From NCBI RefSeq assembly GCF_014646055.1, contig NZ_BMMS01000014.1, positions 62,001-126,000 on the forward strand: a stretch of 64,000 nt of DNA, in the 5' to 3' direction. The DNA is from Wenjunlia tyrosinilytica. GTDB taxonomy: Bacteria > Actinomycetota > Actinomycetes > Streptomycetales > Streptomycetaceae. Under the pieces are notes generated by a model, which saw only the letters and a list, made by a program, of their open reading frames with translations, ran no database searches and was not told the DNA's origin. Made by a program: the position numbers and the translations under genes. Shown piece by piece: positions 1 to 64,000 of the stretch (position 1 is its first letter; every line of letters starts with the position of its first letter).

Positions 1-1
1 C

Positions 2-637
2 GCGGCTCCGGCCTCGGTGATGTCGTCGTACACCAACGGTGACGACCACGGCGAGCACAAGTGCGACGAGGCCAAGAAGCACGAGGACGGCGAGCACAAG
101 GACGACGCGAACAAGTCCAAGCACGAGGACGCCAAACACGAGGACGCCAAGCACGAGGACGCCAAGCACGAGGACGCCAAGCACGAGGACGCCAAGCACG
201 AGGACGCCAAGCACGAGGACGGCGGGCACAAGAGCGGCGAGCACGAGGACGGCGGGCACAAGAGCGGCGAGCACAAGGACGGCGAGCACAAGGACGGCGA
301 CAAGTCCAAGCACGAGGACGGCGAGCACAAGAACGGCGAGCACCAGAGCGGCGACAAGTCCGAGCACGAGCGCACAGCTCATGACGACTCCAAGAGCGGC
401 GACGTCAAGGACCACGAGAAGTCCGCTCAGGAAGCCCACGAGCACGGCACGTGGAAGGCCGGCGACGAGGATTGCTCGTGCGACGACCAGGCGGAGGAGT
501 CGGAGCACGCGGACGAGGCCGAGCACTCCGATGAGGCCGAGCACTCCGACGAAGGCCGCGGCGCTCGTCACGCCGACTCCTTCGCCAAGAACCCCTTCCT
601 CGGCGGCAACATCCTGGGCCTGCTCGGACTCTTCTGA
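2..637 (+). CDS. His/Glu/Asp/Lys-rich repeat protein, 5' end cut by the window
   Basis: The frame is open from the first bases of the window. It reads through an Ala/Pro stretch that looks like the end of a signal peptide before the first possible starts (GTG at 17, ATG at 20), so the true start probably lies upstream. The visible 206 or more residues are almost entirely charged: seven KHEDA/KHEDG repeats, then looser HKSGEH, HKDGEH and GDKSEHE repeats, two cysteines near CSCDD, and SDEAEH repeats. A short hydrophobic tail rich in Gly and Leu closes the protein. This composition resembles secreted metal-binding or surface proteins, but I recognise no named family. The other two forward frames across the repeat are also open only because the repeat lacks stops; they are shadows. 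A metal-binding or cell-surface role is inference from histidine density alone. Confidence 0.6.
   Translation, partial: AAPASVMSSYTNGDDHGEHKCDEAKKHEDGEHKDDANKSKHEDAKHEDAKHEDAKHEDAKHEDAKHEDAKHEDGGHKSGEHEDGGHKSGEHKDGEHKDGDKSKHEDGEHKNGEHQSGDKSEHERTAHDDSKSGDVKDHEKSAQEAHEHGTWKAGDEDCSCDDQAEESEHADEAEHSDEAEHSDEGRGARHADSFAKNPFLGGNILGLLGLF
119..223 (+). repeat. 15-bp tandem repeat, seven copies, in frame
   Basis: Seven contiguous copies of AAGCACGAGGACGCC (one AAA variant, last copy ending GGC) encode KHEDA units. The period is a multiple of three, so copy-number change would alter protein length without frameshift. Degenerate 12-18 bp versions continue to about 360. Confidence 0.9.
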
Positions 638-724
638 GTAGGCATCCGTCATACGACGTGGCAGAGCAGGCCCGCCCGCTCGGAGCGGGCCGGCTCCGCC
701 GCCTCCGGTCACCTCGGGTGTACG

Positions 725-1540
725 CCTGCCTGCCGATGTGGAGCTCGGCGAAGGCCGTCGCCGCGGTCGGCGATGTCAGCAGACGACGCGGCCGCGCTCG
801 CGCCGGACCGGCGCGGAAGGGTTCGGCCGTGGGGCCGTGCAGGACCTGCGACATCCACCGCGAGAACTCCTGGAACCGCCGGAGACGGCGCGGGCAGGCG
901 TCCGAGTACCGGCGCCGATCGGGGCGATCAGGTGCGCGGACACCCCGGCCGGATGGAGCCTGCCGTACGACATCGGCTCCACCGCGTAGTTGTGCGTGTC
1001 CAGGACCCGCTTCTCGATCAGCGGGCCCTCGACGAGCGCCCCGCCCGGTACCGCGAGCCGCGCCCGCACCTGCTGCCACACCCGCTCGTCGGCCCACTCG
1101 GCGGCGACGCCCGCTTCGAGGTCCAGGACGTCGCCCCGCCCGGCTTCGCCTCCAGTACCGGGCACCCGTCCGTGACCCGCGCAGATTCCCCGCCTTTGGT
1201 GAACAGGGCTGAGGTCGCTGATCGGCGACGGCTGCGGATGGACGACGTGGTGGTGCCCGGTGAGGGCGGCGTGGTCGAGGATGTGCCGTGCCCCGTTCAC
1301 GCGGATCTCGAACGAGCCATGGCGCGGCGGAGGCCACGAGCCGGTCCGCCAGGCCGCGCCGCTCCGGGGCGCGCACGGCCCACGCCTCGATGAATCCGGC
1401 GCTCGGCTGCTGTTCGATGGCGCCCGGCCCCGTGCCGCCGGCAGTACGCGGTCGATGCCCTGGCGCCGCGGCGCATTCGCCGACGTCGGTCCGGCTGGGA
1501 CCCGCGCCGATGACGGCGACCTGGGTACGCGTGCGACCGG
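725..1540 (-). pseudogene. pobA: Decayed 4-hydroxybenzoate 3-monooxygenase (PobA)
   Basis: No single open frame here is a good protein, but pieces of one flavoprotein family appear in order across different minus-strand frames. Near 1535 there is TQVAVIGAGPS, the N-terminal FAD-binding motif. Near 1300-1240 there is NGARHILDHAALTGHHHVV. Near 1110-925 there is WADERVWQQVRARLA, followed by EPMSYGRLHPAGVSAHLI, which matches the PobA GRLFLAGDAAHIVPPTGA region with its key GD replaced by GV. Near 810-730 there is FSRWMSQVLHG and then TAFAELHIG, matching the C-terminus. A normal gene is about 1.17 kb; this span is about 0.8 kb, so roughly 110 codons in the middle are lost and there are at least two frameshifts. 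The gene cannot give a working enzyme. Protocatechuate formation from 4-hydroxybenzoate would need another copy elsewhere. Confidence 0.75.
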
Positions 1541-1754
1541 CTGTGAGCCGAGTGGACTGCGTCGGGGCGGAGCCGTCTTCCCTTCGAGACGCGCGGACGC
1601 CGCCCGGCCGCACCGAGGCGGCTGCCGGGCACCAGGGACCTCAGCGGGACTTGACGGTCCGTCGGTTCATCGCGTCCCGCCTCTTCCTCCTCGCGGGGGC
1701 CTCTGCCATAGTTCTGGCGATCCCTGCTCTTCGCGCTCGTTCTCGACCAGCACG

Positions 1755-1772
1755 TTGGACAACGTTGTCAAA
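1755..1772 (+). promoter_or_regulatory. Palindromic operator upstream of the GH92 gene (LacI-like)
   Basis: The 12-bp perfect palindrome GACAACGTTGTC (1758-1769) sits inside TTgGACAACGTTGTCaAA, 46 bp before the GH92 start. A central CG with flanking dyad arms is the usual form of LacI-family operators, and such regulators often control Streptomyces glycoside hydrolases. No LacI gene is in the window, so the regulator would act from elsewhere. Confidence 0.55.
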
Positions 1773-1814
1773 GCACTTGGCGCAGTCACGTCAATCGGTT
1801 GCCAGGAGGAGCAC

Positions 1815-4673
1815 ATGAGTTCCCCGAGACCCCCGTCCAGGCCCAGCCGGCCGCGTCCCCTGCTGGTCGGAGCTCTGGCGGCGGTGACAACCGCCGCGGT
1901 CTGTCTCACCGCGGCCCCGGCGCAGGCGTCCCCCGCGCAGGCCGCTCCCGGACACGCCGGCACGGTGAAGGCCGCTCCCGCGAAGGCCCGGCAGCATGGC
2001 CACTCCCGCCCTCCCGCGGCCGTCAGCGATCCGGCGCAGTACGTGAACCCCTTCGTCGGCACCCTGCCGGGCGACACCGACTGGGGCAACGGCGGAGGCG
2101 CGGGCAACACCTTCCCGGGCGCCGACGCGCCGTTCGGCATGGTGCAGTGGAGCCCCGACACCGTCACCTACCAGCACGGCGGCTACTACTACAACGACAA
2201 CCGCATCCGGGGGTTCAGCCTCACCCACTTGTCCGGCGCGGGCTGCGGAGACTTCGGCAATGTCCCGTTCATGCCGGTCCTCGGCGCGAGCCCCGTCAGC
2301 AGCTACACCTTCTCCCACGCCAACGAGAAGGCCGAGCCGGGCTCGTACGCCGTCACGTTCGACAATGGGCTGAAGACCGAACTCGCCGCCACGCAGCGCT
2401 CCGGGACGGCCCGCTTCACCTACCCGGCGGGCCAGAAGGCCTCGCTGTCGGTGGACGCGGCCAAGGCGTTCAACGGAGCCGACGGCTCGGTGACCGTCGG
2501 CACCAACACCATCTCCGGCTACACCGACAGCGGTGGCTTCTGCGGCGCGGGCAACAAGTACCGGATCTACTTCCACGCGAGCTTCGACCGCAACTTCACC
2601 TCGACCGGGGTGGTCGCGGGCAAGAAGGTCGACACCTCGCGCAAGAAGGTCTCGGGAAGCTCCCCGGGCATCGCCCCCGCCTCGCCGAAGACCGCCAAGT
2701 CCCAGCGCCCGCCCGGCGTCCAGAAGGCGCCGAAGCGCCGAGTGCAGGTCACGGGCAAGGCGGCGGCCGCCGGGGCGCAGGCGTTCGTCTCGTTCGACAC
2801 CAGCGCCAATCGCTCAGTGGTCGCCCGGGTGGGCGTGTCCTTCGTCAGCCTGGCCAACGCCCGGGCCAATGTCTCGGCCGAGCAGGGCGGCAAGAGCTTC
2901 GACCAGGTCCGCTCCGGAGCCCGTGACGCCTGGAACGGGATGCTGGGCCGGATCGGGGTCGGCGGCGGCAGCGACACCGATCTGCGCCGCTTCTACACCG
3001 CGCTCTACCATTCGCTGCTGCACCCCAATGTGTTCAGCGACAGCAACGGCCAGTACATGGGCTTCGACAAGCAGGTGCACAAGGCGGCGGCCGGACACGC
3101 CCAGTACGCCAACTTCTCGGGGTGGGACGTCTACCGCTCCCAGGTCCAACTCGTCGCGCTGATCGCACCGGGAGAGGCCTCCGACATCGCCCAGTCCGCG
3201 ACCGACCAGTCGGCGCAGGGCGGCTACTTCGACCGCTGGACCGTGGCCAACGGCGGGACAGGAGTGATGGTCGGCGATCCGCTGCCCATCATCGTCTCCA
3301 GCGTCCACGCCTTCGGTGCCACCGACTTCAACGCCTCCGACGCGCTGAGCCGGATGGTGGACGGCGCGAGCAAGTCGAGCGAACGCCCGGCCTACAACCA
3401 GTACAACTCGCTCGGCTACCTGCCCTCGGGGCAGGGCGGCGTCTGGGGCTCGGCGGCGACCACACTCGAGTACACCAGCGCCGACTTCGCCGTCGCGCAA
3501 CTGGCCAAGCGCCTCGGCGCCGACGACACGTACACGACCTTCCTGCGCCGCGCGCAGAACTGGAAGAACCTGTTCAACACCGGCAACAAGTACATCCAGC
3601 CGCGCAACAGCGACCGCACCTGGCCGTCCTTCACGCCCACCCAGCAGAACGAGTACGTCGAGGGCAACGGCGCCCAGTACACCTGGATGGTCCCGTACAA
3701 CCACCGTGCGCTGTTCGACCTGATGGGCGGCAACTCGGCCGTCACTCCCCGTCTGGACACCTTCTTCAGCAAGCTCAACGGCGGTCCCGACGCGGCCACC
3801 GCCTACCTGGGCAATGAGCCGACGCTCAACACCCCCTGGGCGTACGCCTACGCGGGACTGCCCTACAAGACGCAGGACGTCGTCAGGCGCGCGCTGACCA
3901 CCATCTTCAAGCCGACGCCGGACGGCGAGGTCGGCAACGACGACCTGGGCGAGATGTCCTCATGGGCGGTGTGGGCCTCGATCGGCATGTACCCGGAGGC
4001 ACCCGGACGCTCCGAACTCGTGCTCGCCAGCCCGATCTTCTCCTCGGTCGCCATCGACCGCGGCAACGGGGTCACCATCACGGTGAACGCACCGAACGCC
4101 TCGGCTTCCGCCAAGTACGTCCAGAGCCTCAAGGTCAACGGCGGCACGACGACCAAGCCATGGCTGTCGGAGGCGTTCGTCAAGTCGGGCGGAACGGTGG
4201 ACTTCGCCCTGGGCACCAGTGCCAACACCTCCTGGGGCAGCGCCGCCGGGGACGCCCCGCCGTCGTTCGACGCGCCGGCCGTCTCCACCCCCGTCGGCCC
4301 GATCACCGGCCTGGCGGGCAAGTGCGTCGACATCTCCAACTCCGACACCAACAACGGCACCGCCATCCAGCTGTGGACCTGCAACGGCACGGGTGCCCAG
4401 CAGTGGAACGCCGCCGGTGACGGGACGCTGCGGGCGCTGGGCAGTTGCATGGATGTGAAGTCCAGCGGCACGGCGAACGGGACCGTCGTCCAGTTGTGGA
4501 CGTGCAACGGCACGGGCGCGCAAGTGTGGCAGCCGCAGTCCAATGGAACGCTCAAGAACCCCCAGTCCGGGCGCTGCCTCGATGTGACCGGCGGCAATAC
4601 CGCCGACGGCACACGCCTGGAGATCTGGGACTGCTCCGGCGCCTCGAACCAGGTGTGGCACCTGCCGACCTGA
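1815..4673 (+). CDS. Secreted GH92 alpha-1,2-mannosidase with C-terminal ricin B-type lectin domain
   Basis: The 952-residue exported enzyme should remove mannose from alpha-mannan or glycoprotein glycans outside the cell. ATG 1815 is chosen over upstream in-frame starts because AGGAGG lies 6 bp before it and a signal peptide follows (Arg/Pro-rich start, hydrophobic LLVGALAAVTTAAVCL, cleavage near AQA). GH92 signatures follow in order: NPFVGT and DTDWGNGGGAGNTFPGA from about residue 77, GWDVYRSQ, YVEGNGAQYTWMVPYN near 616, and GNDDLGEMSSWAVW near 707, which carries the acidic catalytic and calcium-binding region of the family. Residues about 829-952 form one beta-trefoil lectin unit with three QxW repeats (QQW, QVW, QVW), likely anchoring the enzyme to polysaccharide. 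It stands alone between a LacI-like operator and a strong terminator hairpin, so it is probably a monocistronic, sugar-inducible gene. Confidence 0.93.
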   Translation: MSSPRPPSRPSRPRPLLVGALAAVTTAAVCLTAAPAQASPAQAAPGHAGTVKAAPAKARQHGHSRPPAAVSDPAQYVNPFVGTLPGDTDWGNGGGAGNTFPGADAPFGMVQWSPDTVTYQHGGYYYNDNRIRGFSLTHLSGAGCGDFGNVPFMPVLGASPVSSYTFSHANEKAEPGSYAVTFDNGLKTELAATQRSGTARFTYPAGQKASLSVDAAKAFNGADGSVTVGTNTISGYTDSGGFCGAGNKYRIYFHASFDRNFTSTGVVAGKKVDTSRKKVSGSSPGIAPASPKTAKSQRPPGVQKAPKRRVQVTGKAAAAGAQAFVSFDTSANRSVVARVGVSFVSLANARANVSAEQGGKSFDQVRSGARDAWNGMLGRIGVGGGSDTDLRRFYTALYHSLLHPNVFSDSNGQYMGFDKQVHKAAAGHAQYANFSGWDVYRSQVQLVALIAPGEASDIAQSATDQSAQGGYFDRWTVANGGTGVMVGDPLPIIVSSVHAFGATDFNASDALSRMVDGASKSSERPAYNQYNSLGYLPSGQGGVWGSAATTLEYTSADFAVAQLAKRLGADDTYTTFLRRAQNWKNLFNTGNKYIQPRNSDRTWPSFTPTQQNEYVEGNGAQYTWMVPYNHRALFDLMGGNSAVTPRLDTFFSKLNGGPDAATAYLGNEPTLNTPWAYAYAGLPYKTQDVVRRALTTIFKPTPDGEVGNDDLGEMSSWAVWASIGMYPEAPGRSELVLASPIFSSVAIDRGNGVTITVNAPNASASAKYVQSLKVNGGTTTKPWLSEAFVKSGGTVDFALGTSANTSWGSAAGDAPPSFDAPAVSTPVGPITGLAGKCVDISNSDTNNGTAIQLWTCNGTGAQQWNAAGDGTLRALGSCMDVKSSGTANGTVVQLWTCNGTGAQVWQPQSNGTLKNPQSGRCLDVTGGNTADGTRLEIWDCSGASNQVWHLPT

Positions 4674-4691
4674 CGCAAGCCGTTCGCCGCA

Positions 4692-4737
4692 GGCCCCGAC
4701 CGGCCCGAAAAGCAGGACTCGCGGGCCGGTCGGGCCC
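4692..4737 (+). terminator. Hairpin after the GH92 gene
   Basis: A 16-bp stem with one mismatch (GGCCCCGACCGGCCCG pairing with CGGGCCGGTCGGGCCC) and a 14-nt loop begins 18 bp after the stop codon. There is no U-tract, as is usual in Streptomyces. Confidence 0.7.
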
Positions 4738-4850
4738 GATGACGGGCGCAGGGGAGGTTCTCGCCGGGGTCCCGAGGCTCGCCCCGAGGATGTAACGAGG
4801 TATTCGCGACCGCGCTCCCTGAAGTGCCGTGTCACCCTACGATTGTTTTC

Positions 4851-5138
4851 ATGAGCCTCCTGGCGTTTCTTCTCTCACTCGGAGTTAGTTGTCGTATTAC
4901 GCGATTTATAACCAAGGACGTTCTGGCGGCGCGGTTCCGGTCCTGGGTCGCCGCACGCTTCGGTGACGACTCCAATCCGGCCTATCTGGTCTCCTGCGGC
5001 TGGTGCGCCAGTGTGTGGGTGGCGGCATCCGTCACCCCTCTGGCCTGCTGGATCGGCGAGACCCTGTGGTTCCAGGTCGGTGCCATCGCCCTCACCCTGT
5101 CGTACCTCACGGGCCTGGCGTCCAGCTGGCTCGATTGA
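4851..5138 (+). CDS. DUF1360 family small membrane protein, phage-like
   Basis: A 95-residue protein with an N-terminal hydrophobic helix (MSLLAFLLSLGV), a central CGWCASVWVAA motif and two further hydrophobic stretches. The Gly-Trp-Cys-Ala-Ser-Val-Trp signature and the length match DUF1360 proteins, which I know mainly from actinobacteriophage genomes and scattered host chromosomes; their function is unknown. ATG 4851 is preferred to the GTG-type start at 4824 because it begins at the hydrophobic helix; no good ribosome-binding site is visible before either. Local base composition near the start is less GC-rich than its neighbours (many ATT, TTT and ATA triplets), which fits acquisition by transfer. 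The next gene, 93 bp downstream, is also phage-like. Confidence 0.65.
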   Translation: MSLLAFLLSLGVSCRITRFITKDVLAARFRSWVAARFGDDSNPAYLVSCGWCASVWVAASVTPLACWIGETLWFQVGAIALTLSYLTGLASSWLD

Positions 5139-5231
5139 CGGACCTGGCGCCCGCTCAACCGGTATGACTAATTGGGCTGGAGTGTCGGTGTCAGCCCAAC
5201 CGGGGAAGATGAATTCAAAGGAGGTAGTGCC

Positions 5232-5399
5232 ATGGGATGCAATTGCGGAGGAGGTGCCCGCCGGACCGTCACCGTCTACCAGCTGACGATGCCGAACGGC
5301 TCCGCCCGCCAATACCACACCCGCCAGGAGGCCGACGCGGCCAATGCCCGCGCGGGTGGCACCGGCACCGTCACCGTGGTGACCTCTCCGTCCGGCTGA
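5232..5399 (+). CDS. Small Cys-rich phage-type protein (MGCNCGGG family)
   Basis: The 55-residue product starts MGCNCGGGARR and continues with TVYQLTMPNGSARQYHTRQEADAANARAGGTG in shorter blocks, a pattern seen in small actinophage proteins in which a CxC start is followed by a beta-rich domain. The start is fixed by a perfect AAAGGAGG ribosome-binding site ending 8 bp before the ATG, far stronger than that of its neighbours. It lies 93 bp after the DUF1360 gene on the same strand. Its last 29 bp overlap the 3' end of the convergent ccdA-like gene, so the stop codon is shared space between two real genes. I cannot assign a function; structural or metal-binding roles are both possible. Confidence 0.6.
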   Translation: MGCNCGGGARRTVTVYQLTMPNGSARQYHTRQEADAANARAGGTGTVTVVTSPSG

Positions 5400-6264
5400 T
5401 GCCCCGTTCGCGGCCGGCGGTCCCCCGACGGCGCCGGCCGCGATGGTGTGCCAGGCCCATGGCGAGCAGGAGGACGGACACTGCCGCGAGAACTGAAGGG
5501 CCGACGCTGTACACCCCCTGGGCCATCCACCGCTGTACCGTGCCTCCGGCCTCCACCACCGGGTCGGCCACCGGGCCACCGTTCATGACGCGCGCCTCGT
5601 ACCAGCCGTAGTACGCGACATAGGACCCCACGAGCGCCACGAGCGCGCCCCCGAGCCGGGAGGCCGCAGCCCCCAGTGACCTGAGGCGGCCCACCACCGA
5701 GGAGCGCGTCAGGGCCACGGCCATGGCCGCCGCACCGACCACGAGTCCCATCCCGGCCGCGTACACGGCGAACCGGGTCACCCCGTCCATGACCGATCCG
5801 GCGCGGAATGCCGACATCACTATCACGAGGAACGGTGCGATGGTGCAGCCGAGCGAAGCCAGCGCATAGGCCGCGCCGAACAGCGCCATCGAGGGGATGG
5901 AGCGGGTGACGGCCGGTGCCCGGCGTGGCTTCGGCAGCAGGGCGGGCAGATCCCTTCCGGTCATCAGCCAGAGACCCACCACCGCCAGGAGCACTCCGAA
6001 GGCGACGGTGAACCAGGGCAGGTGCTGCTCGATCTGCCCAGCGACGGGGGTCAGCGCCAGCCCGAAGAGCCCGAAGACGACGGTGAATCCCATGGTCATC
6101 GCCGCGGTGGCCGTCAGGGCCCGGCCGACGGCCGATGCCCCGTCGGGGGAGTCGTCTCCCAGCACGAGCAAGGACAGATAGGCGGGCAGGAGCGCGAAAC
6201 CGCAGGGGTTGACCGCGGCGAGCATGCCCGCGGTCAGGGCGAGGGCGAGAGGGAGATCGGTCAT
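5371..6264 (-). CDS. ccdA: CcdA/DsbD-type thiol-redox membrane transporter
   Basis: The 297-residue polytopic membrane protein passes reducing equivalents from the cytoplasm to extracytoplasmic thioredoxin-like proteins. The DsbD-beta/CcdA pattern is visible: AVNPCGFALLPAYLSL with Cys21 in the first helix and LASLGCTIAPFL with Cys140 in a later helix form the redox pair, and both are followed by Pro-containing helices. Six or more hydrophobic segments are visible. A charged C-terminal tail rich in Arg (HHRGRRRRG) is unusual and should be cytoplasmic. The gene follows the TlpA-like lipoprotein gene by 26 bp on the same strand. The two therefore probably form an operon, the lipoprotein being the partner reduced on the outer face of the membrane, for example for cytochrome c maturation or disulfide repair. 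Confidence 0.88.
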   Translation of the reverse strand: MTDLPLALALTAGMLAAVNPCGFALLPAYLSLLVLGDDSPDGASAVGRALTATAAMTMGFTVVFGLFGLALTPVAGQIEQHLPWFTVAFGVLLAVVGLWLMTGRDLPALLPKPRRAPAVTRSIPSMALFGAAYALASLGCTIAPFLVIVMSAFRAGSVMDGVTRFAVYAAGMGLVVGAAAMAVALTRSSVVGRLRSLGAAASRLGGALVALVGSYVAYYGWYEARVMNGGPVADPVVEAGGTVQRWMAQGVYSVGPSVLAAVSVLLLAMGLAHHRGRRRRGTAGRERGISRTERSPR

Positions 6265-6290
6265 GGCGTCGGGTGCCGTACGCCGGGCCG

Positions 6291-6878
6291 TCAGCCGACC
6301 AGGCCGGCGACGCGCCGGTCCAGGTCCGCCGGGCCCGAGGGGACTGCGCTGTGCACGGTCCGGCCGCTGCTGTCGAGCAGGACGAACGCACTCTGCTCCG
6401 TGATCCCGAACTTCTTCCAGACGCTGCCCTTCTCGTCATCGAGGTGAGGGAAGCCACCGACCTTCATGGAAGAGACGAAGTCCCGCATCGACGCGGCCTT
6501 GTCGAGCCCGGCGACACCGAGGAAGTTGACCTTCCCCCGGTACTGCCGGGCGAGCTTCGCCGTCTGGGGCGCCTGGCCACGGCAGGTACCGCACCACGGC
6601 GCCCAGAACCACAGCACGGTGGGTTTGCCCGCCAGCGTCGCGGCGTCGAAGGGTTTGCCCTCGACGGTCGTGCCCGTGAACCGGAGCGCCGTGGGGGCGT
6701 TGCCGGGCGCGGGGGCGCCGGTGCCCCTGGAGGTGTCCGCGGCGCCCGCGGCCCGGTTGCCGGAACCGTCCGCCGTCCCGTCGGCCGAGGCCGAGCCACC
6801 ACCGTTCTTCGTTCCGCATCCCGCCAGGACGAGCGCGGCGGCACAGATCAGGGTCGGCACGAGAGTACGGGCACGCAT
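6291..6878 (-). CDS. TlpA/ResA-type thioredoxin-like lipoprotein
   Basis: The 195-residue protein has a lipoprotein signal (LVLAGC, lipidated Cys21), a Gly/Ala/Ser-rich linker to about residue 60, then a thioredoxin fold with active site WCGTC (Cys96, Cys99). It would act as a membrane-anchored thiol oxidoreductase fed by the CcdA protein encoded just downstream. The ATG at 6878 is preferred to one ten codons earlier because GGAG lies 7 bp before it and the signal peptide starts there. The position where most thioredoxins have the cis-proline facing the active site reads ITEQSAF, so the proline appears replaced by Ser163; this may tune substrate release. Paralogues such as SoxW or Mycobacterium DsbE/F are alternative family labels. 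Confidence 0.85.
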   Translation of the reverse strand: MRARTLVPTLICAAALVLAGCGTKNGGGSASADGTADGSGNRAAGAADTSRGTGAPAPGNAPTALRFTGTTVEGKPFDAATLAGKPTVLWFWAPWCGTCRGQAPQTAKLARQYRGKVNFLGVAGLDKAASMRDFVSSMKVGGFPHLDDEKGSVWKKFGITEQSAFVLLDSSGRTVHSAVPSGPADLDRRVAGLVG

Positions 6879-7071
6879 CAACAGCTCCAGAGGTCGGACC
6901 GGTCTCACAGTGGGCGGCAGGCGCTGCCCGCAAGGGACTCGCGCCCGCCGTGCTGTGGGGTGGTACGGCCCGGCGGCCGTCTGCTCTCAACCGAGACCCC
7001 GGCGTTTCGGCCGATGTGCGCCGACCGTTCACACTCCCGCCGTGGAACCGGGGCGCACGATCATGAGAAGG

Positions 7072-7587
7072 TCACTCCGCGAGGATCTTGCCGGTCTCGA
7101 GCAGGGACTTCAGGTCGCTGAGGATCCAGCTCCAGCCGCCGCCGGCGCCGCCGGCCTCCTGGGATCCGCTGACCAGCGAGGCGAGCTTGGGCGCGCCCGC
7201 CAGCTCATGGACGACCGTCAGCCTGGTGGCGCCGGCCGCCTCTTCGATCTCGAAGGTCAGACGGGTGAAGCCTTCCGCCTCGACCTCGGGGTCCATCAGC
7301 ATCCGCCACATCAGCACGAGCTTGTTCGGCGGATCGGCCTCGACGACCTCACCGTCGATGACGACGTCGGGCATCTCGAATCCCTGCTCGGCGGCGCCCT
7401 TCACCATGGCCTCGCTCGGGTGGGTCTGGAACGGGGCGCCCGGACGCAGGTCGAAGTCGGTGCGGCCGCCGTAGCCGTACCGGTCGGTCCACTCGGGCTT
7501 GGTGATCGCGTCCCAGACCTTCTCGGGCGCGGCCTTGATGTACACCCGGTAGACCTGTGTGGTCTGCGCGGTCGGCGTGGTGGTCAT
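7072..7587 (-). CDS. AHSA1/SRPBCC (START-like) domain protein
   Basis: A 171-residue protein with the AHSA1 layout: an N-terminal VYRVYIKAAPEKVWDAITKP strand-helix, a middle GEVVEADPPNKLVLMWR segment, and a C-terminal helix (GGWSWILSDLKSLLETG). These folds form a hydrophobic cavity for lipid-like ligands, but the ligand is unknown. The start at 7587 is set by GGAGGA 8 bp upstream and by a 4-bp ATGA overlap with the stop of the ArsR gene, giving translational coupling; the longer frame upstream is out of place. ArsR plus AHSA1 is a very common actinobacterial pair, where the regulator controls its own operon. A role in small-molecule sensing or detoxification is usually assumed but unproven. 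Confidence 0.88.
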   Translation of the reverse strand: MTTTPTAQTTQVYRVYIKAAPEKVWDAITKPEWTDRYGYGGRTDFDLRPGAPFQTHPSEAMVKGAAEQGFEMPDVVIDGEVVEADPPNKLVLMWRMLMDPEVEAEGFTRLTFEIEEAAGATRLTVVHELAGAPKLASLVSGSQEAGGAGGGWSWILSDLKSLLETGKILAE

Positions 7588-7904
7588 GATTCGTCCTCCA
7601 GCTCTGCCTTGAGCTCCGCGAGCGCGGAGACGGGGCGTTCGGTGTACTTGTCGATCCACCGGTCGTGGATCAGCCGGATCGGAACCGGGTTCAGGAAGTG
7701 CAGCTTCTCCCGGCCGGACTTGCGCGTGACCACGAGGCCCGCCTCTTCCAGCAGTCGCAGGTGCTTCATCACGCCGAAGCGGGTCATCTCGAGCCCGGAC
7801 TCGAGCTCGGTGAGTGTCCGGCCGTCACGCGCGAACAACAGGTCGAGCAGGAAGCGACGCGTCGGATCGGCCAGCGCTTTGAACACTCGGTCGTCGTCGG
7901 TCAC
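7584..7904 (-). CDS. ArsR-family winged-helix repressor
   Basis: The 106-residue protein contains FKALADPTRRFLLDLLFARD, the typical ArsR first helices, and MTRFGVMKHLRLLEEAGLV as recognition region followed by the wing (TRKSGREKLHFLNP). No Cys-rich metal site (ELCVCDL) is present, so it belongs to the non-metal ArsR type that precedes AHSA1 genes. The GTG start at 7904 coincides with the predicted transcription start 7 bp after a good -10 box, so the mRNA is probably leaderless. A perfect dyad between -35 and -10 is the likely autoregulatory operator. Confidence 0.9.
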   Translation of the reverse strand: MTDDDRVFKALADPTRRFLLDLLFARDGRTLTELESGLEMTRFGVMKHLRLLEEAGLVVTRKSGREKLHFLNPVPIRLIHDRWIDKYTERPVSALAELKAELEDES

Positions 7905-7910
7905 GTCTTC

Positions 7911-7940
7911 AAGATAGGTGACCGAATGGTCACATGTCCA
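7911..7940 (-). promoter_or_regulatory. Promoter and operator of the ArsR-AHSA1 operon
   Basis: On the minus strand TGGACA (7940-7935) and TATCTT (7916-7911) are separated by 18 bp. The spacer carries the perfect inverted repeat GTGACC-N4-GGTCAC (7918-7933). The -10 box ends 7 bp before the GTG at 7904, predicting a leaderless transcript repressed by ArsR bound between the promoter elements. Confidence 0.7.
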
Positions 7941-8037
7941 GTGGTGAGGTCGGCCGGTCCGGGAGGCGCTGCCGAGGTGTGCCCGGCGCGTGCCCGAGGT
8001 GTGCCGCAGTGCCCACCGCGGTGGGTGAGCGCCTGGA

Positions 8038-9279
8038 CTAGGTCTTCTCCGCGCTCTGGGGTGCGGTCTGCGGCACGGCCGGCCCCGGCGGGGGCTGCGG
8101 CGTCGCCTGCGGCGCCGCTGCCCCGTTCATGCTCGGCAGCGTCGACGGCCGCTTGAGGGTGTCGAGGATCGCCATGCCCTGTCCGACGATGCCGGAGGCC
8201 ATCTCATTGACGCCTTCGGTGCCGTTGAGGATCGTCAGGGTGGAGCCTGCGATCCCGCGGGCGGCCGCGTCGGCGAGGGCGGGCAGGTTCTCCACGATCC
8301 GGTTGGCCGCGATGAGTTCCTGGTTGCCGTCCTTCAGGGAGGCGGCGCGGACGGTGTTGGCGTCGGCCTGGGCCTGGGCGAGGGTCCGCTCGGTGTAGGC
8401 GCTGCCGTCCGCCTCGAACCGGACCTGGTCCCGCCGGGCCTCGGCCAGCGTGCGCTGCCGGTACGCCTCGGCGTCGGCCGGGCGCCGGACCTCCGCCTCC
8501 AGCCGCTGCGCGGTCAGCCCCGCCTGGCGCTGGGCGAGCGCCGTCTGCTCCTCGATGACCTCCTGGGAGGCCCTGGCCTGGGCGAGCGGTCCCGCCTGGG
8601 CGGCGCGTGCGTTCGACTGCTCGGTCTCGGCGAGGAAGCCGGCGCGCTTGATCGCCGTGTCCCGTTCGTACTCGGCTCTCAGCGCGGCGGCCTGCTGTTC
8701 GCGCTCGGTGGCTTCCTGGTCGGCCTTGGCCTGGGCGATCCGCGCCTGGCTGGCCACCGCGGCGGCGTGCGGGGCCGCGAGGTTGGTGATGTACCCGGAG
8801 GTGTCCTCGATCTCCTGGATCTGCAGGGCGTCGACGACGATGCCCAGCTTCTCCATCTCGCTGTGGCTGCCCTCCTTGACCTCCTGGGCGACGCGGTCGC
8901 GTTCCCGGATGATCTGCTCCACTGTCAGACCGCCGATGATGGAGCGCAGGTGCCCCGCGAAGATACGGCCCACGAGCTCTTCCATGTGGTTCTGCTCCGA
9001 CAGGAAGCGGCGGGCCGCGTTGGCTATCGACACCTCGTCGTCGCCGACCTTGAACACGGCGACAGCCCGTACCTTCAGCCGAATGCCCTGCTGGGTCACG
9101 CAGTCCTCGGTGATCTCCGCCTCCCGCAGGGACAGGGACAGCACCCGCGCCTTCTGCTTGATGGGGAGGACGAAGCTGCCGTGGCCGGTGACGATGCGGA
9201 ACTGCGTGTCGTGCGCAAGGCGCTTGGAGCCCGAGATGAGCAAGGCCTCATTGGGGGCGGGAACATGCCAGAACAACAT
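8038..9279 (-). CDS. Flotillin-like SPFH protein
   Basis: The 413-residue protein begins MLFWHVPAPNEALLISG, the usual flotillin start. An SPFH/band-7 domain (about residues 20-180, with EELVGRIFAGHLRSIIGG and IVVDALQIQEIED) follows, then a long Ala/Glu/Gln-rich coiled coil (about 190-330), and a Pro/Gln-rich tail. Flotillins organise membrane microdomains and act from the cytoplasmic face. The ATG at 9279 has GGAG 9 bp upstream; the longer frame would add 56 unrelated Arg-rich residues. It is downstream of the small NfeD-like gene by 71 bp on the same strand, the usual flotillin-NfeD pairing. Confidence 0.9.
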   Translation of the reverse strand: MLFWHVPAPNEALLISGSKRLAHDTQFRIVTGHGSFVLPIKQKARVLSLSLREAEITEDCVTQQGIRLKVRAVAVFKVGDDEVSIANAARRFLSEQNHMEELVGRIFAGHLRSIIGGLTVEQIIRERDRVAQEVKEGSHSEMEKLGIVVDALQIQEIEDTSGYITNLAAPHAAAVASQARIAQAKADQEATEREQQAAALRAEYERDTAIKRAGFLAETEQSNARAAQAGPLAQARASQEVIEEQTALAQRQAGLTAQRLEAEVRRPADAEAYRQRTLAEARRDQVRFEADGSAYTERTLAQAQADANTVRAASLKDGNQELIAANRIVENLPALADAAARGIAGSTLTILNGTEGVNEMASGIVGQGMAILDTLKRPSTLPSMNGAAAPQATPQPPPGPAVPQTAPQSAEKT

Positions 9280-9350
9280 CAGAGAACTCCTGTCATGTCG
9301 TTCACGGGAAAGGGAGCGCCCCGGGCCCGTCCGGCACGCACCGATCCGGC

Positions 9351-9575
9351 CTACTCCGCGGGGAGGGGCTCCACGACCACGGAGCGGGCCGAAGTGCGGT
9401 CCACGACCACGACGCGGACGTGCTTGGCGATCGGAGTCCGGGACCACGCGGCGAAGGCCTCGGTCCCGCCGCGCACCGCTATGAGCACCTCTCCGGGCCC
9501 GTCCGACGGGATGGAGACGGTGACGCGCCCGATGGCCCCCACCGGACTCTGCTCTGTGTCACCCAGTGCGTTCAT
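9351..9575 (-). CDS. Small NfeD/OB-fold-like partner of flotillin
   Basis: The 74-residue product reads GAIGRVTVSIPSDGPGEVLI, then FAAWSRTPIAKHVRVVVVD and VVVEPLP. This is a five-stranded OB-like core as in the C-terminal domain of NfeD proteins, without the usual transmembrane and protease parts. It directly precedes the flotillin gene on the same strand, and such short single-domain partners are common in Streptomyces flotillin operons. Assignment is from strand pattern and context. Confidence 0.72.
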   Translation of the reverse strand: MNALGDTEQSPVGAIGRVTVSIPSDGPGEVLIAVRGGTEAFAAWSRTPIAKHVRVVVVDRTSARSVVVEPLPAE

Positions 9576-9762
9576 GTGGTTGCCCCGTGCCGCTCATGCG
9601 CCAGGACTCCCGGTCGCCTCCGGAGCCGGTGACGGGACACTGCCTACGGTCATGGTGCGAACCTGTCCCCGGGAGGATTTTGAGCCACCCGACGTTGTCG
9701 CGCGTCGAGGACGTCGTCGGCAAGTGGGCCGGCGGACGAGACGCCCTCGATTTGGCTCCAGA

Positions 9763-9873
9763 CTACTCCCGGCCCCCTTGGCGGACCCCTCGGCGGACGG
9801 CCGGCGTCGCCTCGCGGAGCTGCTTGTCGATCCATGACTCGAAGCCGACACCGGGCGGCTTGCGCTCTGTCAC
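9763..9873 (-). pseudogene. N-terminal remnant of a DUF1992 (DnaJ-homologue) gene
   Basis: From GTG 9873 the minus strand reads VTERKPPGVGFESWIDKQLR and then EA, which is the conserved start of DUF1992 proteins (family normally over 100 residues). After about 22 residues the similarity ends and the frame stops at 9763. Neither of the other minus frames continues the family. This is a stub of a deleted gene. Confidence 0.55.
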
Positions 9874-9941
9874 GTCCGGATCCTGCCTCCGGACTCCTCG
9901 TCCACGCCCGTACCCCGTCCAAACCCCCGTCCACCATGGAC

Positions 9942-9979
9942 GGTCCCCCGGGGACCGCCGAAGCGCTCCCCGGGGGACC
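9942..9979 (-). terminator. Hairpin after the diacylglycerol kinase gene
   Basis: GGTCCCCCGGGG (9942-9953) pairs perfectly with CCCCGGGGGACC (9968-9979), 12 bp with a 14-nt loop, 3 bp beyond the stop of the minus-strand gene. Confidence 0.65.
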
Positions 9980-9982
9980 GGT

Positions 9983-10861
9983 TCACCGCGCAGGCAGGAC
10001 GACGCGCAGGGCGGCGGGTGCGACGCGGACCGTCAGCGGCAGCGGTCCGACGAACTCGCCGTCGGCGTACGCGGTGATGCCGTTCGCGGCCAGCCGCGCC
10101 TCGCGTGCCTGGTGGGTGCGCACGGCCGGGTGGTGGATGTGCTGACCCTTGTACACGCGCGGGAAGACCCATACCAGCGTGGTCCGGTCCACCGGGCCGA
10201 TGACGGTCACGGACAGCATGCCGTCGTCGGGCCGCGCGCCGGGGCAGACGCGCATACCGCCTCCGTAGGACGAGGTGTTGCCGACGGCAACGAGAACGGC
10301 CCGGGTCGTGAACTCCCGGCCGTCCAGCGTCAGGGTGTAGTCCAGAGGGCGAAGGGCCATCAACTCCCTGACGACGGCGAGGTTGTAGCGCATACGGCCC
10401 CTGGGTCGGCGCATGCCGTGGGCCCGGGCGGTGACCTTCGAGTCGAAGCCGCTGGTGAGGACGGTGCCGAACCACCGGTCCCCGGTGCGGCCGAGATCGA
10501 CGGAGCCCACCGTGCCGTCCGCGATCACCTCCGCCGCTGCCGCCGGGTCGTGCAGCGGCACTCCGAGCGTGCGGGCGAAGTCGTTGCCCGTACCGGCGGG
10601 GACCACGGCCAGAGCGCAGTCGCTGCCCGCCAGGGCCTGCACGGCGATACTCACCATTCCGTCACCGCCGACCACGGCGAGGACACCGCCCCGCTCCGCG
10701 GCGGTGCGGGCCTGCCCGGCCGCCTCGGCCGGGCCGGTGGGCACGGCCAGGACCGGCTCGATACCCCGCCCGCGCAGCCGGGCCGCCACCTCGTGCGCGA
10801 CGCGGACACCGCCGCCCTGCCCCGCGGTGGGGTTGACCAGCAGGGTCACGGGGCCGCTCAT
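9983..10861 (-). CDS. Diacylglycerol kinase family lipid kinase
   Basis: The 292-residue protein has the DAGK catalytic layout: LLVNPTAGQGGG at residues 7-18, the nucleotide-binding VVGGDGMVS (GGDG 65-68), and PAGTGNDFAR (88-97), followed by a beta-rich C-terminal domain. It phosphorylates a lipid with a free hydroxyl, such as diacylglycerol, at the membrane. The start at 10861 overlaps the stop of the upstream AGPS-like gene by 4 bp (ATGA), so the pair is translationally coupled. The 35 extra residues of the longer frame are Arg-rich shadow. Together with the AGPS-like oxidase and GlpD opposite, the context is glycerolipid or glycerol-phosphate metabolism. Confidence 0.88.
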   Translation of the reverse strand: MSGPVTLLVNPTAGQGGGVRVAHEVAARLRGRGIEPVLAVPTGPAEAAGQARTAAERGGVLAVVGGDGMVSIAVQALAGSDCALAVVPAGTGNDFARTLGVPLHDPAAAAEVIADGTVGSVDLGRTGDRWFGTVLTSGFDSKVTARAHGMRRPRGRMRYNLAVVRELMALRPLDYTLTLDGREFTTRAVLVAVGNTSSYGGGMRVCPGARPDDGMLSVTVIGPVDRTTLVWVFPRVYKGQHIHHPAVRTHQAREARLAANGITAYADGEFVGPLPLTVRVAPAALRVVLPAR

Positions 10862-12459
10862 GAGGGGATCAGCTTGCCGGGGTTGAGGATCCCGGACGGG
10901 TCGAGCACCCGCTTGGCCGCCCGCAGCAGCTCCACGCCGAGCTCTCCCACCTCCTCGGTCATCCACGGGAGATGGTCGGTGCCGACGGCGTGATGGTGGG
11001 TGATGGTGCCCCCGCTCGCGGCGATGGCGTCACCGGCCGCCCGCTTGGCCTGCGCCCACTGCGCCCTCGGGTCCTCCTCGGCGGCCGTGACAACGGTGAA
11101 GTAGAGCGAGGCTCCGGTCCGGTAGACGTGTGAGACGTGGCAGAGCACGATCACCTCCGCGCCGTCGCCGGACAGGGCCCCGCGGACACCGTCGGCCACC
11201 GCGGAGTACAGCGGCAGCAGATCCGCCCAGGTGGCGGCGGTCTCCAGGGTCTCGGCGAGGACGCCCTCCGCCAGCAGCGCGTCACGCAGGTAGGGCCCCT
11301 GGGTCCTCGAACGGCGCCAGTCGTCGGCGGCCGAGGAGTCCACCAGGGTCCCCTCGTGGCGCTCGAGCAGGGCACGAGTGGTCCGGCGGGCGTGCGCGAC
11401 CTCGTCCGCGGTGCCCTCGAACCCCATGACCGCCAGGCAGCCGGAGGGGGCCCGGCCCCCGGAGACGGCGGCGTTGACGAAGGTCTCGGTCTCGTCGGAG
11501 AGCCGGACGGTGTGCGGCCGCACGGGGGACTGCGCGAGACGGCGCAGCGCGGTGACCCCGGTGGTCCAGTCGGGGAACGCCCATGCCTCCTGGTGCGCCT
11601 CGTCGGGGATGGGCCGCACCTGGCAGGTGACCGAGGTGATGACCCCCAGGGTGCCCTCGGAGCCGATCAGGAGGTGGCGCAGATCGGGTCCGGCGGCGGA
11701 GGCGGGGGAGCGGCCCAGCCGCAGGGTGCCGCGCACAGTGGCGGCGGTCAGTCCCAGCACCATGTCGTCGAACCCGCCGTAGCCCGTGGACGCCTGACCC
11801 CGGGACCGGGTGGCGGCGTACCCGCCGATAGTGGCGTACTCATAGCTCTGGGGGCGGTGCCCGAGGGTGACGCCGTGCGCCGCCAGCAGCCCGTCCGCCT
11901 CCGGGGTGCGCAGCCCTGCCTGGAGGGTCGCCGTCATGGAGTCGGTGTCGACGGCCTCGAGGCGGTCGAGGCGGCGCAGGTCCAAGGTGATGGCGCCGCC
12001 GAACTCCCCGCGCAGCGGCTCCACTCCGCCGACCACGCTGGTGCCGCCGCCGAAGGGGACCACGGCGACGCGGTGCTCGGCGCAGGCGGCCAGTACGGCG
12101 AGGACCTCGTCGTGGTCACGGGGCAGGACCACGGCGTCCGGCGCGTTCGCCGCGTCGCCGCCGCGTCGGCGCAGCAGGTCGTCGAGGCTCTTGCCTCCGG
12201 TGTGCCGCAGCCGGGTGGCCGCGTCGGTGCGGACGTGTTCCGCACCGACCGCGGCGGTCAGCCGCGCGGCGGCGTCGTCACCGAGCGCGGGCTCGGGAAG
12301 CCGCACATCCGACTCCGTGGCGGACGGCAGGGGGTGGGGGCGGGCGCCGAGCGCCTGTCGGACGAGAGCGAGCGCGGAGTCGGAGAGCGCCGCCGGGCGA
12401 GCCGGGTCGCCCCAGGCGTTCCAGGCCATGTCGCCGACGCGGTGAGCGGGAGACGTCAT
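10858..12459 (-). CDS. FAD-binding oxidase of the alkyl-DHAP synthase (AGPS) type
   Basis: The 533-residue flavoprotein has a PCMH-type FAD domain, with the pyrophosphate loop VVPFGGGTSVVGG at about residues 133-145 and GGYAATRSRGQASTGYG near 225. A C-terminal cap domain ends with THHHAVGTDHLPWM (about residues 485-500), the His-rich active-site motif of alkyl-dihydroxyacetonephosphate synthases. In eukaryotes the enzyme makes the ether bond of ether lipids; bacterial homologues are often of unknown substrate, and D-lactate-dehydrogenase-like activity is an alternative. The gene is divergent from a TetR gene, with only 17 bp between the two start codons, and is coupled to a lipid kinase downstream. 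Confidence 0.82.
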   Translation of the reverse strand: MTSPAHRVGDMAWNAWGDPARPAALSDSALALVRQALGARPHPLPSATESDVRLPEPALGDDAAARLTAAVGAEHVRTDAATRLRHTGGKSLDDLLRRRGGDAANAPDAVVLPRDHDEVLAVLAACAEHRVAVVPFGGGTSVVGGVEPLRGEFGGAITLDLRRLDRLEAVDTDSMTATLQAGLRTPEADGLLAAHGVTLGHRPQSYEYATIGGYAATRSRGQASTGYGGFDDMVLGLTAATVRGTLRLGRSPASAAGPDLRHLLIGSEGTLGVITSVTCQVRPIPDEAHQEAWAFPDWTTGVTALRRLAQSPVRPHTVRLSDETETFVNAAVSGGRAPSGCLAVMGFEGTADEVAHARRTTRALLERHEGTLVDSSAADDWRRSRTQGPYLRDALLAEGVLAETLETAATWADLLPLYSAVADGVRGALSGDGAEVIVLCHVSHVYRTGASLYFTVVTAAEEDPRAQWAQAKRAAGDAIAASGGTITHHHAVGTDHLPWMTEEVGELGVELLRAAKRVLDPSGILNPGKLIPS

Positions 12460-12460
12460 G

Positions 12461-12495
12461 CATTACAGTGTTACACATGATGTCACGTCGTAATG
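12461..12495. promoter_or_regulatory. Overlapping divergent promoters and TetR-type operator
   Basis: The 17-bp gap between the AGPS-like and TetR starts leaves no room for leaders. CATTAC (12461-12466) and GTAATG (12490-12495) form an inverted repeat around the TetR start. TACAGT (12464-12469) lies 7 bp before the TetR ATG, and TAACAC on the other strand (12473-12468) lies about 8 bp before the AGPS-like start. Both transcripts are likely leaderless and repressed together; this is inference from spacing. Confidence 0.4.
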
Positions 12496-13067
12496 TGGAA
12501 GACGAGATCCTCGACGCCGCCCGCTCCTGTGTCGAGGCCTTCGGCATCCGCAGGACCAAGCTGGCGGACGTGGCACGCCGCGCCGGTGTCAGCAGGCCCA
12601 CCGTCTACCGCTACTGGCCCGACATCGACTCCCTCGTCGGGGACCTGCTGACCCGGGAGCTGCGCGCACTCATCGAAGGCGCGCGTCCGGCCGAGGGAGG
12701 GGGAAACGCGCGGGCCCTGATCATCGGCCAGTGCGCCGCCACCGTCCGGGGACTGGTCGAGCACTCGCTGTTCAGCCGGATCATCGACAGCGAACCCGAA
12801 CTCCTGGCCACCTATACGTTCCACCGCCTGGGCGCCAGCCAGCACGAGGCGCTCGCGCTCATCGGTCGGCAGATCGAGGCCGGACACGCCGACGGCTCCG
12901 TCGGACCCGGGGACGTGGCCGCTCAGGCCCGCATCGTCCTGCTCGTCGTGCAGTCGGTCGCCACCTCCCGTCGGCTGACCGCAGACGTCCTGGACATCGA
13001 CGGGCTCGCCGAACAGCTACGGCTCCTGCTCGACGGCTACCTCCGCCCGGAAGGGACCACGGCATGA
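12477..13067 (+). CDS. TetR-family regulator of the glycerolipid gene group
   Basis: The 196-residue protein has an N-terminal HTH of TetR type (VEDEILDAARSCVEAFG, then LADVARRAGVSRPTVYRYWP, residues about 8-48) and an all-helical ligand domain. Two tandem ATGs (12477 and 12480) are possible starts; the first is 7 bp after a -10-like box, suggesting leaderless expression. Its stop overlaps the start of glpD by 4 bp, and it is divergent from the AGPS-like gene. It therefore probably controls both directions in response to a lipid or glycerol-derived ligand. Confidence 0.9.
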   Translation: MMSRRNVEDEILDAARSCVEAFGIRRTKLADVARRAGVSRPTVYRYWPDIDSLVGDLLTRELRALIEGARPAEGGGNARALIIGQCAATVRGLVEHSLFSRIIDSEPELLATYTFHRLGASQHEALALIGRQIEAGHADGSVGPGDVAAQARIVLLVVQSVATSRRLTADVLDIDGLAEQLRLLLDGYLRPEGTTA

Positions 13068-14596
13068 CCCCCACACCCCGCAGCACCTCGCTCAACGCGG
13101 ACCGCCGCCTACGGGATCTGGAGGCGGTCGCCGAAGGTACCGCCGTCGATCTGCTGGTCGTCGGTGCCGGAGTCACCGGCACCGGGGCGGCTCTGGATGC
13201 CGCCTCCCGAGGGCTGTCCGTCCTCCTCGTCGACCGGCACGACCTCGCCTTCGGCACCAGCCGCTGGAGTTCCAAGCTCGTCCACGGCGGCCTGCGCTAC
13301 CTCGCCTCCGGCGATGTCGCCATCGCCTACGAGAGCGCGCGCGAGCGCGACCTCCTCATGCGCCGCACCGCCCCGCACCTGATCCGCAGCATGCCGATGC
13401 TCCTGCCCCTGCACGCGCAGGTCTCCCCGGGCCAGGCCGCCCTCGCCCGGACGGGGTTCGCCGCCGGAGACCTGCTGCGCGCCTTCGCGCGCACCCCCGC
13501 GGGGGTCCTGCCGCGCTCGCGCCGACTGAACGCCGTCCACACCCGGGCGCTGGCCCCGGGTCTGGAGGCCACCGGTCTGCGCGGCGGACTGCTCTCCTTC
13601 GACGGCCAGCTCGTCGACGACGCACGGCTGGTGGTCGCCCTGGCGCGCACCGCCGCTTGGCACGGGGCCCGCGTCGTCACCCGCTGCTCGGCACAGGAGC
13701 TGCGCGGGGACGGAGCGACCCTGCGCGACGAGCTCACCGGGCAGACCCTCGAGGTGCCGGCGCGGGCCGTGGTCAACGCGTGCGGAGTGTGGGCCGGGAA
13801 ACTGGCGTCCCAGGTGCGACTGCGGCCCAGTCGGGGGACGCATCTCGTCGTTCCGGCGTCGGCGCTGGACCATCCGCACGCCGCCCTCACCGTGCCGGTG
13901 CCCGGCTCGGTCAACCGCTTCGTCCTCGCCCTGCCCCAGATGGGCGGCCGGGTCTACATCGGGCTCACCGACGAGCCGGTGGACGGCATCCCCGACGTAC
14001 CGCGCGCTCCCGAGTCCGACATCACGTTCCTGCTGGAGACCGTCAACCGCGCGCTCCACCGCCCACTGACCCGAGACGACGTGATCGGCACCTTCGCCGG
14101 ACTGCGGCCACTGCTGGACACGGGGGAGCGGGGGCGCACCGCCGATGTCTCGCGCCGCCACGCCGTCCTGGTCTCCGACGACGGTGTGGTCACCGCGGTC
14201 GGAGGCAAGCTGACGACCTACCGGGCCATGGCCGAGGACGCCGTGGACGCCGCCGTGCGCACCGCGGGCCTTCCCGCCGGACCCTGCCGCACCACCCGGC
14301 TTCCGCTGGTCGGGGCCGCCTCGCGGCGGACGCTGGACGAGGTCTCGGGGCCGGACAGCCTGGTCGCGCGCTACGGCACGGAGGCGCCCCGGGTGCTGGC
14401 GCTCGCGGAGGGCCGACCCGACCTGCTGGGTCCGGTGGCCGCCGGGGTGACCGGAGCGGAACTGCTGTTCGCCGTCCGGCACGAGGGGGCGCTGGACGCC
14501 GACGACATCCTCGACCGGCGCACCCGCATCGGGCTGGTGCCGGCCGACCGCGAGGAGGCACTGCCGTTCGTGGAGAGCCTGTGCGCCGGCGTCTGA
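13064..14596 (+). CDS. glpD: Glycerol-3-phosphate dehydrogenase (FAD, GlpD type)
   Basis: The 510-residue flavoenzyme oxidises sn-glycerol 3-phosphate to dihydroxyacetone phosphate at the membrane. Visible signatures are the dinucleotide fold VVGAGVTGTGAALDAASRG (from about residue 30), GTSRWSSKLVHGGLRYL, the GlpD motif, and GGKLTTYRAMAEDAVDAA near residue 380, then a C-terminal cap domain. The ATG at 13064 overlaps the TetR stop (ATGA), indicating coupling; an upstream in-frame extension would run through the TetR gene. The product, DHAP, is the precursor used by AGPS-type enzymes, which links it to the divergent pair. Confidence 0.9.
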   Translation: MTPTPRSTSLNADRRLRDLEAVAEGTAVDLLVVGAGVTGTGAALDAASRGLSVLLVDRHDLAFGTSRWSSKLVHGGLRYLASGDVAIAYESARERDLLMRRTAPHLIRSMPMLLPLHAQVSPGQAALARTGFAAGDLLRAFARTPAGVLPRSRRLNAVHTRALAPGLEATGLRGGLLSFDGQLVDDARLVVALARTAAWHGARVVTRCSAQELRGDGATLRDELTGQTLEVPARAVVNACGVWAGKLASQVRLRPSRGTHLVVPASALDHPHAALTVPVPGSVNRFVLALPQMGGRVYIGLTDEPVDGIPDVPRAPESDITFLLETVNRALHRPLTRDDVIGTFAGLRPLLDTGERGRTADVSRRHAVLVSDDGVVTAVGGKLTTYRAMAEDAVDAAVRTAGLPAGPCRTTRLPLVGAASRRTLDEVSGPDSLVARYGTEAPRVLALAEGRPDLLGPVAAGVTGAELLFAVRHEGALDADDILDRRTRIGLVPADREEALPFVESLCAGV

Positions 14597-14606
14597 GCGC
14601 GGTCGC

Positions 14607-15614
14607 TCAGCCGAGCCGGCCGAAGGCGGCGGCGACTTCGTCCCGCCCGGCGCCGTTCGCGACAAGCAGCCTGAGCAGGACCCTGGCCTTGTAGGGGTCG
14701 AGCAGTCCGCCGTTGACCAGTCCGCGGCGCTGGAGGTCCGTCTCCGAGCCGATGGCGCCATAGGTGTGGCGGAGTACGGAGCCGCCGCCCGACCGTGAGG
14801 TCAGCACCACCGGGATGCGCTGGGACAGGGCGCCGAGCACCGGGGCGAGGTCGGACGACACATGGCCGACCCCGAGTCCGGCGACGACCAGGCCGTGATG
14901 CGTGGCCTCCAGTCCGTCGAGCAGGGCGCCGTCGTCATCGAGGGTGGCGGTGTGGAGGGCGACCCGTGTCATGCCGAGGCGTGCGGAAGCATCCGGGCCG
15001 GTCACGAACTCCTGGAGGAACGGCTCCCGGCGGTCCGGCCTCGCCAGGATGCGCGGCCGTCCCTCGATGACGTGGCCGATCGGGCCGGCGTTCGGCGAGG
15101 CGAAGGCCGCGGTACTGGTGCTGTGGGTCTTGCGCGCCCAGCGGGCGGCGTGGATCTCGTCGTTGAACACGACGAGGGCCCCGAGCCCCCGTGCGTCGGG
15201 CGAGGCGGCCACCCGGGCCGCCGCCAGCAGGTTCGCTGGGCCGTCCGCTCCGGCGAGCGTCGGATTGCGCATGGCACCGGTGACCACGAGGGGCTCCTGA
15301 TGCCGCCACACCAGGTCCACGAGGAACGCGGTCTCCTCCAGGGTGTCGGTGCCCTGGGTGACGACGGCGCCGACAACGCCGGCCTCCACCGCCCGCGAGG
15401 CGGCATCGACCACCTCGAGCACCTGGGCGAACGTAAGATTGGCACTGGGTACCGCGTGGGCGTCCCGCACATCGAGGGGCACCCCGAGGTCGGCGAGCGC
15501 GGGTATCGCCGCCGTGAGCTCGGCTCCGGTCAACCGGGCGACGACACCGCCGTTGTCCGTGGAGTGGCCGGCCATGGCGATCGTGCCCCCGAGGGTGAAC
15601 AGCGCGACACTCAT
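14607..15614 (-). CDS. L-asparaginase
   Basis: The 335-residue enzyme hydrolyses L-asparagine to aspartate and ammonia. Both catalytic triads of bacterial asparaginases are visible: FTLGGTIAM with Thr at about residue 11, and VVTQGTDTLEETAFL with the Thr-Asp pair in the second motif, plus VVTGAMRNPTLAGADGPANL. No signal peptide is present, so it acts in the cytoplasm. The ATG at 15614 is preferred because GGAGAGG lies upstream and TLGGT must be near the N-terminus; the longer frame adds 37 Arg-rich residues. It converges on glpD with 10 bp between stops. Confidence 0.92.
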   Translation of the reverse strand: MSVALFTLGGTIAMAGHSTDNGGVVARLTGAELTAAIPALADLGVPLDVRDAHAVPSANLTFAQVLEVVDAASRAVEAGVVGAVVTQGTDTLEETAFLVDLVWRHQEPLVVTGAMRNPTLAGADGPANLLAAARVAASPDARGLGALVVFNDEIHAARWARKTHSTSTAAFASPNAGPIGHVIEGRPRILARPDRREPFLQEFVTGPDASARLGMTRVALHTATLDDDGALLDGLEATHHGLVVAGLGVGHVSSDLAPVLGALSQRIPVVLTSRSGGGSVLRHTYGAIGSETDLQRRGLVNGGLLDPYKARVLLRLLVANGAGRDEVAAAFGRLG

Positions 15615-15725
15615 ACAAGGGCCTCTCCCTCGGAACCGCCGCCGGTGCGGGCACGCCGGCCGCCGCCACCGTACTGGATCATGACGGTGCCCGATAAGGC
15701 TCCGGGGCATCGTGGTCCCGCGCAT

Positions 15726-15753
15726 GCGCCGTCGCGGGGAAGCGCGACGGCGC
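15726..15753 (+). other. Perfect 11-bp hairpin between asparaginase and VOC genes
   Basis: GCGCCGTCGCG (15726-15736) pairs with CGCGACGGCGC (15743-15753) around a 6-nt loop, 95 bp before the VOC gene and beyond the divergent asparaginase start. It may be part of the VOC leader or a terminator for read-through. Confidence 0.4.
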
Positions 15754-15847
15754 GGCCGCCGCCGTGCCTGCCGGTGGAGCCATAGACGGGCGAGTGTCAG
15801 TGGGGGGTGCCAGGCTGATTCACAAGGGACCTGCGAAGGGAATCACC

Positions 15848-16645
15848 ATGATCACCACTGACTTTGTCCCCGGCTCGCCGTGCTGGCTCGATCTCGGCGT
15901 CCGCGATGTCGCGGCCGCGGCGGCGTTCTACGGCTCGGTGTTCGACTGGGAGCTCCAGTCCTACGGTCCGGACGCGGGCGGGTACGGCGTCCTCCGGTTG
16001 AACGGGAAGGCTGTCGGGGCGGTCGGGCCGCTCACCGAGGAGGGAGCCCGCTCGGCCTGGATGCCCTACTTCAACACCCCTGACGCGGATGCCGCGGCGA
16101 AGGCCGTCGAGCAGTTGGGCGGCACCGTTCGGGTCGCGCCGCTCGACGCCGACGGGGAAGGCCGCATGGCTCAGTTCACCGACCCGCGGGGCGCCCAGTT
16201 CGCCGTCTGGCAGCCGGGGAAGAGCAAGGGGCTCGAGGCGGTGGACGAGCCGGGCGCCTTGAGCTGGACCGAGCTCTACACCACCGACGCGGCCGGGGCG
16301 AAGGAGTTCTACGGCGCCCTCTTCGGCTGGCGGACCGAGGACATGCCGCTGCCCGGCGGACCCGAGGGCACATATTCGATCATCACCCCCGCGGGCCTCG
16401 GCCCCGAGCGGATGCAGGGCGGCCTCATGGAGGTCCCGGCGCAGTCCCTCGGGCTCAACGGCGGCCGCCCCTACTGGCACCCGGTGTTCGGTTCCGCGGA
16501 CTGCGACGCCACGGTCGCCAGGGTCACCGGGAACGGCGGCAGTGTGCAGATGGGACCGGACGACGCGGAGGGGGTCGGCCGCCTGGCCGTGTGCATCGAC
16601 CCCTTCGGCGCGGACTTCGTGGTGCTGACCCCGTCCGGGACCTGA
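15848..16645 (+). CDS. Two-domain VOC (glyoxalase-fold) protein
   Basis: The 265-residue protein has two VOC modules. The first spans about residues 8-118 (GSPCWLDLGVRDVAAAAAFY, FDWELQSYG) and the second about 130-262 (GALSWTELYTTDAAGAKEFY, FGWRTEDMPLPGG). Each ends with an acidic-Pro strand (DPRGAQFAVWQP, DPFGADFVVLTP). The family includes metal-dependent isomerases, dioxygenases and resistance proteins; the substrate cannot be read from sequence. ATG 15848 has GAAGGGA upstream. The last codons and the stop form the first unit of a 17-bp tandem repeat. Confidence 0.85.
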   Translation: MITTDFVPGSPCWLDLGVRDVAAAAAFYGSVFDWELQSYGPDAGGYGVLRLNGKAVGAVGPLTEEGARSAWMPYFNTPDADAAAKAVEQLGGTVRVAPLDADGEGRMAQFTDPRGAQFAVWQPGKSKGLEAVDEPGALSWTELYTTDAAGAKEFYGALFGWRTEDMPLPGGPEGTYSIITPAGLGPERMQGGLMEVPAQSLGLNGGRPYWHPVFGSADCDATVARVTGNGGSVQMGPDDAEGVGRLAVCIDPFGADFVVLTPSGT

Positions 16646-16796
16646 CCCCGTCCGGGACCTGACCCCGTCCGGGACCTGACCCCGTGCGGACCTGACCCCG
16701 TCCGGGACCTGACACCCCGTCGGGGACCTGACCCCGTGCGGACGTGACCTCGTGCGGGACCTGACACCCCGTCGGGGACCTGACCCCGTCCGGGCG
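16625..16796 (+). repeat. 17-bp tandem repeat that starts at a stop codon, about ten copies
   Basis: Units of CTGACCCCGTCCGGGAC recur at 16625, 16642, 16659, 16676, 16692, 16709, 16728, 16744, 16761 and 16780 (periods 16-19). The first copy encodes the last residues of the VOC protein and every copy carries a TGA. The array fills the whole gap to the convergent amidase gene. It probably arose by slippage on a stop-proximal unit. Confidence 0.9.
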
Positions 16797-16798
16797 GG

Positions 16799-17650
16799 TC
16801 ACCGGGCGGGACCGCCGAGGAAGCCGGAGATTCCCCCGGCGATCCCCTGAGCCGCCCGGCCGCGCCAGGAGGGGTCCTCGAGCTGCCGCGCGTCCACCGC
16901 GTTGCGCATGTTGCCGCACTCGATGAACACCACCGGCACCTTGGAGAGGTTGAGCCCGGCCAGGTTCTTGCGGACCATCAGGCCGGAGCGGTCGCCGACG
17001 TAGTTGGCGGGCGGGAAGGCCGTCGCCCGGGCGAAGTGCGCGGCGAGCAGCTCGCCGAGGCGGCGCGACGGCGCCACTATGGGTGCCGTGTCCGCCCTTC
17101 CCTTTCTGAGGACGTCCGGCAGGAGGACGTGGAAGCCACGGGCTCCCGCAGCGGCGCCGTCGGCGTGTATGGACACCACCGCGTCGGCGCGCGCCTCATT
17201 GCCGATCCGGGCCCGTTCGTCGACACAGGGGCCCCAGGGCCGGTCGGCCTGGTGGGTCAGCTTCACCGTGGCTCCCTGCGCGCTCAGGATCTCGGCCGCG
17301 CGCCGGGTCACGTCCATGGTGAAGGCGGCCTCGGCATAGCCGTCGTTGGTGGACGTTCCCGTGTCGTCGCAGCCGGTGAGGCGGGTGCTGCCCTGCACCA
17401 GTTGGGTGATCTGGTGAATGTGGTCGCGGTTGCCGACGTTGTGACCGGGGTCGAGCACGACGACCTTTCCGGCGAGCGGCCGATCGGCGGGGGCCGAGGA
17501 GGACGCGGGCTTCGGGCCGCCCCCGGACGGCTTCCCCAAGACGCGCCAGGGCAGCCATACGGCGAGCCCCACCAGGATCAGGCCGACGAGTGCCGCCACG
17601 GCTGCGAGGCCGCGGCTGACACGGGTCCGGGGGTGCTGGTCCTTGCGCAT
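16799..17650 (-). CDS. N-acetylmuramoyl-L-alanine amidase (Amidase_3), membrane-anchored
   Basis: The 283-residue protein has one N-terminal transmembrane segment (residues about 14-36) that anchors it outside the membrane, a Ser/Pro/Ala linker, and a zinc amidase domain. Zinc ligands and catalytic residues are visible: VVLDPGHN (His70), NDGYAEAAF (Glu107), VVSIHADG (His162) and VVFIECGNMRN (Glu244). It cleaves the amide bond between muramic acid and the stem peptide. ATG 17650 has GGGAGG upstream; the longer frame adds 119 low-complexity residues. Paired Cys in LTGCDD and GPCVDE are an uncommon addition that could form a disulfide. Confidence 0.9.
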   Translation of the reverse strand: MRKDQHPRTRVSRGLAAVAALVGLILVGLAVWLPWRVLGKPSGGGPKPASSSAPADRPLAGKVVVLDPGHNVGNRDHIHQITQLVQGSTRLTGCDDTGTSTNDGYAEAAFTMDVTRRAAEILSAQGATVKLTHQADRPWGPCVDERARIGNEARADAVVSIHADGAAAGARGFHVLLPDVLRKGRADTAPIVAPSRRLGELLAAHFARATAFPPANYVGDRSGLMVRKNLAGLNLSKVPVVFIECGNMRNAVDARQLEDPSWRGRAAQGIAGGISGFLGGPAR

Positions 17651-18188
17651 TCGCAGACCTCCCGCCTGCCCTCGCTCACCGCCCGGTGGCCGACCGCGGC
17701 AGGACTCCTCCTGCCGACGCCCTGTCCGGGCGCACGGGCCGGCTGCTGGGTGTGTTCGCGGCGAGGCCGCCCCGTGGCGCCCCGGAGGCCGGGCCGCACG
17801 GGTGAGGTGGCGTAGTTGGGGAAGTGGCTGCCTCCGCCGTACGCAGTGCCGGTTCGGGTGCCGGGGCGAGCGGTTGGGGGAGGAGGCGGACAGGTGCGGG
17901 TATTGCCTGGTGAGGGGCCGGATGGGCGGTAGCGGCAGCCGATGACCACCATAAGGCGATGTCGAGCGGGCCACCATTTGTGAGCGGTCCGGGCAGCGCA
18001 TGGGCACCGGTCGAGTCGGTGCCGCTGTGCTCCCGACACGCCCGGAGCCGCTGCGGCAGCGGGCATGGCCGTGTCACCCGTTCGGGTGCGCTACGGCCCC
18101 GGCCGCGCGGTCCTCGGTTTCGTTCCTGTCCAGGGTCACGCGGCGGGAGGCGTTGCCCTACAGCCGTGGACTCCGCCATCGTCGGACC
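17651..18188. other. 538-bp gap between divergent amidase and triple-Nudix genes
   Basis: No frame here has recognisable protein similarity; the open frames are GC-driven. The gap holds an 8-bp hairpin (CGGCAGGA with TCCTGCCG, 17697-17716) in the amidase upstream region and, by position, the promoters of both genes, which I cannot place precisely. Confidence 0.4.
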
Positions 18189-19736
18189 ATGAGCGACTTC
18201 GCCGCCGATGGGCGGCCCGTCACGGGCAGGGACATGGACAACGACCTCACTGACCGCCTCGCCCGCCATCCAGCGCCCCTCGCCGCCGTCGACGCGCTCA
18301 TCCACGACGAGCGGGGCCGCGTCCTGCTCGTGGACCCGGTCTACAAGGAGGGCTGGGACCTGCCCGGAGGAATGCTCGAGGACGAGGAGATCGTCGAGGG
18401 CCTGCGCCGTGAAGTCCTCGAGGAGCTCGGCCTCCACATCACGGTCGGCCGACTGCTGTGCGTGGACAACCTGCCCAGGCGCGCCCACGGACGGTCGCTC
18501 ATCGCGTTCGTCTACGCCGCCCGCACCCGGGAGCCGGTCACCGCCGCCGAATGGGTGCTCCGGGAGGACGAGTTGCGGGACGCCGCGTTCTTCCCGCCGC
18601 AGGAGGCCCTGGAGTTGCTGCCACCGGGCCTGCGCCGACGCGTGCGGGCGGCACTCGATGCCGAGCGCGGAGCGCACACCGCGCACTTGCTGGACGGCCG
18701 GTCGCCGGTCGCCGAGCCGCCTGACCACTACGCGACGCTTCCGGCCCCCATGGCCGCCGCGACCGCTCTGATCACCGACGAGCAGGGCCGCGTCCTGGTG
18801 CTCAAGACCTCCTACAAGGAGAATCTGGAGCTGCCGGGCGGGATGGTGCTCGCTGACGAGTCGCCGCAGCAGGGCGCGGCCCGGGAGATCTCCGAGGAAC
18901 TGGGCCTGGACGATGTGCCCGTCGGGCGGCTGCTCGCCGTGGACTCGGCACCGGCGGGCAGGCGCGCCCGTGCGCTTGACGTGCATGTGTTCTCGGTGGG
19001 CCCGCTCACCAGCGAGCAGATCCAGGGCATCCACTTCCCGGACGGCGAGATCGTCGCGGCGCACTGGATGCCACCGAAGGAAGCCGTCGACTGCCTGCCC
19101 GAACGCCTGGGCCTGCGGGTCGTGGCCGCTTTGGGGGCCCTGGCCACCGGCAGTATCGCTCAGTTGACCGAAGGGGTGCCCCAGATCGGTTCCCCCGCAG
19201 GGGTGACCGCCGCTCGCCGTTCGGAGCTCGAGCGGCAGCGAGTCCTGAGCCCGGCCGACTATCTCGCGGTGCGGCCCAAGGCACTGGCCGCCGCCTGTGT
19301 GCTGTTCACCGACGCGGACGGCCGGGTGCTCGTCGTCCAGCCCACCTACCTGCGCGGCGACGGGTGGCTGCTGCCGGGAGGCGCCGTGGACAGCGACCTG
19401 GCGGAGACCCCTCGGCAGGCCGCGCGGCGCGAAGTGCGCGAGGAACTCGGCCTGGAGGCGGAGCCGGTGGGCCGGCTGCTGGCGGTGGACTGGCTCACCG
19501 GTCCACCCCACCTGGCGGAGGTGGTCCACGTCTACGACGGCGGCACCCTGTCCGCCGAGCAGATCGCGGCGATCCGCCTGCCTCCGCACGAACTCGCCCA
19601 GTGGCGCCTGGTCGAACCCCAGGGCCTGGAGGGCCTGCTCTACGAGCGCTTGGTGCCGCGAGTGCTCAGCTGCCTCGACGTACGCGCCGCGGGCGCCGGC
19701 GCGGTGGAACTCCACAACGGCTGGCCAGTGAACTGA
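18189..19736 (+). CDS. Protein with three tandem Nudix hydrolase domains
   Basis: The 515-residue protein contains three complete Nudix modules of about 130-150 residues. Nudix boxes read GGMLEDEEIVEGLRREVLEE in domain 1 and GGMVLADESPQQGAAREISE in domain 2, both fitting Gx5Ex7REUxEExGU exactly. In domain 3 the REVREELGL part is intact but the loop between Gly and the first Glu (GGAVDSDLAE) is two residues longer. Each domain should hydrolyse a nucleoside diphosphate linked to another moiety; substrates are unknown. Domain-to-domain similarity (each has a GRVLVL/GRVLLV strand and a GRLLAVD or GRLLCVD strand) points to internal triplication. ATG 18189 or the later ATG 18234 may be the start; neither has a strong ribosome-binding site. 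Fusion of three catalytic Nudix units is rare. Confidence 0.88.
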   Translation: MSDFAADGRPVTGRDMDNDLTDRLARHPAPLAAVDALIHDERGRVLLVDPVYKEGWDLPGGMLEDEEIVEGLRREVLEELGLHITVGRLLCVDNLPRRAHGRSLIAFVYAARTREPVTAAEWVLREDELRDAAFFPPQEALELLPPGLRRRVRAALDAERGAHTAHLLDGRSPVAEPPDHYATLPAPMAAATALITDEQGRVLVLKTSYKENLELPGGMVLADESPQQGAAREISEELGLDDVPVGRLLAVDSAPAGRRARALDVHVFSVGPLTSEQIQGIHFPDGEIVAAHWMPPKEAVDCLPERLGLRVVAALGALATGSIAQLTEGVPQIGSPAGVTAARRSELERQRVLSPADYLAVRPKALAAACVLFTDADGRVLVVQPTYLRGDGWLLPGGAVDSDLAETPRQAARREVREELGLEAEPVGRLLAVDWLTGPPHLAEVVHVYDGGTLSAEQIAAIRLPPHELAQWRLVEPQGLEGLLYERLVPRVLSCLDVRAAGAGAVELHNGWPVN

Positions 19737-19841
19737 CCAGGGGCGGAATGGCAGTGGCAGCTCCGACAGCCGCCGAACCTGTGCCCCTGGGCTGCCCGAA
19801 ATTCCCGGGGGTGGTTCGGGCGGGTGTGCGACAGCGGGCCG

Positions 19842-20330
19842 ATGCGGACGATCGGGCTGCTCGGTGGGATGAGCTGGGAGTCGACGGCGGAGTACCACCG
19901 CGTGCTCAACCAGCTGACACGCGAGCGGCTGGGCGGTCTCCACTCGGTGAAGTGGGTGCTGTACTCCGTCGACTTCGCGGAGATCGAGCGGTTGCAGGTG
20001 GAAGGGCGCTGGGAGGAAGCCGGCGAGGTGTTGGCCACGGCTGCCAAGGCGCTGGAGTCGGCGGGTGCGGACATGGTGCTGATCTGCGCCAACACGATGC
20101 ACAAGGTCGCCGATCAGGTCTCCGCCTCGGTGGGGATCCCGCTGGTGCATCTGGCCGATGCCGTGGCGGACGCCGTGCGCGCGCCGGGCCTGCGCCGCAT
20201 CGGACTGCTGGGCACCGCCTTCACCATGGAGCAGGCGTTCCACCGCGACCGCCTCGAATCCCATGGCCTGGACGTCCTCACGCCCGTCGCTGAGGGGCGC
20301 GCGACCGTCCACCGGGTGATATACGAGGAC
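19842..20330 (+). pseudogene. Truncated aspartate/glutamate racemase (YgeA type)
   Basis: The first 163 residues are a clean racemase: MRTIGLLGGMSWESTAEYHR, SVDFAEIERLQ, LICANTMHKVAD (catalytic Cys) and GLLGTAFTMEQAFHRDRLES. Similarity stops after VHRVIYED at about 20330. There the sequence changes to the antisense of a tra fragment, so the second catalytic Cys (GCTE motif, normally near residue 190) and about 70 C-terminal residues are missing. The frame runs on by chance to 20624. The enzyme cannot be active in this form. Confidence 0.75.
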
Positions 20331-20528
20331 CAGCGCCACCGGCTGTGGGGCGAGTTGGCGCACCAGGGTGCTCAGGAGGTTGGACTTGCCCGAGCGGGTT
20401 GCACCGACGATCAGCCAGTGCGGCACCCGCATCAGGTCGATGATCCACGCCGAGCCGCATTCCAGGGCCCCGACGAGTGCGGCCAGCATGCCGACCGGAC
20501 GCGGCGGTATCAGAGCATCGGTGAGCGG
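20328..20528 (-). pseudogene. Fragment of an FtsK/SpoIIIE-type transfer (Tra) gene
   Basis: The minus strand reads SAWIIDLMRVPHWLIVGATR followed by SGKSNLLSTLVRQLAPQPVA, the Walker A region of the FtsK-like Tra proteins of actinomycete integrative elements and plasmids. Similarity begins around 20528 and is cut at about 20328 where it abuts the racemase. Only about 65 of several hundred residues remain, so it is a relic of an excised or deleted element. Confidence 0.75.
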
Positions 20529-20530
20529 AA

Positions 20531-20930
20531 CCGCTGTACAAGCAGGTGGCCGACGCCATCCGAGAGGGCATGGTCACCGGCGAACACCCTCCGGGGTCGC
20601 TACTGCCGTCCGAAGCCCAGCTGATCGAGCGCTACAAGGTGTCGAGGCCCACCGTCCGCAAGGCGGTCGAGGCACTGCGCACACACGGGCTGATCGACGT
20701 CATCCACGGCAAGGGATCGTTCGTGCGAGGAACCCCCGCCAGTCCGGCCGCCACGCTGGCACGCACCGTCAGCAAGTCCGGCAGCCGCTGCCAGCTCCCC
20801 GCCGACCAGTGGGCCCAGATCGAGAAGGCGACGATCTACCGCACCCAGACCGACGAGACGACGGGCCCGCTGCTGGAACTGGACCAGGCCGAGGAACTGT
20901 TCGGCGTGGACCGCTCAACTCCCCTACCGG
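20531..20930 (+). pseudogene. Remnant of a GntR-family (KorSA-like) regulator
   Basis: The frame reads PLYKQVADAIREGMVTGEHP, then LLPSEAQLIERYKVSRPTVR and KAVEALRTHGLIDVIHGKGS, a complete GntR winged helix. It lacks a start codon: a stop lies just upstream and the first few residues are gone. After about residue 130 (EELFGVDRS) the effector-binding domain is lost to unrelated sequence. GntR genes divergent from tra are the standard control pair of pSAM2-like elements, which fits the neighbouring tra fragment. Confidence 0.7.
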
Positions 20931-21022
20931 ATCACCGCCACCAGAGCGACGAACCAGCAAGGAGCCGTGCCCAGCTAGACAGACTCCGGGCGCCCTCCCG
21001 AGCATGTACCCAGGAGGCTTTC

Positions 21023-21549
21023 ATGAACATTGCGGCGCTGGCCTTATCAGTCATTGCGCTCATCGTCGCCCTCTACACGTCCTACAGACAGCGACAGCTA
21101 TCCCGGCACGCGAACTCCATATCAGTTCTCGTTGACCTCTTCCGTGAGCACCGCGGCGAGCGTATGGCAGAGGCACGCGAGTTCGTCTACAAAGAACTGC
21201 CCAGTTACGACCCATCCAGCGGGTTGGCGTCATTACCCAAGGAGAAGCAGGCACTCGTCCGTGAACTTGCGTGGTTTATGACAACTTGGGTGTGCTCGTG
21301 GCTCACGACATTGTCGATCTCCGTCCAGTTTCCGGCTATCTCGGCGGATCAGTGATCTTGACTTGGGAGAAGCTGCGGCCCTTCGTGGAGGCTCAGCGAG
21401 CGACGTACGCGCCCACGGGCGCGGACCCTCAACGGTGGCAGATCTACTACGAGAACCTTTACCTACTCATCCAGGAGACACCGCCGGTCGAAGCCCGCTC
21501 GTCCGAGAGGAACTGGCGAGTCCGGGAATCGAACCGTGCAACGCCCTGA
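21023..21549 (+). pseudogene. Membrane-anchored hypothetical protein, split by a 1-bp deletion
   Basis: From ATG 21023 (AGGAGG 7 bp upstream) the frame reads MNIAALALSVIALIVALYTS (one transmembrane helix), then a cytoplasmic helical domain (LVDLFREHRGERMAEAREFV) to RELAWF. At about 21279 the frame must shift by one base to continue YDNLGVLVAHDIVDLRP, then SVILTWEKLRPFVEAQRATY and YENLYLLIQ. Insertion of one T in the TTT run restores a single protein of about 170 residues. The family resembles small membrane proteins of unknown role (DUF4760-like). Two TTA codons near the 5' half are unusual for this GC content and point to transfer with the element. Confidence 0.65.
21514..21534 (-). other. 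tRNA 3'-end-like sequence, possible attachment-site remnant
   Basis: Read on the minus strand the segment is GGTTCGATTCCCGG followed by ACTCGCCA, with the conserved T-loop TTCGATT and an acceptor-like 3' strand. The 5' half of the T-stem does not pair fully and no anticodon arm precedes it, so this is not an intact tRNA. Integrative elements of this type insert in tRNA 3' ends, so it may be a worn att site. Confidence 0.4.
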
Positions 21550-21606
21550 GCCCGGACAGAGCCCGGAGGGACGAGCTGTCGCACTTACATCTACTTCCTC
21601 AAGGGC

Positions 21607-21646
21607 GGCGGCGCTGCGCGCCGCCGCGCGGCCCCTGGGCCGCGCG
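21607..21646 (+). terminator. Double hairpin after the element remnant
   Basis: Two adjacent perfect stems: GGCGGCGC/GCGCCGCC (21607-21625, 3-nt loop) and CGCGCGGCC/GGCCGCGCG (21625-21646, 4-nt loop). They separate the element relics from tpg. Confidence 0.6.
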
Positions 21647-21773
21647 TGCTTCTGGATGACACCATCGCTCGCCGTCTTCACAGGAGCGAGGCGTGCATGC
21701 CCTGGCGGCCGGATGTCCGCTGTCGGCGGTAGGTTGGTGACTACCCGAAACGTGTGAGGCAGGGAGGTGCCCC

Positions 21774-22331
21774 GTGGGGAAGATCGACGAGGGGCTGGAG
21801 CGGGCCGCGCAGCATGTCGTGACCCGGCAGCCGCCGAAGTCGACCGCCGCCCGGGTGCGGTTCCTGGTCCAGCAGTACGACGGCAGCACCCGTGCCGTGG
21901 CGCGGTTGCTCGGGGTCTCCCAGCGCAGCGTCGAGCGGTATCTCACGGGGGAGCGCAAGCGGCCGCCGCGGCCGATCGCGGAGAGGATCGAGGCGGAGGT
22001 CCGCCGCCGCTGGCAGCCGAGAGTGCGCAAACGGGCCGAGAAGCGCGCGGCCGAGACCGGGATCACCGTCGAGGCCCGTGCCCAGTTCGGCTTCGCCTCC
22101 GCAGTGGGCTCCACGGACGACCCGAGGCTTCGGCTGGTCACCCAGCGGCTGCCGGGGGAGTACGCCGCCCGGCTGTTCGAGGCTCGCAGCACCGGCGCGG
22201 CCGAGCGCGATCTCGAGGGCATTGTCGCCGAGGGCCTGCAGGAGGTGTACTTCAAGGACGGCGGCCGCCGCGCGGACGGCCTCGTCGTGGAGTTCACGGG
22301 GATCGACTACGTCGAGTTCGACTTCGGCTGA
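21774..22331 (+). CDS. tpg: Telomere terminal protein Tpg
   Basis: The 185-residue protein matches the size and layout of Streptomyces Tpg, the protein covalently bound to chromosome 5' ends that primes end-patching. Conserved blocks are KSTAARVRFLVQQYDGSTRA, VARLLGVSQRSVERYLTGE (an HTH at about residues 40-60), RKRPPRPIAERIEAEVRRRW, ARAQFGFASAVGSTDDPRLR and the C-terminal GLQEVYFKDGGRRADGLVVE. The GTG at 21774 follows GGGAGG by 7 bp. Family members are normally encoded directly downstream of tap. Here tap lies 1.8 kb downstream instead, and the two are separated by an opposite-strand gene. Whether this copy serves the host telomere or comes from a linear plasmid is open. Confidence 0.9.
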   Translation: MGKIDEGLERAAQHVVTRQPPKSTAARVRFLVQQYDGSTRAVARLLGVSQRSVERYLTGERKRPPRPIAERIEAEVRRRWQPRVRKRAEKRAAETGITVEARAQFGFASAVGSTDDPRLRLVTQRLPGEYAARLFEARSTGAAERDLEGIVAEGLQEVYFKDGGRRADGLVVEFTGIDYVEFDFG

Positions 22332-22357
22332 GCGACCAGCGCACTGGGGCGGCGGTT

Positions 22358-22410
22358 GCTCGCCTGAGCCGAAGCACGTTGGTTGTCACCGAGGCAGGTA
22401 GGTTGTCACG
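22358..22410 (-). repeat. GTGACAACC repeats, inverted set (left)
   Basis: On the minus strand GGTGACAACC occurs at 22390-22381 and CGTGACAACC at 22410-22401. The first is followed by AACGTGCTTCGGCTCAGG. The same extended motif occurs on the plus strand at 23640 and 23695, so the two sets form inverted repeats flanking the 22.4-23.6 kb segment between tpg and the tap operon. Confidence 0.7.
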
Positions 22411-22448
22411 AGACTGTCGGAACTCGGGGCGGTCGGCACGTAGGCAGC

Positions 22449-22482
22449 GGCGCCCCGCCCCAGAACCGGCGGGCGGGGCGCC
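22449..22482. terminator. Bidirectional hairpin between tpg and the secreted protein gene
   Basis: GGCGCCCCGCCC (22449-22460) pairs perfectly with GGGCGGGGCGCC (22471-22482), 10-nt loop, in the gap between two convergent genes. Confidence 0.7.
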
Positions 22483-22497
22483 ACGGTGTGTCAGCGG

Positions 22498-23049
22498 CTA
22501 CAGCAGGGCAATCGAGCTCGCCCGGTCGTTCATCGCGTCCCCGACGTACGAGGTCGACTGCTGGTACTCCTGGTGGACACCGGAGGTGTCGGGGGCATCC
22601 CACAGCTCCAGCCAGCAGGACAGCGTGGTCAGCGAGCTGACGGAGTTGTTGAAGGTGCCGTCGAGATTGGTCTGGGCGTCGCGGCCGTTGCCGCTCAGGC
22701 AGGCGTGCTCGCCGGTTAAGACAAGGGTGGAGCCGCCGTAGTTCGAGTCCGTGTAGACGACGCCGAGCTGCACGGCCTGCGCCCCTGCGGTGGCCGATGA
22801 CCCCGTGAGGCGGTCGGCCAGCTTCTTGTCGATGTGCTTCCCCGACAGCGGCGCATCGGTGATGCGTCCGTTGGGGGAGGAAGCGATGGCCTCGCGGAAC
22901 GTGCTGTAGCACTGCTTGCTGCCTGAATCGATGTTGAGCACGCAGTTCCTCGCAGGGGCGGGCGCGGCGCTCGCGGTGGCAACGGCTGCACCCAGGGTGA
23001 GCATGGTGGCTGCCGTGGCGATCGCGATGCGTGAGGTACGAGCAAACAT
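22498..23049 (-). CDS. Secreted small protein, peptidase-inhibitor (I36)/crystallin-like
   Basis: The 183-residue product has a signal peptide (RTSRIAIATAATMLTLGAAV, cleavage near ASA) and four Cys in the mature part. Its C-terminal domain contains VVYTDSNYGGSTLVLTG and LDGTFNNSVSSLTTLSCWLE, the double Greek-key pattern of beta/gamma-crystallins and the I36 peptidase inhibitors of Streptomyces. An exported inhibitor or surface protein is the best guess. The codon at 22719-22717 is TTA (the Leu of VLTG), so translation should depend on the bldA tRNA and peak in development. It lies on the opposite strand between tpg and the tap operon, flanked by inverted repeats, as if inserted there. Confidence 0.75.
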   Translation of the reverse strand: MFARTSRIAIATAATMLTLGAAVATASAAPAPARNCVLNIDSGSKQCYSTFREAIASSPNGRITDAPLSGKHIDKKLADRLTGSSATAGAQAVQLGVVYTDSNYGGSTLVLTGEHACLSGNGRDAQTNLDGTFNNSVSSLTTLSCWLELWDAPDTSGVHQEYQQSTSYVGDAMNDRASSIALL

Positions 23050-23586
23050 GGGTCATCCCTGTCTCGTGGACGTTCTAACGACACCGTGGATACTTCCGCC
23101 CTCGTCCGACATGGGCCAGGGGCATATTCGGTCAGGGCCGGTGTATGAGACACGAGTTGCTTCGGTTTTGCGGGGGACACCACACGCCGTGTGGGGTCCC
23201 TGACCTGCTTCGACTCATTACACAGACCAGCGACAAGATCCCGGGGCAGGACACCGGAGAACGCGACGCGAACTGTTCGAGGCCGCGGCTCCGGGGCCGG
23301 TACGCCCCACACCAACGCGGCCCGTGACCGGGGCAGGACGGCCCAAGCCGGCCCGGTGCCCAGCGTGGGTTACTCGCCGCGCCGCTGCCGGTTGCGCAAC
23401 TGCTCTTGGATGGAGCGGGCGACCTCTACCGCGCGGTGGAGGGGAAAAGGTCCTCCCAGCTGCACTGATGCGACCATACGGACCCGGTGTCAGCGGCTTC
23501 GACTCCCCTTCCCGCCCCAGCACGTGTAGCGGCCATGACCTCATGGAAGCGCGGCGGAAAGCCACCGGCTCCCGATCTTCGTCTCT

Positions 23587-23720
23587 GGTGACAGAAAAGA
23601 GTGCTGAATGAGCGCATGTGACAAGTCGAATGCCTTGCTGGTGACAACCAGAGTGCTTCGACGGTTTCACTTTGCCAGCTCACTCGGCTCCGCAGGTGAC
23701 AACTCCTGAGCTTCGGCTCA
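23587..23720 (+). repeat. GTGACAACC repeats, direct set (right)
   Basis: GTGACA motifs start at 23588, 23618, 23641 and 23696. The last two extend to GGTGACAACCAGAGTGCTTC and GGTGACAACTCCTGAGCTTC, closely resembling the inverted copy at 22390. They lie directly before the promoter of the small HTH gene, so they may be protein-binding iterons. Confidence 0.7.
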
Positions 23721-23726
23721 TCGCCG

Positions 23727-23776
23727 CATGCGCATCCCGCACGTCCCATGCGCAATGCGCATGAAGTGGCTAGGGT
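23727..23776 (+). promoter_or_regulatory. Leaderless promoter with ATGCGCA operator before the HTH-tap operon
   Basis: CATGCGCAT (23727-23735) is followed by the 17-bp palindrome CATGCGCA-A-TGCGCATG (23747-23763), which overlaps the expected -35 position. TAGGGT (23771-23776) ends 7 bp before the GTG at 23784, predicting a leaderless mRNA. The HTH product is the obvious candidate to bind. Confidence 0.6.
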
Positions 23777-23783
23777 GACCCCC

Positions 23784-24074
23784 GTGACGCTTTCGACGGA
23801 AGAACTCCTGCGCCTCAGCGTGGCCGCCCTGATGCGTCACACCGGGGAGCACCAGGCCGACCTGGCCGCGGGGATCGGACTCAGCCAGGCCCAGGTCAGC
23901 CGGAAGCAGACGGGCAAGGCGCTGTGGAGCCTGGCGGATGTGGACCGGCTCGCCGCGCACTACGGCATGAGCGTGGCCGACCTGCTCGCCGGGCCCACCA
24001 ACGCCGTCACCTGCCTGCCCCCCGCCCGCCGTGCCACGATCGTCCGCGGCACCGAGTCCGTCGTCGACGCCTGA
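23784..24074 (+). CDS. Small XRE-type HTH protein upstream of tap
   Basis: The 96-residue protein is a single HTH unit: LSTEELLRLSVAALMRHTGE, then LAAGIGLSQAQVSRKQTGKA and LADVDRLAAHYGMSVADLL. The GTG at 23784 is used because it sits 7 bp after a -10 box, while the longer frame would begin inside the palindromic operator. It ends 29 bp before tap on the same strand and is probably cotranscribed with it. Autoregulation through the ATGCGCA palindrome is inferred. Confidence 0.8.
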   Translation: MTLSTEELLRLSVAALMRHTGEHQADLAAGIGLSQAQVSRKQTGKALWSLADVDRLAAHYGMSVADLLAGPTNAVTCLPPARRATIVRGTESVVDA

Positions 24075-24103
24075 CCGGCCACCCGACCCGAGAGGAGACA
24101 GGC

Positions 24104-26458
24104 ATGTCGGAACTGTTCGACGCGGTTGACGCCCTGCTGGCGCAGCCCGCCGACGCCCTGCCGCCCCCCGGCGAGCGGGCCCGTCTGCGGGAGGCCGGAC
24201 GGCTGACCCACGACCAGGTCGCCGCCGCGTTGAAGGTCACGCCAGAGGCGGTATGGGCCTGGGAGTCCGGGCTGATCGAGCCGCGGCCTCCGCAACGCCA
24301 GGCATACGCCCGGCTGCTGGCGGGCCTGGCCGAACGCCACCCGGCTCCGTCCGCGCCGGACACGGCCGCACCTGCGGCTCCCGCGCCCGCCCCGGCAGCG
24401 CCGCGGCAGGACCGGGCCCCAGGCGAGCGGGCCGCCGGCGACCGGGACAACGAGCGTGAACCGGAGCGGGGGCACGACCCCGAGCGGGGGCACGACCCCG
24501 AGCGCGAGCCGCGCGCGGTGCCCTGCGTGCGCTGTGGCAGGCCGACCACTTCGGTGGTCGACGGACAGCCTCAGCACGCCTACCCGTCGGCGCTGGCCGC
24601 GCTGGGTGTGCCCCGCTGCTGGGAGCAGGGGACCGCGCAGGGTCCGGAGACCACCGGAGGCGGCGCGGCGGCCGCCTCCGCCGTCCCCGCCGCCAAGCCC
24701 CCTGCGTCGCCCGGACCGCCGTCCCCGGCCCGCCCCCGCCGCGCCGCCGCCTCCGCCCCGGCCCGACGCCCCCGGCTCTCCGCCGCGGCCTCGGCCGCCG
24801 ACACCCTCTTCCCGGGCGGTCCCCTCGCCGTGCTCGACCGCGGCGGCGACGGCGCCCTGATCGCCCACCTGGCCGACGGCCGCGTCCTGCCCGTGCCCGC
24901 CAAGTCCCTTTCCGCCCTGGCGGCCTGGGCGCTCGACACCGCCCGCCTGGGGACCCCCCGCCTGCACCGCCACGGCAAGGACAGCGACGCCCTCGTCGTC
25001 CTCACCGCCGCCGCGACCGAACGCCTCGGCCTCCCTCCTGGCCTCGAGGACCGGCGGACCCTGCGCCTGCCCGGGGACCACAAGTGCGTCCGGCAGATCA
25101 CCAAGGCGGGCTGGAAGCTCACCCGGCGGGGCTTCGGCCCTTGGGCCCGCCTGTACCAGCCGGCCACCGGTGGCGCACGCCGCTGTGTGCAACTCGCCGT
25201 CCTGCCCTGGGGCGCTCTGGAACCCCGCGCCTGGGGTGACGCCGCCGATCTGCCCGCCCCGGAGCTGGCCGCGCTGCTGGGCACCTTCACCGCCCGGGTC
25301 ATCACCCCGCGCGGGTCGACGGCGGTGAACGGCCTGGAGCTGATGACGGCCCTGCGGCCTCCCACCCGTGCCGTCAAGGACGAGGCGGGCGTGTGGGTCT
25401 CCGGGCCGGTGCCCGGCTCCCTGACCGAACCTGTCGACCCCGCCCCGCCGGAGGCCCCGGAGGAGCACCCGATCGCCCGGACGCGGGCCGCCGCCGACGT
25501 CCTGGTCGAGGAGGCCTACGACTGGGCGCGCCCGTTGGAGCTGGTGGACGAGGCCGAGCGGCGGCTGCCGTACGCGGTCGGGGTGGATGTGATGACGGCG
25601 TTCCTCGCCGCCGCCAACCGCCTCACCGTCGGCACCGGTCCGGCCGAGCACATCGACCGGCCGGTGTTCGACAAGAAGATCCCGGGCTGCTGGCAGGTGG
25701 ACCTGTCCGGCATCGACCTCGACCCGCGGCTGCCCAGCCCCTTCACCCCCACCGGGGAGGCACCCGCGGGGCCCGGCTGGTACGCCACGCCGACCGTGGC
25801 CTACGCGCTCGAACTCGGTGCCACCGTCGCGCCGCTCCAGGCCTGGCTGCGTCCGGAGCCCAGCCCCTATCTGGACCCCTGGTACACACGGCTGCGAGAT
25901 GCCTACATGGACACCATGGCCGATCTGGGCGTCACGCCCGAACTGGACCCGGGCGCGTTCCTGCACGCCATGGAGACGCACAAGGACGACCCGGCCGGTG
26001 CGGCGCTGCTGTCGGCGATCAAGGCCACGGTCAAGGGCGGTGTGGGCAAGCTGCGGGAGCGCCCGCAAGGGGCCCGCTACCGGCCCGGTGAACGCTGGCC
26101 CGCCCTCGAACGCCCGACGTGGCGGCCGGACATCCGTGCGGCGCTGATCGCCGCCGCGCGCGTGAACATGCACCGCAAGATGCGCAAGATGGCGGCCTTC
26201 GGACGGTATCCGCTGGCGGTGCTGTCGGACTGCGTGGTCTACCCCGCCGCCGGACCCTCCCCGCTGGATGTGCTGCCGTTCACGGACGACGGCAAGCCGG
26301 TTCCCGGAGCCTTCCGCCTCGGGGTCAACCCCGGCTACGTCAAGCACGAGGGCACCCGGGAGATGGCCTGGACGCTGAGCGCCATGGCCGACGGGGTCAA
26401 TCCCGCCCGCCACATCAAAGGCGACGGCCACGACGCCGTCCTGCTGGGCGGCGAGTAG
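24104..26458 (+). CDS. tap: Telomere-associated protein Tap
   Basis: The 784-residue protein has the complete Tap layout. An N-terminal HTH (RLTHDQVAAALKVTPEAVWA) binds telomeric DNA, a long Pro/Ala/Arg linker follows (about 85-235, with a short duplication ERGHDPERGHDPE), and then comes the conserved large domain. That domain shows WKLTRRGFGPWARLYQP, ITPRGSTAVNGLELMTALRP, EEAYDWARPL, PTVAYALELGATVAPLQAWL, IKATVKGGVGKLRERPQGAR and YPLAVLSDCVVYPA. Tap recruits Tpg to telomere ends, and the family has been reported to have primase/polymerase activity. ATG 24104 has GAGGAGA 7 bp upstream. A small HTH gene precedes it, but tpg is not downstream as usual; the only tpg in view lies upstream on the same strand, beyond an inserted gene. 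Confidence 0.92.
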   Translation: MSELFDAVDALLAQPADALPPPGERARLREAGRLTHDQVAAALKVTPEAVWAWESGLIEPRPPQRQAYARLLAGLAERHPAPSAPDTAAPAAPAPAPAAPRQDRAPGERAAGDRDNEREPERGHDPERGHDPEREPRAVPCVRCGRPTTSVVDGQPQHAYPSALAALGVPRCWEQGTAQGPETTGGGAAAASAVPAAKPPASPGPPSPARPRRAAASAPARRPRLSAAASAADTLFPGGPLAVLDRGGDGALIAHLADGRVLPVPAKSLSALAAWALDTARLGTPRLHRHGKDSDALVVLTAAATERLGLPPGLEDRRTLRLPGDHKCVRQITKAGWKLTRRGFGPWARLYQPATGGARRCVQLAVLPWGALEPRAWGDAADLPAPELAALLGTFTARVITPRGSTAVNGLELMTALRPPTRAVKDEAGVWVSGPVPGSLTEPVDPAPPEAPEEHPIARTRAAADVLVEEAYDWARPLELVDEAERRLPYAVGVDVMTAFLAAANRLTVGTGPAEHIDRPVFDKKIPGCWQVDLSGIDLDPRLPSPFTPTGEAPAGPGWYATPTVAYALELGATVAPLQAWLRPEPSPYLDPWYTRLRDAYMDTMADLGVTPELDPGAFLHAMETHKDDPAGAALLSAIKATVKGGVGKLRERPQGARYRPGERWPALERPTWRPDIRAALIAAARVNMHRKMRKMAAFGRYPLAVLSDCVVYPAAGPSPLDVLPFTDDGKPVPGAFRLGVNPGYVKHEGTREMAWTLSAMADGVNPARHIKGDGHDAVLLGGE

Positions 26459-26560
26459 GCCCGACGGGCCCGCCAGGGCAGACGCCTGTCCACCCCTGTC
26501 CCGTCACCGGGGGCGCGCGCAACGCGCAAATGGAAAATCTCGTGGCGCGACCGCGGCCCC

Positions 26561-26587
26561 TGTCGATCCGGAGGCAAGCTGTTCGTA
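26561..26587 (+). promoter_or_regulatory. Candidate ECF42-type promoter
   Basis: TGTCGA (26561-26566) and CGTA (26584-26587) are 17 bp apart, ending 54 bp before the YCII gene. ECF42 sigma factors are reported to recognise TGTCGA at -35 with a CGA/TC-like -10 upstream of their DGPF partner genes; the sigma gene lies just downstream. The -10 match is partial. Confidence 0.5.
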
Positions 26588-26641
26588 TGGAGGGTGAGAC
26601 GCCGGCACGGAGTCGGCGGCGACGCCAAAGGAAGATCACAG

Positions 26642-26995
26642 ATGAAGAACTACCTGCTCAGCGTGATTCAGCCCGCGGGCGATCCTCCCCCGCCGGAGGT
26701 CCTGGACAAGGTGATGCGGGACGTCCGGGCCTTCGACGAGGAGCTCAGGGCCGCCGGGGCCTGGGTCTTCAACGGCGGACTGCACCCTCCGAGCACTGCC
26801 ACGGTCGTGCGGGTCCAGGACGGTGAGGTGCTCACCTCCGACGGCCCGTTCGCCGAGGGCAAGGAGCACATCGGAGGATGTGTGATCATCAAGGTCACGG
26901 ATCTCGACTCCGCGCTCGAATGGGGCCGCAAGGCCGCCGCGGCGACCACCCTCCCGATCGAAGTACGTCCGTTCCAGGGCGAAGCCGAGGACTGA
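26642..26995 (+). CDS. YCII/DGPF-family protein paired with an ECF42 sigma factor
   Basis: The 117-residue protein reads MKNYLLSVIQPAGDPPPPEV, contains the signature TSDGPFAEGKEHIGG and ends in a ferredoxin-like fold strand (LPIEVRPFQGEAE). DGPF proteins are the regular genomic partners of ECF42 sigma factors; their molecular role is unsettled. ATG 26642 has AAGGAAG upstream. The sigma gene begins 33 bp after its stop, so the two form an operon behind a candidate ECF42 promoter, suggesting positive autoregulation. Confidence 0.9.
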   Translation: MKNYLLSVIQPAGDPPPPEVLDKVMRDVRAFDEELRAAGAWVFNGGLHPPSTATVVRVQDGEVLTSDGPFAEGKEHIGGCVIIKVTDLDSALEWGRKAAAATTLPIEVRPFQGEAED

Positions 26996-27028
26996 GGACG
27001 ACGACCGGGATCGAGGGCTGACAACCAC

Positions 27029-28246
27029 GTGTCCGGTGTCCCCGCCTCGGAGGTCGAGCGCGTGTTCCGTGAGGAGTACGGGCGCGCGGTGGCCGTCCTG
27101 GTCCGCGACATCGGTGACATCGGTGTCGCCGAGGAAGCGGTCCAGGACGCCTTCACCGAGGCGGTGCGGCGCTGGCCCGGCACGGGACTGCCGCCGAGTC
27201 CGGCCGGCTGGATCATCACCACCGCCCGCAACCGCGCGATCGACCGCCTGCGCCGGGAAGCGTCCCGCGAGGACCGGCACGCCCAGGCCGCCCTGCTGTA
27301 CGCACCCGCGGAACCCGGCGAGGAGGGCGCCGTGCGCGACGACCGGTTGCGCCTGATCTTCACCTGCTGCCACCCGGCGCTCGCTCCCCGGGTCCAGGTC
27401 GCTCTCACGCTCCGGCTCCTGGGAGGACTCACCACCGCCGAGATCGCGCACGCCTTCCTGGTGCCCGAGCCGACGATGGCGCAGCGGCTGGTCAGGGCGA
27501 AGGGAAAGATCCGCGACGCCCGGATCCCCTACCGTGTCCCGAAAGAGGCGGATCTCCCGGAGCGCCTGCGGGCCGTGCTGGCCGTTGTCTACCTCATCTT
27601 CAACGAGGGCTACGCGGCGAGCTCGGGCGACCGGCTGGTCCGCGAGGACCTGTGTGCCGAGGCCATCCGCCTGGGACGGCTCCTGGTGGAGCTCATGCCC
27701 GACGAGCCGGAGGCCATGGGACTGCTCGCGCTCATGCTGCTCGTCGAGTCGCGTCGGGCCGCCCGCACCACTCCGGACGGTGAACTGGTCCTCCTGGCCG
27801 GCCAGGACCGCGGCCTCTGGGACCGAGGCCTCATCGCCGAGGGCCAGGCCATCGTCCGCGGATGCCTACGGCGCGACCGGCCCGGCCCGTATCAGATCCA
27901 GGCCGCGATCAATGCCGTCCACAGCGACGCGCCGACCGCGGCCGCCACGGACTGGCGGCAGGTCCTACGGCTCTACGACCAGCTCCTCTCGGTGGCCCCG
28001 ACTCCCGTGGTGGCGCTCAACCGCGCGGTCGCGGTGGCCGAGGTCGACGGACCGGAGGCGGCGCTCACCCTCGTCGACGGGCTCGACCTCGGCGGCTACT
28101 ACCTCTTCCACGCCGTCCGCGCCGACCTGCTCCGGCGGCTCGGCCGCGACGCGGACGCGGCGCTCGCGTACGAGGAGGCCATCGCCCGCACCGGCAACGC
28201 CGCCGAACGGGACTTTCTGCGGCGCGGCCGCCGGACGCTCCCCTGA
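27029..28246 (+). CDS. ECF42-group RNA polymerase sigma factor with C-terminal TPR-like extension
   Basis: The 405-residue protein has sigma region 2 ([20 protein letters not shown], then [11 protein letters not shown]), region 4 ([20 protein letters not shown]) and a long C-terminal helical part from about residue 180 ([20 protein letters not shown], then [17 protein letters not shown]). The length (about 400 instead of 180-200) and the LIFNEGY motif define the ECF42/SigK-like class with TPR-type tail, which replaces an anti-sigma factor as the control element. The GTG at 27029 lacks a strong ribosome-binding site. Confidence 0.92.
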
Positions 28247-28280
28247 GCGGGATCACCACCCGGGCGCAGCGCGAGCGCCA

Positions 28281-28310
28281 GGAGCCGCCGCGTCCGACCG
28301 CGGCGGCTCC
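28281..28310. terminator. Bidirectional hairpin between sigma and ammonium transporter genes
   Basis: GGAGCCGCCGCG pairs perfectly with CGCGGCGGCTCC around a 6-nt loop in the gap between convergent stops. Confidence 0.75.
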
Positions 28311-28320
28311 GCGTCACGCT

Positions 28321-29628
28321 CTACGCGTCCACCATCGTGTGCTCGGGCGCGGCCGTTCCGGCGTCGCCCGGGCCCGGGGAGGGTACGGCGTGAAGGCCCG
28401 CCGGGGAGCCGCCCAGCGCGCTGAAGTCATAGGCGGTCTCGGCGTGGAAGGCCTGGTCGACCCCGGCGGTCTCGTCGTCCTCGCTGGCCCGGAAGCCCAC
28501 GGTGCCGTCGACGAGCTTGGCGAGAAGCCAGGAGACGACGAAGGAGAACGCCATCACCGAGAAGGCGCCGACCGCCTGCCTGCCCAGCTGGTCCAGCCCC
28601 GCCCTGCCCCCGGTGGCGAGCACGCCGACGAGCAGGGTGCCGATGACACCGCCGACGAGGTGGACGCCGACGACGTCCAGTGAGTCGTCGTAGCCCAGCT
28701 TGTACTTGAGGCTGACCGCCCACGAGCACACACCACCGGCGGCAACGCCGATGACGAGCGCGCCGAACGCGTTGACATGGGCACCCGACGGAGTGATGGC
28801 GACCAGACCGGCCACCGCGCCGGAGGCCGCGCCGAGCGTGGTGAACGCCCCGTGCCGGATCCGCTCGTACGCCAGCCAGCCGAGCATCGCGGCGCCTGCG
28901 GCCACCTGGGTGTTCAGAGCCATGTTGGCGGCCGTGCCGTTCGCCGCGAGGGCGGATCCCGCGTTGAACCCGAACCAGCCGAACCAGAGCAGACCGGCGC
29001 CCAGCATCACCAGGGGCAGGCTGTGGGGCCGCATCGGCTCCTGCGTGAATCCGATCCGCTTGCCCACCACCAGGACGGCGGCGAGCGCGCCGATACCGGC
29101 GTTGATGTGGACCGCCGTGCCGCCCGCGAAGTCGATGACCTCGAGCTTGAACAGCCAGCCGTCCGCCTGCCACACCCAGTGCGCCACCGGGAAGTAGACG
29201 AGCGTGACCCACAGGGTGATGAACAGCGCCCAGGCGCTGAATTTCACCCGGTCCGCCAGCGCCCCGCTCATCAGTGCGGGAGTGATGACGGCGAACATCA
29301 GCTGGAAGAGCGCGAAGGCGAATACGGGAATGCCTTCCTTTCCGCCGGACAGCGTCTCGACACCGATGCCCTTGAGGCCGATGTGGTCGAAGTCGCCCAG
29401 CAGGCCGCCGCCGATGTCGTCACCGAAGGCGAGCGAGTATCCATAGAGCACCCACAGCACGCTGACGATGCCGAGCGAGACAAAGGACATCATGAGCATG
29501 CTCAGCGCGCTCTTCACGCGCACCATGCCGCCGTAGAAGAATGCCAGGCCGGGTGTCATCAGCATGACGAGCGCGGCACTGATCAGGACGAACGCGGTAT
29601 CTGCGCCGTTCAAGGTCGGGACTCCCAT
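28321..29628 (-). CDS. amt: Ammonium transporter (Amt/Mep family)
   Basis: The 435-residue membrane protein has the eleven-helix Amt pattern. It begins with LNGADTAFVLISAALVMLMT, then PGLAFFYGGMVRVKSALSML (the conserved first-helix motif), FAGGTAVHINAGIGALAAVL carrying a pore His, LLWFGWFGFNAGSALAANG, and VVGVHLVGGVIGTLLVGVLA carrying the second pore His. A C-terminal cytoplasmic tail of about 50 residues is longer and more acidic than usual. No glnK or glnD gene accompanies it, so it is a secondary amt copy. ATG 29628 is chosen because it starts at the first helix; the longer frame adds 86 unrelated residues. Confidence 0.93.
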   Translation of the reverse strand: MGVPTLNGADTAFVLISAALVMLMTPGLAFFYGGMVRVKSALSMLMMSFVSLGIVSVLWVLYGYSLAFGDDIGGGLLGDFDHIGLKGIGVETLSGGKEGIPVFAFALFQLMFAVITPALMSGALADRVKFSAWALFITLWVTLVYFPVAHWVWQADGWLFKLEVIDFAGGTAVHINAGIGALAAVLVVGKRIGFTQEPMRPHSLPLVMLGAGLLWFGWFGFNAGSALAANGTAANMALNTQVAAGAAMLGWLAYERIRHGAFTTLGAASGAVAGLVAITPSGAHVNAFGALVIGVAAGGVCSWAVSLKYKLGYDDSLDVVGVHLVGGVIGTLLVGVLATGGRAGLDQLGRQAVGAFSVMAFSFVVSWLLAKLVDGTVGFRASEDDETAGVDQAFHAETAYDFSALGGSPAGLHAVPSPGPGDAGTAAPEHTMVDA

Positions 29629-29897
29629 GGGTTGAACCGCCCCCGGTCCATGGGGGCGGTGAGGTGCTGTATTCCGGGTGGCGTGCGAAGCCTGGAGTGG
29701 CGTGCCGAGCCGAGTCGGTCGAACCGCCGAAGCCATGTGACCAATGGCCACTACCACTTGACAACCCATCACCAGGGCTGTCGCAAAAGGCTTCGGCGCG
29801 CTCGACGAAAGCTTTCGGTCAGCGGGAGGCCGCGGGTATCCGGCCCCCGGCCCTGCGGAAAGGAGGCGTTTCGGTAAGCCCTTCACGTGATCCTTGG

Positions 29898-31151
29898 CTA
29901 CTGGTCGAGCTCCTGCTCGATCGGCGGCTTGTCAGCCGTGCCGCGTGGCGCGTCGGCCTCCTCCCGCTGGCCGTAGCTGACGCGCTCGATGAACATCTCG
30001 GTGAAGACGGAGACCTTGGCCCGCAGCGCCCAGGGGTCGAACGGCTTGGCGATGTAGTCGACGGCCCCGGCGGCATAGCCGCGGGTGGCGTGCTCCGAGT
30101 CGCTGCCCATGGCGGTGAGGAAGATGATCGGGATGTGCCTGGTGCGGGCGCGGCGCTTGATGTGCGCGGCGGTCTCGTAGCCGTCCATGTCGGGCATCTG
30201 CACATCCAGCAGGATCACGGCGAAGTCGTCCTGCTCCAGCAGCGCCTTGAGTGCCTCGGTGCCGGACGTGGCCGCCACGATCTCGTAGTGCAGTGCGGAG
30301 AGCACCTCGGAGAGGGCGAGCAGATTGTTGGGCTGGTCGTCGACGATGAGGATCCTGGGCTGCGGTCCGGCCGGCGCCCGTAACCGGTGCGGCGCCGGAA
30401 CGTCCGCCACGGCGGCCGGCTCGGGCACCATCGCGGGCGCCGCGCCCGAGTCCGGTCGGGGACCCGGCTCCGGTTCACCGGCCCGCCGCACCGTGCTCTG
30501 CTGTTCCTCCACCGTGGCGAGCTGCCGCTCCAGCAGCTCGCACCGGGACTCGGCGAGCAGCGCCCGCTGCCGTGCGACCTCCAGCTCCTCGGTGAGCCGC
30601 TGCACCTCGGACAGCAGCATGTCCCGCTCCTGGGTGAGCTGCTCGCGGTCCTTGAGATGCAGTTCCACGGCGTCGGCGCTGCGCTGCCCGTCGGCCCAGG
30701 CGGCCTCCATCCGGTTCAGCCGCACCTGGAGGTCGGCGATGCGGTGCTTGCGGTCGAGCAGGACCTCGCTGAGGGCCTCCTCCTGCACGGTGGACCGCCG
30801 GGCCTCTCGGTCGGCCTGTGCCAGCTGCGTCTGCAGGAGGTCCATCGCGTGGGAGGCCGAGCCACCGGTCTGCACCGCCGCCCGGTGGAGTTCCCGCATC
30901 AGACTCATGGCCTGCGGTGTGGGGGCGGCGCGGTGGTGCTCGGCCACGTCCTGGAACAGGTCGACGACGAACTCCCAGGGCGGGATCCTCGTCCCGCTCA
31001 GATAGCGCGAGAGGGTCCCGGCGTCCCGGTAGCGGCGTGCGGCGTAGCGCCGCACCGAGACCTCCAGGCCCGCGAACAACTGCCGCAGGGCCTCCGCGAA
31101 GGCTCTGCTCTCGTTGGTCAACCCCGCTCCGAGGGGACGCAGCTCACCCAC
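29898..31151 (-). CDS. Orphan receiver-domain protein with HTH-like and coiled-coil N-terminus
   Basis: The 417-residue protein has three parts. Residues about 15-70 (FAEALRQLFAGLEVSVRRYA, then LSRYLSGTRIPPWEFVVDLF) look like the XRE-type region seen in many Streptomyces proteins. Residues about 100-230 are a coiled coil rich in Glu, Gln and Arg. Residues about 265-390 are a CheY-like receiver with acidic pair DD, phosphoacceptor Asp316 in LLDVQMPDMDG and Lys369 in YIAKPFD. No output domain follows the receiver and no histidine kinase gene is adjacent, so it probably acts by protein contact or through the N-terminal domain. Function unknown. Confidence 0.85.
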   Translation of the reverse strand: MGELRPLGAGLTNESRAFAEALRQLFAGLEVSVRRYAARRYRDAGTLSRYLSGTRIPPWEFVVDLFQDVAEHHRAAPTPQAMSLMRELHRAAVQTGGSASHAMDLLQTQLAQADREARRSTVQEEALSEVLLDRKHRIADLQVRLNRMEAAWADGQRSADAVELHLKDREQLTQERDMLLSEVQRLTEELEVARQRALLAESRCELLERQLATVEEQQSTVRRAGEPEPGPRPDSGAAPAMVPEPAAVADVPAPHRLRAPAGPQPRILIVDDQPNNLLALSEVLSALHYEIVAATSGTEALKALLEQDDFAVILLDVQMPDMDGYETAAHIKRRARTRHIPIIFLTAMGSDSEHATRGYAAGAVDYIAKPFDPWALRAKVSVFTEMFIERVSYGQREEADAPRGTADKPPIEQELDQ

Positions 31152-31318
31152 AAAGCTCTCCGATCAGGCTGGTGAGGAAGGCAGCCGCGAGACGCGGCTG
31201 CCTTGTTCGGGCCGTACCGCCATGGGCGCGGCGGCGGGTGATCCGATTCTCGTGGGTCGAGGCGGCGTTGCAGGGGCGCAACGGGACCGGCGGCAACAAC
31301 CGGCAACAAGCGTGCCGC

Positions 31319-33346
31319 TCAGGCCTCCGGCTCGCGGGCTGGCTGGAGGCCGGTGGCGCGCTCCTCGGGCGAGACAGGCCGGGGAATCACATTCGCGGCA
31401 TCGGCCGGGCGGGTCGCGTACTGGTCGGCCTGCATCCGGTACATCGAGGCATAGCGGCCGCCCCTGGCCACGAGCTCGTCATGGGTGCCGTGCTCGACGA
31501 GACGGCCGTGGTGCAGGACGTAGATGGCGTCGGCGCGCCGGACCGCGGCCATGCGGTGAGTGACGAGCACGACCGCGCGCCCCGGCTCGGCCAGCGCGCG
31601 GATCTTCTCGAAACAGGCGATCTCCGCCGCCGGGTCGAGGGCGGAGGTGGGCTCGTCGACGATGACCACGGTCGCATGGCGGTAGCGCGTTCGGGCCAGC
31701 CCGATCTTCTGCCACTGACCACCCGACAGCTCGGACGCGCCGCGGAACATCCGGGCCAGCAGGGTCTCCATCCCGTGGGGCAGGTCGGCGATCACCTCGT
31801 CCGCGCCGGAGTACGCGGCGGCCCGGTGGAGTTCGTCCGGCCCGGCCGGGCGGGAGGGCCTGCCCACGCGGATGTTGGCCGCCGCGGTGAACGGCCAGTG
31901 CTCGAAGTCCTGCGTCAGCAGGCTGACGTGGTCGAAGACCTGGCCGCGGTCGGCGTGGGCGAGGTCCACACCGTCCCACCGGATCCGGCCCTTGTCCGGC
32001 AGGTACAGGCCGGCCAGCAACTTGGCCAGGGTGGACTTGCCGGAGCCGTTCTCGCCGACCAGGGCGACGACCTGTCCGGTGGGGATGGACAGCGACACGT
32101 CCTCGACGGCGGCAGTGGCGCGGTCGGGATAGCGGAAGGTGACCTGCTCCAGGGCCACCACCGAGGGACGGGCGGGCAGGTCCAGGCCGCTGTCGGGGAT
32201 CGCTCGGTGCCGGGCCTCGTCGAGGAAGCGGTCGAGGTCGCGGACGTACAGCGACTCCTCGTGCAGATCGTTGATGTTCATCACCAGGGCTCCGAGGCTC
32301 CCCGAACCGGAGCGGATGGCCAGCACGGCCGTGCCGGCGACCGCCAGCTCCATGTGCCCGGTCAGGATCAGCCCGCCGAGTGCAGCGTAGGTGGCCAGCG
32401 CCGCCACCCCGGACATCGCCGCCGCCAGCAGCTCGGTGGCGGCCTTCTGCCGCGCCAGGCGAGTCTGCTCGGCCTCGGCGGTCTCGGCCATCTGCCGGTA
32501 GTGCCGCAGCACATACGGACCCGCCCCGTGGACCCTTACCTCCGGCGCGGCGGTGCGGGAGGTGAGCATGCTGCCCAGCAGCCGTCCGGCCCGCACGTGT
32601 TCGACCCACTGCATCATCGAGACGTACCGGCGCTGCGCCACCCGCATCGCCCCCCATCCGCGCGGCGCCGCGATCAGGACGAGCATCGGCAGGAGCACCG
32701 GATGAAGGACCGTCAGGACACCGGCGGCGGCGACCAGGGCCAGGATGCCGTTGACTGCTGCCACGCAGGCGCCGATCATCCTGCGGGCCGAGCTCGAGCC
32801 GTACTGCGCGATGTCGATCAGGCGCCGGAAGTCGCCGTCCTCGACGGCCTCCAGTTCGACCCGCACGGCCCCTTCCAGGTATCGCTCGGTCGCCAGCCGC
32901 TCGACCTTGGGCTCCAGGCGTCCGGCCGCGGCGGTCGACCTCGACGCCAGGACGGCACCGATCACCGCGATCACCGAGGCCGCGATCAGGGCGGGCAGTG
33001 CGGCGTGCAGCCGCGCGGCCGCGCCACCGCCCGCCAGGATCGCCTGGAGGGCGGCGTTGACGGCCAGGAGGTTCAGCGCTCCGGTGACGCCCTGGCCGAT
33101 CTCGGCGGCCCCCACGGTGACCAGGGCGTGCCGGTCGGCGTTCCAGGCCAGCCGCACCGTGCTGGAGACCAGCTGGGGTAAGGACCGGATCGCCGAGGCC
33201 ATGGTGAGGTCGAGTGAGGCGTACTCGTGGTCGTTCCACCCCATGTCGTAGCGCAGTGGGCCGCCGAACAGCTCCCGTTCGCTGTCGGACACCGCCGGCT
33301 CGACGGGCTTGGGGCGGCGCAGCCACTGACTCAGGGGGTTGGGCAT
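31319..33346 (-). CDS. ABC exporter, fused membrane and ATPase domains
   Basis: The 675-residue half-transporter has a six-helix membrane domain (about residues 65-340, weakly conserved and Ala-rich) and an ATPase domain with Walker A GENGSGKST (near 428), signature ELSGGQWQK and Walker B VVIVDEPTSALDP followed by the H-loop VLVTHRM. The LSGGQWQ form and domain order resemble peptide or lantibiotic exporters. ATG 33346 starts MPNPLSQWLRRPKP; the 25-residue longer form lacks support. It follows the P450 gene by 111 bp on the same strand, so it could be the last gene of the catabolic operon, but no operator lies between them and export of a metabolite is only a possibility. Confidence 0.85.
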   Translation of the reverse strand: MPNPLSQWLRRPKPVEPAVSDSERELFGGPLRYDMGWNDHEYASLDLTMASAIRSLPQLVSSTVRLAWNADRHALVTVGAAEIGQGVTGALNLLAVNAALQAILAGGGAAARLHAALPALIAASVIAVIGAVLASRSTAAAGRLEPKVERLATERYLEGAVRVELEAVEDGDFRRLIDIAQYGSSSARRMIGACVAAVNGILALVAAAGVLTVLHPVLLPMLVLIAAPRGWGAMRVAQRRYVSMMQWVEHVRAGRLLGSMLTSRTAAPEVRVHGAGPYVLRHYRQMAETAEAEQTRLARQKAATELLAAAMSGVAALATYAALGGLILTGHMELAVAGTAVLAIRSGSGSLGALVMNINDLHEESLYVRDLDRFLDEARHRAIPDSGLDLPARPSVVALEQVTFRYPDRATAAVEDVSLSIPTGQVVALVGENGSGKSTLAKLLAGLYLPDKGRIRWDGVDLAHADRGQVFDHVSLLTQDFEHWPFTAAANIRVGRPSRPAGPDELHRAAAYSGADEVIADLPHGMETLLARMFRGASELSGGQWQKIGLARTRYRHATVVIVDEPTSALDPAAEIACFEKIRALAEPGRAVVLVTHRMAAVRRADAIYVLHHGRLVEHGTHDELVARGGRYASMYRMQADQYATRPADAANVIPRPVSPEERATGLQPAREPEA

Positions 33347-33457
33347 GGCGGACAGGATGCCTCCTCGATGAGGGCGTTCGGACGGGTGCTCGGACAACGA
33401 TCCTCGAGGGTGGCCGGTCACGGGCAGTGTGTCGATCGCCGGTTCGAAGTGGCGCCG

Positions 33458-34735
33458 TCAGGCGAGGCCGACCTCCACCGGCAGCTCCTTGATGCCGTTG
33501 ACGAAGTTGGAGCGCACCCGCGGCACGTCCCCGGTGAGGCGGATGTCCCGGACGCGGGGCAGCAGTTCCTCGAACATGATCTGGATCTCCAGGCGCGCCA
33601 GGGAGTTGCCCAGGCAGAAGTGCGGGCTGCCCTTGCCGAAGGTGACATGGTCGTTGTCGCGCCGGGTGACGTCGAAGTCGTACGGGTTGCCGAAGACCTT
33701 CTCGTCGCGGTTGCCGGAGGCGAACCACAGGACGACCTTGTCGCCCTCCTTGATCTGCTTGCCCCCGAGTTCGACATCGCGGGTCGCCGTACGCCGGAAG
33801 TGGTAGACGGGGGAGGCCCAGCGCAGGAACTCCTCGACGGCCTTGGGTATGAGTGCCGGATCCTCCCTCAACCTCGCCAGCTGCTCGGGATGCTGGATGA
33901 GCGCCAGCATGGAGTGCGTGATGGTGTGCCGGGTGGTCTCGTTCCCGGCGACCACGAGGAGGAGGAAGTAGTTGTCGAAGTCGGCGGGGGACAGCGGTAC
34001 GCCGTCGGCCGGGGTCTGGTTGACGAGCCTGCTCACCAGGTCGGTGCCATCGCCGCCCCGGCGCTCGGCGGCGAGGCGGCGGCCGTAGTCGAAGACCTCG
34101 AGGGAGGCGGGGCTGCGGAAGGGCAGATCGCGGTACCGCTCGCTCTCCTCGCTGTGCAGCAGCACATCCGCGTAGTCGGGGTCGGTGTTGCCGATGATGC
34201 GGTTGCCCCAGTCGATGAGCTGCTGGGTGTCCTCCTCGGGGACGTCGAGCATCCGGGCGAGGACATTGATGGGGAAGTCCGCGGAGACCTCCTTGACGAA
34301 GTCGAAGCGGCCCTTGGGAAGGGCGGCGTCGAGCGTCTTCGCGGTCAGGCCGCGCAGGAAGGCTCCGTACTCGGCGACGGCGCGGGGCGTGAACTGCTTC
34401 TGCAGCATCTGGCGCAGCGCCCGGTGGCGCAGGCCGTCGCGCTCCAGCATGGAGGCGCGGATCGCGATCTGGCTGTCGTCCAGCTCCTCGAGGTTGACGA
34501 ATCTGGAGGAGGTGAAGGTCTGCGGGTCGCGGTCGACCCGGACGATGTCCTCGTGCCGGGTGACGGCCCAGAAGCCCTGGTTGGGGGAGGGTTCGGGCTG
34601 CCAGTGGACCGGGTCCTCGTGGCGGAGGGTGTGGAACATCCGCCAGGGTGTGACGCCGTCGAGGAAGTTGTCGTTGTCGGCGAGGTCCACCTCCTCCAGC
34701 GGCATGGCGTAATCGTCGGGCAGGGTGTTCGTCAC
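33458..34735 (-). CDS. Cytochrome P450 of the catabolic cluster
   Basis: The 425-residue P450 has the I-helix VVAGNETTRHTITHS (oxygen-binding Thr), the ExxR motif EEFLR, and the heme loop FGKGSPHFCLGNSLA with Cys374 as ligand. LWFASGNRDEKVF resembles the CYP124/125/142 and cyclic-amine (CYP151) branches. It is 27 bp downstream of the glutamine-synthetase-like gene in one operon, while a [3Fe-4S] ferredoxin and a reductase start the divergent operon. These three should form a complete class I P450 system. GS-like genes next to P450, ferredoxin and reductase are also found in mycobacterial morpholine/piperidine loci, so a secondary amine or an aromatic ring is a plausible substrate. Confidence 0.92.
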   Translation of the reverse strand: MTNTLPDDYAMPLEEVDLADNDNFLDGVTPWRMFHTLRHEDPVHWQPEPSPNQGFWAVTRHEDIVRVDRDPQTFTSSRFVNLEELDDSQIAIRASMLERDGLRHRALRQMLQKQFTPRAVAEYGAFLRGLTAKTLDAALPKGRFDFVKEVSADFPINVLARMLDVPEEDTQQLIDWGNRIIGNTDPDYADVLLHSEESERYRDLPFRSPASLEVFDYGRRLAAERRGGDGTDLVSRLVNQTPADGVPLSPADFDNYFLLLVVAGNETTRHTITHSMLALIQHPEQLARLREDPALIPKAVEEFLRWASPVYHFRRTATRDVELGGKQIKEGDKVVLWFASGNRDEKVFGNPYDFDVTRRDNDHVTFGKGSPHFCLGNSLARLEIQIMFEELLPRVRDIRLTGDVPRVRSNFVNGIKELPVEVGLA

Positions 34736-34762
34736 GGGTGCTCCTGGTGGCGCCGGCGGCGG

Positions 34763-36118
34763 TCAGAGGTGGTAGGAGTACTCGGCGAACTCCCAGTCGG
34801 TGACATGGCGCTCGAAGCGTTCGGCCTCGTCGCGCTTGTAGGTCAGGAAGGAGGCGGTGAACTCCTTGCCGAGGACGTCGGTCAGGGCCTCGTCCGCCTC
34901 CAGCGCGTCGAGCGCGGCGGTCAGGCTCATGGGCAGGACGGGCGATCTCTCCGGGTCGTAGCCGTAGCCCTCCAGCGGCGGGGGTGGCTCCTTTGCCTCC
35001 TGGATGCCGAGCAGCGCCGCGGCGGCGATGGCGGCGACGGCCAGGTAGGGGTTGGCGCCTGCGTCGCCGAGCCGAAGCTCCATCCGGGCGCCGGAGCCGC
35101 GCTCGGGAGGCACGCGGACCATGGCGCTGCGGTTGTCCAGGCCCCAGTCGACGAGCCAGGGGGCGAGGGTGCCCGGTCCGAAGCGCTTGTAGGAGTTGAC
35201 AGTGGGGTTGAGCAGGGCCGCGAGCGCCGGTGCGTGCGCGAGCATGCCGGCGACGGCGTGCCGGGCGGTGTCCGAGAGGCCGAAGGGGGCGGCCGGGTCG
35301 CCGAAGGTGTTCTCCCCCCGGACGTTCTCGCAGGAGAAGTGGACGTGGAAGCCGGAACCGCCCGCGTCGTTGAAGGGCTTGGCCATGAAGGTGGCGAGCT
35401 TGCCCTCCTTGCGGGCCAGTTCCTTGACGGCGGCCTTGAAGAGGAAGGCGCGGTCCGCCGCGTTCAGGGCCTCGGAGTGGGTCAGGTTGATCTCGAACTG
35501 GCCGCCGTCGAACTCGTGGTTGCCCGAGACCACGCCGACGCCGAGGTCGTGCAGCTGCCGCATGGTGCGCAGCAGGTGGTTGCCGGGGTCGGCGCGCAGG
35601 CCGGTGGTGTAGACGGCGCCGCTGACCTCGCTGGAGCGGCGCCATCCGGTGGCGGTGCCCGGGGCCTGCTCGCACAGGAAGTACTCCAACTCCGGTCCGA
35701 CGACCGGTCGTAGGTCGTGCTCGGCATAGCGGGCGAGCACGGAGCGGAGCATGTCGCGCGGTGACTCGGGGCAGGGGGCTCCGGTGACGGGGTCGGTCGT
35801 GTCGCCGAGGCACCAGGCGACTCCGGGCTCCCAGGGGATGGGGGTCAGGGTGTCGAGGTCGGGGCGTACGGCGATGTCGGGCAGTCCGGCGTCGAGCCCG
35901 CCGGTGATGGGCACGACGCCGCCGGCCGGGGTGGTGTGGTAGATGGCCCGGCAGAACGCCAGGCCGTGCCGGCACGCGGCCGGCAGATGGCCGAGCAGGA
36001 TGTCACGGCCTCGGTCGCTGCCGATGAGATCGGGGTAGCCGACCCGCACGACGTCGATGCCCTGGGCGGTGAGACGGTCGATGTGCTGCTGGAGCTGAGG
36101 CTGTTCTTGAGCGCTCAC
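34763..36118 (-). CDS. Glutamine-synthetase-like ligase (gamma-glutamylamine synthetase type)
   Basis: The 451-residue protein has the GS fold: VVRVGYPDLIGSDRGRDILL in the beta-grasp part, VVGPELEYFLCEQ, VVSGNHEFDGGQFEINLTHS (metal-binding Glu), FNDAGGSGFHVHFSC and NPTVNSYKRFGPGTLAPWLV with RMELRLGDAGANPYLA. The Tyr-adenylylation loop and the usual ammonium-site Asp-Ser pattern of true GlnA are not seen. This favours ligation of glutamate to an amine, as in PuuA, GlnA3/GlnA4, IpuC or aniline TdnQ. The GTG start follows GAGGAGAC. A PuuD-like hydrolase, two aldehyde dehydrogenases and a permease in the same regulon support the gamma-glutamylation reading; the amine itself is unknown. Confidence 0.88.
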   Translation of the reverse strand: MSAQEQPQLQQHIDRLTAQGIDVVRVGYPDLIGSDRGRDILLGHLPAACRHGLAFCRAIYHTTPAGGVVPITGGLDAGLPDIAVRPDLDTLTPIPWEPGVAWCLGDTTDPVTGAPCPESPRDMLRSVLARYAEHDLRPVVGPELEYFLCEQAPGTATGWRRSSEVSGAVYTTGLRADPGNHLLRTMRQLHDLGVGVVSGNHEFDGGQFEINLTHSEALNAADRAFLFKAAVKELARKEGKLATFMAKPFNDAGGSGFHVHFSCENVRGENTFGDPAAPFGLSDTARHAVAGMLAHAPALAALLNPTVNSYKRFGPGTLAPWLVDWGLDNRSAMVRVPPERGSGARMELRLGDAGANPYLAVAAIAAAALLGIQEAKEPPPPLEGYGYDPERSPVLPMSLTAALDALEADEALTDVLGKEFTASFLTYKRDEAERFERHVTDWEFAEYSYHL

Positions 36119-36177
36119 CGGGTCTCCTCAGGCGGGCGGGAACGGGTGGCGGCCTCGGGGCTGGGCGCCCCGAATTC

Positions 36178-36218
36178 ATTTGATCCCAAACAGTAGGGAC
36201 GCGCCCAGCCCTCCGCAA
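36178..36218 (-). promoter_or_regulatory. Promoter and operator of the GS-like/P450 operon
   Basis: Reading the minus strand, TTGCGG (36218-36213), 17 bp, and TACTGT (36195-36190) form the promoter. GTTTGGGATCAAAT overlaps the -10 and start region (36191-36178). The same GTTTGG-N4-CAAA core occurs at the ferredoxin, permease and second aldehyde dehydrogenase promoters. Confidence 0.65.
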
Positions 36219-36254
36219 GGGGTTGCCCTCAATTTTTATCCATGTGGATAGCTA

Positions 36255-36299
36255 TTGACCACGCCCGGCCTCCTGCCTATGTTGTTTGGAATCAAACGA
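36255..36299 (+). promoter_or_regulatory. Promoter and operator of the ferredoxin-led operon
   Basis: TTGACC (36255-36260), 17 bp, TATGTT (36278-36283) is a near-consensus housekeeping promoter. GTTTG-GAAT-CAAAC (36284-36297), a perfect dyad, follows immediately and would cover the transcription start, consistent with repression by a dimeric regulator. Confidence 0.75.
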
Positions 36300-36329
36300 C
36301 TAGTGGGGCGCAGCCTCGGGAGGACCGCC

Positions 36330-36518
36330 ATGAAGGTCGTCGTCGACATGAACAAGTGCCAGGACCACGGACAGTGCGTCTTCGCCGCCCCCGAGGTCTT
36401 CCAGCTCGACGAGGGCGCACACCTGGTGTTCGTCGGTGAGCCGGACGACTCGCTGCGCGAGCAGGTCGAGGACGCCGCGGACGTCTGCCCGCTGCAGGCG
36501 ATAGCGATCGAGGACTGA
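36330..36518 (+). CDS. [3Fe-4S]-type ferredoxin for the P450
   Basis: The 62-residue protein has ligand pattern Cys10-x2-His13-x2-Cys16 and Cys53-Pro. His replaces the second Cys of a [4Fe-4S] site, which is typical of actinobacterial P450 ferredoxins. ATG 36330 has GGGAGGA 6 bp upstream and gives the normal length; the longer frame runs back through the promoter. It is 3 bp before the reductase gene. Confidence 0.93.
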   Translation: MKVVVDMNKCQDHGQCVFAAPEVFQLDEGAHLVFVGEPDDSLREQVEDAADVCPLQAIAIED

Positions 36519-36521
36519 GGC

Positions 36522-37748
36522 ATGCCCGGACGCATCGTGATCGCCGGCGCCTCGCTCGGCGGCCTGCGGGCCGCCGAGCATCTGCGGGCCGCGGGCTGGA
36601 AGGGGCGGATCACCGTCGTCGGCGACGAGCCCCATATGCCGTACAACCGGCCGCCCCTGTCGAAGGAGGCACTGGCCGGGAAGACCTCGTTCGAGTCGCT
36701 GGCCTTCCGGCCCAGGGCCGCGGCGGCCGACGTGGAGTGGCGCCTTGGCACCGCCGTGACCCGCGCCCGCCCGGCCGGCCGCCTCGTCGAGCTCGAGGGC
36801 GGCGAGCGGCTGCCCTTCGACGGCCTGGTCGTCGCCACCGGGACGCGTCCGCGACGGCTGCGCTGCGAGGGCCCCGTCGTCGGGCGGTACACCGTGCGCA
36901 CCCTCTCCGACGCCGAGGAGCTGAGCGCGGCCCTGACCCGGCCGGGCGTACGGGTGGTGGTCGTCGGCGCGGGCTTCATCGGCTGCGAGGTGGCCGCCAC
37001 CGCCATCGGCCTCGGTGTCACCGAGGTCACCGTCGTCGACCCCGAGCCGCTGCCCATGCTGCGCCCGCTCGGAGAGCTTCTCGCTCGCGCGCTGCGCGAG
37101 CGGCACGAGGCACGGGGTGTGCGGTTCGCCCTGGGGCAGGGCGTGGCCGCGTACTCGGGCGAGGACCGGGTCACGGGCGTCGTGCTCACCGGCGGCGCCG
37201 TACTGCCCGCCGATGTGGTGGTGGAGGCGGTCGGTACGGTCTCCAACACCGAGTGGCTCGAGGGCAATGGCCTCGACCTGTCCGACGGAGTGCTCTGCGA
37301 CAGCGCTCTGCGGGTCGGCGGGCTGCCGTACGTTGTCGCGGTCGGCGATGTCGCCCGCTTTCCGAACGCCCGCTACGACGATGTGCCGCGCCGCGTCGAG
37401 CACTGGTCGATCCCCGGTGACACCGCCAGGCACGCGGCGAGGACCCTCGTCGCCGCACTCACCGGGGCGGCCCCGGTCCCCGCGCCGTTCGCCCCGCTGC
37501 CCTCCTTCTGGAGCGACCAGTACGAGTACCGCGTCCAGTCGTTCGGCGCACCGGTCCTCGGCACCGCCGACGCCAGGGTCCTGGACGGCGACCCCGCCGG
37601 TGACGTCCTGGTCGGCTACCACAGCGGCGGCCGGCTCGTCGGCGTCGTCGCCCTCGGGGGCCCGTCCGCCGCGGCAGCCGCCGCCCGCCACCGCGCCGAA
37701 CTGCTCCGGCAGCCGGCCCTCACCGCGCAACCAGGAGAAGAAACGTGA
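36522..37748 (+). CDS. FAD-dependent ferredoxin reductase
   Basis: The 408-residue reductase has an FAD-binding IVIAGASLGGLRAAEHLRAA at residues 5-24, NRPPLSKEAL, the central ATGTRPR, an NAD(P)H-binding VVVVGAGFIGCEVAATAIGL near 145, and the FAD-contact VAVGDVARFPN, followed by the C-terminal dimer domain. This is the putidaredoxin-reductase/rhodocoxin-reductase type. It follows the ferredoxin by 3 bp and its stop overlaps the next GTG, so it belongs to the same operon and passes electrons from NAD(P)H through the ferredoxin to the P450. Confidence 0.92.
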   Translation: MPGRIVIAGASLGGLRAAEHLRAAGWKGRITVVGDEPHMPYNRPPLSKEALAGKTSFESLAFRPRAAAADVEWRLGTAVTRARPAGRLVELEGGERLPFDGLVVATGTRPRRLRCEGPVVGRYTVRTLSDAEELSAALTRPGVRVVVVGAGFIGCEVAATAIGLGVTEVTVVDPEPLPMLRPLGELLARALRERHEARGVRFALGQGVAAYSGEDRVTGVVLTGGAVLPADVVVEAVGTVSNTEWLEGNGLDLSDGVLCDSALRVGGLPYVVAVGDVARFPNARYDDVPRRVEHWSIPGDTARHAARTLVAALTGAAPVPAPFAPLPSFWSDQYEYRVQSFGAPVLGTADARVLDGDPAGDVLVGYHSGGRLVGVVALGGPSAAAAAARHRAELLRQPALTAQPGEET

Positions 37749-38605
37749 CCAGCGTCCGCGGCTACTTCCACCCCAAGACGGCGACGGGTGACGCGTCGCT
37801 CATCCCCTCGCCCCCGTGGCACTACTCCGGCGACCTCGTGACCGTCGAGTACCGCACCGACCCGGCGCGGGTGCGCGAACTCCTGCCCGAGCCGCTCGGG
37901 CTCGCCGAGGAGGACCCGGGCGCGGTGGCGCTCATCTGGGCCGACTGGCAGTCCTGCTCCGACACGGGCGGCGAACTCCTCGACCCGGTGCGCTCCCAGT
38001 ACAAGGAGGCCTTCGCCGTCGTGCGCTGCTCGTACCGGGGGCGGACGTACTCGCGGTGCGTCTACATCTGGGTCGACAAGGACTTCGCCATCGCCCGCGG
38101 CCTGCACCAGGGCTACCCGAAGAAGCTCGGCTCCATCCATATGACCCGCCCTCACCCCTACGGCCCGGCGCCGCGCATCGAGGCCGGGGCCCGCTTCGGC
38201 GTGAGCCTGGCCGCCGCCGACCGGAGGCTGGCCCAGGCGGTGGTCACGCTGCGCGAGCCCTCCGAGAGCAATGGCTTCGTCAACGGGCACCCCATGGCCC
38301 ACCACCGCTGGCTTCCCTCCATCGAGAAGGGCAAGGGCCTGGCACTCGACGAGCTCATCGAGTCGGGAGCCGCCTCGTTCGAGGGCGGCCCGCCGTGGGC
38401 CGCGGACGCCGACCTCGAACTCTTCGAGGCCCCCACCGAGGAGCTCGCCCGCCTGGAGATCCACGAGCCCATCGGCGCGTACTACCGCCAGGTGGGGGTG
38501 ACCTGGGACGGCGGCACGCTCCTGGCGTCGGGCACCTCGGCGGTCGACCGGGCGGTCGAGGGGGCGGTCGAGGGGGCCGGGTCCGTGGACGGGGCGGACG
38601 GATGA
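37745..38605 (+). CDS. Acetoacetate-decarboxylase-like enzyme
   Basis: The 286-residue protein has the ADC-fold pattern: PSPPWHYSGDLVTVEYRTDP, LIWADWQSCSD, and DFAIARGLHQGYPKKLGSIH with Lys126/Lys127 at the place of the Schiff-base lysine. Members of this superfamily include decarboxylases and, in Streptomyces, aldolase-dehydratases. Here it may act on a ring-cleavage product in the pathway, but that is inference. The GTG start overlaps the reductase stop (GTGA). The C-terminal tail is a short acidic Val/Glu/Gly repeat (DRAVEGAVEGAGS), an odd low-complexity addition. Confidence 0.82.
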   Translation: MTSVRGYFHPKTATGDASLIPSPPWHYSGDLVTVEYRTDPARVRELLPEPLGLAEEDPGAVALIWADWQSCSDTGGELLDPVRSQYKEAFAVVRCSYRGRTYSRCVYIWVDKDFAIARGLHQGYPKKLGSIHMTRPHPYGPAPRIEAGARFGVSLAAADRRLAQAVVTLREPSESNGFVNGHPMAHHRWLPSIEKGKGLALDELIESGAASFEGGPPWAADADLELFEAPTEELARLEIHEPIGAYYRQVGVTWDGGTLLASGTSAVDRAVEGAVEGAGSVDGADG

Positions 38606-38712
38606 CGCCTCGCCCGCGCCGTTCCGACGGCCCAGCAGGGCATCGGCCGCGGCTCTCCCCGGCGCCCGCCGAGCTCACCCCACCCGACCGGCACACCCTT
38701 GGAGACCCTGAC

Positions 38713-40203
38713 ATGCCAGAACAGCCCCCCACCGCCCCGACGGCGGCCGTGGTCGCCGGGGTCGCGGTCGACACCCGGCACTGGATCGGCGGCGAACGCG
38801 TGCCGTCCGCACAGACGTTCACCGATGTGTCGCCGATCGACGGACGGACGCTGGCGGAGGTCGCACGCGGCGGCACCGACGAGGCCGATGCGGCCGTGGC
38901 GGCGGCGCGGGAGGCCTTCCCCGCGTGGGCGGCGACACCGCGTACCGAGCGGGCCCGGATCCTGCACGCCATCGCCGACGGTGTCGAGAAGCGCGTCGAG
39001 GACCTGGCGATCGTCGAGACCCATGACAACGGCGCGCTCCTGCGCTCGCACCGGCGGGGCGTGATGCCGCGCGTGGCGCACAACTTCCGCTTCTTCGCCG
39101 ACTGGCTGCTGAAGCTCGAGCACGAGGACTTCGACACCCGCGGCCACACCAACCACGTCTCGTGGGACCCGGCAGGCCCCTGTGTGCTGATCACCCCCTG
39201 GAACGCGCCGCTGATGCTGGCCACCTGGAAGGTCGCCCCGGCGCTGGCGGCAGGCAACACCGTCGTCCTCAAGCCCGCCGAGTGGTCCCCGCTGACCGCG
39301 TCATTGCTCGCCGACATCGCCGCCGAGGCGGGACTGCCGGCCGGAGTGCTCAATGTCGTCCAGGGGTACGGGGCCGAGGCGGGCAACGCCCTCGTCTCGC
39401 ACCCGGACGTCCGGCGGATCAGCTTCACCGGGTCCGTGCCGACCGCGCGGCACATCGCCGCGGCGGCCGCCGCGAACCTCACCCCGGTCAGCCTGGAACT
39501 CGGCGGCAAATCACCCCTTCTGGTCTTCGCGGACGCCGACCTCGACCTCGCGGTCGATCTGGCGGTCGAGCAGTACGACAACGCCGGACAGGTCTGCCTC
39601 GCGGCGACCAGGATCCTGGTCGAGGCCTCGGTCGCCGAGGAGTTCACCCGCCGCTTCACCCGCAGGGCGGCCGCCCTCACCCAGGGCGACCCCCGCGCCG
39701 ACGGCACCGACATCGGCCCGAACATCCACCCCCGCCAGCTGGAGAAGATCCACGGCTTCGTCGAGCGTGCCCTCGGCGCCGGGGCCCAGGCGGTCGTCGG
39801 CGGCGGACCCGACACCGAACTCGGCGGGCTCTACTACCGCCCCACTCTCCTCACCGGGGTCGAGCAGGACTGGGAGATCGTCCAGGAGGAGGTCTTCGGC
39901 CCCGTCCTGACCCTGCAGACCTTCGACACCGAGGACGAGGCGGTCGCCCTCGCCAACGGCACGCGCTTCGGTCTCGCCGCGACCCTGGCCACCGGCGACT
40001 CCGAGCGTGCCGAGCGTGTGCGCGCGCGGCTCGTGGCGGGGACGGTGTGGGTCAACTGCTTCTTCGTCAGGGACCTTCGGGCGCCCTTCGGAGGCTCCCG
40101 CCACTCCGGCATCGGCCGCGAGGGCGGCACCTGGAGCTTCGACTTCTACTGCGACGTGAAGAACGCCGTGACGGCCCCGAAGGGATGGCGCGACCATGGG
40201 TGA
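38713..40203 (+). CDS. Aldehyde dehydrogenase (HpcC/betaine-aldehyde type)
   Basis: The 496-residue NAD(P)-dependent enzyme has catalytic Glu262 in LELGGKSP and Cys295 in NAGQVCLAATR, with cofactor motifs PWNAPLMLATWKVAPALAAG and FTGSVPTA. ATG 38713 has GGAG 8 bp upstream. An alternative ATG at 38602 overlaps the previous stop and would add 37 residues of low similarity, so I prefer the later start. Position before a homoprotocatechuate-type dioxygenase suggests oxidation of a ring-cleavage semialdehyde (as HpcC does) or of an amine-derived aldehyde. Confidence 0.9.
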   Translation: MPEQPPTAPTAAVVAGVAVDTRHWIGGERVPSAQTFTDVSPIDGRTLAEVARGGTDEADAAVAAAREAFPAWAATPRTERARILHAIADGVEKRVEDLAIVETHDNGALLRSHRRGVMPRVAHNFRFFADWLLKLEHEDFDTRGHTNHVSWDPAGPCVLITPWNAPLMLATWKVAPALAAGNTVVLKPAEWSPLTASLLADIAAEAGLPAGVLNVVQGYGAEAGNALVSHPDVRRISFTGSVPTARHIAAAAAANLTPVSLELGGKSPLLVFADADLDLAVDLAVEQYDNAGQVCLAATRILVEASVAEEFTRRFTRRAAALTQGDPRADGTDIGPNIHPRQLEKIHGFVERALGAGAQAVVGGGPDTELGGLYYRPTLLTGVEQDWEIVQEEVFGPVLTLQTFDTEDEAVALANGTRFGLAATLATGDSERAERVRARLVAGTVWVNCFFVRDLRAPFGGSRHSGIGREGGTWSFDFYCDVKNAVTAPKGWRDHG

Positions 40204-41107
40204 GATCGTCGGCGCGGGCCTGCTCGCGCACGTGCCCACCATCGTCCTCCCCGAGGCCGAACGCCTCAGGCTCAACAACGGCAAGGAGATCACCCTCGTC
40301 ACCGGCCTCAACCGGCTGCGTGAGGAGGTGTTCGCACGCGACGACTACGACACCGTGGTCGTCCTGGACTCCCACTGGGCCACCACCGTCGAGTTCGTGG
40401 TCACCGCACAGCAGCGCCGCGCCGGGCTGTTCACCTCCGAGGAACTGCCGCGCGGAATGTGCCGGATGCCGTACGACTTCCCCGGCGACCCCGAACTCGC
40501 CCGCAACATCGCGAGGTTCGCCGACAAGCACGGCACCTGGATCACCGCGATCGATGACGAGTACCTGCCGATCTACTACGCCACCGTCAATCTGTGGAAG
40601 TACCTCGGCGAGGGCCTGCCCGGCAAACGCTGGATCACCATCGGCGTCTGCCAGAGCGGCGACATGGAGGACCACCTGCGCCTCGGCCGGGCGCTCGCCG
40701 ACGGCATCGCGGCCACCGAGGGCCGCAGGGTGCTGCTGATCGCCTCCGGGGCCCTGTCGCACACCTTCTGGCCGCTGCGCGAGCTGCGTGACCACGAGGC
40801 GAGCGACCCCGTCCACATCTTCACCCCCGAGGCGCGGGCGGCCGACAACGAGCGCATCGCCTGGTTTGCACAGGGCCGCCACGACGAAGTCCTGCGCACC
40901 ATGCCGGAGTTCTGGAAGCACAAGCCCGAGGCCCGCTTCTTCCACTATCTGATGATGGCGGGGGCGCTCGGCGAGGGGGCCTGCACGGCACCCGGCCGCC
41001 AGTACAGCGAGTACGAGAACTCGATCGGCACCGGTCAGGTGCACATCTGGTTCGACCGCCCGGCCGGCGGCTGGACCGCGCCCCGAAGCACCGCACAGAC
41101 GCACTGA
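40196..41107 (+). CDS. Type III (LigB-like) extradiol dioxygenase, homoprotocatechuate 2,3-dioxygenase-like
   Basis: The 303-residue protein follows E. coli HpcB in several blocks: LLAHVPTIVL (metal-binding His12), VVVLDSHWATTVEFVV for the HpcB DTHW segment, LFTSEELPRGMCRMPYDFPG, LLIASGALSHTFWPL with an active-site His, and the terminal IGTGQVHIWFD. These are the iron ligands and acid-base His of type III extradiol enzymes, which open a catecholic ring next to the two hydroxyls. The substrate should be a catechol with a side chain, such as 3,4-dihydroxyphenylacetate; exact specificity cannot be read. The start overlaps the aldehyde dehydrogenase stop by 8 bp. Confidence 0.85.
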   Translation: MGEIVGAGLLAHVPTIVLPEAERLRLNNGKEITLVTGLNRLREEVFARDDYDTVVVLDSHWATTVEFVVTAQQRRAGLFTSEELPRGMCRMPYDFPGDPELARNIARFADKHGTWITAIDDEYLPIYYATVNLWKYLGEGLPGKRWITIGVCQSGDMEDHLRLGRALADGIAATEGRRVLLIASGALSHTFWPLRELRDHEASDPVHIFTPEARAADNERIAWFAQGRHDEVLRTMPEFWKHKPEARFFHYLMMAGALGEGACTAPGRQYSEYENSIGTGQVHIWFDRPAGGWTAPRSTAQTH

Positions 41108-41121
41108 ACAGGAGTTCTCCC

Positions 41122-41970
41122 ATGCCTGAGTACCGCCGCATCCTGCTGGACGGCGCCGTCGTCGAGGTCGTCCGCGAGGGCGACGAGCTCCTCGCGGGGG
41201 ACGGCCGGCTCGTCAAGGCCGACGAGGCCCGGCACCTTCCCCCCGTGGTCCCGTCCAAGATCGTCGCCGTGCACCTCAACCATCGCAGCCGGGTGGAGGA
41301 GTTCGGGATCGACCTGGCGCCGACCCCGACCTACTTCCACAAGCCGACCTCCTCGCTCAACTCCCACAAGGGCGCCATCGTGCGCCCCGAGGGCTGCAAG
41401 TGGCTCAACTACGAGGGCGAGGTCGCCATCGTCATCGGCCGGACCGCGCGCAACATCTCCCCGGCGCGGGCCGGCGACCACATCGCGGGCTACACCGTGG
41501 CCAACGACTACGGCCTGCACGACTTCCGTGACACCGACGCGGGCTCGATGCTTCGGGTCAAGGGCTCGGACACCCTCTGCCCGCTCGGCCCCGGCCTGGT
41601 CACCGACTGGGACTTCCACGGCAAGTACCTGCGCACGTACGTCAACGGGGAGGTGGTGCAGGACGGCTCGACCGACGAGATGGAGTGGGACATGCACTAC
41701 CTCGTCGCCGACATCGCCCGCACCATCACCCTGTACCCGGGCGATGTGCTGCTGTCCGGCACCCCGGCCAACTCACGGCCGGTACGGCCCGGTGACGTGG
41801 TCGAGGTCGAGGTGGAGGGGCTGGGCAGGCTCACCAACCACATCGTCACCGGCCCCACACCCGTCCGCGACGACGTGGGCGCGCAGCCGACGGAGTCGGA
41901 GGAGGTGCTGTCCACGGCGCTGGGCGGCGACTGGGAGTTCCGCGGCATCCGCCCGCCGAGGCGCGGCTGA
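41122..41970 (+). CDS. Fumarylacetoacetate-hydrolase family enzyme (HpcE-like)
   Basis: The 282-residue enzyme has the FAH-fold metal site: KWLNYEGEVAIVIG (Glu98, Glu100), YTVANDYGLHDFRD, MEWDMHYLVADIARTITLYP and DVLLSGTPANSRPVRPGDVV. In homoprotocatechuate degradation HpcE-type members decarboxylate or isomerise the ring-cleavage acid; other members hydrate or hydrolyse acylpyruvates. It starts 14 bp after the dioxygenase with AGGAG upstream. hpcD-, hpcG- and hpcH-like genes are not in view, so the lower pathway would need genes elsewhere or another route. Confidence 0.88.
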   Translation: MPEYRRILLDGAVVEVVREGDELLAGDGRLVKADEARHLPPVVPSKIVAVHLNHRSRVEEFGIDLAPTPTYFHKPTSSLNSHKGAIVRPEGCKWLNYEGEVAIVIGRTARNISPARAGDHIAGYTVANDYGLHDFRDTDAGSMLRVKGSDTLCPLGPGLVTDWDFHGKYLRTYVNGEVVQDGSTDEMEWDMHYLVADIARTITLYPGDVLLSGTPANSRPVRPGDVVEVEVEGLGRLTNHIVTGPTPVRDDVGAQPTESEEVLSTALGGDWEFRGIRPPRRG

Positions 41971-42011
41971 GAGGGCTCCGGTGAGCGCGGGACGGCGGGT
42001 AGGGTCGCGCC

Positions 42012-42638
42012 ATGGCCGAATCCGCCGCGGACCCCGGGCCCCGGTCGCGTCCCCGCAAGCGCGTGGGATACGGCGAGGGGCGCGAGGCGCTGCTGACCGC
42101 GGCCGTGCGCGTGGTGGCCCGGCGGGGTCTGCGTCATCTGACGTACCGCGCCGTCGCGCAGGAGGCCGGGGTCACCCACGGCCTGGTCGTGCACCACTTC
42201 GGCTCCCGCGACGCGCTGATCGAGGAGGCCCTGGCCCACGCCGTGCGGATCAGCCTGAGCAGCGCCGCGCTCGAACCGGGGACCGGCATGGTCGACGACT
42301 TCTCCACCGGGCTGTCCGAGATGGTCGAGGCGGACCCGGACACCCAGCTCTTCCAGTACGAGCTCCTGCTCGAGTCGCGGCGCCGGCCGGATCTGCTGCC
42401 GCAGGTGCGCCGGCTGTACGAGGAGTACTTCGGCGCCACCGAGCGGGAGCTGTCACGGATGCTGCCGGCCGGGGCGACACCGGCCCTTGTGCAACTGGTC
42501 TTCTCGGCCCTGGACGGCCTGGTCCTGCACCAGCTGACCCTGGGGGAGCGGGAGTCGACGAACGCTGCCCTCGAGGAGTTGCGGTCGCTGCTGCGGCTGC
42601 TCGACGCGGACGCTCCCCCAGCGGACCGCAGCCCCTGA
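42012..42638 (+). CDS. TetR-family regulator of the catabolic cluster
   Basis: The 208-residue protein has an HTH at about residues 20-65 (GREALLTAAVRVVARRGLRH, then YRAVAQEAGVTHGLVVHHFG) and a helical ligand-binding domain. It is the only regulator gene in the cluster and lies 41 bp after the FAH-family gene, so it is probably cotranscribed. It is the natural candidate to bind the GTTTGGA-N-TCAAAC operators, but a regulator encoded elsewhere is possible. The stop codon is the first unit of a tandem array. Confidence 0.88.
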   Translation: MAESAADPGPRSRPRKRVGYGEGREALLTAAVRVVARRGLRHLTYRAVAQEAGVTHGLVVHHFGSRDALIEEALAHAVRISLSSAALEPGTGMVDDFSTGLSEMVEADPDTQLFQYELLLESRRRPDLLPQVRRLYEEYFGATERELSRMLPAGATPALVQLVFSALDGLVLHQLTLGERESTNAALEELRSLLRLLDADAPPADRSP

Positions 42639-42770
42639 GCGAGCCGCAGCCGCAGCCCCTGAGCGGACAGGGCCCCAGCCCCTGAGCGAGCCGCAGCCGC
42701 AGCCCCTGAGCGGACAGGGCCCCAGCCCCTGAGCGAGCCCCAGCCCCAGCCCCTGAGCGGACCGCACAGT
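42631..42770 (+). repeat. Alternating 24/23-bp tandem repeat starting at the TetR stop codon, six units
   Basis: GCCCCTGAGCG starts at 42631, 42655, 42678, 42702, 42725 and 42749. Units alternate between a GAGCCGCAGCCGCA tail and a GACAGGGCCCCA tail, giving a 47-bp higher-order repeat. The first TGA is the stop of the TetR gene (42636-42638). Confidence 0.9.
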
Positions 42771-42796
42771 GCGGATCGCGGTCGGGTCACGCGGTC

Positions 42797-42893
42797 GTAA
42801 GGAATCAAACAATCCGCCGGATTCCTTGCCGCACCCCCTTGCCGTACGGACCGTTCCGGCCCACCATGAGGCAACTCGTTTGGATGTAAACGA
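42797..42893 (+). promoter_or_regulatory. Operators upstream of the APC permease gene
   Basis: TCGTTT-GGATGT-AAACGA (42876-42893) is a perfect 6-bp-arm dyad of the regulon type. A second related half-site GGAATCAAAC (42801-42810) overlaps the inverted repeat AAGGAATC/GATTCCTT (42799-42827). No convincing -10/-35 pair could be placed. Confidence 0.55.
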
Positions 42894-42971
42894 CAAACTC
42901 CCGGAGCCTCTCCGCGAATCCCCCGCGAACCCCCGCGCTATCCTTCCTCCCCTGAACAGCAGGTGAACGGT

Positions 42972-44438
42972 ATGGACACTTCGACGACCGCCGACCGGCA
43001 CGGAGCCAAGGGTGACGCCCCCGCGGCCGCCGGCTCCCTCAAACGCGACGCACTCGGCGTCCTGGGCATCCTTTTCTTCGTACTGTCCGCGCAGGCACCG
43101 CTGACCGGTATCGCCGGAGCGGTCCCCATCGCCGTCGCGATCGGCAACGGCACCGGTGTCCCGGCCGCCTACCTGGCGGCGGGCGCGATCGTCCTGGTGT
43201 TCTCCGTCGGCTTTGTCGCCATGAGCCGCTATGTCGTGGACGCGGGCGCCTTCTACCGGTACATCGGCAAGGGGCTCGGCCGGACGACCGGCTCCAGCAG
43301 CGCCGGGGTCGCCCTCTTCGCCTACAGCACCATCCAGGCCGCCATGTACGGGCTCTACGGCGCGATCGTCAACGGGCTCGCCGTCACCCATCTGGGCCTC
43401 GATGTGCCCTGGTGGGCGATCGCCCTCGGCACCATGGCGGTCGTGCAGGTCCTCGGCGCCGCCGGGATCGAGATGGGGGCCAAGGTCCTGGCGGTCTTCG
43501 TGATCGCCGAGACCGGCATCCTCCTCGTCTTCGGAATCGTCAGCCTCGTCAAGGGCGGCGGCCCCGAAGGGCTCGGATTCGCGCACAGCTTCTCGCCGGC
43601 GTCGGCCCTGGACGGCGCCCCCGGTGTGGCGCTGATGTTCGCGATCGCCTCGATGTTCGGCTTCGAGGCCACCGCGATCTACGGCGAGGAGGCACGCGAG
43701 CCGAGCCGGACCGTCCCGCGCGCCACCTACCTCTCGGTCGGCCTGATCACCGCCTTCTTCGCCTTCATCTCCTGGATGCTGGTCTCCTCGTACGGCGCCT
43801 CCAAGGCCACCGCGGCGGCGGGGACGGCGTTGGCGAACGGTGACACCACCTCGTTCGTCTTCGCCCCGATCGGTGACCGGCTCGGCGCCTGGACCGGCGA
43901 CGTGCTGCCCTTCCTGCTGGCCACCTCGCTCTTCGCGGGCATCCTCGCCTTCCACAACTCCGCCAACCGCTATCTGTTCGCCCTGGGGCGCGAGGGCCTG
44001 CTGCCGAGGTCGCTCAGCTCCCTCAACAGCCGCCAGGCGCCCCGCACGGCCGGAGTCGTGCAGACGGGTGTGTCCGTGGTCCTGGTCGTCCCGTTCGCGC
44101 TGGCCGGCAAGGACCCGGTGCTGAGCCTGTTCTCCTGGGCCAGCGGGGTCGCGGTGCTGGCGATCATGACGCTGTACTTCCTGACCTCGGTCTCCGTGGT
44201 CGTCTTCTTCCGCCGCGAGCGGTACGACAACCGGGTGTGGAACACACTGGTCGCCCCCGTCCTGGGCGCGCTGGGGATCGCGGGTGCCATCTGGGTCATC
44301 CTCGCCAACTTCACCACCCTCATCGGCGGCGACCGCATCACCGCCACCTGGCTGGCGCTCACCGTGCCGGGCGTCCTTGCGCTGTGCGCGGCGCTGACCC
44401 GGCTTCCGCACGCGCGGCGGGCGCTGTCGCAGGACTGA
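42972..44438 (+). CDS. APC-family amino acid/amine permease (PuuP-like)
   Basis: The 488-residue protein has twelve predicted helices. It starts with ALGVLGILFFVLSAQAPLTG, which corresponds to the APC substrate-binding unwound helix, followed by SRYVVDAGAFYRYIGKGLG and ASMFGFEATAIYGEEAREPS, the conserved E-AR-P motif of the family. It should import the amine or amino acid consumed by the pathway by proton symport. ATG 42972 (AGGTGA upstream) is preferred to GTG 42963. It carries its own regulon operator. Confidence 0.9.
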   Translation: MDTSTTADRHGAKGDAPAAAGSLKRDALGVLGILFFVLSAQAPLTGIAGAVPIAVAIGNGTGVPAAYLAAGAIVLVFSVGFVAMSRYVVDAGAFYRYIGKGLGRTTGSSSAGVALFAYSTIQAAMYGLYGAIVNGLAVTHLGLDVPWWAIALGTMAVVQVLGAAGIEMGAKVLAVFVIAETGILLVFGIVSLVKGGGPEGLGFAHSFSPASALDGAPGVALMFAIASMFGFEATAIYGEEAREPSRTVPRATYLSVGLITAFFAFISWMLVSSYGASKATAAAGTALANGDTTSFVFAPIGDRLGAWTGDVLPFLLATSLFAGILAFHNSANRYLFALGREGLLPRSLSSLNSRQAPRTAGVVQTGVSVVLVVPFALAGKDPVLSLFSWASGVAVLAIMTLYFLTSVSVVVFFRRERYDNRVWNTLVAPVLGALGIAGAIWVILANFTTLIGGDRITATWLALTVPGVLALCAALTRLPHARRALSQD

Positions 44439-44452
44439 CCGGGCGCACAAGA

Positions 44453-44486
44453 GCGCGGCCGGGGCCCCGGCGGGTCCCGGCCGCGC
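44453..44486. terminator. Hairpin between convergent permease and hydrolase genes
   Basis: GCGCGGCCGGG (44453-44463) pairs with CCCGGCCGCGC (44476-44486), 12-nt loop, 15 bp after the permease stop. Confidence 0.65.
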
Positions 44487-44538
44487 GGGTGCGAGCGATC
44501 GGCCCCCGGCCGTGCCCGTATCCGTACGCGTCGCTCCT

Positions 44539-45270
44539 TCAGCGGCGGTGGTCGCGGGCAGCCGTGACGAGGGCGTTGAAGAGCCCCTGCTGGGCCGGGT
44601 CCCGATGGGCGGTGTCCTCGGGATGCCACTGGACGGCGGTGAACCAGCCGGGAGCCCCCGACAGCTCGAGCGCTTCAACGGTGCCGTCGGCGGCCCGCGC
44701 GGTGACGGTCAGGCCGTCCCCGGTACGCCCCAGTCGCTGGTGGTGGTAGCAGGACGCCTCGGCCTTGCCGACGCCGGCCGCCCGCTCGAGGAGCGAGCCC
44801 CGGCGAATCGCCACGGGGTGGAGGAGGTGGCGGTGCTCGTGCTCCGGGCCGCCCATGTCCTGCTGCAGTGTGCCGCCGAGCGCGACATTGACGACCTGGA
44901 GTCCCCGGCAGATCGCGAGCAGCGGCAGCCCCGTGGCGAGAGCGCTGCGTGCGGCCTCCAGGTCGAAGCCGTCCTGCTCGTCGTCGACGTCGTAGACGCT
45001 CTCGTGTGCCTCGGTGTCCCCGTAGCGGCGCGGGGCGAGGTCGCCGCCACCGGGCAGCAGGACGCCGTCGAACCGGGCGAGTCGGGCGGCCACCTCGGCG
45101 GGGTCGGCGGTGCCCCCGGGGGCGTGCGGGTGGATGGTCGCCGGCTCGCCGCCCGCCCGCCAGACCGCCTCGACCAGGGCCCGGGCATTGACCTCGGCGG
45201 CGAAGCGCAGCGCGGAGGTCGAGGCGGCGAAGCGGGCCGGGATCGCGATCAGGGGCCTGGACGCCGTCAC
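44539..45270 (-). CDS. Class I glutamine amidotransferase-like hydrolase (PuuD type)
   Basis: The 243-residue protein has the nucleophile elbow LLAICRGLQVVN (Cys121) and the His216/Glu218 pair in AVQWHPED. This is the layout of gamma-glutamyl-gamma-aminobutyrate hydrolase PuuD and its relatives. It would remove the glutamate that the GS-like enzyme attached, releasing the oxidised product. The GTG start overlaps the stop of the aldehyde dehydrogenase gene by 4 bp, so the two are coupled, as in Puu-type pathways. Confidence 0.9.
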   Translation of the reverse strand: MTASRPLIAIPARFAASTSALRFAAEVNARALVEAVWRAGGEPATIHPHAPGGTADPAEVAARLARFDGVLLPGGGDLAPRRYGDTEAHESVYDVDDEQDGFDLEAARSALATGLPLLAICRGLQVVNVALGGTLQQDMGGPEHEHRHLLHPVAIRRGSLLERAAGVGKAEASCYHHQRLGRTGDGLTVTARAADGTVEALELSGAPGWFTAVQWHPEDTAHRDPAQQGLFNALVTAARDHRR

Positions 45271-46757
45271 AGCTGGATCCAGGTGGTCTTGAGCTCGGTG
45301 TACTTCTGCAACGCGTGCGCCGACTTGTCACGGCCGTTGCCGGACTGCTTCATACCGCCGAAGGGGACGGTCAGGTCCCCCTCCTCGTAGCAGTTGACCC
45401 AGACCGTCCCGGCCTTCAGGGCGCGGGAGACACGGTGGGCGGTGCTCAGGTCGGAGGTCCACAGCCCGGCCGCCAGGCCGTACTCGGTGGCGTTGGCCAG
45501 CGCGACCGCTTCGTCGAGGTCGTCGAAGGTGAGCACGGACAGCACCGGCCCGAAGATCTCCTCGCGGGCGAGGCGCGAGCCGGGGGCCACCCGGTCGAAG
45601 ACGGTCGGCTCCAGGTAGCTGCCGCCCAGGTCGGTGGCGGCGCGGGCGCCACCGGTGCGCAGGCGGGAGCCCTCGTCGACGCCGGTGCCGATGTGGCCGA
45701 GCACCTTCGCGAGATGGCGCTCGCCGACGAGAGCGCCCATCTCGGTGGCCGGGTCGAGCGGGTCGCCGACCCGCAGGGCGCGGGCTCGTTCCACGACGGC
45801 TTCGGTGACGCGCTCGGCTATCGAGGAATGCACCAGCAGACGGGAAGGGGCGGTGCACATCTCGCCCTGGTTGAAGAAGATCCCCCAGGCGGCGGTGGCC
45901 GCGGCGCGGTCGAGGTCGGGGGCGTCGGGGAGGACGATGTTCGGCGACTTGCCGCCGAGCTCCAGCCAGACGCGCTTGAGATTGGAGTCCGCCGCGTAGT
46001 GCAGGAAGTGGCGCCCGACGGCGGTGGACCCGGTGAAGGCGAGCACATCGACATCGGGGTGCAGGCCGATCGCCCGCCCGGCGGTGGGCCCGTCGCCGGA
46101 GACGACGTTCAGCACGCCCGGCGGCAGCCCGGCCTCGGTCGCCAGCCGTGCGAGCGAGAGCCCGGACAGCGGTGAGCACTCGGACGGCTTCAGCACGACC
46201 GTGCAGCCGGCGGCCAGGGCCGGGGCCACCTTCCAGGAGGCGAGGGTCAGCGGGAAGTTCCACGGGACGACGGCGCCGACCACGCCGGCGGGCTCACGGG
46301 TGACCAGGGCGAGCGCGTCGGGGCGGACATGCGGGGACTCGTCGGTGAGCTTGTCGGCCAGTTGCCCGTACCAGCGGAACGTGGTGATCGCGGCGCGCAG
46401 CTCGATGTCGTAGGCGTCGGTGATGGGCTTTCCCATCTCCAGGCTGACGGTGAGGGCGAGCGCGTCCCGCCGCTCCTCCAGCAGCTCGGCGATCCTCAGC
46501 AGCACCCGTCCCCGGTCCGCGGGTGCCAGGCGTGGCCACGGTCCGGAGTCGAAGGCGCGCCGGGCGGCGGCCACGGCGAGATCCACCTCGGCGGTCCCGG
46601 CATCGGCCACGTCGGTCAGCACCTGTCCGTCACGGGGTGAGACAACCGCGAAGGCGGCTCCGCCTCCGGGCTCGTCCACGCCGTCGATGTGGTGCTGATC
46701 GGGCAGGTCCAGCAATGCGGCACAACGCAGCCAGTCATCGCGGGTGACATCCACCAT
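45267..46757 (-). CDS. Aldehyde dehydrogenase (PuuC-like)
   Basis: The 496-residue enzyme has Glu266 in LELGGKSPN and catalytic Cys301 in GEMCTAPSRLL, with PWNFPLTLASWKVAPALAAG and FTGSTAVGRHFL for cofactor binding. It resembles gamma-glutamyl-gamma-aminobutyraldehyde dehydrogenases (PuuC/AldH). ATG 46757 has GGAGG 5 bp upstream and is preferred to the ATG four codons earlier. First gene of a two-gene operon with the PuuD-like hydrolase, under its own regulon operator. Confidence 0.9.
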   Translation of the reverse strand: MVDVTRDDWLRCAALLDLPDQHHIDGVDEPGGGAAFAVVSPRDGQVLTDVADAGTAEVDLAVAAARRAFDSGPWPRLAPADRGRVLLRIAELLEERRDALALTVSLEMGKPITDAYDIELRAAITTFRWYGQLADKLTDESPHVRPDALALVTREPAGVVGAVVPWNFPLTLASWKVAPALAAGCTVVLKPSECSPLSGLSLARLATEAGLPPGVLNVVSGDGPTAGRAIGLHPDVDVLAFTGSTAVGRHFLHYAADSNLKRVWLELGGKSPNIVLPDAPDLDRAAATAAWGIFFNQGEMCTAPSRLLVHSSIAERVTEAVVERARALRVGDPLDPATEMGALVGERHLAKVLGHIGTGVDEGSRLRTGGARAATDLGGSYLEPTVFDRVAPGSRLAREEIFGPVLSVLTFDDLDEAVALANATEYGLAAGLWTSDLSTAHRVSRALKAGTVWVNCYEEGDLTVPFGGMKQSGNGRDKSAHALQKYTELKTTWIQL

Positions 46758-46786
46758 CAGGGCCTCCATGTCCCACCCTCATTTCA

Positions 46787-46827
46787 TTTGAGTCCAAACA
46801 ATATGGGTGCGGGCGGGGGCTGGGCAA
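46787..46827 (-). promoter_or_regulatory. Promoter and operator of the aldehyde dehydrogenase-PuuD operon
   Basis: On the minus strand TTGCCC (46827-46822), 18 bp, TATTGT (46803-46798). GTTTGGACTCAAAT (46799-46786) overlaps the -10 and transcription start, as at 36190 and 36284. Confidence 0.65.
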
Positions 46828-47032
46828 GGCGGTGGGCGGCGAAGGCGGGGGAGCGCGGACGCCGGGCAAGGTGTGGGGGAGCGGGAGCGCGGGCGGGACT
46901 GGTGAGGCGGCGAAGGCGGGGGAGTGCCCCGCGCGGGGGTGGCCATCGCCGGGTCGGGGTGACCCCGCGCGAGCGCCACGGGAAATGAATTCGCCTCATG
47001 GGCGGCCGGTGCCGTAGAGTTCACAGCACCGA

Positions 47033-47109
47033 CGCGGGGTGGAGCAGCTCGGTAGCTCGCTGGGCTCATAACCCAGAGGTCGCAGGTTCAAATCCTGTCC
47101 CCGCTACCA
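47033..47109 (+). tRNA. Initiator tRNA-fMet (CAT)
   Basis: The full cloverleaf folds: acceptor CGCGGGG with CCCCGCT, anticodon stem CTGGG/CCCAG around CTCATAA (anticodon 47067-47069), T-arm GCAGG-TTCAAAT-CCTGT and an encoded CCA. The unpaired 1:72 position (C opposite T) and the three G:C pairs of the anticodon stem are initiator hallmarks. Confidence 0.97.
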
Positions 47110-47111
47110 CG

Positions 47112-47147
47112 ACGCAGGGCCCGGCACACTCGTGCCGGGCCCTGCGT
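47112..47147 (+). terminator. Strong terminator of tRNA-fMet
   Basis: A perfect 16-bp stem (47112-47127 with 47132-47147, core GCAGGGCCCGGCAC) and a 4-nt loop start 3 bp after the tRNA and are followed by TT. Confidence 0.9.
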
Positions 47148-47207
47148 GTTTCACGGCGAGTCCCGGCCGGGCCGCTCCGCCGAGGTGCGAGGGCGACGAG
47201 CACGTCA

Positions 47208-47297
47208 GGTCCACGAGGTCCACGAGGTCCACCGGGGCCGGCGGGTCCACCAGGTCCGACGGGTTCGACGGGTCCGACGGGTCCGACGGGTCCGTGA
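47208..47297 (+). repeat. 9-bp tandem repeat, ten copies
   Basis: GGTCCACGA, GGTCCACCA and GGTCCGACG units recur every 9 bp from 47208 to 47297. In one frame they spell collagen-like Gly-Pro-x, but that frame runs back through the tRNA and is not a gene. The array lies between the tRNA terminator and the next gene. Confidence 0.85.
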
Positions 47298-47360
47298 CGG
47301 AATGTCCCCTTACGATGCATCTGTGGATCTCGACCACACACGCCCGTACGGGGCCGCGCC

Positions 47361-48989
47361 GTGAAGACCCGGGCGCGGTCCGGCCCGGGCGGGGCCGAGG
47401 GCAGTGAGCCGTCCGCCCCCGGTGCGGCTTCGGGCGACGCGATCGGCCGCACTCGCGCGACAGCCCGGCTCTCCCGACTGTGCCGCGATACCGCGTACCG
47501 GGCGGTCCTGGTGGCAGCGCTCCTCGTCGTCGTGCTGCTCTCGCTGATGGTCGTCCGCCTGCCGTGGGCCGGAGACCTGGGCATGCACGCGGCGGTGCTC
47601 GAACGGCTCATCGCCCACCCCGCGCATCCGGGCAATCCGCTGGTCGACGCCGACACCCCGAGCCCCTACTACTCTCCATGGACCGTGGCGCTGGCACTGC
47701 TCGCCCGTGCCACCGGGGCGACGACCTTCCAAACACTGCGCATCGCCGCCCTGATCGACCTGGTCCTCCTGGTGAGCGGTCTGCGCCTGTATGTGCGCAC
47801 CTTCACCAGGCGGCGCTGGGCGCTCCCGCTGGCCGTGCTCTGTCCGACCCTGCTCTGCGGCGTCCGACTGTTCACCTGGAGCGGGTACCCCGGCCTGACC
47901 TCGCTGTCCCTGTGCCTCGCCTATCCGAGCACCTTCGCCCTGGGCCTCTCCTTCCATCTGTGGGCCCTGGTGCGCCGAGCGCTGCGCGACGGATGGCGGC
48001 TGCCCGGGTATCTCGGACCGGGTCTGATGCTCGCCGTCATCGCCTCGAGTCATCAGTTCACCGGGGTCGTCGCGGTGCTCGGGGTGCTGGGCGTCGTCCT
48101 GGGTGCCCGGCCGCGGCCGAGCCGGCGGGTGTGGCCGCGGCTTGCCGCCGGGGCCGTCCTGGCCCTGGTGGTCCTGGGGGCCTGGCCGTACTACTCCTTC
48201 TTCTCCCTGCTCACGGTCGGCGGTCTCGAGGAGATCCACCGGCCGCTCTACCAGCACCTTCTTGCCCACTTCGGACTGGTGCTGCTGGGCGTGGCGGCAC
48301 TGACGGTGCGGTTTCGCAGGGACCGCCGCGATCCGCTGGTGCTGTTCTTCGCCCTTGGCGCGCTGGTGTACACGGCGGGCGGACTGACCGCCCACTGGTC
48401 CTGGGGCCGGGTCCAGCCCGCGATGCTCATCCCCGCCCAGATCGCGCTGGCCGTCGAGGTCGCGGGTGCGAGCGGCCGAGCGGTCCGCCGGGTACTCACC
48501 CCGCTGACCGCTGCGGCGCTGCTGGTGGGAGCCTGGGTCCAGGCGGGCACCTTGGGCTATGTCCTCCGCGAGGACGCCGTCCCGCCGGTGCTCCGGGGCG
48601 TCCCCGCCCAGAAGGCCTGGCGGGGGTACGGCTGGCTGGACGGGCGGGTGGCCGACGGCGACACGGTCATGACCAAGGACTACTTCGCCCAGCGGATGAT
48701 CCCCGCGTACGGCCCCTACACCGTCGCCCCCGCCTACCCCGACTTCTTCCTGCCCGACGAGCGGCAGCGCCACCACGACGTGGAACGCTACTTCGCCGAC
48801 GGGACACCGCGCCGGGAGCGTGCGGCCATCCTGGCGAAGTACCACGTGCGGTGGATCGTGAGCCGCCCCGGCGACGGCGGCCTCGCGCCCGACGACCCGG
48901 CGGTGCGGCTTGTGGAGCGAGGTCCCCGGCACGAGCAGCTGCTGAGGTTCCTGGGCGGCACGCCCCGGGAGGGCCGCGCGGCGCGGTAG
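47361..48989 (+). CDS. Polytopic membrane protein, GT-C glycosyltransferase type
   Basis: The 542-residue protein has a short charged N-terminus, about ten hydrophobic helices, and a soluble C-terminal domain (from about residue 410: LDGRVADGDTVMTKDYFAQR, then YHVRWIVSRPGDGG). The first extracytoplasmic loop carries PWAGDLGMHAAVLERLIAHP, with the Asp and His typical of GT-C catalytic loops, and TPSPYYSPWTVALALLARA. Such proteins use polyprenyl-phosphate sugars outside the membrane. Start GTG 47361. It converges on two genes for a teichoic-acid-like polymer. I cannot name the sugar or acceptor. Confidence 0.75.
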   Translation: MKTRARSGPGGAEGSEPSAPGAASGDAIGRTRATARLSRLCRDTAYRAVLVAALLVVVLLSLMVVRLPWAGDLGMHAAVLERLIAHPAHPGNPLVDADTPSPYYSPWTVALALLARATGATTFQTLRIAALIDLVLLVSGLRLYVRTFTRRRWALPLAVLCPTLLCGVRLFTWSGYPGLTSLSLCLAYPSTFALGLSFHLWALVRRALRDGWRLPGYLGPGLMLAVIASSHQFTGVVAVLGVLGVVLGARPRPSRRVWPRLAAGAVLALVVLGAWPYYSFFSLLTVGGLEEIHRPLYQHLLAHFGLVLLGVAALTVRFRRDRRDPLVLFFALGALVYTAGGLTAHWSWGRVQPAMLIPAQIALAVEVAGASGRAVRRVLTPLTAAALLVGAWVQAGTLGYVLREDAVPPVLRGVPAQKAWRGYGWLDGRVADGDTVMTKDYFAQRMIPAYGPYTVAPAYPDFFLPDERQRHHDVERYFADGTPRRERAAILAKYHVRWIVSRPGDGGLAPDDPAVRLVERGPRHEQLLRFLGGTPREGRAAR

Positions 48990-49066
48990 ACGCCGTCAGC
49001 GCTCCCACCGCTCCCACCGCTCCCAGCGTGCTCAGCGTGTTCAGCGCCGTTGGGGCTTCGCGGCCG

Positions 49067-50746
49067 TCAGCGCACCAGGCTGCGCATCAGCGCCCGGGTC
49101 CGCTTCAGCCGCGGGCCCACGGTCCGGCGCAGGGCCGGCAGATACGGCTCGGCCGTCGCCAGCAGGCCACTGCGCTGCCAGACCACCTGGAGCCGGCCGC
49201 TGCCCCGGCCCTCCGGTTCGACGGTGACGAGGTGTTCGCTCGCGGGCCTGCCCTGCGTGACCAGCCGGTGGAAGGCGGGAAAGGAGAGCGGAGCCAGCAG
49301 CGGCCCCGTGTGGTAGCGCCGGTGCCGCCCGATGGACAGCACGGGGTGGCGCGCCCCGCTGAAGCCGTGCAGGGGCAGCGGCACCGCTGACAGGTCGAGG
49401 GTGACGGCGCCCTCGTACAGCCCCGGCCGGATCAGTTCGAGTCTGAAGGATGTGCTCAACCGCCCGAGGGCGGCCGCCAGATGCACGGTCGCGGCCACGG
49501 GGCCCATGGGCAGGTGGAGCACCGGGTCGAACGTGCGGATGCTCAGCCGTACCTTCGCCTCGGGGAGCGGCTCGATCGATGTGATCTCGTGCCGCAGCAG
49601 CGCATGGTGGAACGCGTGGGCGCCCAGCGCCATGTCGGTCACGTCCAACTCCCGGGCGGCGCTGGGGCCGTCCGGCAGCTCGGAGCCCCAGTAGACCTTG
49701 CCCGAACCGTCCTTGACCACCTCGCGGGGGCCGACGGGACGCCCGAGCCCTCTCGCCGCGAGCCGTGCCTCCTCGTACCGTCCGCTGCGCAGCAGCTGGA
49801 TGCACACCCGCTGGTCGCGAGGGAGCCGTTCGAATGCCTCGGGGGGGAGGGTGTCCAAGTAGGGGCAGGTCGCGTCGGCGAACAACCGGATCCAGTCCGG
49901 GCCGCGGTGCGGCAGGTCCCCGGTGTACATCCTGAAGTCGTGCTTGAGGAACTTGTAGTCCTTGTCGGGCTTGATGCCCACGTGTCCGCTGCGGGCCAGG
50001 AACTCGTCGACGAGGCGGGCGACATGGACGCGGTCGCGCACATTCTCGATGCGGTGCCGCTGGTTGGAGATGGACAGCGCCTCGGCGGCCTCGTAGGGGG
50101 AGAGGTACCAGCGGTACACCGGGTCGGGGACGATCGTGAACGAGTCGGCCAGGCAGTACGCCTGCGTGGAGAACAACTGGTCCTCGTAGTGGATGCCGAG
50201 CGGGAAACGCAGGTGGTGACGGTCCAGGAACTCCTTGCGGTACATCTTGTTCGTGGACAGGTGGTCGAACAGCAGCCGGGGATGCTCCTCGATGCCGTGG
50301 ACCGTGCGCCTCTCGGTGAACAGGTGGGGGTGCCAGTGGCTGACGGTCCCGCTGTCGGTCCTCACTCGCTCGACGGCTCCCATGGCGAAGTCCAGCCGGT
50401 CGTCGGCACGCAGTGCTTCCAGCAGCACCCGGCAGGCGTCCGGCGGCAGTTCGTCGTCGCTGTCCAGGAACATCAGGAAGGGGGCGTGGGCACGTTCGAC
50501 CGCCGCGTTGCGCGGGGCGCTGCAGCCGCCGCTGTTGCGGGGCAGCCGGATATATGTGATGCGGTGGTCCCGGCGGGCCAGTTCGCACGCGACCGTCGGA
50601 GTGCTGTCCGTCGAGTGGTCGTCGCTGATGATGATCTCGACATTGCGCACGGTCTGCCGGCGCAGCGACTCCACGGCGCGGGGGAGCCGTTCGGCGTCGT
50701 TGTACACGATCACCACGAGGGTGACGTCGGGGGCTGTCAGTGCCAT
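49067..50746 (-). CDS. GT2-family glycosyltransferase with long C-terminal extension
   Basis: The 559-residue protein has an N-terminal GT-A domain (about residues 1-230): DVTLVVIVYNDAERLPRAVE, IIISDDHSTDSTPTVA, and the metal-binding FLDSDDELPP. The rest (about 330-559) is a beta-rich region (KVRLSIRTFDPVLHLPMGPV) as in teichoic acid glycosyltransferases of actinomycetes. ATG 50746 has GGAG 9 bp upstream; the frame is open far upstream only as a shadow of the next gene. It lies 47 bp downstream of the GT2-TagF gene in the same operon. Confidence 0.87.
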   Translation of the reverse strand: MALTAPDVTLVVIVYNDAERLPRAVESLRRQTVRNVEIIISDDHSTDSTPTVACELARRDHRITYIRLPRNSGGCSAPRNAAVERAHAPFLMFLDSDDELPPDACRVLLEALRADDRLDFAMGAVERVRTDSGTVSHWHPHLFTERRTVHGIEEHPRLLFDHLSTNKMYRKEFLDRHHLRFPLGIHYEDQLFSTQAYCLADSFTIVPDPVYRWYLSPYEAAEALSISNQRHRIENVRDRVHVARLVDEFLARSGHVGIKPDKDYKFLKHDFRMYTGDLPHRGPDWIRLFADATCPYLDTLPPEAFERLPRDQRVCIQLLRSGRYEEARLAARGLGRPVGPREVVKDGSGKVYWGSELPDGPSAARELDVTDMALGAHAFHHALLRHEITSIEPLPEAKVRLSIRTFDPVLHLPMGPVAATVHLAAALGRLSTSFRLELIRPGLYEGAVTLDLSAVPLPLHGFSGARHPVLSIGRHRRYHTGPLLAPLSFPAFHRLVTQGRPASEHLVTVEPEGRGSGRLQVVWQRSGLLATAEPYLPALRRTVGPRLKRTRALMRSLVR

Positions 50747-50793
50747 GGGTTCTCCTGCGCTCGGCGTGCGACCGGTCCCGCGTTCGGCGTGCG

Positions 50794-53061
50794 TCAACCG
50801 AGCGACGCCAGGGGGACGGCCGGTGGCGTCTGGTCCGGTGGCGTCCGGTCGGCCGCGGGTGCCGGGGCGGGGGTGCGGTGCTCGATCGGTACGACCGGCG
50901 GTGTGCCGGGAATGCCGAGGAAGACATGGCGCACGACCCGCTCGGCCGCGTGGCCGTCGTCGAACTGGCAGAAGCGGCGCCTGAACGCGGCGCGTCGCTC
51001 GTTCGACTCCGGGCCGCGCCACCGTCCGGAGACGAAGACTTCCGCGACATCGTCCTCGGTGCGGGCGACGGGGCCCGGCGGGTGCTCCATGAGGTCGAAG
51101 TACACCCCGCGGGTGACCGCGTAGGTCTCCCAGTCGTCGGCGTAGACCACGAGGGGCCGGTCCAGATTGGCGTAGTCGAACATCAGGGAGGAGTAGTCGG
51201 TGATCAGTGCGTCGGAGGCCAGAGCCAGTTCCTCGACCGAGGCGTAGCCGGAGACATCGACGACCACGCCCCGGCGGTGCAGCCTCTCGAGCTGAGACGG
51301 TCCACCGCTGTAGTAGTAGTGGCCCCGTACGAGCAGCACGAAGTCGTCGCCGAGCCGCCCGGCGAGGCGTTCGAAGTCGAGGCGCGGCGTCCAGCCCGCC
51401 TCGTAGTCGCGGTGCGTGGGCGCGTACAGCAGGGCGGTGCGTCCGGGGCGGATTCCCAGCCGTTCGCGGATCCGCCGTACGTCCTCGGCGGTGGCCGTGC
51501 AGTACACGTCGTTGCGCGGATAGCCGTAGTCGAGCGAGGTGAACGGGACCGGGACCGGGTAGGCGTGCTCCCAGGTCTCGGTGGAATGGCCGTTGGCGCT
51601 GACGCTGAAGTCCCAGCGCCCGCAGCGTTCCAGCAGGGCGTCGTAGTCCTCGCCGCCTGAGATGGCCGGGAAGGCGAGCTGGTCGGTGCCCATCCGCTTG
51701 AGCGGGGTTCCGTGATGGGTCATCACATGCACCTGGCCCGGCCGCTTGACCACGAAGTCGGGGAAGTTGACATTGCTGACCAGGTACTTGGCGCGGGCGA
51801 GCACCTGGAAGTACCGGCGGGTCCCGGGGACGACGTGGTCGGCGCCGGTCGGCACGAGCGCGGCGTCCGTGCGCCGCAACACCCACACCTGCCGGATGTG
51901 CGGGGCGAGTTCGGTGAGCTTGGCGGAGATCGCGGCCGGGTTGCAGGTCACCGCGCGGTCCCAGTAGGCGGAGAAGACGGCGAGGTCGTCGGCGAGGGGG
52001 AACAGCAACTGCTCGCGGTAGTAGCCCTCCCGCGCCATCTCGCCGGTCAGGTGCCTGGCCCCGGTCACGAGGTCGCGCACCGCCCGCCGTCTGCGGTTGG
52101 CCGTCCGCAGGGCGCGGTAGCCGGTGTAGCGGTCGTGTTCCAGCAACGAGTGGCGGATGCCGCTCAGGCCGGCGGGGCGCCGGTACGTGCTCGGCAGGAA
52201 GCGGGTGAAGCGCTCGGAGGCCCGGTGGAAGAAGTCCGCCCGGGCGCGTTCCGGCATCTCGGAGGAGGCCAGTGCCCGCAGATAGCGGTTGACCATGTGG
52301 CTGAAGACGGCGGGCCGGAACTGGTCGGCGTCGGGCCGGGAGTCGAGCAGGTCCATCAGGGCGTCGTACTGGGTGAAGAGGTTGGGGTACTCGGCCAGGG
52401 CTTCCGGTGCGGGCCGCGTCCCCGCCCGGCGGCGTACGCAGACGCTGTCGAGCACGGCGAGCCGGTCGGCGGCCAGCAGACTGCCCAGCGCGGGCAGGAT
52501 CTCCTCGAGGGCGTCCTGGGTGAACAGGTCTCGGTGCTCGAGGTAGAAGGCGGTGCGCAGCAGGCGGTTGCTGAGCGTCGCCGTCGTGCGCAGCAGCCTC
52601 GGGCGGTCGGCGAGAGAGAACGCCACGGGGCTGGGTGAGCCCAGCAGCCCGGTGTCACGGCTGGGGATCGCCGGGTTCCACCAGCGTGGGACAACGTGGT
52701 CGAAGACCAGGACATCGGGTTCCGCGGCCTCCTCGAGCCGATCCGTCAGGGATCGCAGGGCCCCCGGGACCAGTGCGTCCTGACCGCTGAGGAAGAGCAG
52801 GTAGGAGCCGTGGGCGAGCGCCGCTCCGGCGTCCCGGGCAGCGCCCGTCGGCAGGCGTCGCGGCAGATGGAGCACCTTGATCGGGCAGCGGTCGGCGTAC
52901 TCGTCGAGGATGGCCCCGGTCCCGTCCGTCGAGGCGTTGTCGATGCCGAGGATCTCCAGCGCCGGGCCGTCCCCGGCGGGCAGTCCGAGTGCGCTGTCCA
53001 GGCATTCCCGAAGGTGGGCCTGGGCATTACGGGCGGTGACGACGACGCTGACCGTGATCAT
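50794..53061 (-). CDS. GT2-CDP-glycerol glycerophosphotransferase (TagF) fusion
   Basis: The 755-residue protein joins a GT-A domain (residues about 1-220, ISVVVTARN-like start and LGIDNASTDGTGAILDEYAD) to a TagF-type GT-B domain (about 370-715). The second has VSNVNFPDFVVKRPGQVHVM, THHGTPLKRMGTDQ (catalytic His), LLYAPTHRDYEAG and ALITDYSSLMFDYANLDRPL with the CDP-binding Glu/Asp/Ser. TagF adds glycerol phosphate units to wall teichoic acid. The fusion suggests one polypeptide makes a glycosylated poly(polyol-phosphate) repeat. No signal peptide; it should act on the inner membrane face. Confidence 0.9.
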   Translation of the reverse strand: MITVSVVVTARNAQAHLRECLDSALGLPAGDGPALEILGIDNASTDGTGAILDEYADRCPIKVLHLPRRLPTGAARDAGAALAHGSYLLFLSGQDALVPGALRSLTDRLEEAAEPDVLVFDHVVPRWWNPAIPSRDTGLLGSPSPVAFSLADRPRLLRTTATLSNRLLRTAFYLEHRDLFTQDALEEILPALGSLLAADRLAVLDSVCVRRRAGTRPAPEALAEYPNLFTQYDALMDLLDSRPDADQFRPAVFSHMVNRYLRALASSEMPERARADFFHRASERFTRFLPSTYRRPAGLSGIRHSLLEHDRYTGYRALRTANRRRRAVRDLVTGARHLTGEMAREGYYREQLLFPLADDLAVFSAYWDRAVTCNPAAISAKLTELAPHIRQVWVLRRTDAALVPTGADHVVPGTRRYFQVLARAKYLVSNVNFPDFVVKRPGQVHVMTHHGTPLKRMGTDQLAFPAISGGEDYDALLERCGRWDFSVSANGHSTETWEHAYPVPVPFTSLDYGYPRNDVYCTATAEDVRRIRERLGIRPGRTALLYAPTHRDYEAGWTPRLDFERLAGRLGDDFVLLVRGHYYYSGGPSQLERLHRRGVVVDVSGYASVEELALASDALITDYSSLMFDYANLDRPLVVYADDWETYAVTRGVYFDLMEHPPGPVARTEDDVAEVFVSGRWRGPESNERRAAFRRRFCQFDDGHAAERVVRHVFLGIPGTPPVVPIEHRTPAPAPAADRTPPDQTPPAVPLASLG

Positions 53062-53497
53062 GGCGGAAGCGGCTCCTGGTCCATGGGCGGCGAGGGTGGG
53101 ACATATGTGGCTTATGACTCTTTTGTGTGCACACAGGATATGTGTCCCCCATGTTTCGCGCGCGGCGGACGGCGGGGCCCGAGGCTTGAGGGGGTGAGGC
53201 TTTTCGGTCTGCGCCGGTTGATGCCGGTCGGTGCGGAGTCTTTCCAGGGTGGGGTCGAGGAGGCGGTCGGCCTGCTCGCGCCGTTCGGGGCGTTCCCGAC
53301 CGCCGCGGGGTCACGGTCATGGCCTCCTCGCGGCCGTGTCGCGGACCGATCGGTTTGGCCCGGGGGCACCGGGGCATGCGGCCAACAGTGCTTGGGACCT
53401 AGGCACGCAGAAATCTCCGCCCCTGCGTGAGCTGCGGCCGCCTGTCCCCGGGCAGGGCGGCCGACCCTCTCACCTCGACACAGAGACGGCACCTGCG
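53062..53497. promoter_or_regulatory. 436-bp divergent control region of the teichoic and sigma genes
   Basis: The region contains an AT-richer island (53098-53155) with the perfect 12-bp palindrome TGTGTGCACACA (53124-53135) and two GGGACA-type half sites facing each other (53098 and 53148), likely the promoter/operator of the minus-strand glycosyltransferase operon. The part nearer the sigma gene shows no recognisable promoter. No protein-coding gene is seen. Confidence 0.4.
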
Positions 53498-54298
53498 ATG
53501 ACTCTCACGACTGCGCCCGATCCGGTTCGCTCCCTCCGGCAGCACACGGACGACCTTCCCGACACCGACGACGACTTCGCCCTTCTGGTGCGGCTCGAGG
53601 ACGGTCCGCGGCGCGATCGGCTGCGCCAGCAGATCGTCTGTGCCTGGCTGCCGGTGGCCGAGCGCCTCGCGCGCCGCTTCCGCGACAAGGGCGAGAGCTT
53701 CGAGGACCTGACCCAGGTCGCGGCTCTCGCCTTGGTCAAAGCCGTCGACCGGTTCGACCCCGGCCTCGGTCACGCCTTCGTCTCCTACGCCGTTCCCACC
53801 ATCACCGGTGAGCTGAAGAGGTACTTCCGCGACCACATGTGGACGCTCCATGTGCCTCGCAGCATCCAGCAGGCACGAGCCCGTGCCCTGGCCGCCCGCG
53901 ACGCCCTGGAGCAGGACGGCGGCAGCAGTCCGACCGTCGCCCGGATCGCCGAGCTGTCGGGACTGAGCGAGGAGGACGTGGTGCTCGGGCTCGAGGCTGG
54001 AGCGTCGTGCGAGCCGCTGTCGCTCGACGCCCCCAGCAGTGTCACCGTGGACCGGGAACTCGCCGAGACGATGGGCGAGCCGGACGCGGGGATCGAGCTG
54101 GTGGTGGACCGTGAAGCGCTCAAGCCCCTGCTCGCGAAGCTGCCCGAACGCGAGCGGCGCATCCTGTATCTGCGGTTCTTCCGCGATCTGACCCAGAACG
54201 AGATCGGCCGTATGGTCGGCATCTCCCAGATGCATGTCTCGCGCACCATCACCCGCACCTGCGACCGCCTGCGCCAGGGCATGCTCCGCGCGGCCTGA
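53498..54298 (+). CDS. SigB/SigF-family sigma factor
   Basis: The 266-residue sigma factor has region 2 (VAERLARRFRDKGESFEDLT, QVAALALVKAVDRFDPG), the hallmark SYAVPTITGELKRYFRDHMW of the SigB/F/G class, region 3, and region 4 (LPERERRILYLRFFRDLTQN, GRMVGISQMHVSRTI). The class handles stress and sporulation genes and is normally held by an anti-sigma kinase; no such gene is adjacent, so control must be from elsewhere. ATG 53498 gives the usual length. The stop codon starts a short tandem repeat. Confidence 0.9.
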   Translation: MTLTTAPDPVRSLRQHTDDLPDTDDDFALLVRLEDGPRRDRLRQQIVCAWLPVAERLARRFRDKGESFEDLTQVAALALVKAVDRFDPGLGHAFVSYAVPTITGELKRYFRDHMWTLHVPRSIQQARARALAARDALEQDGGSSPTVARIAELSGLSEEDVVLGLEAGASCEPLSLDAPSSVTVDRELAETMGEPDAGIELVVDREALKPLLAKLPERERRILYLRFFRDLTQNEIGRMVGISQMHVSRTITRTCDRLRQGMLRAA

Positions 54299-54340
54299 AC
54301 GGCCCTGAACGTCCCTGACGGCCCTGAACAGCCCCGGGCG
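54293..54340 (+). repeat. About 10-bp repeat starting at the sigma stop codon
   Basis: GGCCTGAACG, GCCCTGAACG, TCCCTGACG, GCCCTGAACA and GCCCCGG follow one another from the stop codon (TGA 54296-54298), each unit carrying a TGA. Same pattern as after the VOC and TetR genes. Confidence 0.75.
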
Positions 54341-54383
54341 CGCGCAGCGCGGGCGGCCCGAAGGCGGCACCGAACCGGCGGCT

Positions 54384-55292
54384 CTAGTGGTGGTCGATCG
54401 GGGGGACCTCGGGGGCGGGGACGCCGGACAGGCCGAGGGTGGCGTCGTAGGCCTGTTGCCAGTCGCCGTTGATCTCGTGGGCCTCGAGTGCGGCGTTGAC
54501 CGCGGCGCGGAGCACGTGGTCACCCTTCATCAGACCGACGCCGTAGGGCTCCTCCGTGAACGGGATGCCGACCAGGCGCATCTTGCCGGGGGCCTCGGCG
54601 AGGTAGCCCGTGAGGATGGCGTCGTCCGTGGTGACGGCGTCGACCTTGCCGGCGAGGAGGTCCTTGACGCACACCTGGTAGCCCTGACGGCCATCGGCGT
54701 CCGTCACGCCGTACTCGGTCTTGACGCGCTCGAGCGACGTGGAGCCGACGGCCGAGCAGACACGTCTGCCCCTGAGGCTCTGCGGTCCGTTGATGTCGCT
54801 GTTCCTGCGCACCAGCAGGTCCTGGCCGGCGATGTAGTACGGGCCGGCGAATGCCACGACCTTCTTGCGCGCGTCGTTGATCGTGTAGGTGCCCACGTAC
54901 AGGTCGACGCCGCCGTTGGCTATCTCGGTCTCGCGGTCCCCGGTGGGCACGGACTTCCAGCGGATGTGGTCGTTGTCGAAGCCCAGGTCGGCCGCGATCA
55001 TGCGGGCGATCTCGATGTCGAACCCTGAGCGCTTGCCGGTCGCCGGGTCCACGTAGCTCAGGCCCGGCTGGTCGGCCTTGGTGCCGATGGTGATCGTGCC
55101 GCCCTTGATCCTCTGCAGGACCGGGGAGCCGGCGGTCTTGACCGAGGCCTTCACCTTGTAGGTGGGCGGCTCGGGAGTGTCGCTCGGCTGAGCAGAGACG
55201 CTTTCCTTGGGAGCGCTGTCCTGCCCGCACGCCCCGGTGAGGATCGTGGCCGCGGCGGCACAGGCGACGAGGACGGTTCTGCGGTGGTTCAT
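54384..55292 (-). CDS. Orphan amino-acid ABC transporter substrate-binding lipoprotein
   Basis: The 302-residue protein has a lipoprotein signal (TILTGACGQ) and the SBP_bac_3 pattern: GGTITIGTKADQPGLSY, SGFDIEIARMIAADLG, GGVDLYVGTYTINDARKKVV with FAGPYYIAGQDLLVR, and VDAVTTDDAILTGYLA. It resembles glutamate-binding GluB proteins. No permease or ATPase gene is next to it, so it must serve a transporter encoded elsewhere or act as a sensor. ATG 55292 has a GGxxxGAAGG-type upstream sequence of moderate quality. Confidence 0.88.
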   Translation of the reverse strand: MNHRRTVLVACAAAATILTGACGQDSAPKESVSAQPSDTPEPPTYKVKASVKTAGSPVLQRIKGGTITIGTKADQPGLSYVDPATGKRSGFDIEIARMIAADLGFDNDHIRWKSVPTGDRETEIANGGVDLYVGTYTINDARKKVVAFAGPYYIAGQDLLVRRNSDINGPQSLRGRRVCSAVGSTSLERVKTEYGVTDADGRQGYQVCVKDLLAGKVDAVTTDDAILTGYLAEAPGKMRLVGIPFTEEPYGVGLMKGDHVLRAAVNAALEAHEINGDWQQAYDATLGLSGVPAPEVPPIDHH

Positions 55293-55364
55293 GGCACAGC
55301 CTTCAAAGGACCGAGGCCCTCTCGGGCGCGTGGTGGACGACCCTATGAGGTCGTGCCCCGGTTA

Positions 55365-55412
55365 GTCATCAGATCTGACGCAAGGTAGAATATTACGATC
55401 GGGTAAGGCGCC
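55365..55412 (-). promoter_or_regulatory. Probable promoter of the substrate-binding lipoprotein gene
   Basis: An AT-rich island (TAGAATATTACGATCGGG on the plus strand, 55386-55403) adjoins the perfect palindrome TCAGATCTGA (55369-55378), about 75-110 bp upstream of the minus-strand start. Placement of -10/-35 boxes is uncertain. Confidence 0.3.
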
Positions 55413-55438
55413 GCGGCGGTGTGCGTAGGGGCACGCCT

Positions 55439-55999
55439 TCACTCGTAGAGCCAGCGCCGCAGCAGCCTGCTCAGCCAGGGCATGACGATATAGGTCAGCA
55501 GGGGCGCGACCACGGCCGGGAACACCGCGGCACGCGCGGGCAGCGGCCACGGGGCGACCTCCGGCGTGACCAGCCACCCCAGAAGCATGGAGAGCGGGTA
55601 GACCGCGCAGAACGTGACAACGACCATCTTCCAGCGGGGAGGGGAAGGCGCCGGGCTGCCGGGCAGATGGAACCACGTCTCCATGCCGGTCGTGTCCTGG
55701 TACCTGGACGTCTCGACGGCGATGCCCTCCAGCCGGTCCTGCCATTCGGCGCGCTCGGGAGAGGCCATCCAGTCGGACAGACGCTGCGGATCGGCGAACC
55801 GCAGCACCGCGTAGTGGTCGCGGCTCTCGCTCTCGGGACGCAGCCAGGTGACGCCCTGATGACCGGGATAGCGCACCGCCCGCCTGGTGATGCCGTGGGC
55901 CCAGTGCCGGAAGTCGTTCTCCTTGCCCGGCAGCACCTGCCACGAGAAGACCGCGGTCACCGGCTCGTCGCACCGGGGAGAAGACTCTTCGCTGGACAT
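55439..55999 (-). CDS. ABM-domain protein with C-terminal membrane helices
   Basis: The 186-residue protein has an antibiotic-biosynthesis-monooxygenase-like dimeric alpha/beta barrel (about residues 12-110: VTAVFSWQVLPGKENDFRHW, DHYAVLRFADPQRLSDWMAS, then PERAEWQDRLEGIAV) and two transmembrane helices (about 130-150 and 158-178). The ABM plus two-helix form is a known variant of unknown function, sometimes linked to quinone or heme. ATG 55999 is chosen because the fold begins shortly after; the longer frame is Arg-rich. Confidence 0.8.
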   Translation of the reverse strand: MSSEESSPRCDEPVTAVFSWQVLPGKENDFRHWAHGITRRAVRYPGHQGVTWLRPESESRDHYAVLRFADPQRLSDWMASPERAEWQDRLEGIAVETSRYQDTTGMETWFHLPGSPAPSPPRWKMVVVTFCAVYPLSMLLGWLVTPEVAPWPLPARAAVFPAVVAPLLTYIVMPWLSRLLRRWLYE

Positions 56000-56234
56000 C
56001 GTTCGGCCTTTCGCTCTCCCCCGGGTCGGGCTCTGCCCCGTCGACCATGACGCACGCCCGCACAAGCCCGGAGGGTACTGCCGCCGGGGGAGTATGTGCC
56101 ACAGGGCGGGATGCCGCCCGCGCAGTACCTGGGGCTCCTTCCGTCGCCCGACGCGTCGGTGGAGGCGATGGGCGAACGTTGTACCGCGGCGGACCTCGCC
56201 GCACGACCGGGACGGACGGGTTGATCGGGCGTTC

Positions 56235-57389
56235 ATGAACGAGCAGACGGAAGTGGACGGCGGCAAGGATCCCAGCAGTGGCCGTGCGGGCAGTGACCAT
56301 CCCGCCCGCGACGAGTCGGGGCGGGATCACGCGGACGGTCAGGCCCAGCGGGGTGAGGACGAGGAAGGTGCGTCGGCGACCGGCCCCTCCGCCTCCCCGC
56401 GGCGAGGCCGCCTGGCACGGTGGTCACGGCGGGCGGCCCTCACGGGTGCGGCGCTACTGGTCGCGGTGACGGCGGCCTCGTGCCTGTACAACGTGGTCAC
56501 GGCCGACCGGGCCGCCCCACCCCCGGGGCTGTCGTACGTCCAGGCGGCCGACATCCGCACCCGCTACCAGCGGTGGGGTGACTCGGGGACGCCGGTCGTC
56601 CTCGTGCACGGCGCCTTCGAATCGGTCGACACCTGGTCCCGACTCGCCCCGCTGCTCGCGCGCCACCACCGGGTGTACGCGCTCGACCTGACCGGCTACG
56701 GGTACAGCGGGCGCCGTGGTCCCTACACGGTCGACCACTTCACCCGGCAACTGCTGGGCTTCCTCGACGCCATGGGCCTGGGAGGGCCGGGCGAGCGCCC
56801 CTTGCTGGTGGGCCACTCCAGCGGCGCCGCGATGGTCGCCGAAGCGGCCCTGCGGGAACCCAGGCGCATCGGCGGGCTGATGCTCCTCGACGGCGACGCC
56901 CTGGACACCGGCGCGGGTCCGCCGCCCGCGCTGCGGTATGTGCTGATCGACCCGTACCGCACCAGCCTGCTGCGGCTGGGGGCCGGCTCCGACTGGCTGG
57001 TCCGCCGGATCTACCGCGCGCAGTGCGGGCCGGGGTGTCCGGCGCTGGACGGCGCGGGCCTCGACCAGTGGCGCAGGCCCCTTCGGGTGCCGGGAGCCGA
57101 GGACGCCCTGTGGAGCATGATGGGCGAAGGCGTCCCAGGACTGCCCCGCGACCGCCTTTCGCGGCTGCGCGATGTGCGCCTGCCCAAGTCGGTCGTGTTC
57201 GGCGAGCGGGACGACGTCTTCAGTACCAGCACCCCGGCGCAGACCGCCCGTCGTATCGGCGCCCCGAAGCCGGTACTCATCCCGGAGGCCCGCCATCTGG
57301 CGATGATCTCCCACCCGGACGCGGTCGCCGCCGCGGTGGAGGACCTCGCACGCACGATGACGAGCGCGACCGGGAAGGCGGGCCGCTGA
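56235..57389 (+). CDS. Membrane-anchored alpha/beta hydrolase
   Basis: The 384-residue protein has a charged N-terminal tail (about 65 residues), one transmembrane helix (ALTGAALLVAVTAASCLYNV), and an alpha/beta hydrolase fold outside the membrane. The oxyanion loop is VVLVHGAFES, the nucleophile elbow VGHSSGAAM carries Ser195, the acid is in FGERDD and the His in EARHLAM. The Cys pair in RAQCGPGCPAL suggests a disulfide, consistent with an external domain. Substrate unknown. ATG 56235 has only a weak ribosome-binding site; in-frame upstream starts would extend into the divergent gene. Confidence 0.82.
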   Translation: MNEQTEVDGGKDPSSGRAGSDHPARDESGRDHADGQAQRGEDEEGASATGPSASPRRGRLARWSRRAALTGAALLVAVTAASCLYNVVTADRAAPPPGLSYVQAADIRTRYQRWGDSGTPVVLVHGAFESVDTWSRLAPLLARHHRVYALDLTGYGYSGRRGPYTVDHFTRQLLGFLDAMGLGGPGERPLLVGHSSGAAMVAEAALREPRRIGGLMLLDGDALDTGAGPPPALRYVLIDPYRTSLLRLGAGSDWLVRRIYRAQCGPGCPALDGAGLDQWRRPLRVPGAEDALWSMMGEGVPGLPRDRLSRLRDVRLPKSVVFGERDDVFSTSTPAQTARRIGAPKPVLIPEARHLAMISHPDAVAAAVEDLARTMTSATGKAGR

Positions 57390-57405
57390 CCCGCCCCCGC
57401 CCCTG

Positions 57406-57816
57406 CTACCGGTGTTCGGCCGGTGTCAGTGCCGCGACGAAGCGGTCCATGTCCGGGCGCCAGGCGCGGCGGACGTCCATGCGGGTCGCGTGTGGCTCAC
57501 CGGGCAGGAGGAGATGGAAGGAGCTGAACAGGAATCCCCGGCGGACCCTGCTCAGGGACAGCGCCGCCTGGGCCCGCGGAATGGCGTACTTGAGCTTTTG
57601 CGCCCGGTAGTTCATCGCGTTGATCTCGTGGAACAGGACCAACCTCTCGGTGAGGGTGATGAAGTACGTGTCGTTGTCCAGGTCCCACATCAGCGCGCGT
57701 ACCCATGGCTTGCTCCCGACCGCCACGGACACCGTGACGACAGGAGCGGAGCCCGGTTCGGCCTCCAGGACCTTCTCCGCCACCTGGGCCAGGATCGTCG
57801 ACTTGCGCAGTGCCAT
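57406..57816 (-). CDS. Hypothetical protein, unknown family
   Basis: The 136-residue protein begins MALRKSTILAQVAEKVLEAE, followed by VVTVSVAVGSKPWVRALMWD and DTYFITLTERLVLFHEINAM, a beta-rich core resembling a PH-like fold. It ends with basic helices and no membrane segment. ATG 57816 follows AAAGGA by 7 bp, the strongest feature supporting expression. It lies just after the uppS remnant, whose frame runs into its ribosome-binding site, and converges on the hydrolase gene. I do not recognise it. Confidence 0.65.
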   Translation of the reverse strand: MALRKSTILAQVAEKVLEAEPGSAPVVTVSVAVGSKPWVRALMWDLDNDTYFITLTERLVLFHEINAMNYRAQKLKYAIPRAQAALSLSRVRRGFLFSSFHLLLPGEPHATRMDVRRAWRPDMDRFVAALTPAEHR

Positions 57817-57839
57817 TCACTTGTCCTTTCTCATACTGC

Positions 57840-58033
57840 CGTCGGGCGCTCCGGGCGTAGCGGCGGTCGCGGGAGGCGCGCTCCTTCGCCCAGCGCCCGT
57901 TGCCGTCCATGACGATGGCCGCATGCCGGGGTACGAAGGCCGACGGTGTGCGCGGCGTCCTCGCCCCGCAGATGTTCGGCTGGGGCGGCAGGTATTCGCG
58001 ACGATGCCGACCGAGGATCCCCCGACACGCCAT
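57840..58033 (-). pseudogene. uppS: Remnant of isoprenyl diphosphate synthase (UppS)
   Basis: From ATG 58033 (GGAG 9 bp upstream) the frame reads MACRGILGRHRREYLPPQPN and then VPRHAAIVMDGNGRWAKER, the start and first catalytic motif of cis-prenyl transferases in Streptomyces (normal length about 270). After AKER the frame goes straight to ASRDRRYAR. That resembles the family's C-terminal ASRDRRFGG, so about 190 internal codons may have been deleted in frame; a one-base shift would instead give GLPRPP, close to the normal next residues GLPRTEG. Either way the active site is destroyed. An intact uppS must exist elsewhere since the enzyme is essential. Confidence 0.7.
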
Positions 58034-58254
58034 GCGCTGTCGCTCCATGTGTCCGCTGCGGATGTCGTGGCCAGCGTAGGAACGCGGTGGTCCACAAGGG
58101 ATGACGGCAGGGACCGTCAAGTTCCACCGGGGCGACCGAAACAATCCCCGGAAGAACCGGGTCCTGGGCTTGGAACCGGGCTCCGGCCTCGGCGTTGCCG
58201 CCGTCTTCCGGGCGTTCCGGGCCTGCCGCCCTCTGGCGATGAGCGGTCTCGGTG

Positions 58255-59346
58255 TCAGCCGCCCCCGGGCAGGCCCACGCGGTAGGCGCCGGGGGTGGCG
58301 CCGGTCCAGCGGCGGAAGGCGCGGACGAAGGCGGCGCCGTCGGCGTATCCCAACCTGGCCGCGATCTGCTCGACTCCCAGCCCGGCGGTGGTCAGCATGT
58401 CGACGGCGCGGGCGTGCCGTGCCTCGTCCACGAGGCGCCGGTACGACGTACCCTCCGCCGACAGGCGCCGGTGCAGCGTGCGGGTGGACATGTGCAGCGC
58501 CGAGGCGGCGGCGCCCATGGCGGGGATCCCCTCCGGCCAGCGGGCGAGCAGGTCGGCCACCCGTCCCGCGGATCCGGTCTCGGCCCGCCTGGCCAGCAGA
58601 ACGCGGCACTCGCGTTCGCACACCCGCATGGTGTGGTGGTCGGCCTGCGGCAGCGGCCGGTCCAGCAGTGCCGCGTCGGCGACGAAGGCGTTGCGCGGCG
58701 CGCCGAACACGATCGGCGTGCCCGCCAGTGCCTCGTACGGTGTGGACGACCGCGGACGGGCGAAGCGCAGATCCACCCTGAGGGGAGTGAACGGCTCACC
58801 GAGAATGCTGTCCAGGATGGTGCGGATGACGGCGATCTCACGCTCGATGAGGAAGCGCCGGATCGACCGGGGAACGCAGGCGTCGTCCAGGACGAGGTGG
58901 ACCTCGCCCGGCCCGTGCTGGAGGTGGATCCCGACCACGGCGAAGGTGAGTTCCAGATAGCGCAGTCCCACCGCCGCCGCGTCGCCCAGCGTCGGGCTGG
59001 CGAGCAGGGCGAATCCCCACACGCTGTAGGTCCGCAACCGGATCCGGCGGCCGACCTCCAGACCCAGTCCGGGCGGATCTCCCATGGCCCGGACGAGGTT
59101 GTGCGCCACGATGAGCTCCTGGCCGGCGCGGACATGGGCACCCTCGTCGGTGACGGCGGCTTCGCTCAGACCGCTGTTCGCCAGGCACCGCGCCAATGGG
59201 ACTCCGTGCTCGCCCGCCACCTCCACCATCGCGCGCACGGTGGCGATGCCCCGGGGGAACGGCCGCACCGGCGGAAGGAGCCCGCCGACCACCGCCGAGT
59301 GTCCGGAACTGCCAACAGCCTGGCCGCCGTTGCCTAGGGCCGACAC
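58255..59346 (-). CDS. AraC-family regulator with Arabinose_bd-type N-terminal domain
   Basis: The 363-residue protein has a ligand/dimer domain of the OruR/ArgR-like type (about residues 35-230: LVRAMGDPPGLGLEVGRRIR, TYSVWGFALLASPTLGDAAA) and a C-terminal double HTH (MGAAASALHMSTRTLHRRLS, VEQIAARLGYADGAAFVRAF, then RRWTGATPGAYR). The GTG at 59346 has GGCAGG upstream. It is divergent from the LuxR-type response regulator gene across a repeat-rich gap and may control a fatty-acid or amino-acid-derived pathway; target unknown. Confidence 0.88.
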   Translation of the reverse strand: MSALGNGGQAVGSSGHSAVVGGLLPPVRPFPRGIATVRAMVEVAGEHGVPLARCLANSGLSEAAVTDEGAHVRAGQELIVAHNLVRAMGDPPGLGLEVGRRIRLRTYSVWGFALLASPTLGDAAAVGLRYLELTFAVVGIHLQHGPGEVHLVLDDACVPRSIRRFLIEREIAVIRTILDSILGEPFTPLRVDLRFARPRSSTPYEALAGTPIVFGAPRNAFVADAALLDRPLPQADHHTMRVCERECRVLLARRAETGSAGRVADLLARWPEGIPAMGAAASALHMSTRTLHRRLSAEGTSYRRLVDEARHARAVDMLTTAGLGVEQIAARLGYADGAAFVRAFRRWTGATPGAYRVGLPGGG

Positions 59347-59470
59347 TGACCTGCCCCCTAGCGTCGGAAGGGAACGATGCGCCGCTTTCCACGGCGGCCC
59401 TGCCCCATCGTAGTGCGGACGGTCCCGCGGGCAGGGACGGCGGCGGCGTTATCGGCCACGGCCACCGCAC

Positions 59471-59547
59471 GGCGTTCCCACGGCGTTCCCACGAACATGC
59501 CCACGGCATTCCGAGGCATTTCCGAGGCATTGTCGTGACCACATCTT
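59471..59547 (+). promoter_or_regulatory. 11-bp-spaced direct repeats before a -10 box (SARP-like site)
   Basis: GGCGTTC at 59471 and 59482, then GGCATTC at 59505, GGCATTT at 59515 and GGCATTG at 59526 recur at 10-11 bp (one 23-bp step). CATCTT (59542-59547) follows the last copy by 9 bp and precedes the response regulator start by 23 bp. Heptamers at one-turn spacing just upstream of -10 are how SARP activators bind. Confidence 0.45.
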
Positions 59548-59570
59548 CGAATCGCACAGGCGGGTGAGCG

Positions 59571-60314
59571 ATGGATGACATCAGCACAGTGGACGTCATG
59601 CTGGTCGACAACGAGGAACTTGTGCGCCGCGGTTTCCGTCAGGCTCTCGGGGAAGCGCCAGGAATGACGGTGGTCGGTGAATCCAGGGTCGGCGAGGCGG
59701 CGCTTCGCCTGATCGAGGCACGGCGCCCGGGTGTCGTTCTCGTGGACGCCGAGTACGAATTCCTCCAGAGACTGGCCCGGCCGTCGGGGAGGGCCGATCC
59801 AGGAATCATCGTGCTCACCAGAACGGAGAGGGACGGCCATCTGTACCGCTCATTGAAAGCGGGAGTGAGAGGATTTCTGCTCAAGAGTGCGGGCCAGGAG
59901 GAGCTGACGTTCGCGGTGCGCGCGGTCGCGGGCGGCGAGGCCTATATCTGCCCCACGATGACACGGCGGCTGATCGACCGGTTCGAGATCCTTCCCCCGT
60001 CCCAGGAGCGCCCCCACACCGTCGCCCTGGCCGCTTTGAGCGGCCGGGAGACCCAGGTGCTGTCCGGGATCGCCATGGGCAGGTCCAACCAGGAGATCGC
60101 GCGCGAGCTCCATCTGACCCCCGCCACCGTGAAGTCCCATGTCTCGCACATCCTGGCCAAGCTCGAACTGCCCAACAGGATGCACGCGGCGCTGCTCGCG
60201 TACCGCACCGGTCTGGTGCGCCCGCCCCAGGCCCCCTCCCAGGCCCCCTCCCGGGTCCCTTCCGCCCCGGTGCCCGCCGCCGCGGTCGCTCCCGCCGTCA
60301 GCCGGCCCTGGTGA
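59571..60314 (+). CDS. LuxR-type response regulator with atypical receiver
   Basis: The 247-residue protein has a receiver-like domain (VDVMLVDNEELVRRGFRQAL). The acidic pair reads Asp13-Asn14 instead of Asp-Asp, and the phosphoacceptor region reads VVLVDAEYEF (Asp59) without the usual MPxxDG loop, although Lys near 105 (GFLLKSAGQ) remains. The LuxR HTH (about 155-215: LSGRETQVLSGIAMGRSNQE, LHLTPATVKSHVSHILAKLE) is normal. Phosphorylation-independent control by a small ligand is likely, as in antibiotic cluster regulators. A Pro/Ala-rich tail follows. No kinase gene is adjacent. Confidence 0.88.
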   Translation: MDDISTVDVMLVDNEELVRRGFRQALGEAPGMTVVGESRVGEAALRLIEARRPGVVLVDAEYEFLQRLARPSGRADPGIIVLTRTERDGHLYRSLKAGVRGFLLKSAGQEELTFAVRAVAGGEAYICPTMTRRLIDRFEILPPSQERPHTVALAALSGRETQVLSGIAMGRSNQEIARELHLTPATVKSHVSHILAKLELPNRMHAALLAYRTGLVRPPQAPSQAPSRVPSAPVPAAAVAPAVSRPW

Positions 60315-61587
60315 AGGACAGGACCACGTTGTGCCCACCGAATCCGAAGGAGTTGGAGACCGCGGCGGTGACATTCGTACGCCGGGGGCCACCGGTCACG
60401 ACGTCCAGCTTCACCTCGGGGTCCTTGTCGTGGAGATTGCGCGTCGCCGGAATCACATTCTCGAACACGCTCAGGACGGTGAAGATCGCCTCGACCGCCC
60501 CGGCGCCTCCGATGAGGTGGCCCGTCACCGACTTGGTTGCCGTCACCAGGGGGTGCGGGCCGAGCGACTCCAGGACCGCGGCGGCCTCGATCCGGTCACC
60601 GACGGGCGTGCCGGGCGCGTGGGCGTTGACGTGCACGATGTCGTGCGGCACCAGCCCCCCGGTGCGCAGGGCATGTCCGATGGCCCTGACCTGTCCCGCC
60701 GTCGAGGGCGCCGTCATGGCGTGCGCGTCGGAGGTCATCCCCGCTCCCGCGAGCGTGGCGTACGCCATCGCGCCGCGTGCCCGCGCGAAGTCTGCCCGCT
60801 CCAGGACGACGGCACCGGCCCCCTCGGCCATGACGAAGCCGTCACGGCCGCTGTCGAAGGGCCGGGCCGCGGCTTCGGGGTCCTCATGGCGGCCGGAGAG
60901 TGCGCCCATCCGGGCGAAGGCGGCCATGGACAACCGGCCGATGCAGGCCTCCGTGCCCCCGGCGAGGACGACATCGGCCCGGCCCGCCCGCAGGATCGCC
61001 AGCCCAAGGGCTATCGCCTCCGCCCCCGAGGCGCAGGCGCTCGTCGGCGCGTGTGCTCCACCTCGGGCGCCCAGGGCCATGCTCACCGCGGCGGCCGGTC
61101 CGTTGGGCATCAGCATGGTGACGGCGAAGGGGGAGACGCGGTGCGGCCCCTTCGCCAACGACAGGTCGTGCTGGTCGACGAGCGTTGTCCCTCCGCCTAG
61201 GCCGGTGCCGACGACCACGGCGAACCGCTCCGGCGCCACCGGGGGATCACCTGCGTCCTTCCACGCCTGCCGGGCCGCGATCAGCGCCATCTGCTGGCAG
61301 CGGTCCAGCCGTCTGGCCTCGACCCGGTCCAGCACCTCGGCCGGTTCCTGGCTCAGCCGGCCGGCCAGTCGTACCGGCAGGTCGTGGGACCAGGGCTCGT
61401 CGAGCACACGGGTCGCGCAGTCACCGGCCAGGAGCCTGCTCCAGGTTGAGCGGACGTCGGCTCCCAGCGGTGTGGTCATTCCCATTCCGGTGACCACGAC
61501 CTCGGTGGTGCCGCGGATCTCCTGTTCCGGGAGCCCGGGGAGTTTCGGGTGGCCCAGGAAATAGTCGTCGGAACCTTCGTAGGACAT
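60298..61587 (-). CDS. Beta-ketoacyl-ACP synthase (FabF-like), variant active-site loop
   Basis: The 429-residue ketosynthase has nucleophile Cys185 in APTSACASGAEA, the His323 motif VNAHAPGTPVGD, and TKSVTGHLIGGAGAVEA with Lys352 and His357. The common HGTST after the first His is replaced by HAPGT, which could alter substrate scope. It condenses an acyl-ACP with malonyl-ACP. ATG 61587 (AAGGGA upstream) gives the full N-terminus. It is divergent from the fatty acyl-AMP ligase gene and convergent with the response regulator gene (17-bp overlap at the stops), so it probably belongs to the same lipid or natural-product cluster rather than primary fab. Confidence 0.87.
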   Translation of the reverse strand: MSYEGSDDYFLGHPKLPGLPEQEIRGTTEVVVTGMGMTTPLGADVRSTWSRLLAGDCATRVLDEPWSHDLPVRLAGRLSQEPAEVLDRVEARRLDRCQQMALIAARQAWKDAGDPPVAPERFAVVVGTGLGGGTTLVDQHDLSLAKGPHRVSPFAVTMLMPNGPAAAVSMALGARGGAHAPTSACASGAEAIALGLAILRAGRADVVLAGGTEACIGRLSMAAFARMGALSGRHEDPEAAARPFDSGRDGFVMAEGAGAVVLERADFARARGAMAYATLAGAGMTSDAHAMTAPSTAGQVRAIGHALRTGGLVPHDIVHVNAHAPGTPVGDRIEAAAVLESLGPHPLVTATKSVTGHLIGGAGAVEAIFTVLSVFENVIPATRNLHDKDPEVKLDVVTGGPRRTNVTAAVSNSFGFGGHNVVLSFTRAG

Positions 61588-61983
61588 GCGACGTCCCTTC
61601 TGGCGCGTGGATTTGGCGGCGCGAATGTCAATTCCGCACCGTTGACCGGCCGTCGGAAAGAGATTAGCCAGCGCCATGCGCGTCCGGCGACGGCCGGTGG
61701 TGGGAATCGGTGCGACGAAAAGAGGGGATGCGCCATCGGCCGCCCGGCCGACCGTGAATCCAACCGCAGACGCACCCGGACACCACCGGCGGCGGATATC
61801 CCCACGCCGGCACGGGACCTAGCCTTTTGGGGAACGGAATGGAACGGGACCGTTGAATTCCGCGGACGACCGCCACCGCGGAACACCGCCACCGCGGAAA
61901 ACACCGCCACCGCGGAACACCGCGAGAGATCCCCGTCGCCGAAGTCGTCAGCACGCCCGCAACGGCCGAACAGGAGGCCCGCG
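61588..61983. promoter_or_regulatory. Divergent control region of ketosynthase and acyl-AMP ligase genes
   Basis: No gene is seen in these 396 bp. GGAAC (61831-61835) with GTT 16 bp later (61852-61854) could be an ECF-type promoter directed at the ligase. Three copies of CCGCCACCGCGGAA (starting 61870, 61886 and 61904), each with the palindrome CCGCGG, form a 16-18 bp direct repeat between that promoter and the ligase start. Confidence 0.4.
61870..61919 (+). repeat. Three 16-18 bp direct repeats before the acyl-AMP ligase gene
   Basis: CCGCCACCGCGGAACA, CCGCCACCGCGGAAAACA and CCGCCACCGCGGAACA lie end to end. Their position about 65 bp before the start codon suggests a binding array in the 5' leader or promoter, though slippage is equally possible. 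Confidence 0.75.
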
Positions 61984-63840
61984 ATGCCGGTTGATGCCGT
62001 CACGCAATCCCCACCGGAGCCCACGACGCTGGTCGAACTGTGCCTGCGACGCGCGGCGTCACAGCCCGACCGACGCATGTTCGCCTTCCTGGGGGACGGA
62101 ATCGAGGAGTCGGACTCGCTCACCCTCGCCCAACTCGACGCCCGCGCACGGGCGATCGCCACCCGGCTGAGCGGCCATGCTCCGCCGGGCGCTCGTGCCG
62201 TACTGAGCTACCCGCCGGGCCTGGAGTTCGTCTCGGCCTTCTTCGGCTGCCTGTACGCCGGCCTCGTCGCGGTACCGGCGCCGCCCGTGCTGCGGGCGGG
62301 AACCGACGACCGTTCCACACGATTTCGGGCGATCGTCGGCAACTGCGAACCGGAGCTGGTGCTGTCGAACGCCTCGCGGCTGGACCGCGTCGGCTCCATG
62401 CTGAAGGACCTCTCGACACCGCGCGCGGTGACCCCCGTGGCAACCGACGAGATCGACGGGCTCGGCCCATTGGCGGGGCACCGCTGGAGCCCGCCGCGCG
62501 TGGACCCGGACACGGTGGCGTATCTGCAGTACACCTCCGGCACCACGGGGCTGCCGCGCGGCGTGGTGCTCACCCATGGCAATGTCCTGCACAACCTGGC
62601 GCTCATCCTGGCGAATGGATCCGATGCCGTGGACGACCGGGACCGGCTGCGGTCGACGGTCTCCTGGCTGCCGGTCTTTCATGACATGGGCCTGATCAGC
62701 GGCGTTCTCCAGCCGCTGTACGTCGGGTACGACACCGCACTGATGCCGTCGTCGGTCTTCGTCCAGCAGCCGGTCAACTGGCTGCGCGCCATCTCCGACC
62801 GCCGAGCGGGGATCGGCTCCTCCCCGGGCTTCGGCTACGAGCTGTGCGTACGGCAGGTGCCCGAGCGGCAGTTGGGATCACTGGATCTGAGCGGCTGGGG
62901 GATAGCGGTGGTGGGCGACGAGCCGGTGCGCGCGGACATGATCGACGGCTTCACCTCGAGATTCGCCCCGTGCGGCTTCCGCCGGGAGGCCTTCTTCCCC
63001 AGCTACGGCATGGCCGAGTCCACCGTCATGGTCAGCGGTGGGCAGGTGGAGTCCGAGCCCGTGATCCGCCGGTTCGACGCGGTGGCGCTGGCGAAGGGCA
63101 GGGTGCAACGGGTCGAGGACGAGACCGAATCACGCCGTCTGGTGGGCCTGGGGCGGTTGCATCCTTCCATGGCGGTGGCCGTGGTCGATCCGGCCACCGG
63201 TGAGCCGTGCGCACCGGACGAGGTCGGGGAGATACTGGCCTCCGGCCCCAGCATCGGCACCGGGTACTGGAACGAGCCGGAGGAGAGCGCGCGGGCCTTC
63301 CGCACCCGTGTCCGGGGCCACGGCGACCGGTGCTTCCTGCGTACGGGCAGCGTCGGCTTCATGGACGGCGGTCAGCTCTTCGCCCTGTGCCGGGTCAAGG
63401 ACCTCATCGTCGTCGACGGCACGCAGCACTATCCGTACGACATCGAGACGACCGCGGCGGCGAGCCACCCCTCCGTGCGTGATGGGTGCTGCTGTGCCTT
63501 CGTGGTGGAGGACGACCGCGGAACGCGCCTCGTGCTCCTGGCCGAGATCAACAGCCGTCACCGTGTCGTGGCCGGTGCCGCTCCGCAATCCGCGTCGGGC
63601 ACGCGGGTGACGGTCGGCTCGGACGAGATCGAGCAGGCGATCCGGGAGGCCGTCTTCGCCGAGCACGGCCTGCGCACCGACGACGTGCTCCTGCTCAAGG
63701 CCGGATCCCTGCCGTTCACCACCAGCGGCAAGCTTCAGCGCGCGCAGTGCCGCCACCGGTACCGGGCGCGTGCCTTCACCGCGGTCGTGTCCGAGGCACC
63801 GCGCACCGGCCTGCCGGAGCACCACTCGGGCCGGTCATGA
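61984..63840 (+). CDS. Fatty acyl-AMP ligase (FAAL)
   Basis: The 618-residue adenylating enzyme has YTSGTTGLPRGVVLTHGN (ATP-binding P-loop), SWLPVFHDMGLISGVLQPLY, PSYGMAEST and DLIVVDGTQHYPYDIE, the last two in the form typical of FAALs rather than CoA ligases. It lacks the hinge and C-terminal CoA-accepting signature of FACLs. It should activate a fatty acid as acyl-adenylate and load it on a carrier protein for a lipopeptide or polyketide. ATG 61984 opens at the first conserved helix; upstream in-frame sequence contains repeats. Neighbours are a ketosynthase and, just downstream, another gene start. Confidence 0.9.
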   Translation: MPVDAVTQSPPEPTTLVELCLRRAASQPDRRMFAFLGDGIEESDSLTLAQLDARARAIATRLSGHAPPGARAVLSYPPGLEFVSAFFGCLYAGLVAVPAPPVLRAGTDDRSTRFRAIVGNCEPELVLSNASRLDRVGSMLKDLSTPRAVTPVATDEIDGLGPLAGHRWSPPRVDPDTVAYLQYTSGTTGLPRGVVLTHGNVLHNLALILANGSDAVDDRDRLRSTVSWLPVFHDMGLISGVLQPLYVGYDTALMPSSVFVQQPVNWLRAISDRRAGIGSSPGFGYELCVRQVPERQLGSLDLSGWGIAVVGDEPVRADMIDGFTSRFAPCGFRREAFFPSYGMAESTVMVSGGQVESEPVIRRFDAVALAKGRVQRVEDETESRRLVGLGRLHPSMAVAVVDPATGEPCAPDEVGEILASGPSIGTGYWNEPEESARAFRTRVRGHGDRCFLRTGSVGFMDGGQLFALCRVKDLIVVDGTQHYPYDIETTAAASHPSVRDGCCCAFVVEDDRGTRLVLLAEINSRHRVVAGAAPQSASGTRVTVGSDEIEQAIREAVFAEHGLRTDDVLLLKAGSLPFTTSGKLQRAQCRHRYRARAFTAVVSEAPRTGLPEHHSGRS

Positions 63841-63927
63841 CGTCGGCCGCGGTGGCCGAGTGAGCAACCCCCTGCCCCTCTCCCTCCCGCTTCTCCCTCC
63901 CGCCTCCCTCCCGTTTGGAGCGGCCTC

Positions 63928-64000
63928 ATGCGACGCAACCGTCATATCGGTGTCCACCTGCCCGAGAGTGTGCCCGGCAGGAAGGACGCACTGGGGACAC
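63928..64000 (+). CDS. Start of a further cluster gene, cut by the window end
   Basis: ATG 63928 with GGAG 9 bp upstream begins RRNRHIGVHLPESVPGRKD, and the frame is open to the end of the window. Only 24 residues are visible. The HIGVHLPE stretch weakly resembles the first strand of KAS III-type enzymes (GxxxYLPE), which would suit the ketosynthase and FAAL nearby, but this is a guess. Confidence 0.45.
   Translation, partial: MRRNRHIGVHLPESVPGRKDALGT

Follow-up and report, generated by a model that had tools for sequence, protein, structure and literature searches.

Which substrate is served by a gene cluster that joins gamma-glutamylation enzymes, a cytochrome P450 system and catechol-type ring cleavage? 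The cluster (33458-46769) lies in a 64,000-nucleotide stretch of Wenjunlia tyrosinilytica, hereafter the window (GCF_014646055.1, NZ_BMMS01000014.1, 62,001-126,000, forward strand; all positions follow window numbering). The eleven genes named in a preliminary description were all found as open frames with the expected domains where it had placed them, with a TetR-family regulator amid them (Table 1). The boundary it drew also holds: the three genes past the P450 gene are not conserved with the cluster. In 80 relative loci, the response regulator and the ammonium transporter had no match near the cluster, and the ABC gene had a single match of 32%.

We think it likely that the cluster catabolizes an arylethylamine (tyramine, dopamine) with the amine gamma-glutamyl-capped almost from the outset until the final step, a glutamate-retained pathway that the preliminary description did not propose. 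The gene set, its conservation, intact catalytic residues, a shared operator and a link to decarboxylases were observed; from these we infer the substrate, all reactions, the order of capping and ring hydroxylation, and the direction of the acetoacetate decarboxylase (ADC)-like enzyme.

Table 1. Genes and operator-like sites of the cluster, with the linked decarboxylase gene
Feature	Position	Strand	Domain, model or remark
Cytochrome P450	33458..34735	-	PF00067
GS-like ligase, proposed gamma-glutamyl-arylethylamine synthetase	34763..36118	-	PF00120
Operator-like palindrome ATTTGATCCCAAAC	36178..36191		gs|fdx divergent promoter
Operator-like palindrome GTTTGGAATCAAAC	36284..36297		upstream of fdx
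Ferredoxin for P450, C-x2-H-x2-C type (by eye)	36330..36518	+	PF13370 on frame from 36255; start probable, picked by eye from RBS and motif
FAD ferredoxin reductase	36522..37748	+	PF07992, PF14759
ADC-superfamily enzyme, proposed 2-oxo-3-enoate hydratase and retro-aldolase	37745..38605	+	PF06314
HpaE/HpcC-like semialdehyde dehydrogenase (ALDH)	38713..40203	+	TIGR02299
HpaD/HpcB-like LigB-type extradiol dioxygenase	40196..41107	+	PF02900, TIGR02298
HpaG/HpcE-like decarboxylase/isomerase, FAH family	41122..41970	+	PF01557, TIGR02303
TetR-family regulator	42012..42638	+	PF00440, PF17940
Operator-like site, one mismatch	42878..42891		upstream of permease
APC-family permease, proposed amine importer	42963..44438	+	PF13520
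PuuD-like hydrolase (Peptidase_C26), proposed gamma-glutamyl-GABA to GABA	44539..45270	-	PF07722
PuuC-like ALDH, proposed for gamma-glutamyl-gamma-aminobutyraldehyde	45267..46769	-	NF007352 = best model
Operator-like palindrome ATTTGAGTCCAAAC	46786..46799		upstream of puuC
Tyrosine-decarboxylase-like gene, same genome	C26, L156 4342-5706		85% identical to in-operon decarboxylase; beside MarR-like gene

The ADC-like protein has at least 583 relatives of any closeness in our scan. We fetched the 80 loci closest by ADC identity among the matches listed and counted genes in the 67 of them with full flanks. GS-, ADC-, HpcC-, HpcB- and HpcE-like genes occurred together in 67/67 (one locus, L044, is included with a partial GS match), accompanied by PuuD in 64, PuuC in 63, TetR in 63 and the permease in 55; P450, ferredoxin and reductase were present together in 59 and absent together in 8. 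The eleven genes are one conserved unit, grouped beyond chance. The cluster is not rare; many Streptomyces carry it, as do small-genome relatives. Among 20 stretches taken from more distant genomes of the same class (genome sizes 1.3-8.3 Mb), gs, P450 and hpcC each lay near adc in 17, and puuD in 12. Among 18 cluster genomes outside the family, five (G325, G158, G177, G127, G304) had a PuuC match of 52-61% within ~19 kb of adc; of the other 13, six had PuuC matches elsewhere only and seven had none at E <= 1e-120, so another ALDH would have to serve there. PuuD was not seen in the Novosphingobium version of the cluster.

The capping enzymes resemble those of the Puu pathway (PuuA-B-C-D), with which the cluster shares a gamma-glutamyl ligase, a PuuC-like ALDH and a PuuD-like hydrolase, and gamma-glutamyl-aminobutyraldehyde and gamma-glutamyl-GABA are predicted intermediates in both. 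They differ in the source of the aldehyde, which is putrescine in the Puu pathway and would be the aromatic ring here, and no PuuB oxidase was seen among the cluster genes. Scores stayed below the equivalog cut-offs for PuuA (NF045547, 256 of 650 bits), PuuC (NF007352, 547 of 850) and PuuD (NF008471, 72 of 266), the last two being nevertheless the best models for their proteins; because this holds for the named equivalogs generally, we call PuuC, PuuD, HpcB and the others "like" only. Catalytic Cys121, His216 and Glu218 of the PuuD-like hydrolase were intact in 90/90 sequences. Loss of the ammonium-specific flap residue Glu327, as in GlnA3 and GlnA4, marks gamma-glutamyl-amine synthetases in excerpts of PMC5403932 and PMC6529630. 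At this position the GS-like ligase has Leu in 86 of 92 aligned sequences, Met in 3, and Ile, Ala and Thr in 1 each, with Glu in none. It shares the GS fold and the nonpolar replacement of Glu327 with Streptomyces GlnA3/GlnA4 and Pseudomonas PauA7. Loss of Asp50, a second mark of such synthetases, was not found: Asp is present in 92/92. It is lost in GlnA3 and PauA7, and GlnA4 models, too, have Asp (PMC6529630, in part). The GS-like ligase is also linked to ring cleavage, in contrast to the polyamine or ethanolamine genes that accompany GlnA3, GlnA4 and PauA7.

The ring-cleavage enzymes are homologous to HpaD, HpaE and HpaG, with scores below the equivalog cut-offs (TIGR02298, 120 of 316 bits; TIGR02299, 535 of 638; TIGR02303, 207 of 276). 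In the HpcB-like dioxygenase, His12, His60 and His189 were conserved in 98/98 sequences and Glu245 in 97/97, residues which we take to be metal ligands or catalytic; the HpcC-like ALDH retained its Cys in 97/97. The cluster thus shares HpcB-, HpcC- and HpcE-like enzymes, and an end in pyruvate plus an aldehyde, with the homoprotocatechuate (4-hydroxyphenylacetate) hpa/hpc pathway. That pathway yields succinic semialdehyde, whereas the proposed side chain, CH2CH2NH-gamma-Glu, would yield gamma-glutamyl-aminobutanal. It also uses HpcD, HpcG and HpcH, in place of which the cluster has an ADC-family enzyme. Of these three, described earlier as missing, the CHM isomerase HpcD (PF02962) and the HpcH aldolase (HpaI, TIGR02311) had no match in the whole genome, while the HpcG hydratase (HpaH, TIGR02312) had two matches under the cut-off, on contig C45. 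Without a CHM isomerase, isomerization must be spontaneous or performed by the HpcE-like enzyme.

The suggestion that the ADC-like enzyme fills a missing step is supported. The enzyme is kin to MppR, which is its best match both among models (TIGR04460, 175 of 380 bits, below the cut-off) and among PDB structures. Lys126, Arg118 and Gln122, present in 102/102 sequences, align with MppR Lys156 (presumably the Schiff-base residue), Arg148 and Gln152, which we take to be catalytic. A Schiff-base Lys with neighboring Arg and Gln, the signature of aldolase-dehydratases, is therefore retained, as in the ADC-superfamily members MppR, SBI_00515 and Swit_4259. In contrast, MppR Glu283, which we assume with some doubt to define its activity, aligns with Val (counted on the alignment). 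The ADC-like enzyme further differs from the MppR group in its sub-cut-off score and in its proposed hydratase/retro-aldol direction; run backwards, it would replace the missing HpcG and HpcH. There is a parallel in Saccharolobus solfataricus, where the ADC-family genes of the phenol-induced locus Sso1221-1223 adjoin a catechol 2,3-dioxygenase and were proposed by the authors to encode aldolases (PMC7820114, in part). Unlike the present cluster, that locus concerns phenol, and the sections available of that paper report no amine or glutamylation.

A complete class I P450 system, whose ferredoxin and FAD reductase are encoded beside the P450 itself, is present as described, and the heme Cys and the Thr of AGNETT were kept in 85/85 aligned P450 sequences. 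Since all three proteins are missing from some relatives, the P450 is probably the catechol maker, acting by 3-hydroxylation of tyramine or gamma-glutamyl-tyramine or by O-demethylation; the same eight loci argue against the N-dealkylation considered earlier, and catechol formation fits better. Its nearest solved relatives are CYP125MRCA (418 bits) and CYP124 (276 bits), together with CYP125 and CYP268. These act on aliphatic chains, which counts against a role in ring hydroxylation. According to the preliminary description, GS, P450, ferredoxin and reductase also occur together in mycobacterial morpholine/piperidine loci, and their grouping here had raised the degradation of a cyclic secondary amine. 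We find this very improbable: it leaves unused the invariant core of extradiol dioxygenase, HpcC-, HpcE- and ADC-like enzymes, as well as an amino-acid decarboxylase, and the clusters that lack the P450 have no place in it.

Promoters of the cluster and of a distant gene share an operator-like palindrome. The exact form TTTGRNNYCAAA occurs 3 times in the window against 0.02 expected, and the pair ~107 bp apart at gs|fdx recurs in relatives. The 14-base operator has four sites in the 8.49-Mb genome, two at gs|fdx, one at puuC and one ~50 bp before a distant tyrosine-decarboxylase-like gene that adjoins a MarR gene. Across this genome and all seven family genomes with an ADC match, 18/19 sites lay at these promoters; in G269 the site at puuC is ~20 kb from its adc. 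Outside the family there were no sites in G128, G158 and G105, 32 unrelated sites in G045 and one site, just before adc, in G027.

Of 24 genomes (picked from 37 with an ADC match), 9 had a PF00282 pyridoxal decarboxylase no more than 15 kb from adc, against 0.75 expected (P ~2e-8, uncorrected for kinship). The cluster-linked decarboxylases form four subfamilies, 25-31% alike. One, found inside the operon in three Streptomyces (L044, L080 and S. lunaelactis pSLUN1), matches tyrosine decarboxylase models best; its L044 member, the in-operon relative of the linked gene of this genome, did not reach equivalog level (TIGR03811, 128 of 905 bits; TIGR03812, 117 of 299). Another is closest to Tyr/DOPA decarboxylase structures (5e-115), and in the small-genome subfamily DOPA decarboxylase is only the third PDB match. 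A decarboxylase adjoined the cluster in only 1/6 family genomes and 2/80 fetched loci, and homologues of the W. tyrosinilytica gene in G348, G018 and G101 had neither the operator nor the cluster adjoining. The decarboxylases would putatively act on tyrosine or DOPA. Three of the four subfamilies score highest against the NCBIfam model for diaminobutyrate decarboxylase, far under its cut-off, as might be expected if the decarboxylases made a non-aromatic amine and the cluster were an assortment of loosely related enzymes serving general detoxification. We give that idea hardly any credence, given a core that includes a ring dioxygenase of the catechol type whose metal ligands are intact, and two decarboxylase subfamilies nearest to tyrosine/DOPA or aromatic enzymes. 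The earlier proposal of an arylalkylamine (for example, tyramine or dopamine) that is glutamylated before catechol cleavage is instead strengthened, being tied to an amino-acid decarboxylase by neighborhood and shared operator. The substrate cannot be read directly from the permease or the ligase, and this, with the P450 in most clusters, would suit glutamyl retention on another catecholic arylethylamine, whether beta-hydroxylated (octopamine, noradrenaline), methoxylated (3-methoxytyramine, the P450 being an O-demethylase) or with a different side chain. Such substrates seem quite unlikely, because the decarboxylase link favors a plain decarboxylated aromatic amino acid.

In the glutamate-retained pathway, the amine would be imported by the permease or made from tyrosine or DOPA by the same-regulon decarboxylase, and the GS-like ligase would form gamma-glutamyl-tyramine or -dopamine. 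The P450 system would supply the second ring hydroxyl, the HpcB-like dioxygenase would cleave the ring at the 2,3-bond, the HpcC-like ALDH would oxidize the semialdehyde, and the HpcE-like enzyme would isomerize and decarboxylate the product to a 2-oxo-3-enoate. Hydration and retro-aldol cleavage by the ADC-like enzyme would give pyruvate and 4-(gamma-glutamylamino)butanal, which PuuC would oxidize to gamma-glutamyl-GABA and PuuD would split into GABA and glutamate, leaving GABA to a transaminase encoded elsewhere (a gene is present on contig C21). The cap would keep the free amine from cyclizing onto the ring-cleavage aldehyde and, later, aminobutanal from closing to a pyrroline. If dopamine keeps the glutamate on its amine while the ring is opened, homoprotocatechuate-type chemistry would yield pyruvate and the PuuC substrate itself, so that PuuC and PuuD each have a substrate. 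The order in the preliminary description, in which oxidation and deglutamylation precede ring opening, is probably wrong, since no amine-oxidizing gene was seen and PuuC and PuuD would lack their usual kind of substrate. Early removal could still proceed if the P450 alpha-hydroxylated gamma-glutamyl-tyramine to 4-hydroxyphenylacetaldehyde and glutamine, with PuuC forming 4-hydroxyphenylacetate, a hydroxylase elsewhere forming homoprotocatechuate, and the Hpc-like set giving pyruvate and succinic semialdehyde. The Hpc-like enzymes are nearest to homoprotocatechuate models, and an Acinetobacter HpaE-type dehydrogenase can also oxidize succinic semialdehyde (PMC12718150, in part). We nevertheless regard this route as unlikely: PuuD has no role in it, we saw no 3-hydroxylase among the cluster genes, GS, PuuC and PuuD are kept in the P450-less clusters, and the Hpc-like matches fall under equivalog cut-offs.

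It is also probable, if with a little less assurance than for the pathway itself, that glutamate acts as a protecting group through ring cleavage, that tyrosine or DOPA is converted to GABA and pyruvate, that one ADC-family enzyme is both hydratase and aldolase, and that the breakdown of aromatic amines joins that of polyamines at a shared intermediate, the whole being run as one regulon in Streptomycetaceae and retained as a variant in small-genome members of the class. Such a route was not found in the open-licence literature, and we know of no description of a protecting-group strategy through ring cleavage. If correct, it would be a new route from neurotransmitter-type aromatic amines to GABA and pyruvate, and a poorly understood branch of the ADC superfamily would gain a function in the cell. 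Its predictions about growth, metabolites and the activities of single enzymes are clear and inexpensive to check. It would also sharpen the annotation of such genes, for example those on pSLUN1, where they are currently labeled "acetoacetate decarboxylase family protein," "catechol 1,2-dioxygenase" and "glutamine synthetase family protein."

All eleven genes named in the preliminary description were found in the cluster with the right domains, together with an additional TetR gene. Their proteins are homologous to the named-enzyme models, with scores under the equivalog cut-offs, and names such as PuuC and HpcB are therefore used here in the sense of "like". The genome of Wenjunlia tyrosinilytica (G000) comprises 8.49 Mb in 172 contigs, and the window spans positions 62001-126000 of contig C14.

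Positions of the cluster and of other features discussed in the text (L### are fetched loci, C## contigs)
Feature	Sequence	Positions	Remark
Cluster, P450 to puuC	window	33458-46769	
puuD-puuC segment	window	44539-46769	puuD on opposite strand to adc
Tap (telomere-associated protein) gene	window	23924-26458	NF047542, 998 bits, cut-off 600
tRNA-Met gene	window	47033-47109	
Second PuuC-like aldehyde dehydrogenase (ALDH)	G000:C14	202154-203623	54% identical to the first
Own-genome decarboxylase	L156 (on C26)	4342-5706	away from cluster
GS gene of a P450-free cluster	L044	3649-4266	partial match only (48%)

Among the matches listed, the closest named relatives of the ADC-like protein belong to Streptomyces and Streptacidiphilus. 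A contig scan returned at least 583 relatives, of which the best 80 were fetched, a sample biased to close relatives, and 67 of these loci have full flanks. In these 67, drawn from the best 80 of at least 583, GS, ADC, HpcC, HpcB and HpcE co-occur without exception, the GS match being partial in L044, where the gene may be broken or misassembled. PuuD is found in 64 of the same 67 loci, PuuC and TetR in 63 each, P450, ferredoxin and reductase in 59 each, the permease in 55 and a MarR gene in 46. Across the Actinomycetes, 37 of 394 genomes have an ADC-like match, including genomes of 1.3–2.4 Mb. In 20 distant stretches (genomes of 1.3–8.3 Mb), some of which stop at contig ends and one of which (L138) holds just a 38% ADC and nothing else, gs, P450 and hpcC each lie near adc in 17, marR in 15 and puuD in 12. 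Among 18 cluster genomes outside the Streptomycetaceae, a close PuuC is encoded near adc in 5 and elsewhere in the genome in 6; in the other 7 none was found at E ≤ 1e-120. A version on a Novosphingobium plasmid comprises GS, P450, dioxygenase, two ALDH, FAH, ADC, a 2Fe-2S protein and MarR, and no PuuD was seen in this gene set. Genes for TonB receptors and for a Rieske protein lie close to this proteobacterial version (L172, Novosphingobium sp. EMRT-2).

A homoprotocatechuate-type route converts a catechol with side chain R, through intermediates of established structure, to pyruvate and OHC-CH2-R. When R is CH2COOH, the aldehyde product is succinic semialdehyde; when R is CH2CH2-NH-gamma-Glu, it would be 4-(gamma-glutamylamino)butanal. 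In the Puu pathway this same compound is the substrate of PuuC, and GABA is then freed by PuuD. Thus, if glutamate is kept on dopamine during ring cleavage, a substrate can be named for every cluster enzyme and all of the enzyme genes are accounted for. In the products of DOPA 2,3-cleavage, the amine cyclises onto the aldehyde; a gamma-glutamyl cap would block the corresponding reaction here, and would also block pyrroline formation by aminobutanal. From this pathway chemistry, for which the homoprotocatechuate route, as presented in excerpts of PMC12718150, served as the reference, we infer that tyramine or dopamine is broken down to pyruvate and GABA with the cap retained, and that the cap is protective. 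An aminotransferase at the cluster was considered as proof of GABA formation; because it occurs in only 3 of 20 distant loci, and the two examined belong to different subfamilies, we counted it as neutral.

The scheme assigns a step to the ADC-like enzyme, whose best matches among solved structures are MppR and entries named acetoacetate decarboxylase; we take PDB 4zbo and 6eej to be SBI_00515, and 5upb to be Swit_4259. Members of the ADC family condense pyruvate with aldehydes, and dehydration then gives 2-oxo-3-enoates. Run in reverse, as hydration and retro-aldol cleavage, the ADC-like enzyme would cover both reactions normally catalysed by HpcG and HpcH, which are missing. Lys126, Arg118 and Gln122 are conserved in 102 of 102 sequences and align with MppR Lys156, Arg148 and Gln152; the position of MppR Glu283 is Val. 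According to excerpts of PMC7820114, MppR condenses pyruvate with aldehydes, and two Saccharolobus ADC-family genes that adjoin a catechol dioxygenase gene are induced ~80-fold on phenol and are proposed to encode aldolases. The preliminary description had listed hpcD, hpcG and hpcH as missing; this extends to the whole genome for CHM isomerase and HpaI, which gave zero matches, and needs qualifying for HpaH, which has sub-cut-off matches on contig C45. In 86 of 92 sequences of the GS-like ligase, Leu occupies the flap position that corresponds to Glu327 of glutamine synthetase; none has Glu there. GlnA3 and GlnA4 likewise have nonpolar residues in place of Glu327, but Asp50 is retained in the GS-like ligase, unlike in GlnA3. 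These residue counts omit matches under identity limits of 38–60%, depending on the gene, and include a few genomes twice via overlapping stretches.

A source of the amine is suggested by PF00282 decarboxylase genes. Of 24 cluster genomes, 9 (G042, G128, G177, G201, G261, G280, G341, G357 and G372) have such a gene no more than 15 kb away from adc, against 0.75 expected (P ~2e-8, with kinship ignored). The 24 were our choice among the 37 genomes with an ADC match, omitting G016, G152, G208, G238, G247, G256, G269, G288, G296, G299, G315, G345 and G370. The test used the stronger matches; the weaker ones, checked by eye, included none within 15 kb. In the fetched loci L044 and L080 the decarboxylase sits between hpcE and adc, and on the Streptomyces lunaelactis plasmid pSLUN1 one that is 83% identical follows hpcE. 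The linked decarboxylases and those of L044 and L080 form four subfamilies that are 25–31% alike, a divergence suggestive of repeated origins of the association. For the L044/L080/pSLUN1 subfamily, the two highest-scoring NCBIfam models describe tyrosine decarboxylases (128 bits against a cut-off of 905, and 117 bits against 299), and the top PDB entries are called "putative decarboxylase" and "non canonical aromatic amino acid decarboxylase". The top structures for the G261 enzyme are Tyr/DOPA decarboxylases (5e-115). Against the link, the top NCBIfam model for the three subfamilies other than that of L044, L080 and pSLUN1 is diaminobutyrate decarboxylase, far under cut-off. Tyrosine and DOPA are putative substrates. 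Also against the link, a decarboxylase adjoins the cluster in just 1 of the 6 Streptomycetaceae among the 24 genomes and in 2 of the 80 fetched loci (best 80 of at least 583). Benzylamine-type substrates, which would yield beta-alanine, are disfavoured given the decarboxylase link.

Eight clusters (L032, L044, L054, L074, L078, L080, L083 and L085) lack the P450, its redox partners and the permease and retain PuuC and PuuD. Since these clusters are otherwise kept, and since L044, L080 and pSLUN1 have an in-operon decarboxylase, the P450 is probably the catechol-forming step, and P450-free clusters would start from DOPA or dopamine. Inspection by eye of the open frames listed for the eight revealed no HpaB-type hydroxylase or other substitute for the P450. 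The nearest solved relatives of the P450 are CYP125MRCA, CYP124, CYP125 and CYP268. The P450-free Streptomyces loci L032, L054, L074, L083 and L085 have apparent ABC importer genes (weak matches, by eye) and an extra ALDH, whose best models in L085 are phenylacetaldehyde dehydrogenase, under cut-off.

The main evidence for the proposed pathway is a shared operator, taken together with the pathway chemistry. Within the window, the palindrome TTTGRNNYCAAA has three copies against 0.02 expected, two between gs and fdx and one before puuC, and a site with one mismatch precedes the permease. Its longer form, RTTTGRNNYCAAAY, has four copies genome-wide (reversed-pattern control, 0). The fourth site ends ~50 bp before the own-genome decarboxylase gene, which is 85% identical to the in-operon decarboxylase. 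Of the 19 sites in G000 and the seven other Streptomycetaceae that have an ADC match, 18 lie at cluster, puuC or decarboxylase promoters, the exception being on contig C3 of G208; the reversed pattern gave 0 in all eight genomes. In G269 the site precedes puuC even at a distance of ~20 kb between that gene and adc. Of the 67 full-flank loci (best 80 of at least 583), 66 contain a looser form, as do 7 of the 8 P450-free loci, L083 having no site. The operator copies ahead of puuC and of the decarboxylase gene place the gamma-glutamyl, ring-cleavage and decarboxylase genes in one control circuit. Against the decarboxylase link, homologues of the own-genome decarboxylase in G348, G018 and G101 are located elsewhere, without the operator. 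In genomes from other families the pattern is not kept in this form: G027 has one site, directly before adc, and the site is absent from G128 (one control hit), G158 and G105. In another genome, G045, 32 copies of GTTTGGGACCAAAC are spread over contigs C1, C2 and C9, some paired 41–221 bp apart and none by its cluster; we regard them either as a repeat dispersed through the genome or as a large regulon that has no relation to the cluster.

The operator is also present in clusters that have MarR and lack a TetR match (L044, L078, L080 and pSLUN1), and a MarR-like gene, 63–68% identical to cluster MarR genes (eight hits shown), adjoins the decarboxylase at the fourth site. Either TetR or MarR could therefore be the operator-binding protein.

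No account of this pathway appeared among the matches listed from open-licence PMC full text, ten of which name glutamyltyramine or glutamyldopamine. The enzyme families are already known; both the pathway and a protecting role for glutamate while the ring is opened seem to be new.

The neighbourhood has further features. Tap genes usually mark the ends of linear replicons; here one lies 7 kb before the cluster, far from the contig end. In 72 of 73 relatives with puuD, the exception being L078, it is on the same strand as adc. The last cluster operator ends ~230 bp from the tRNA-Met gene, and the puuD-puuC segment beside it is a possible inversion or insertion point. Genes recurrent at the cluster in 100 loci (L009–L088 and L119–L138) include MarR (67), an LLM-class oxidoreductase (21) and a class I amidotransferase (26), which may be a second gamma-glutamyl hydrolase. 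Contig C14 also encodes the second PuuC-like ALDH, ~93 kb away from the first.
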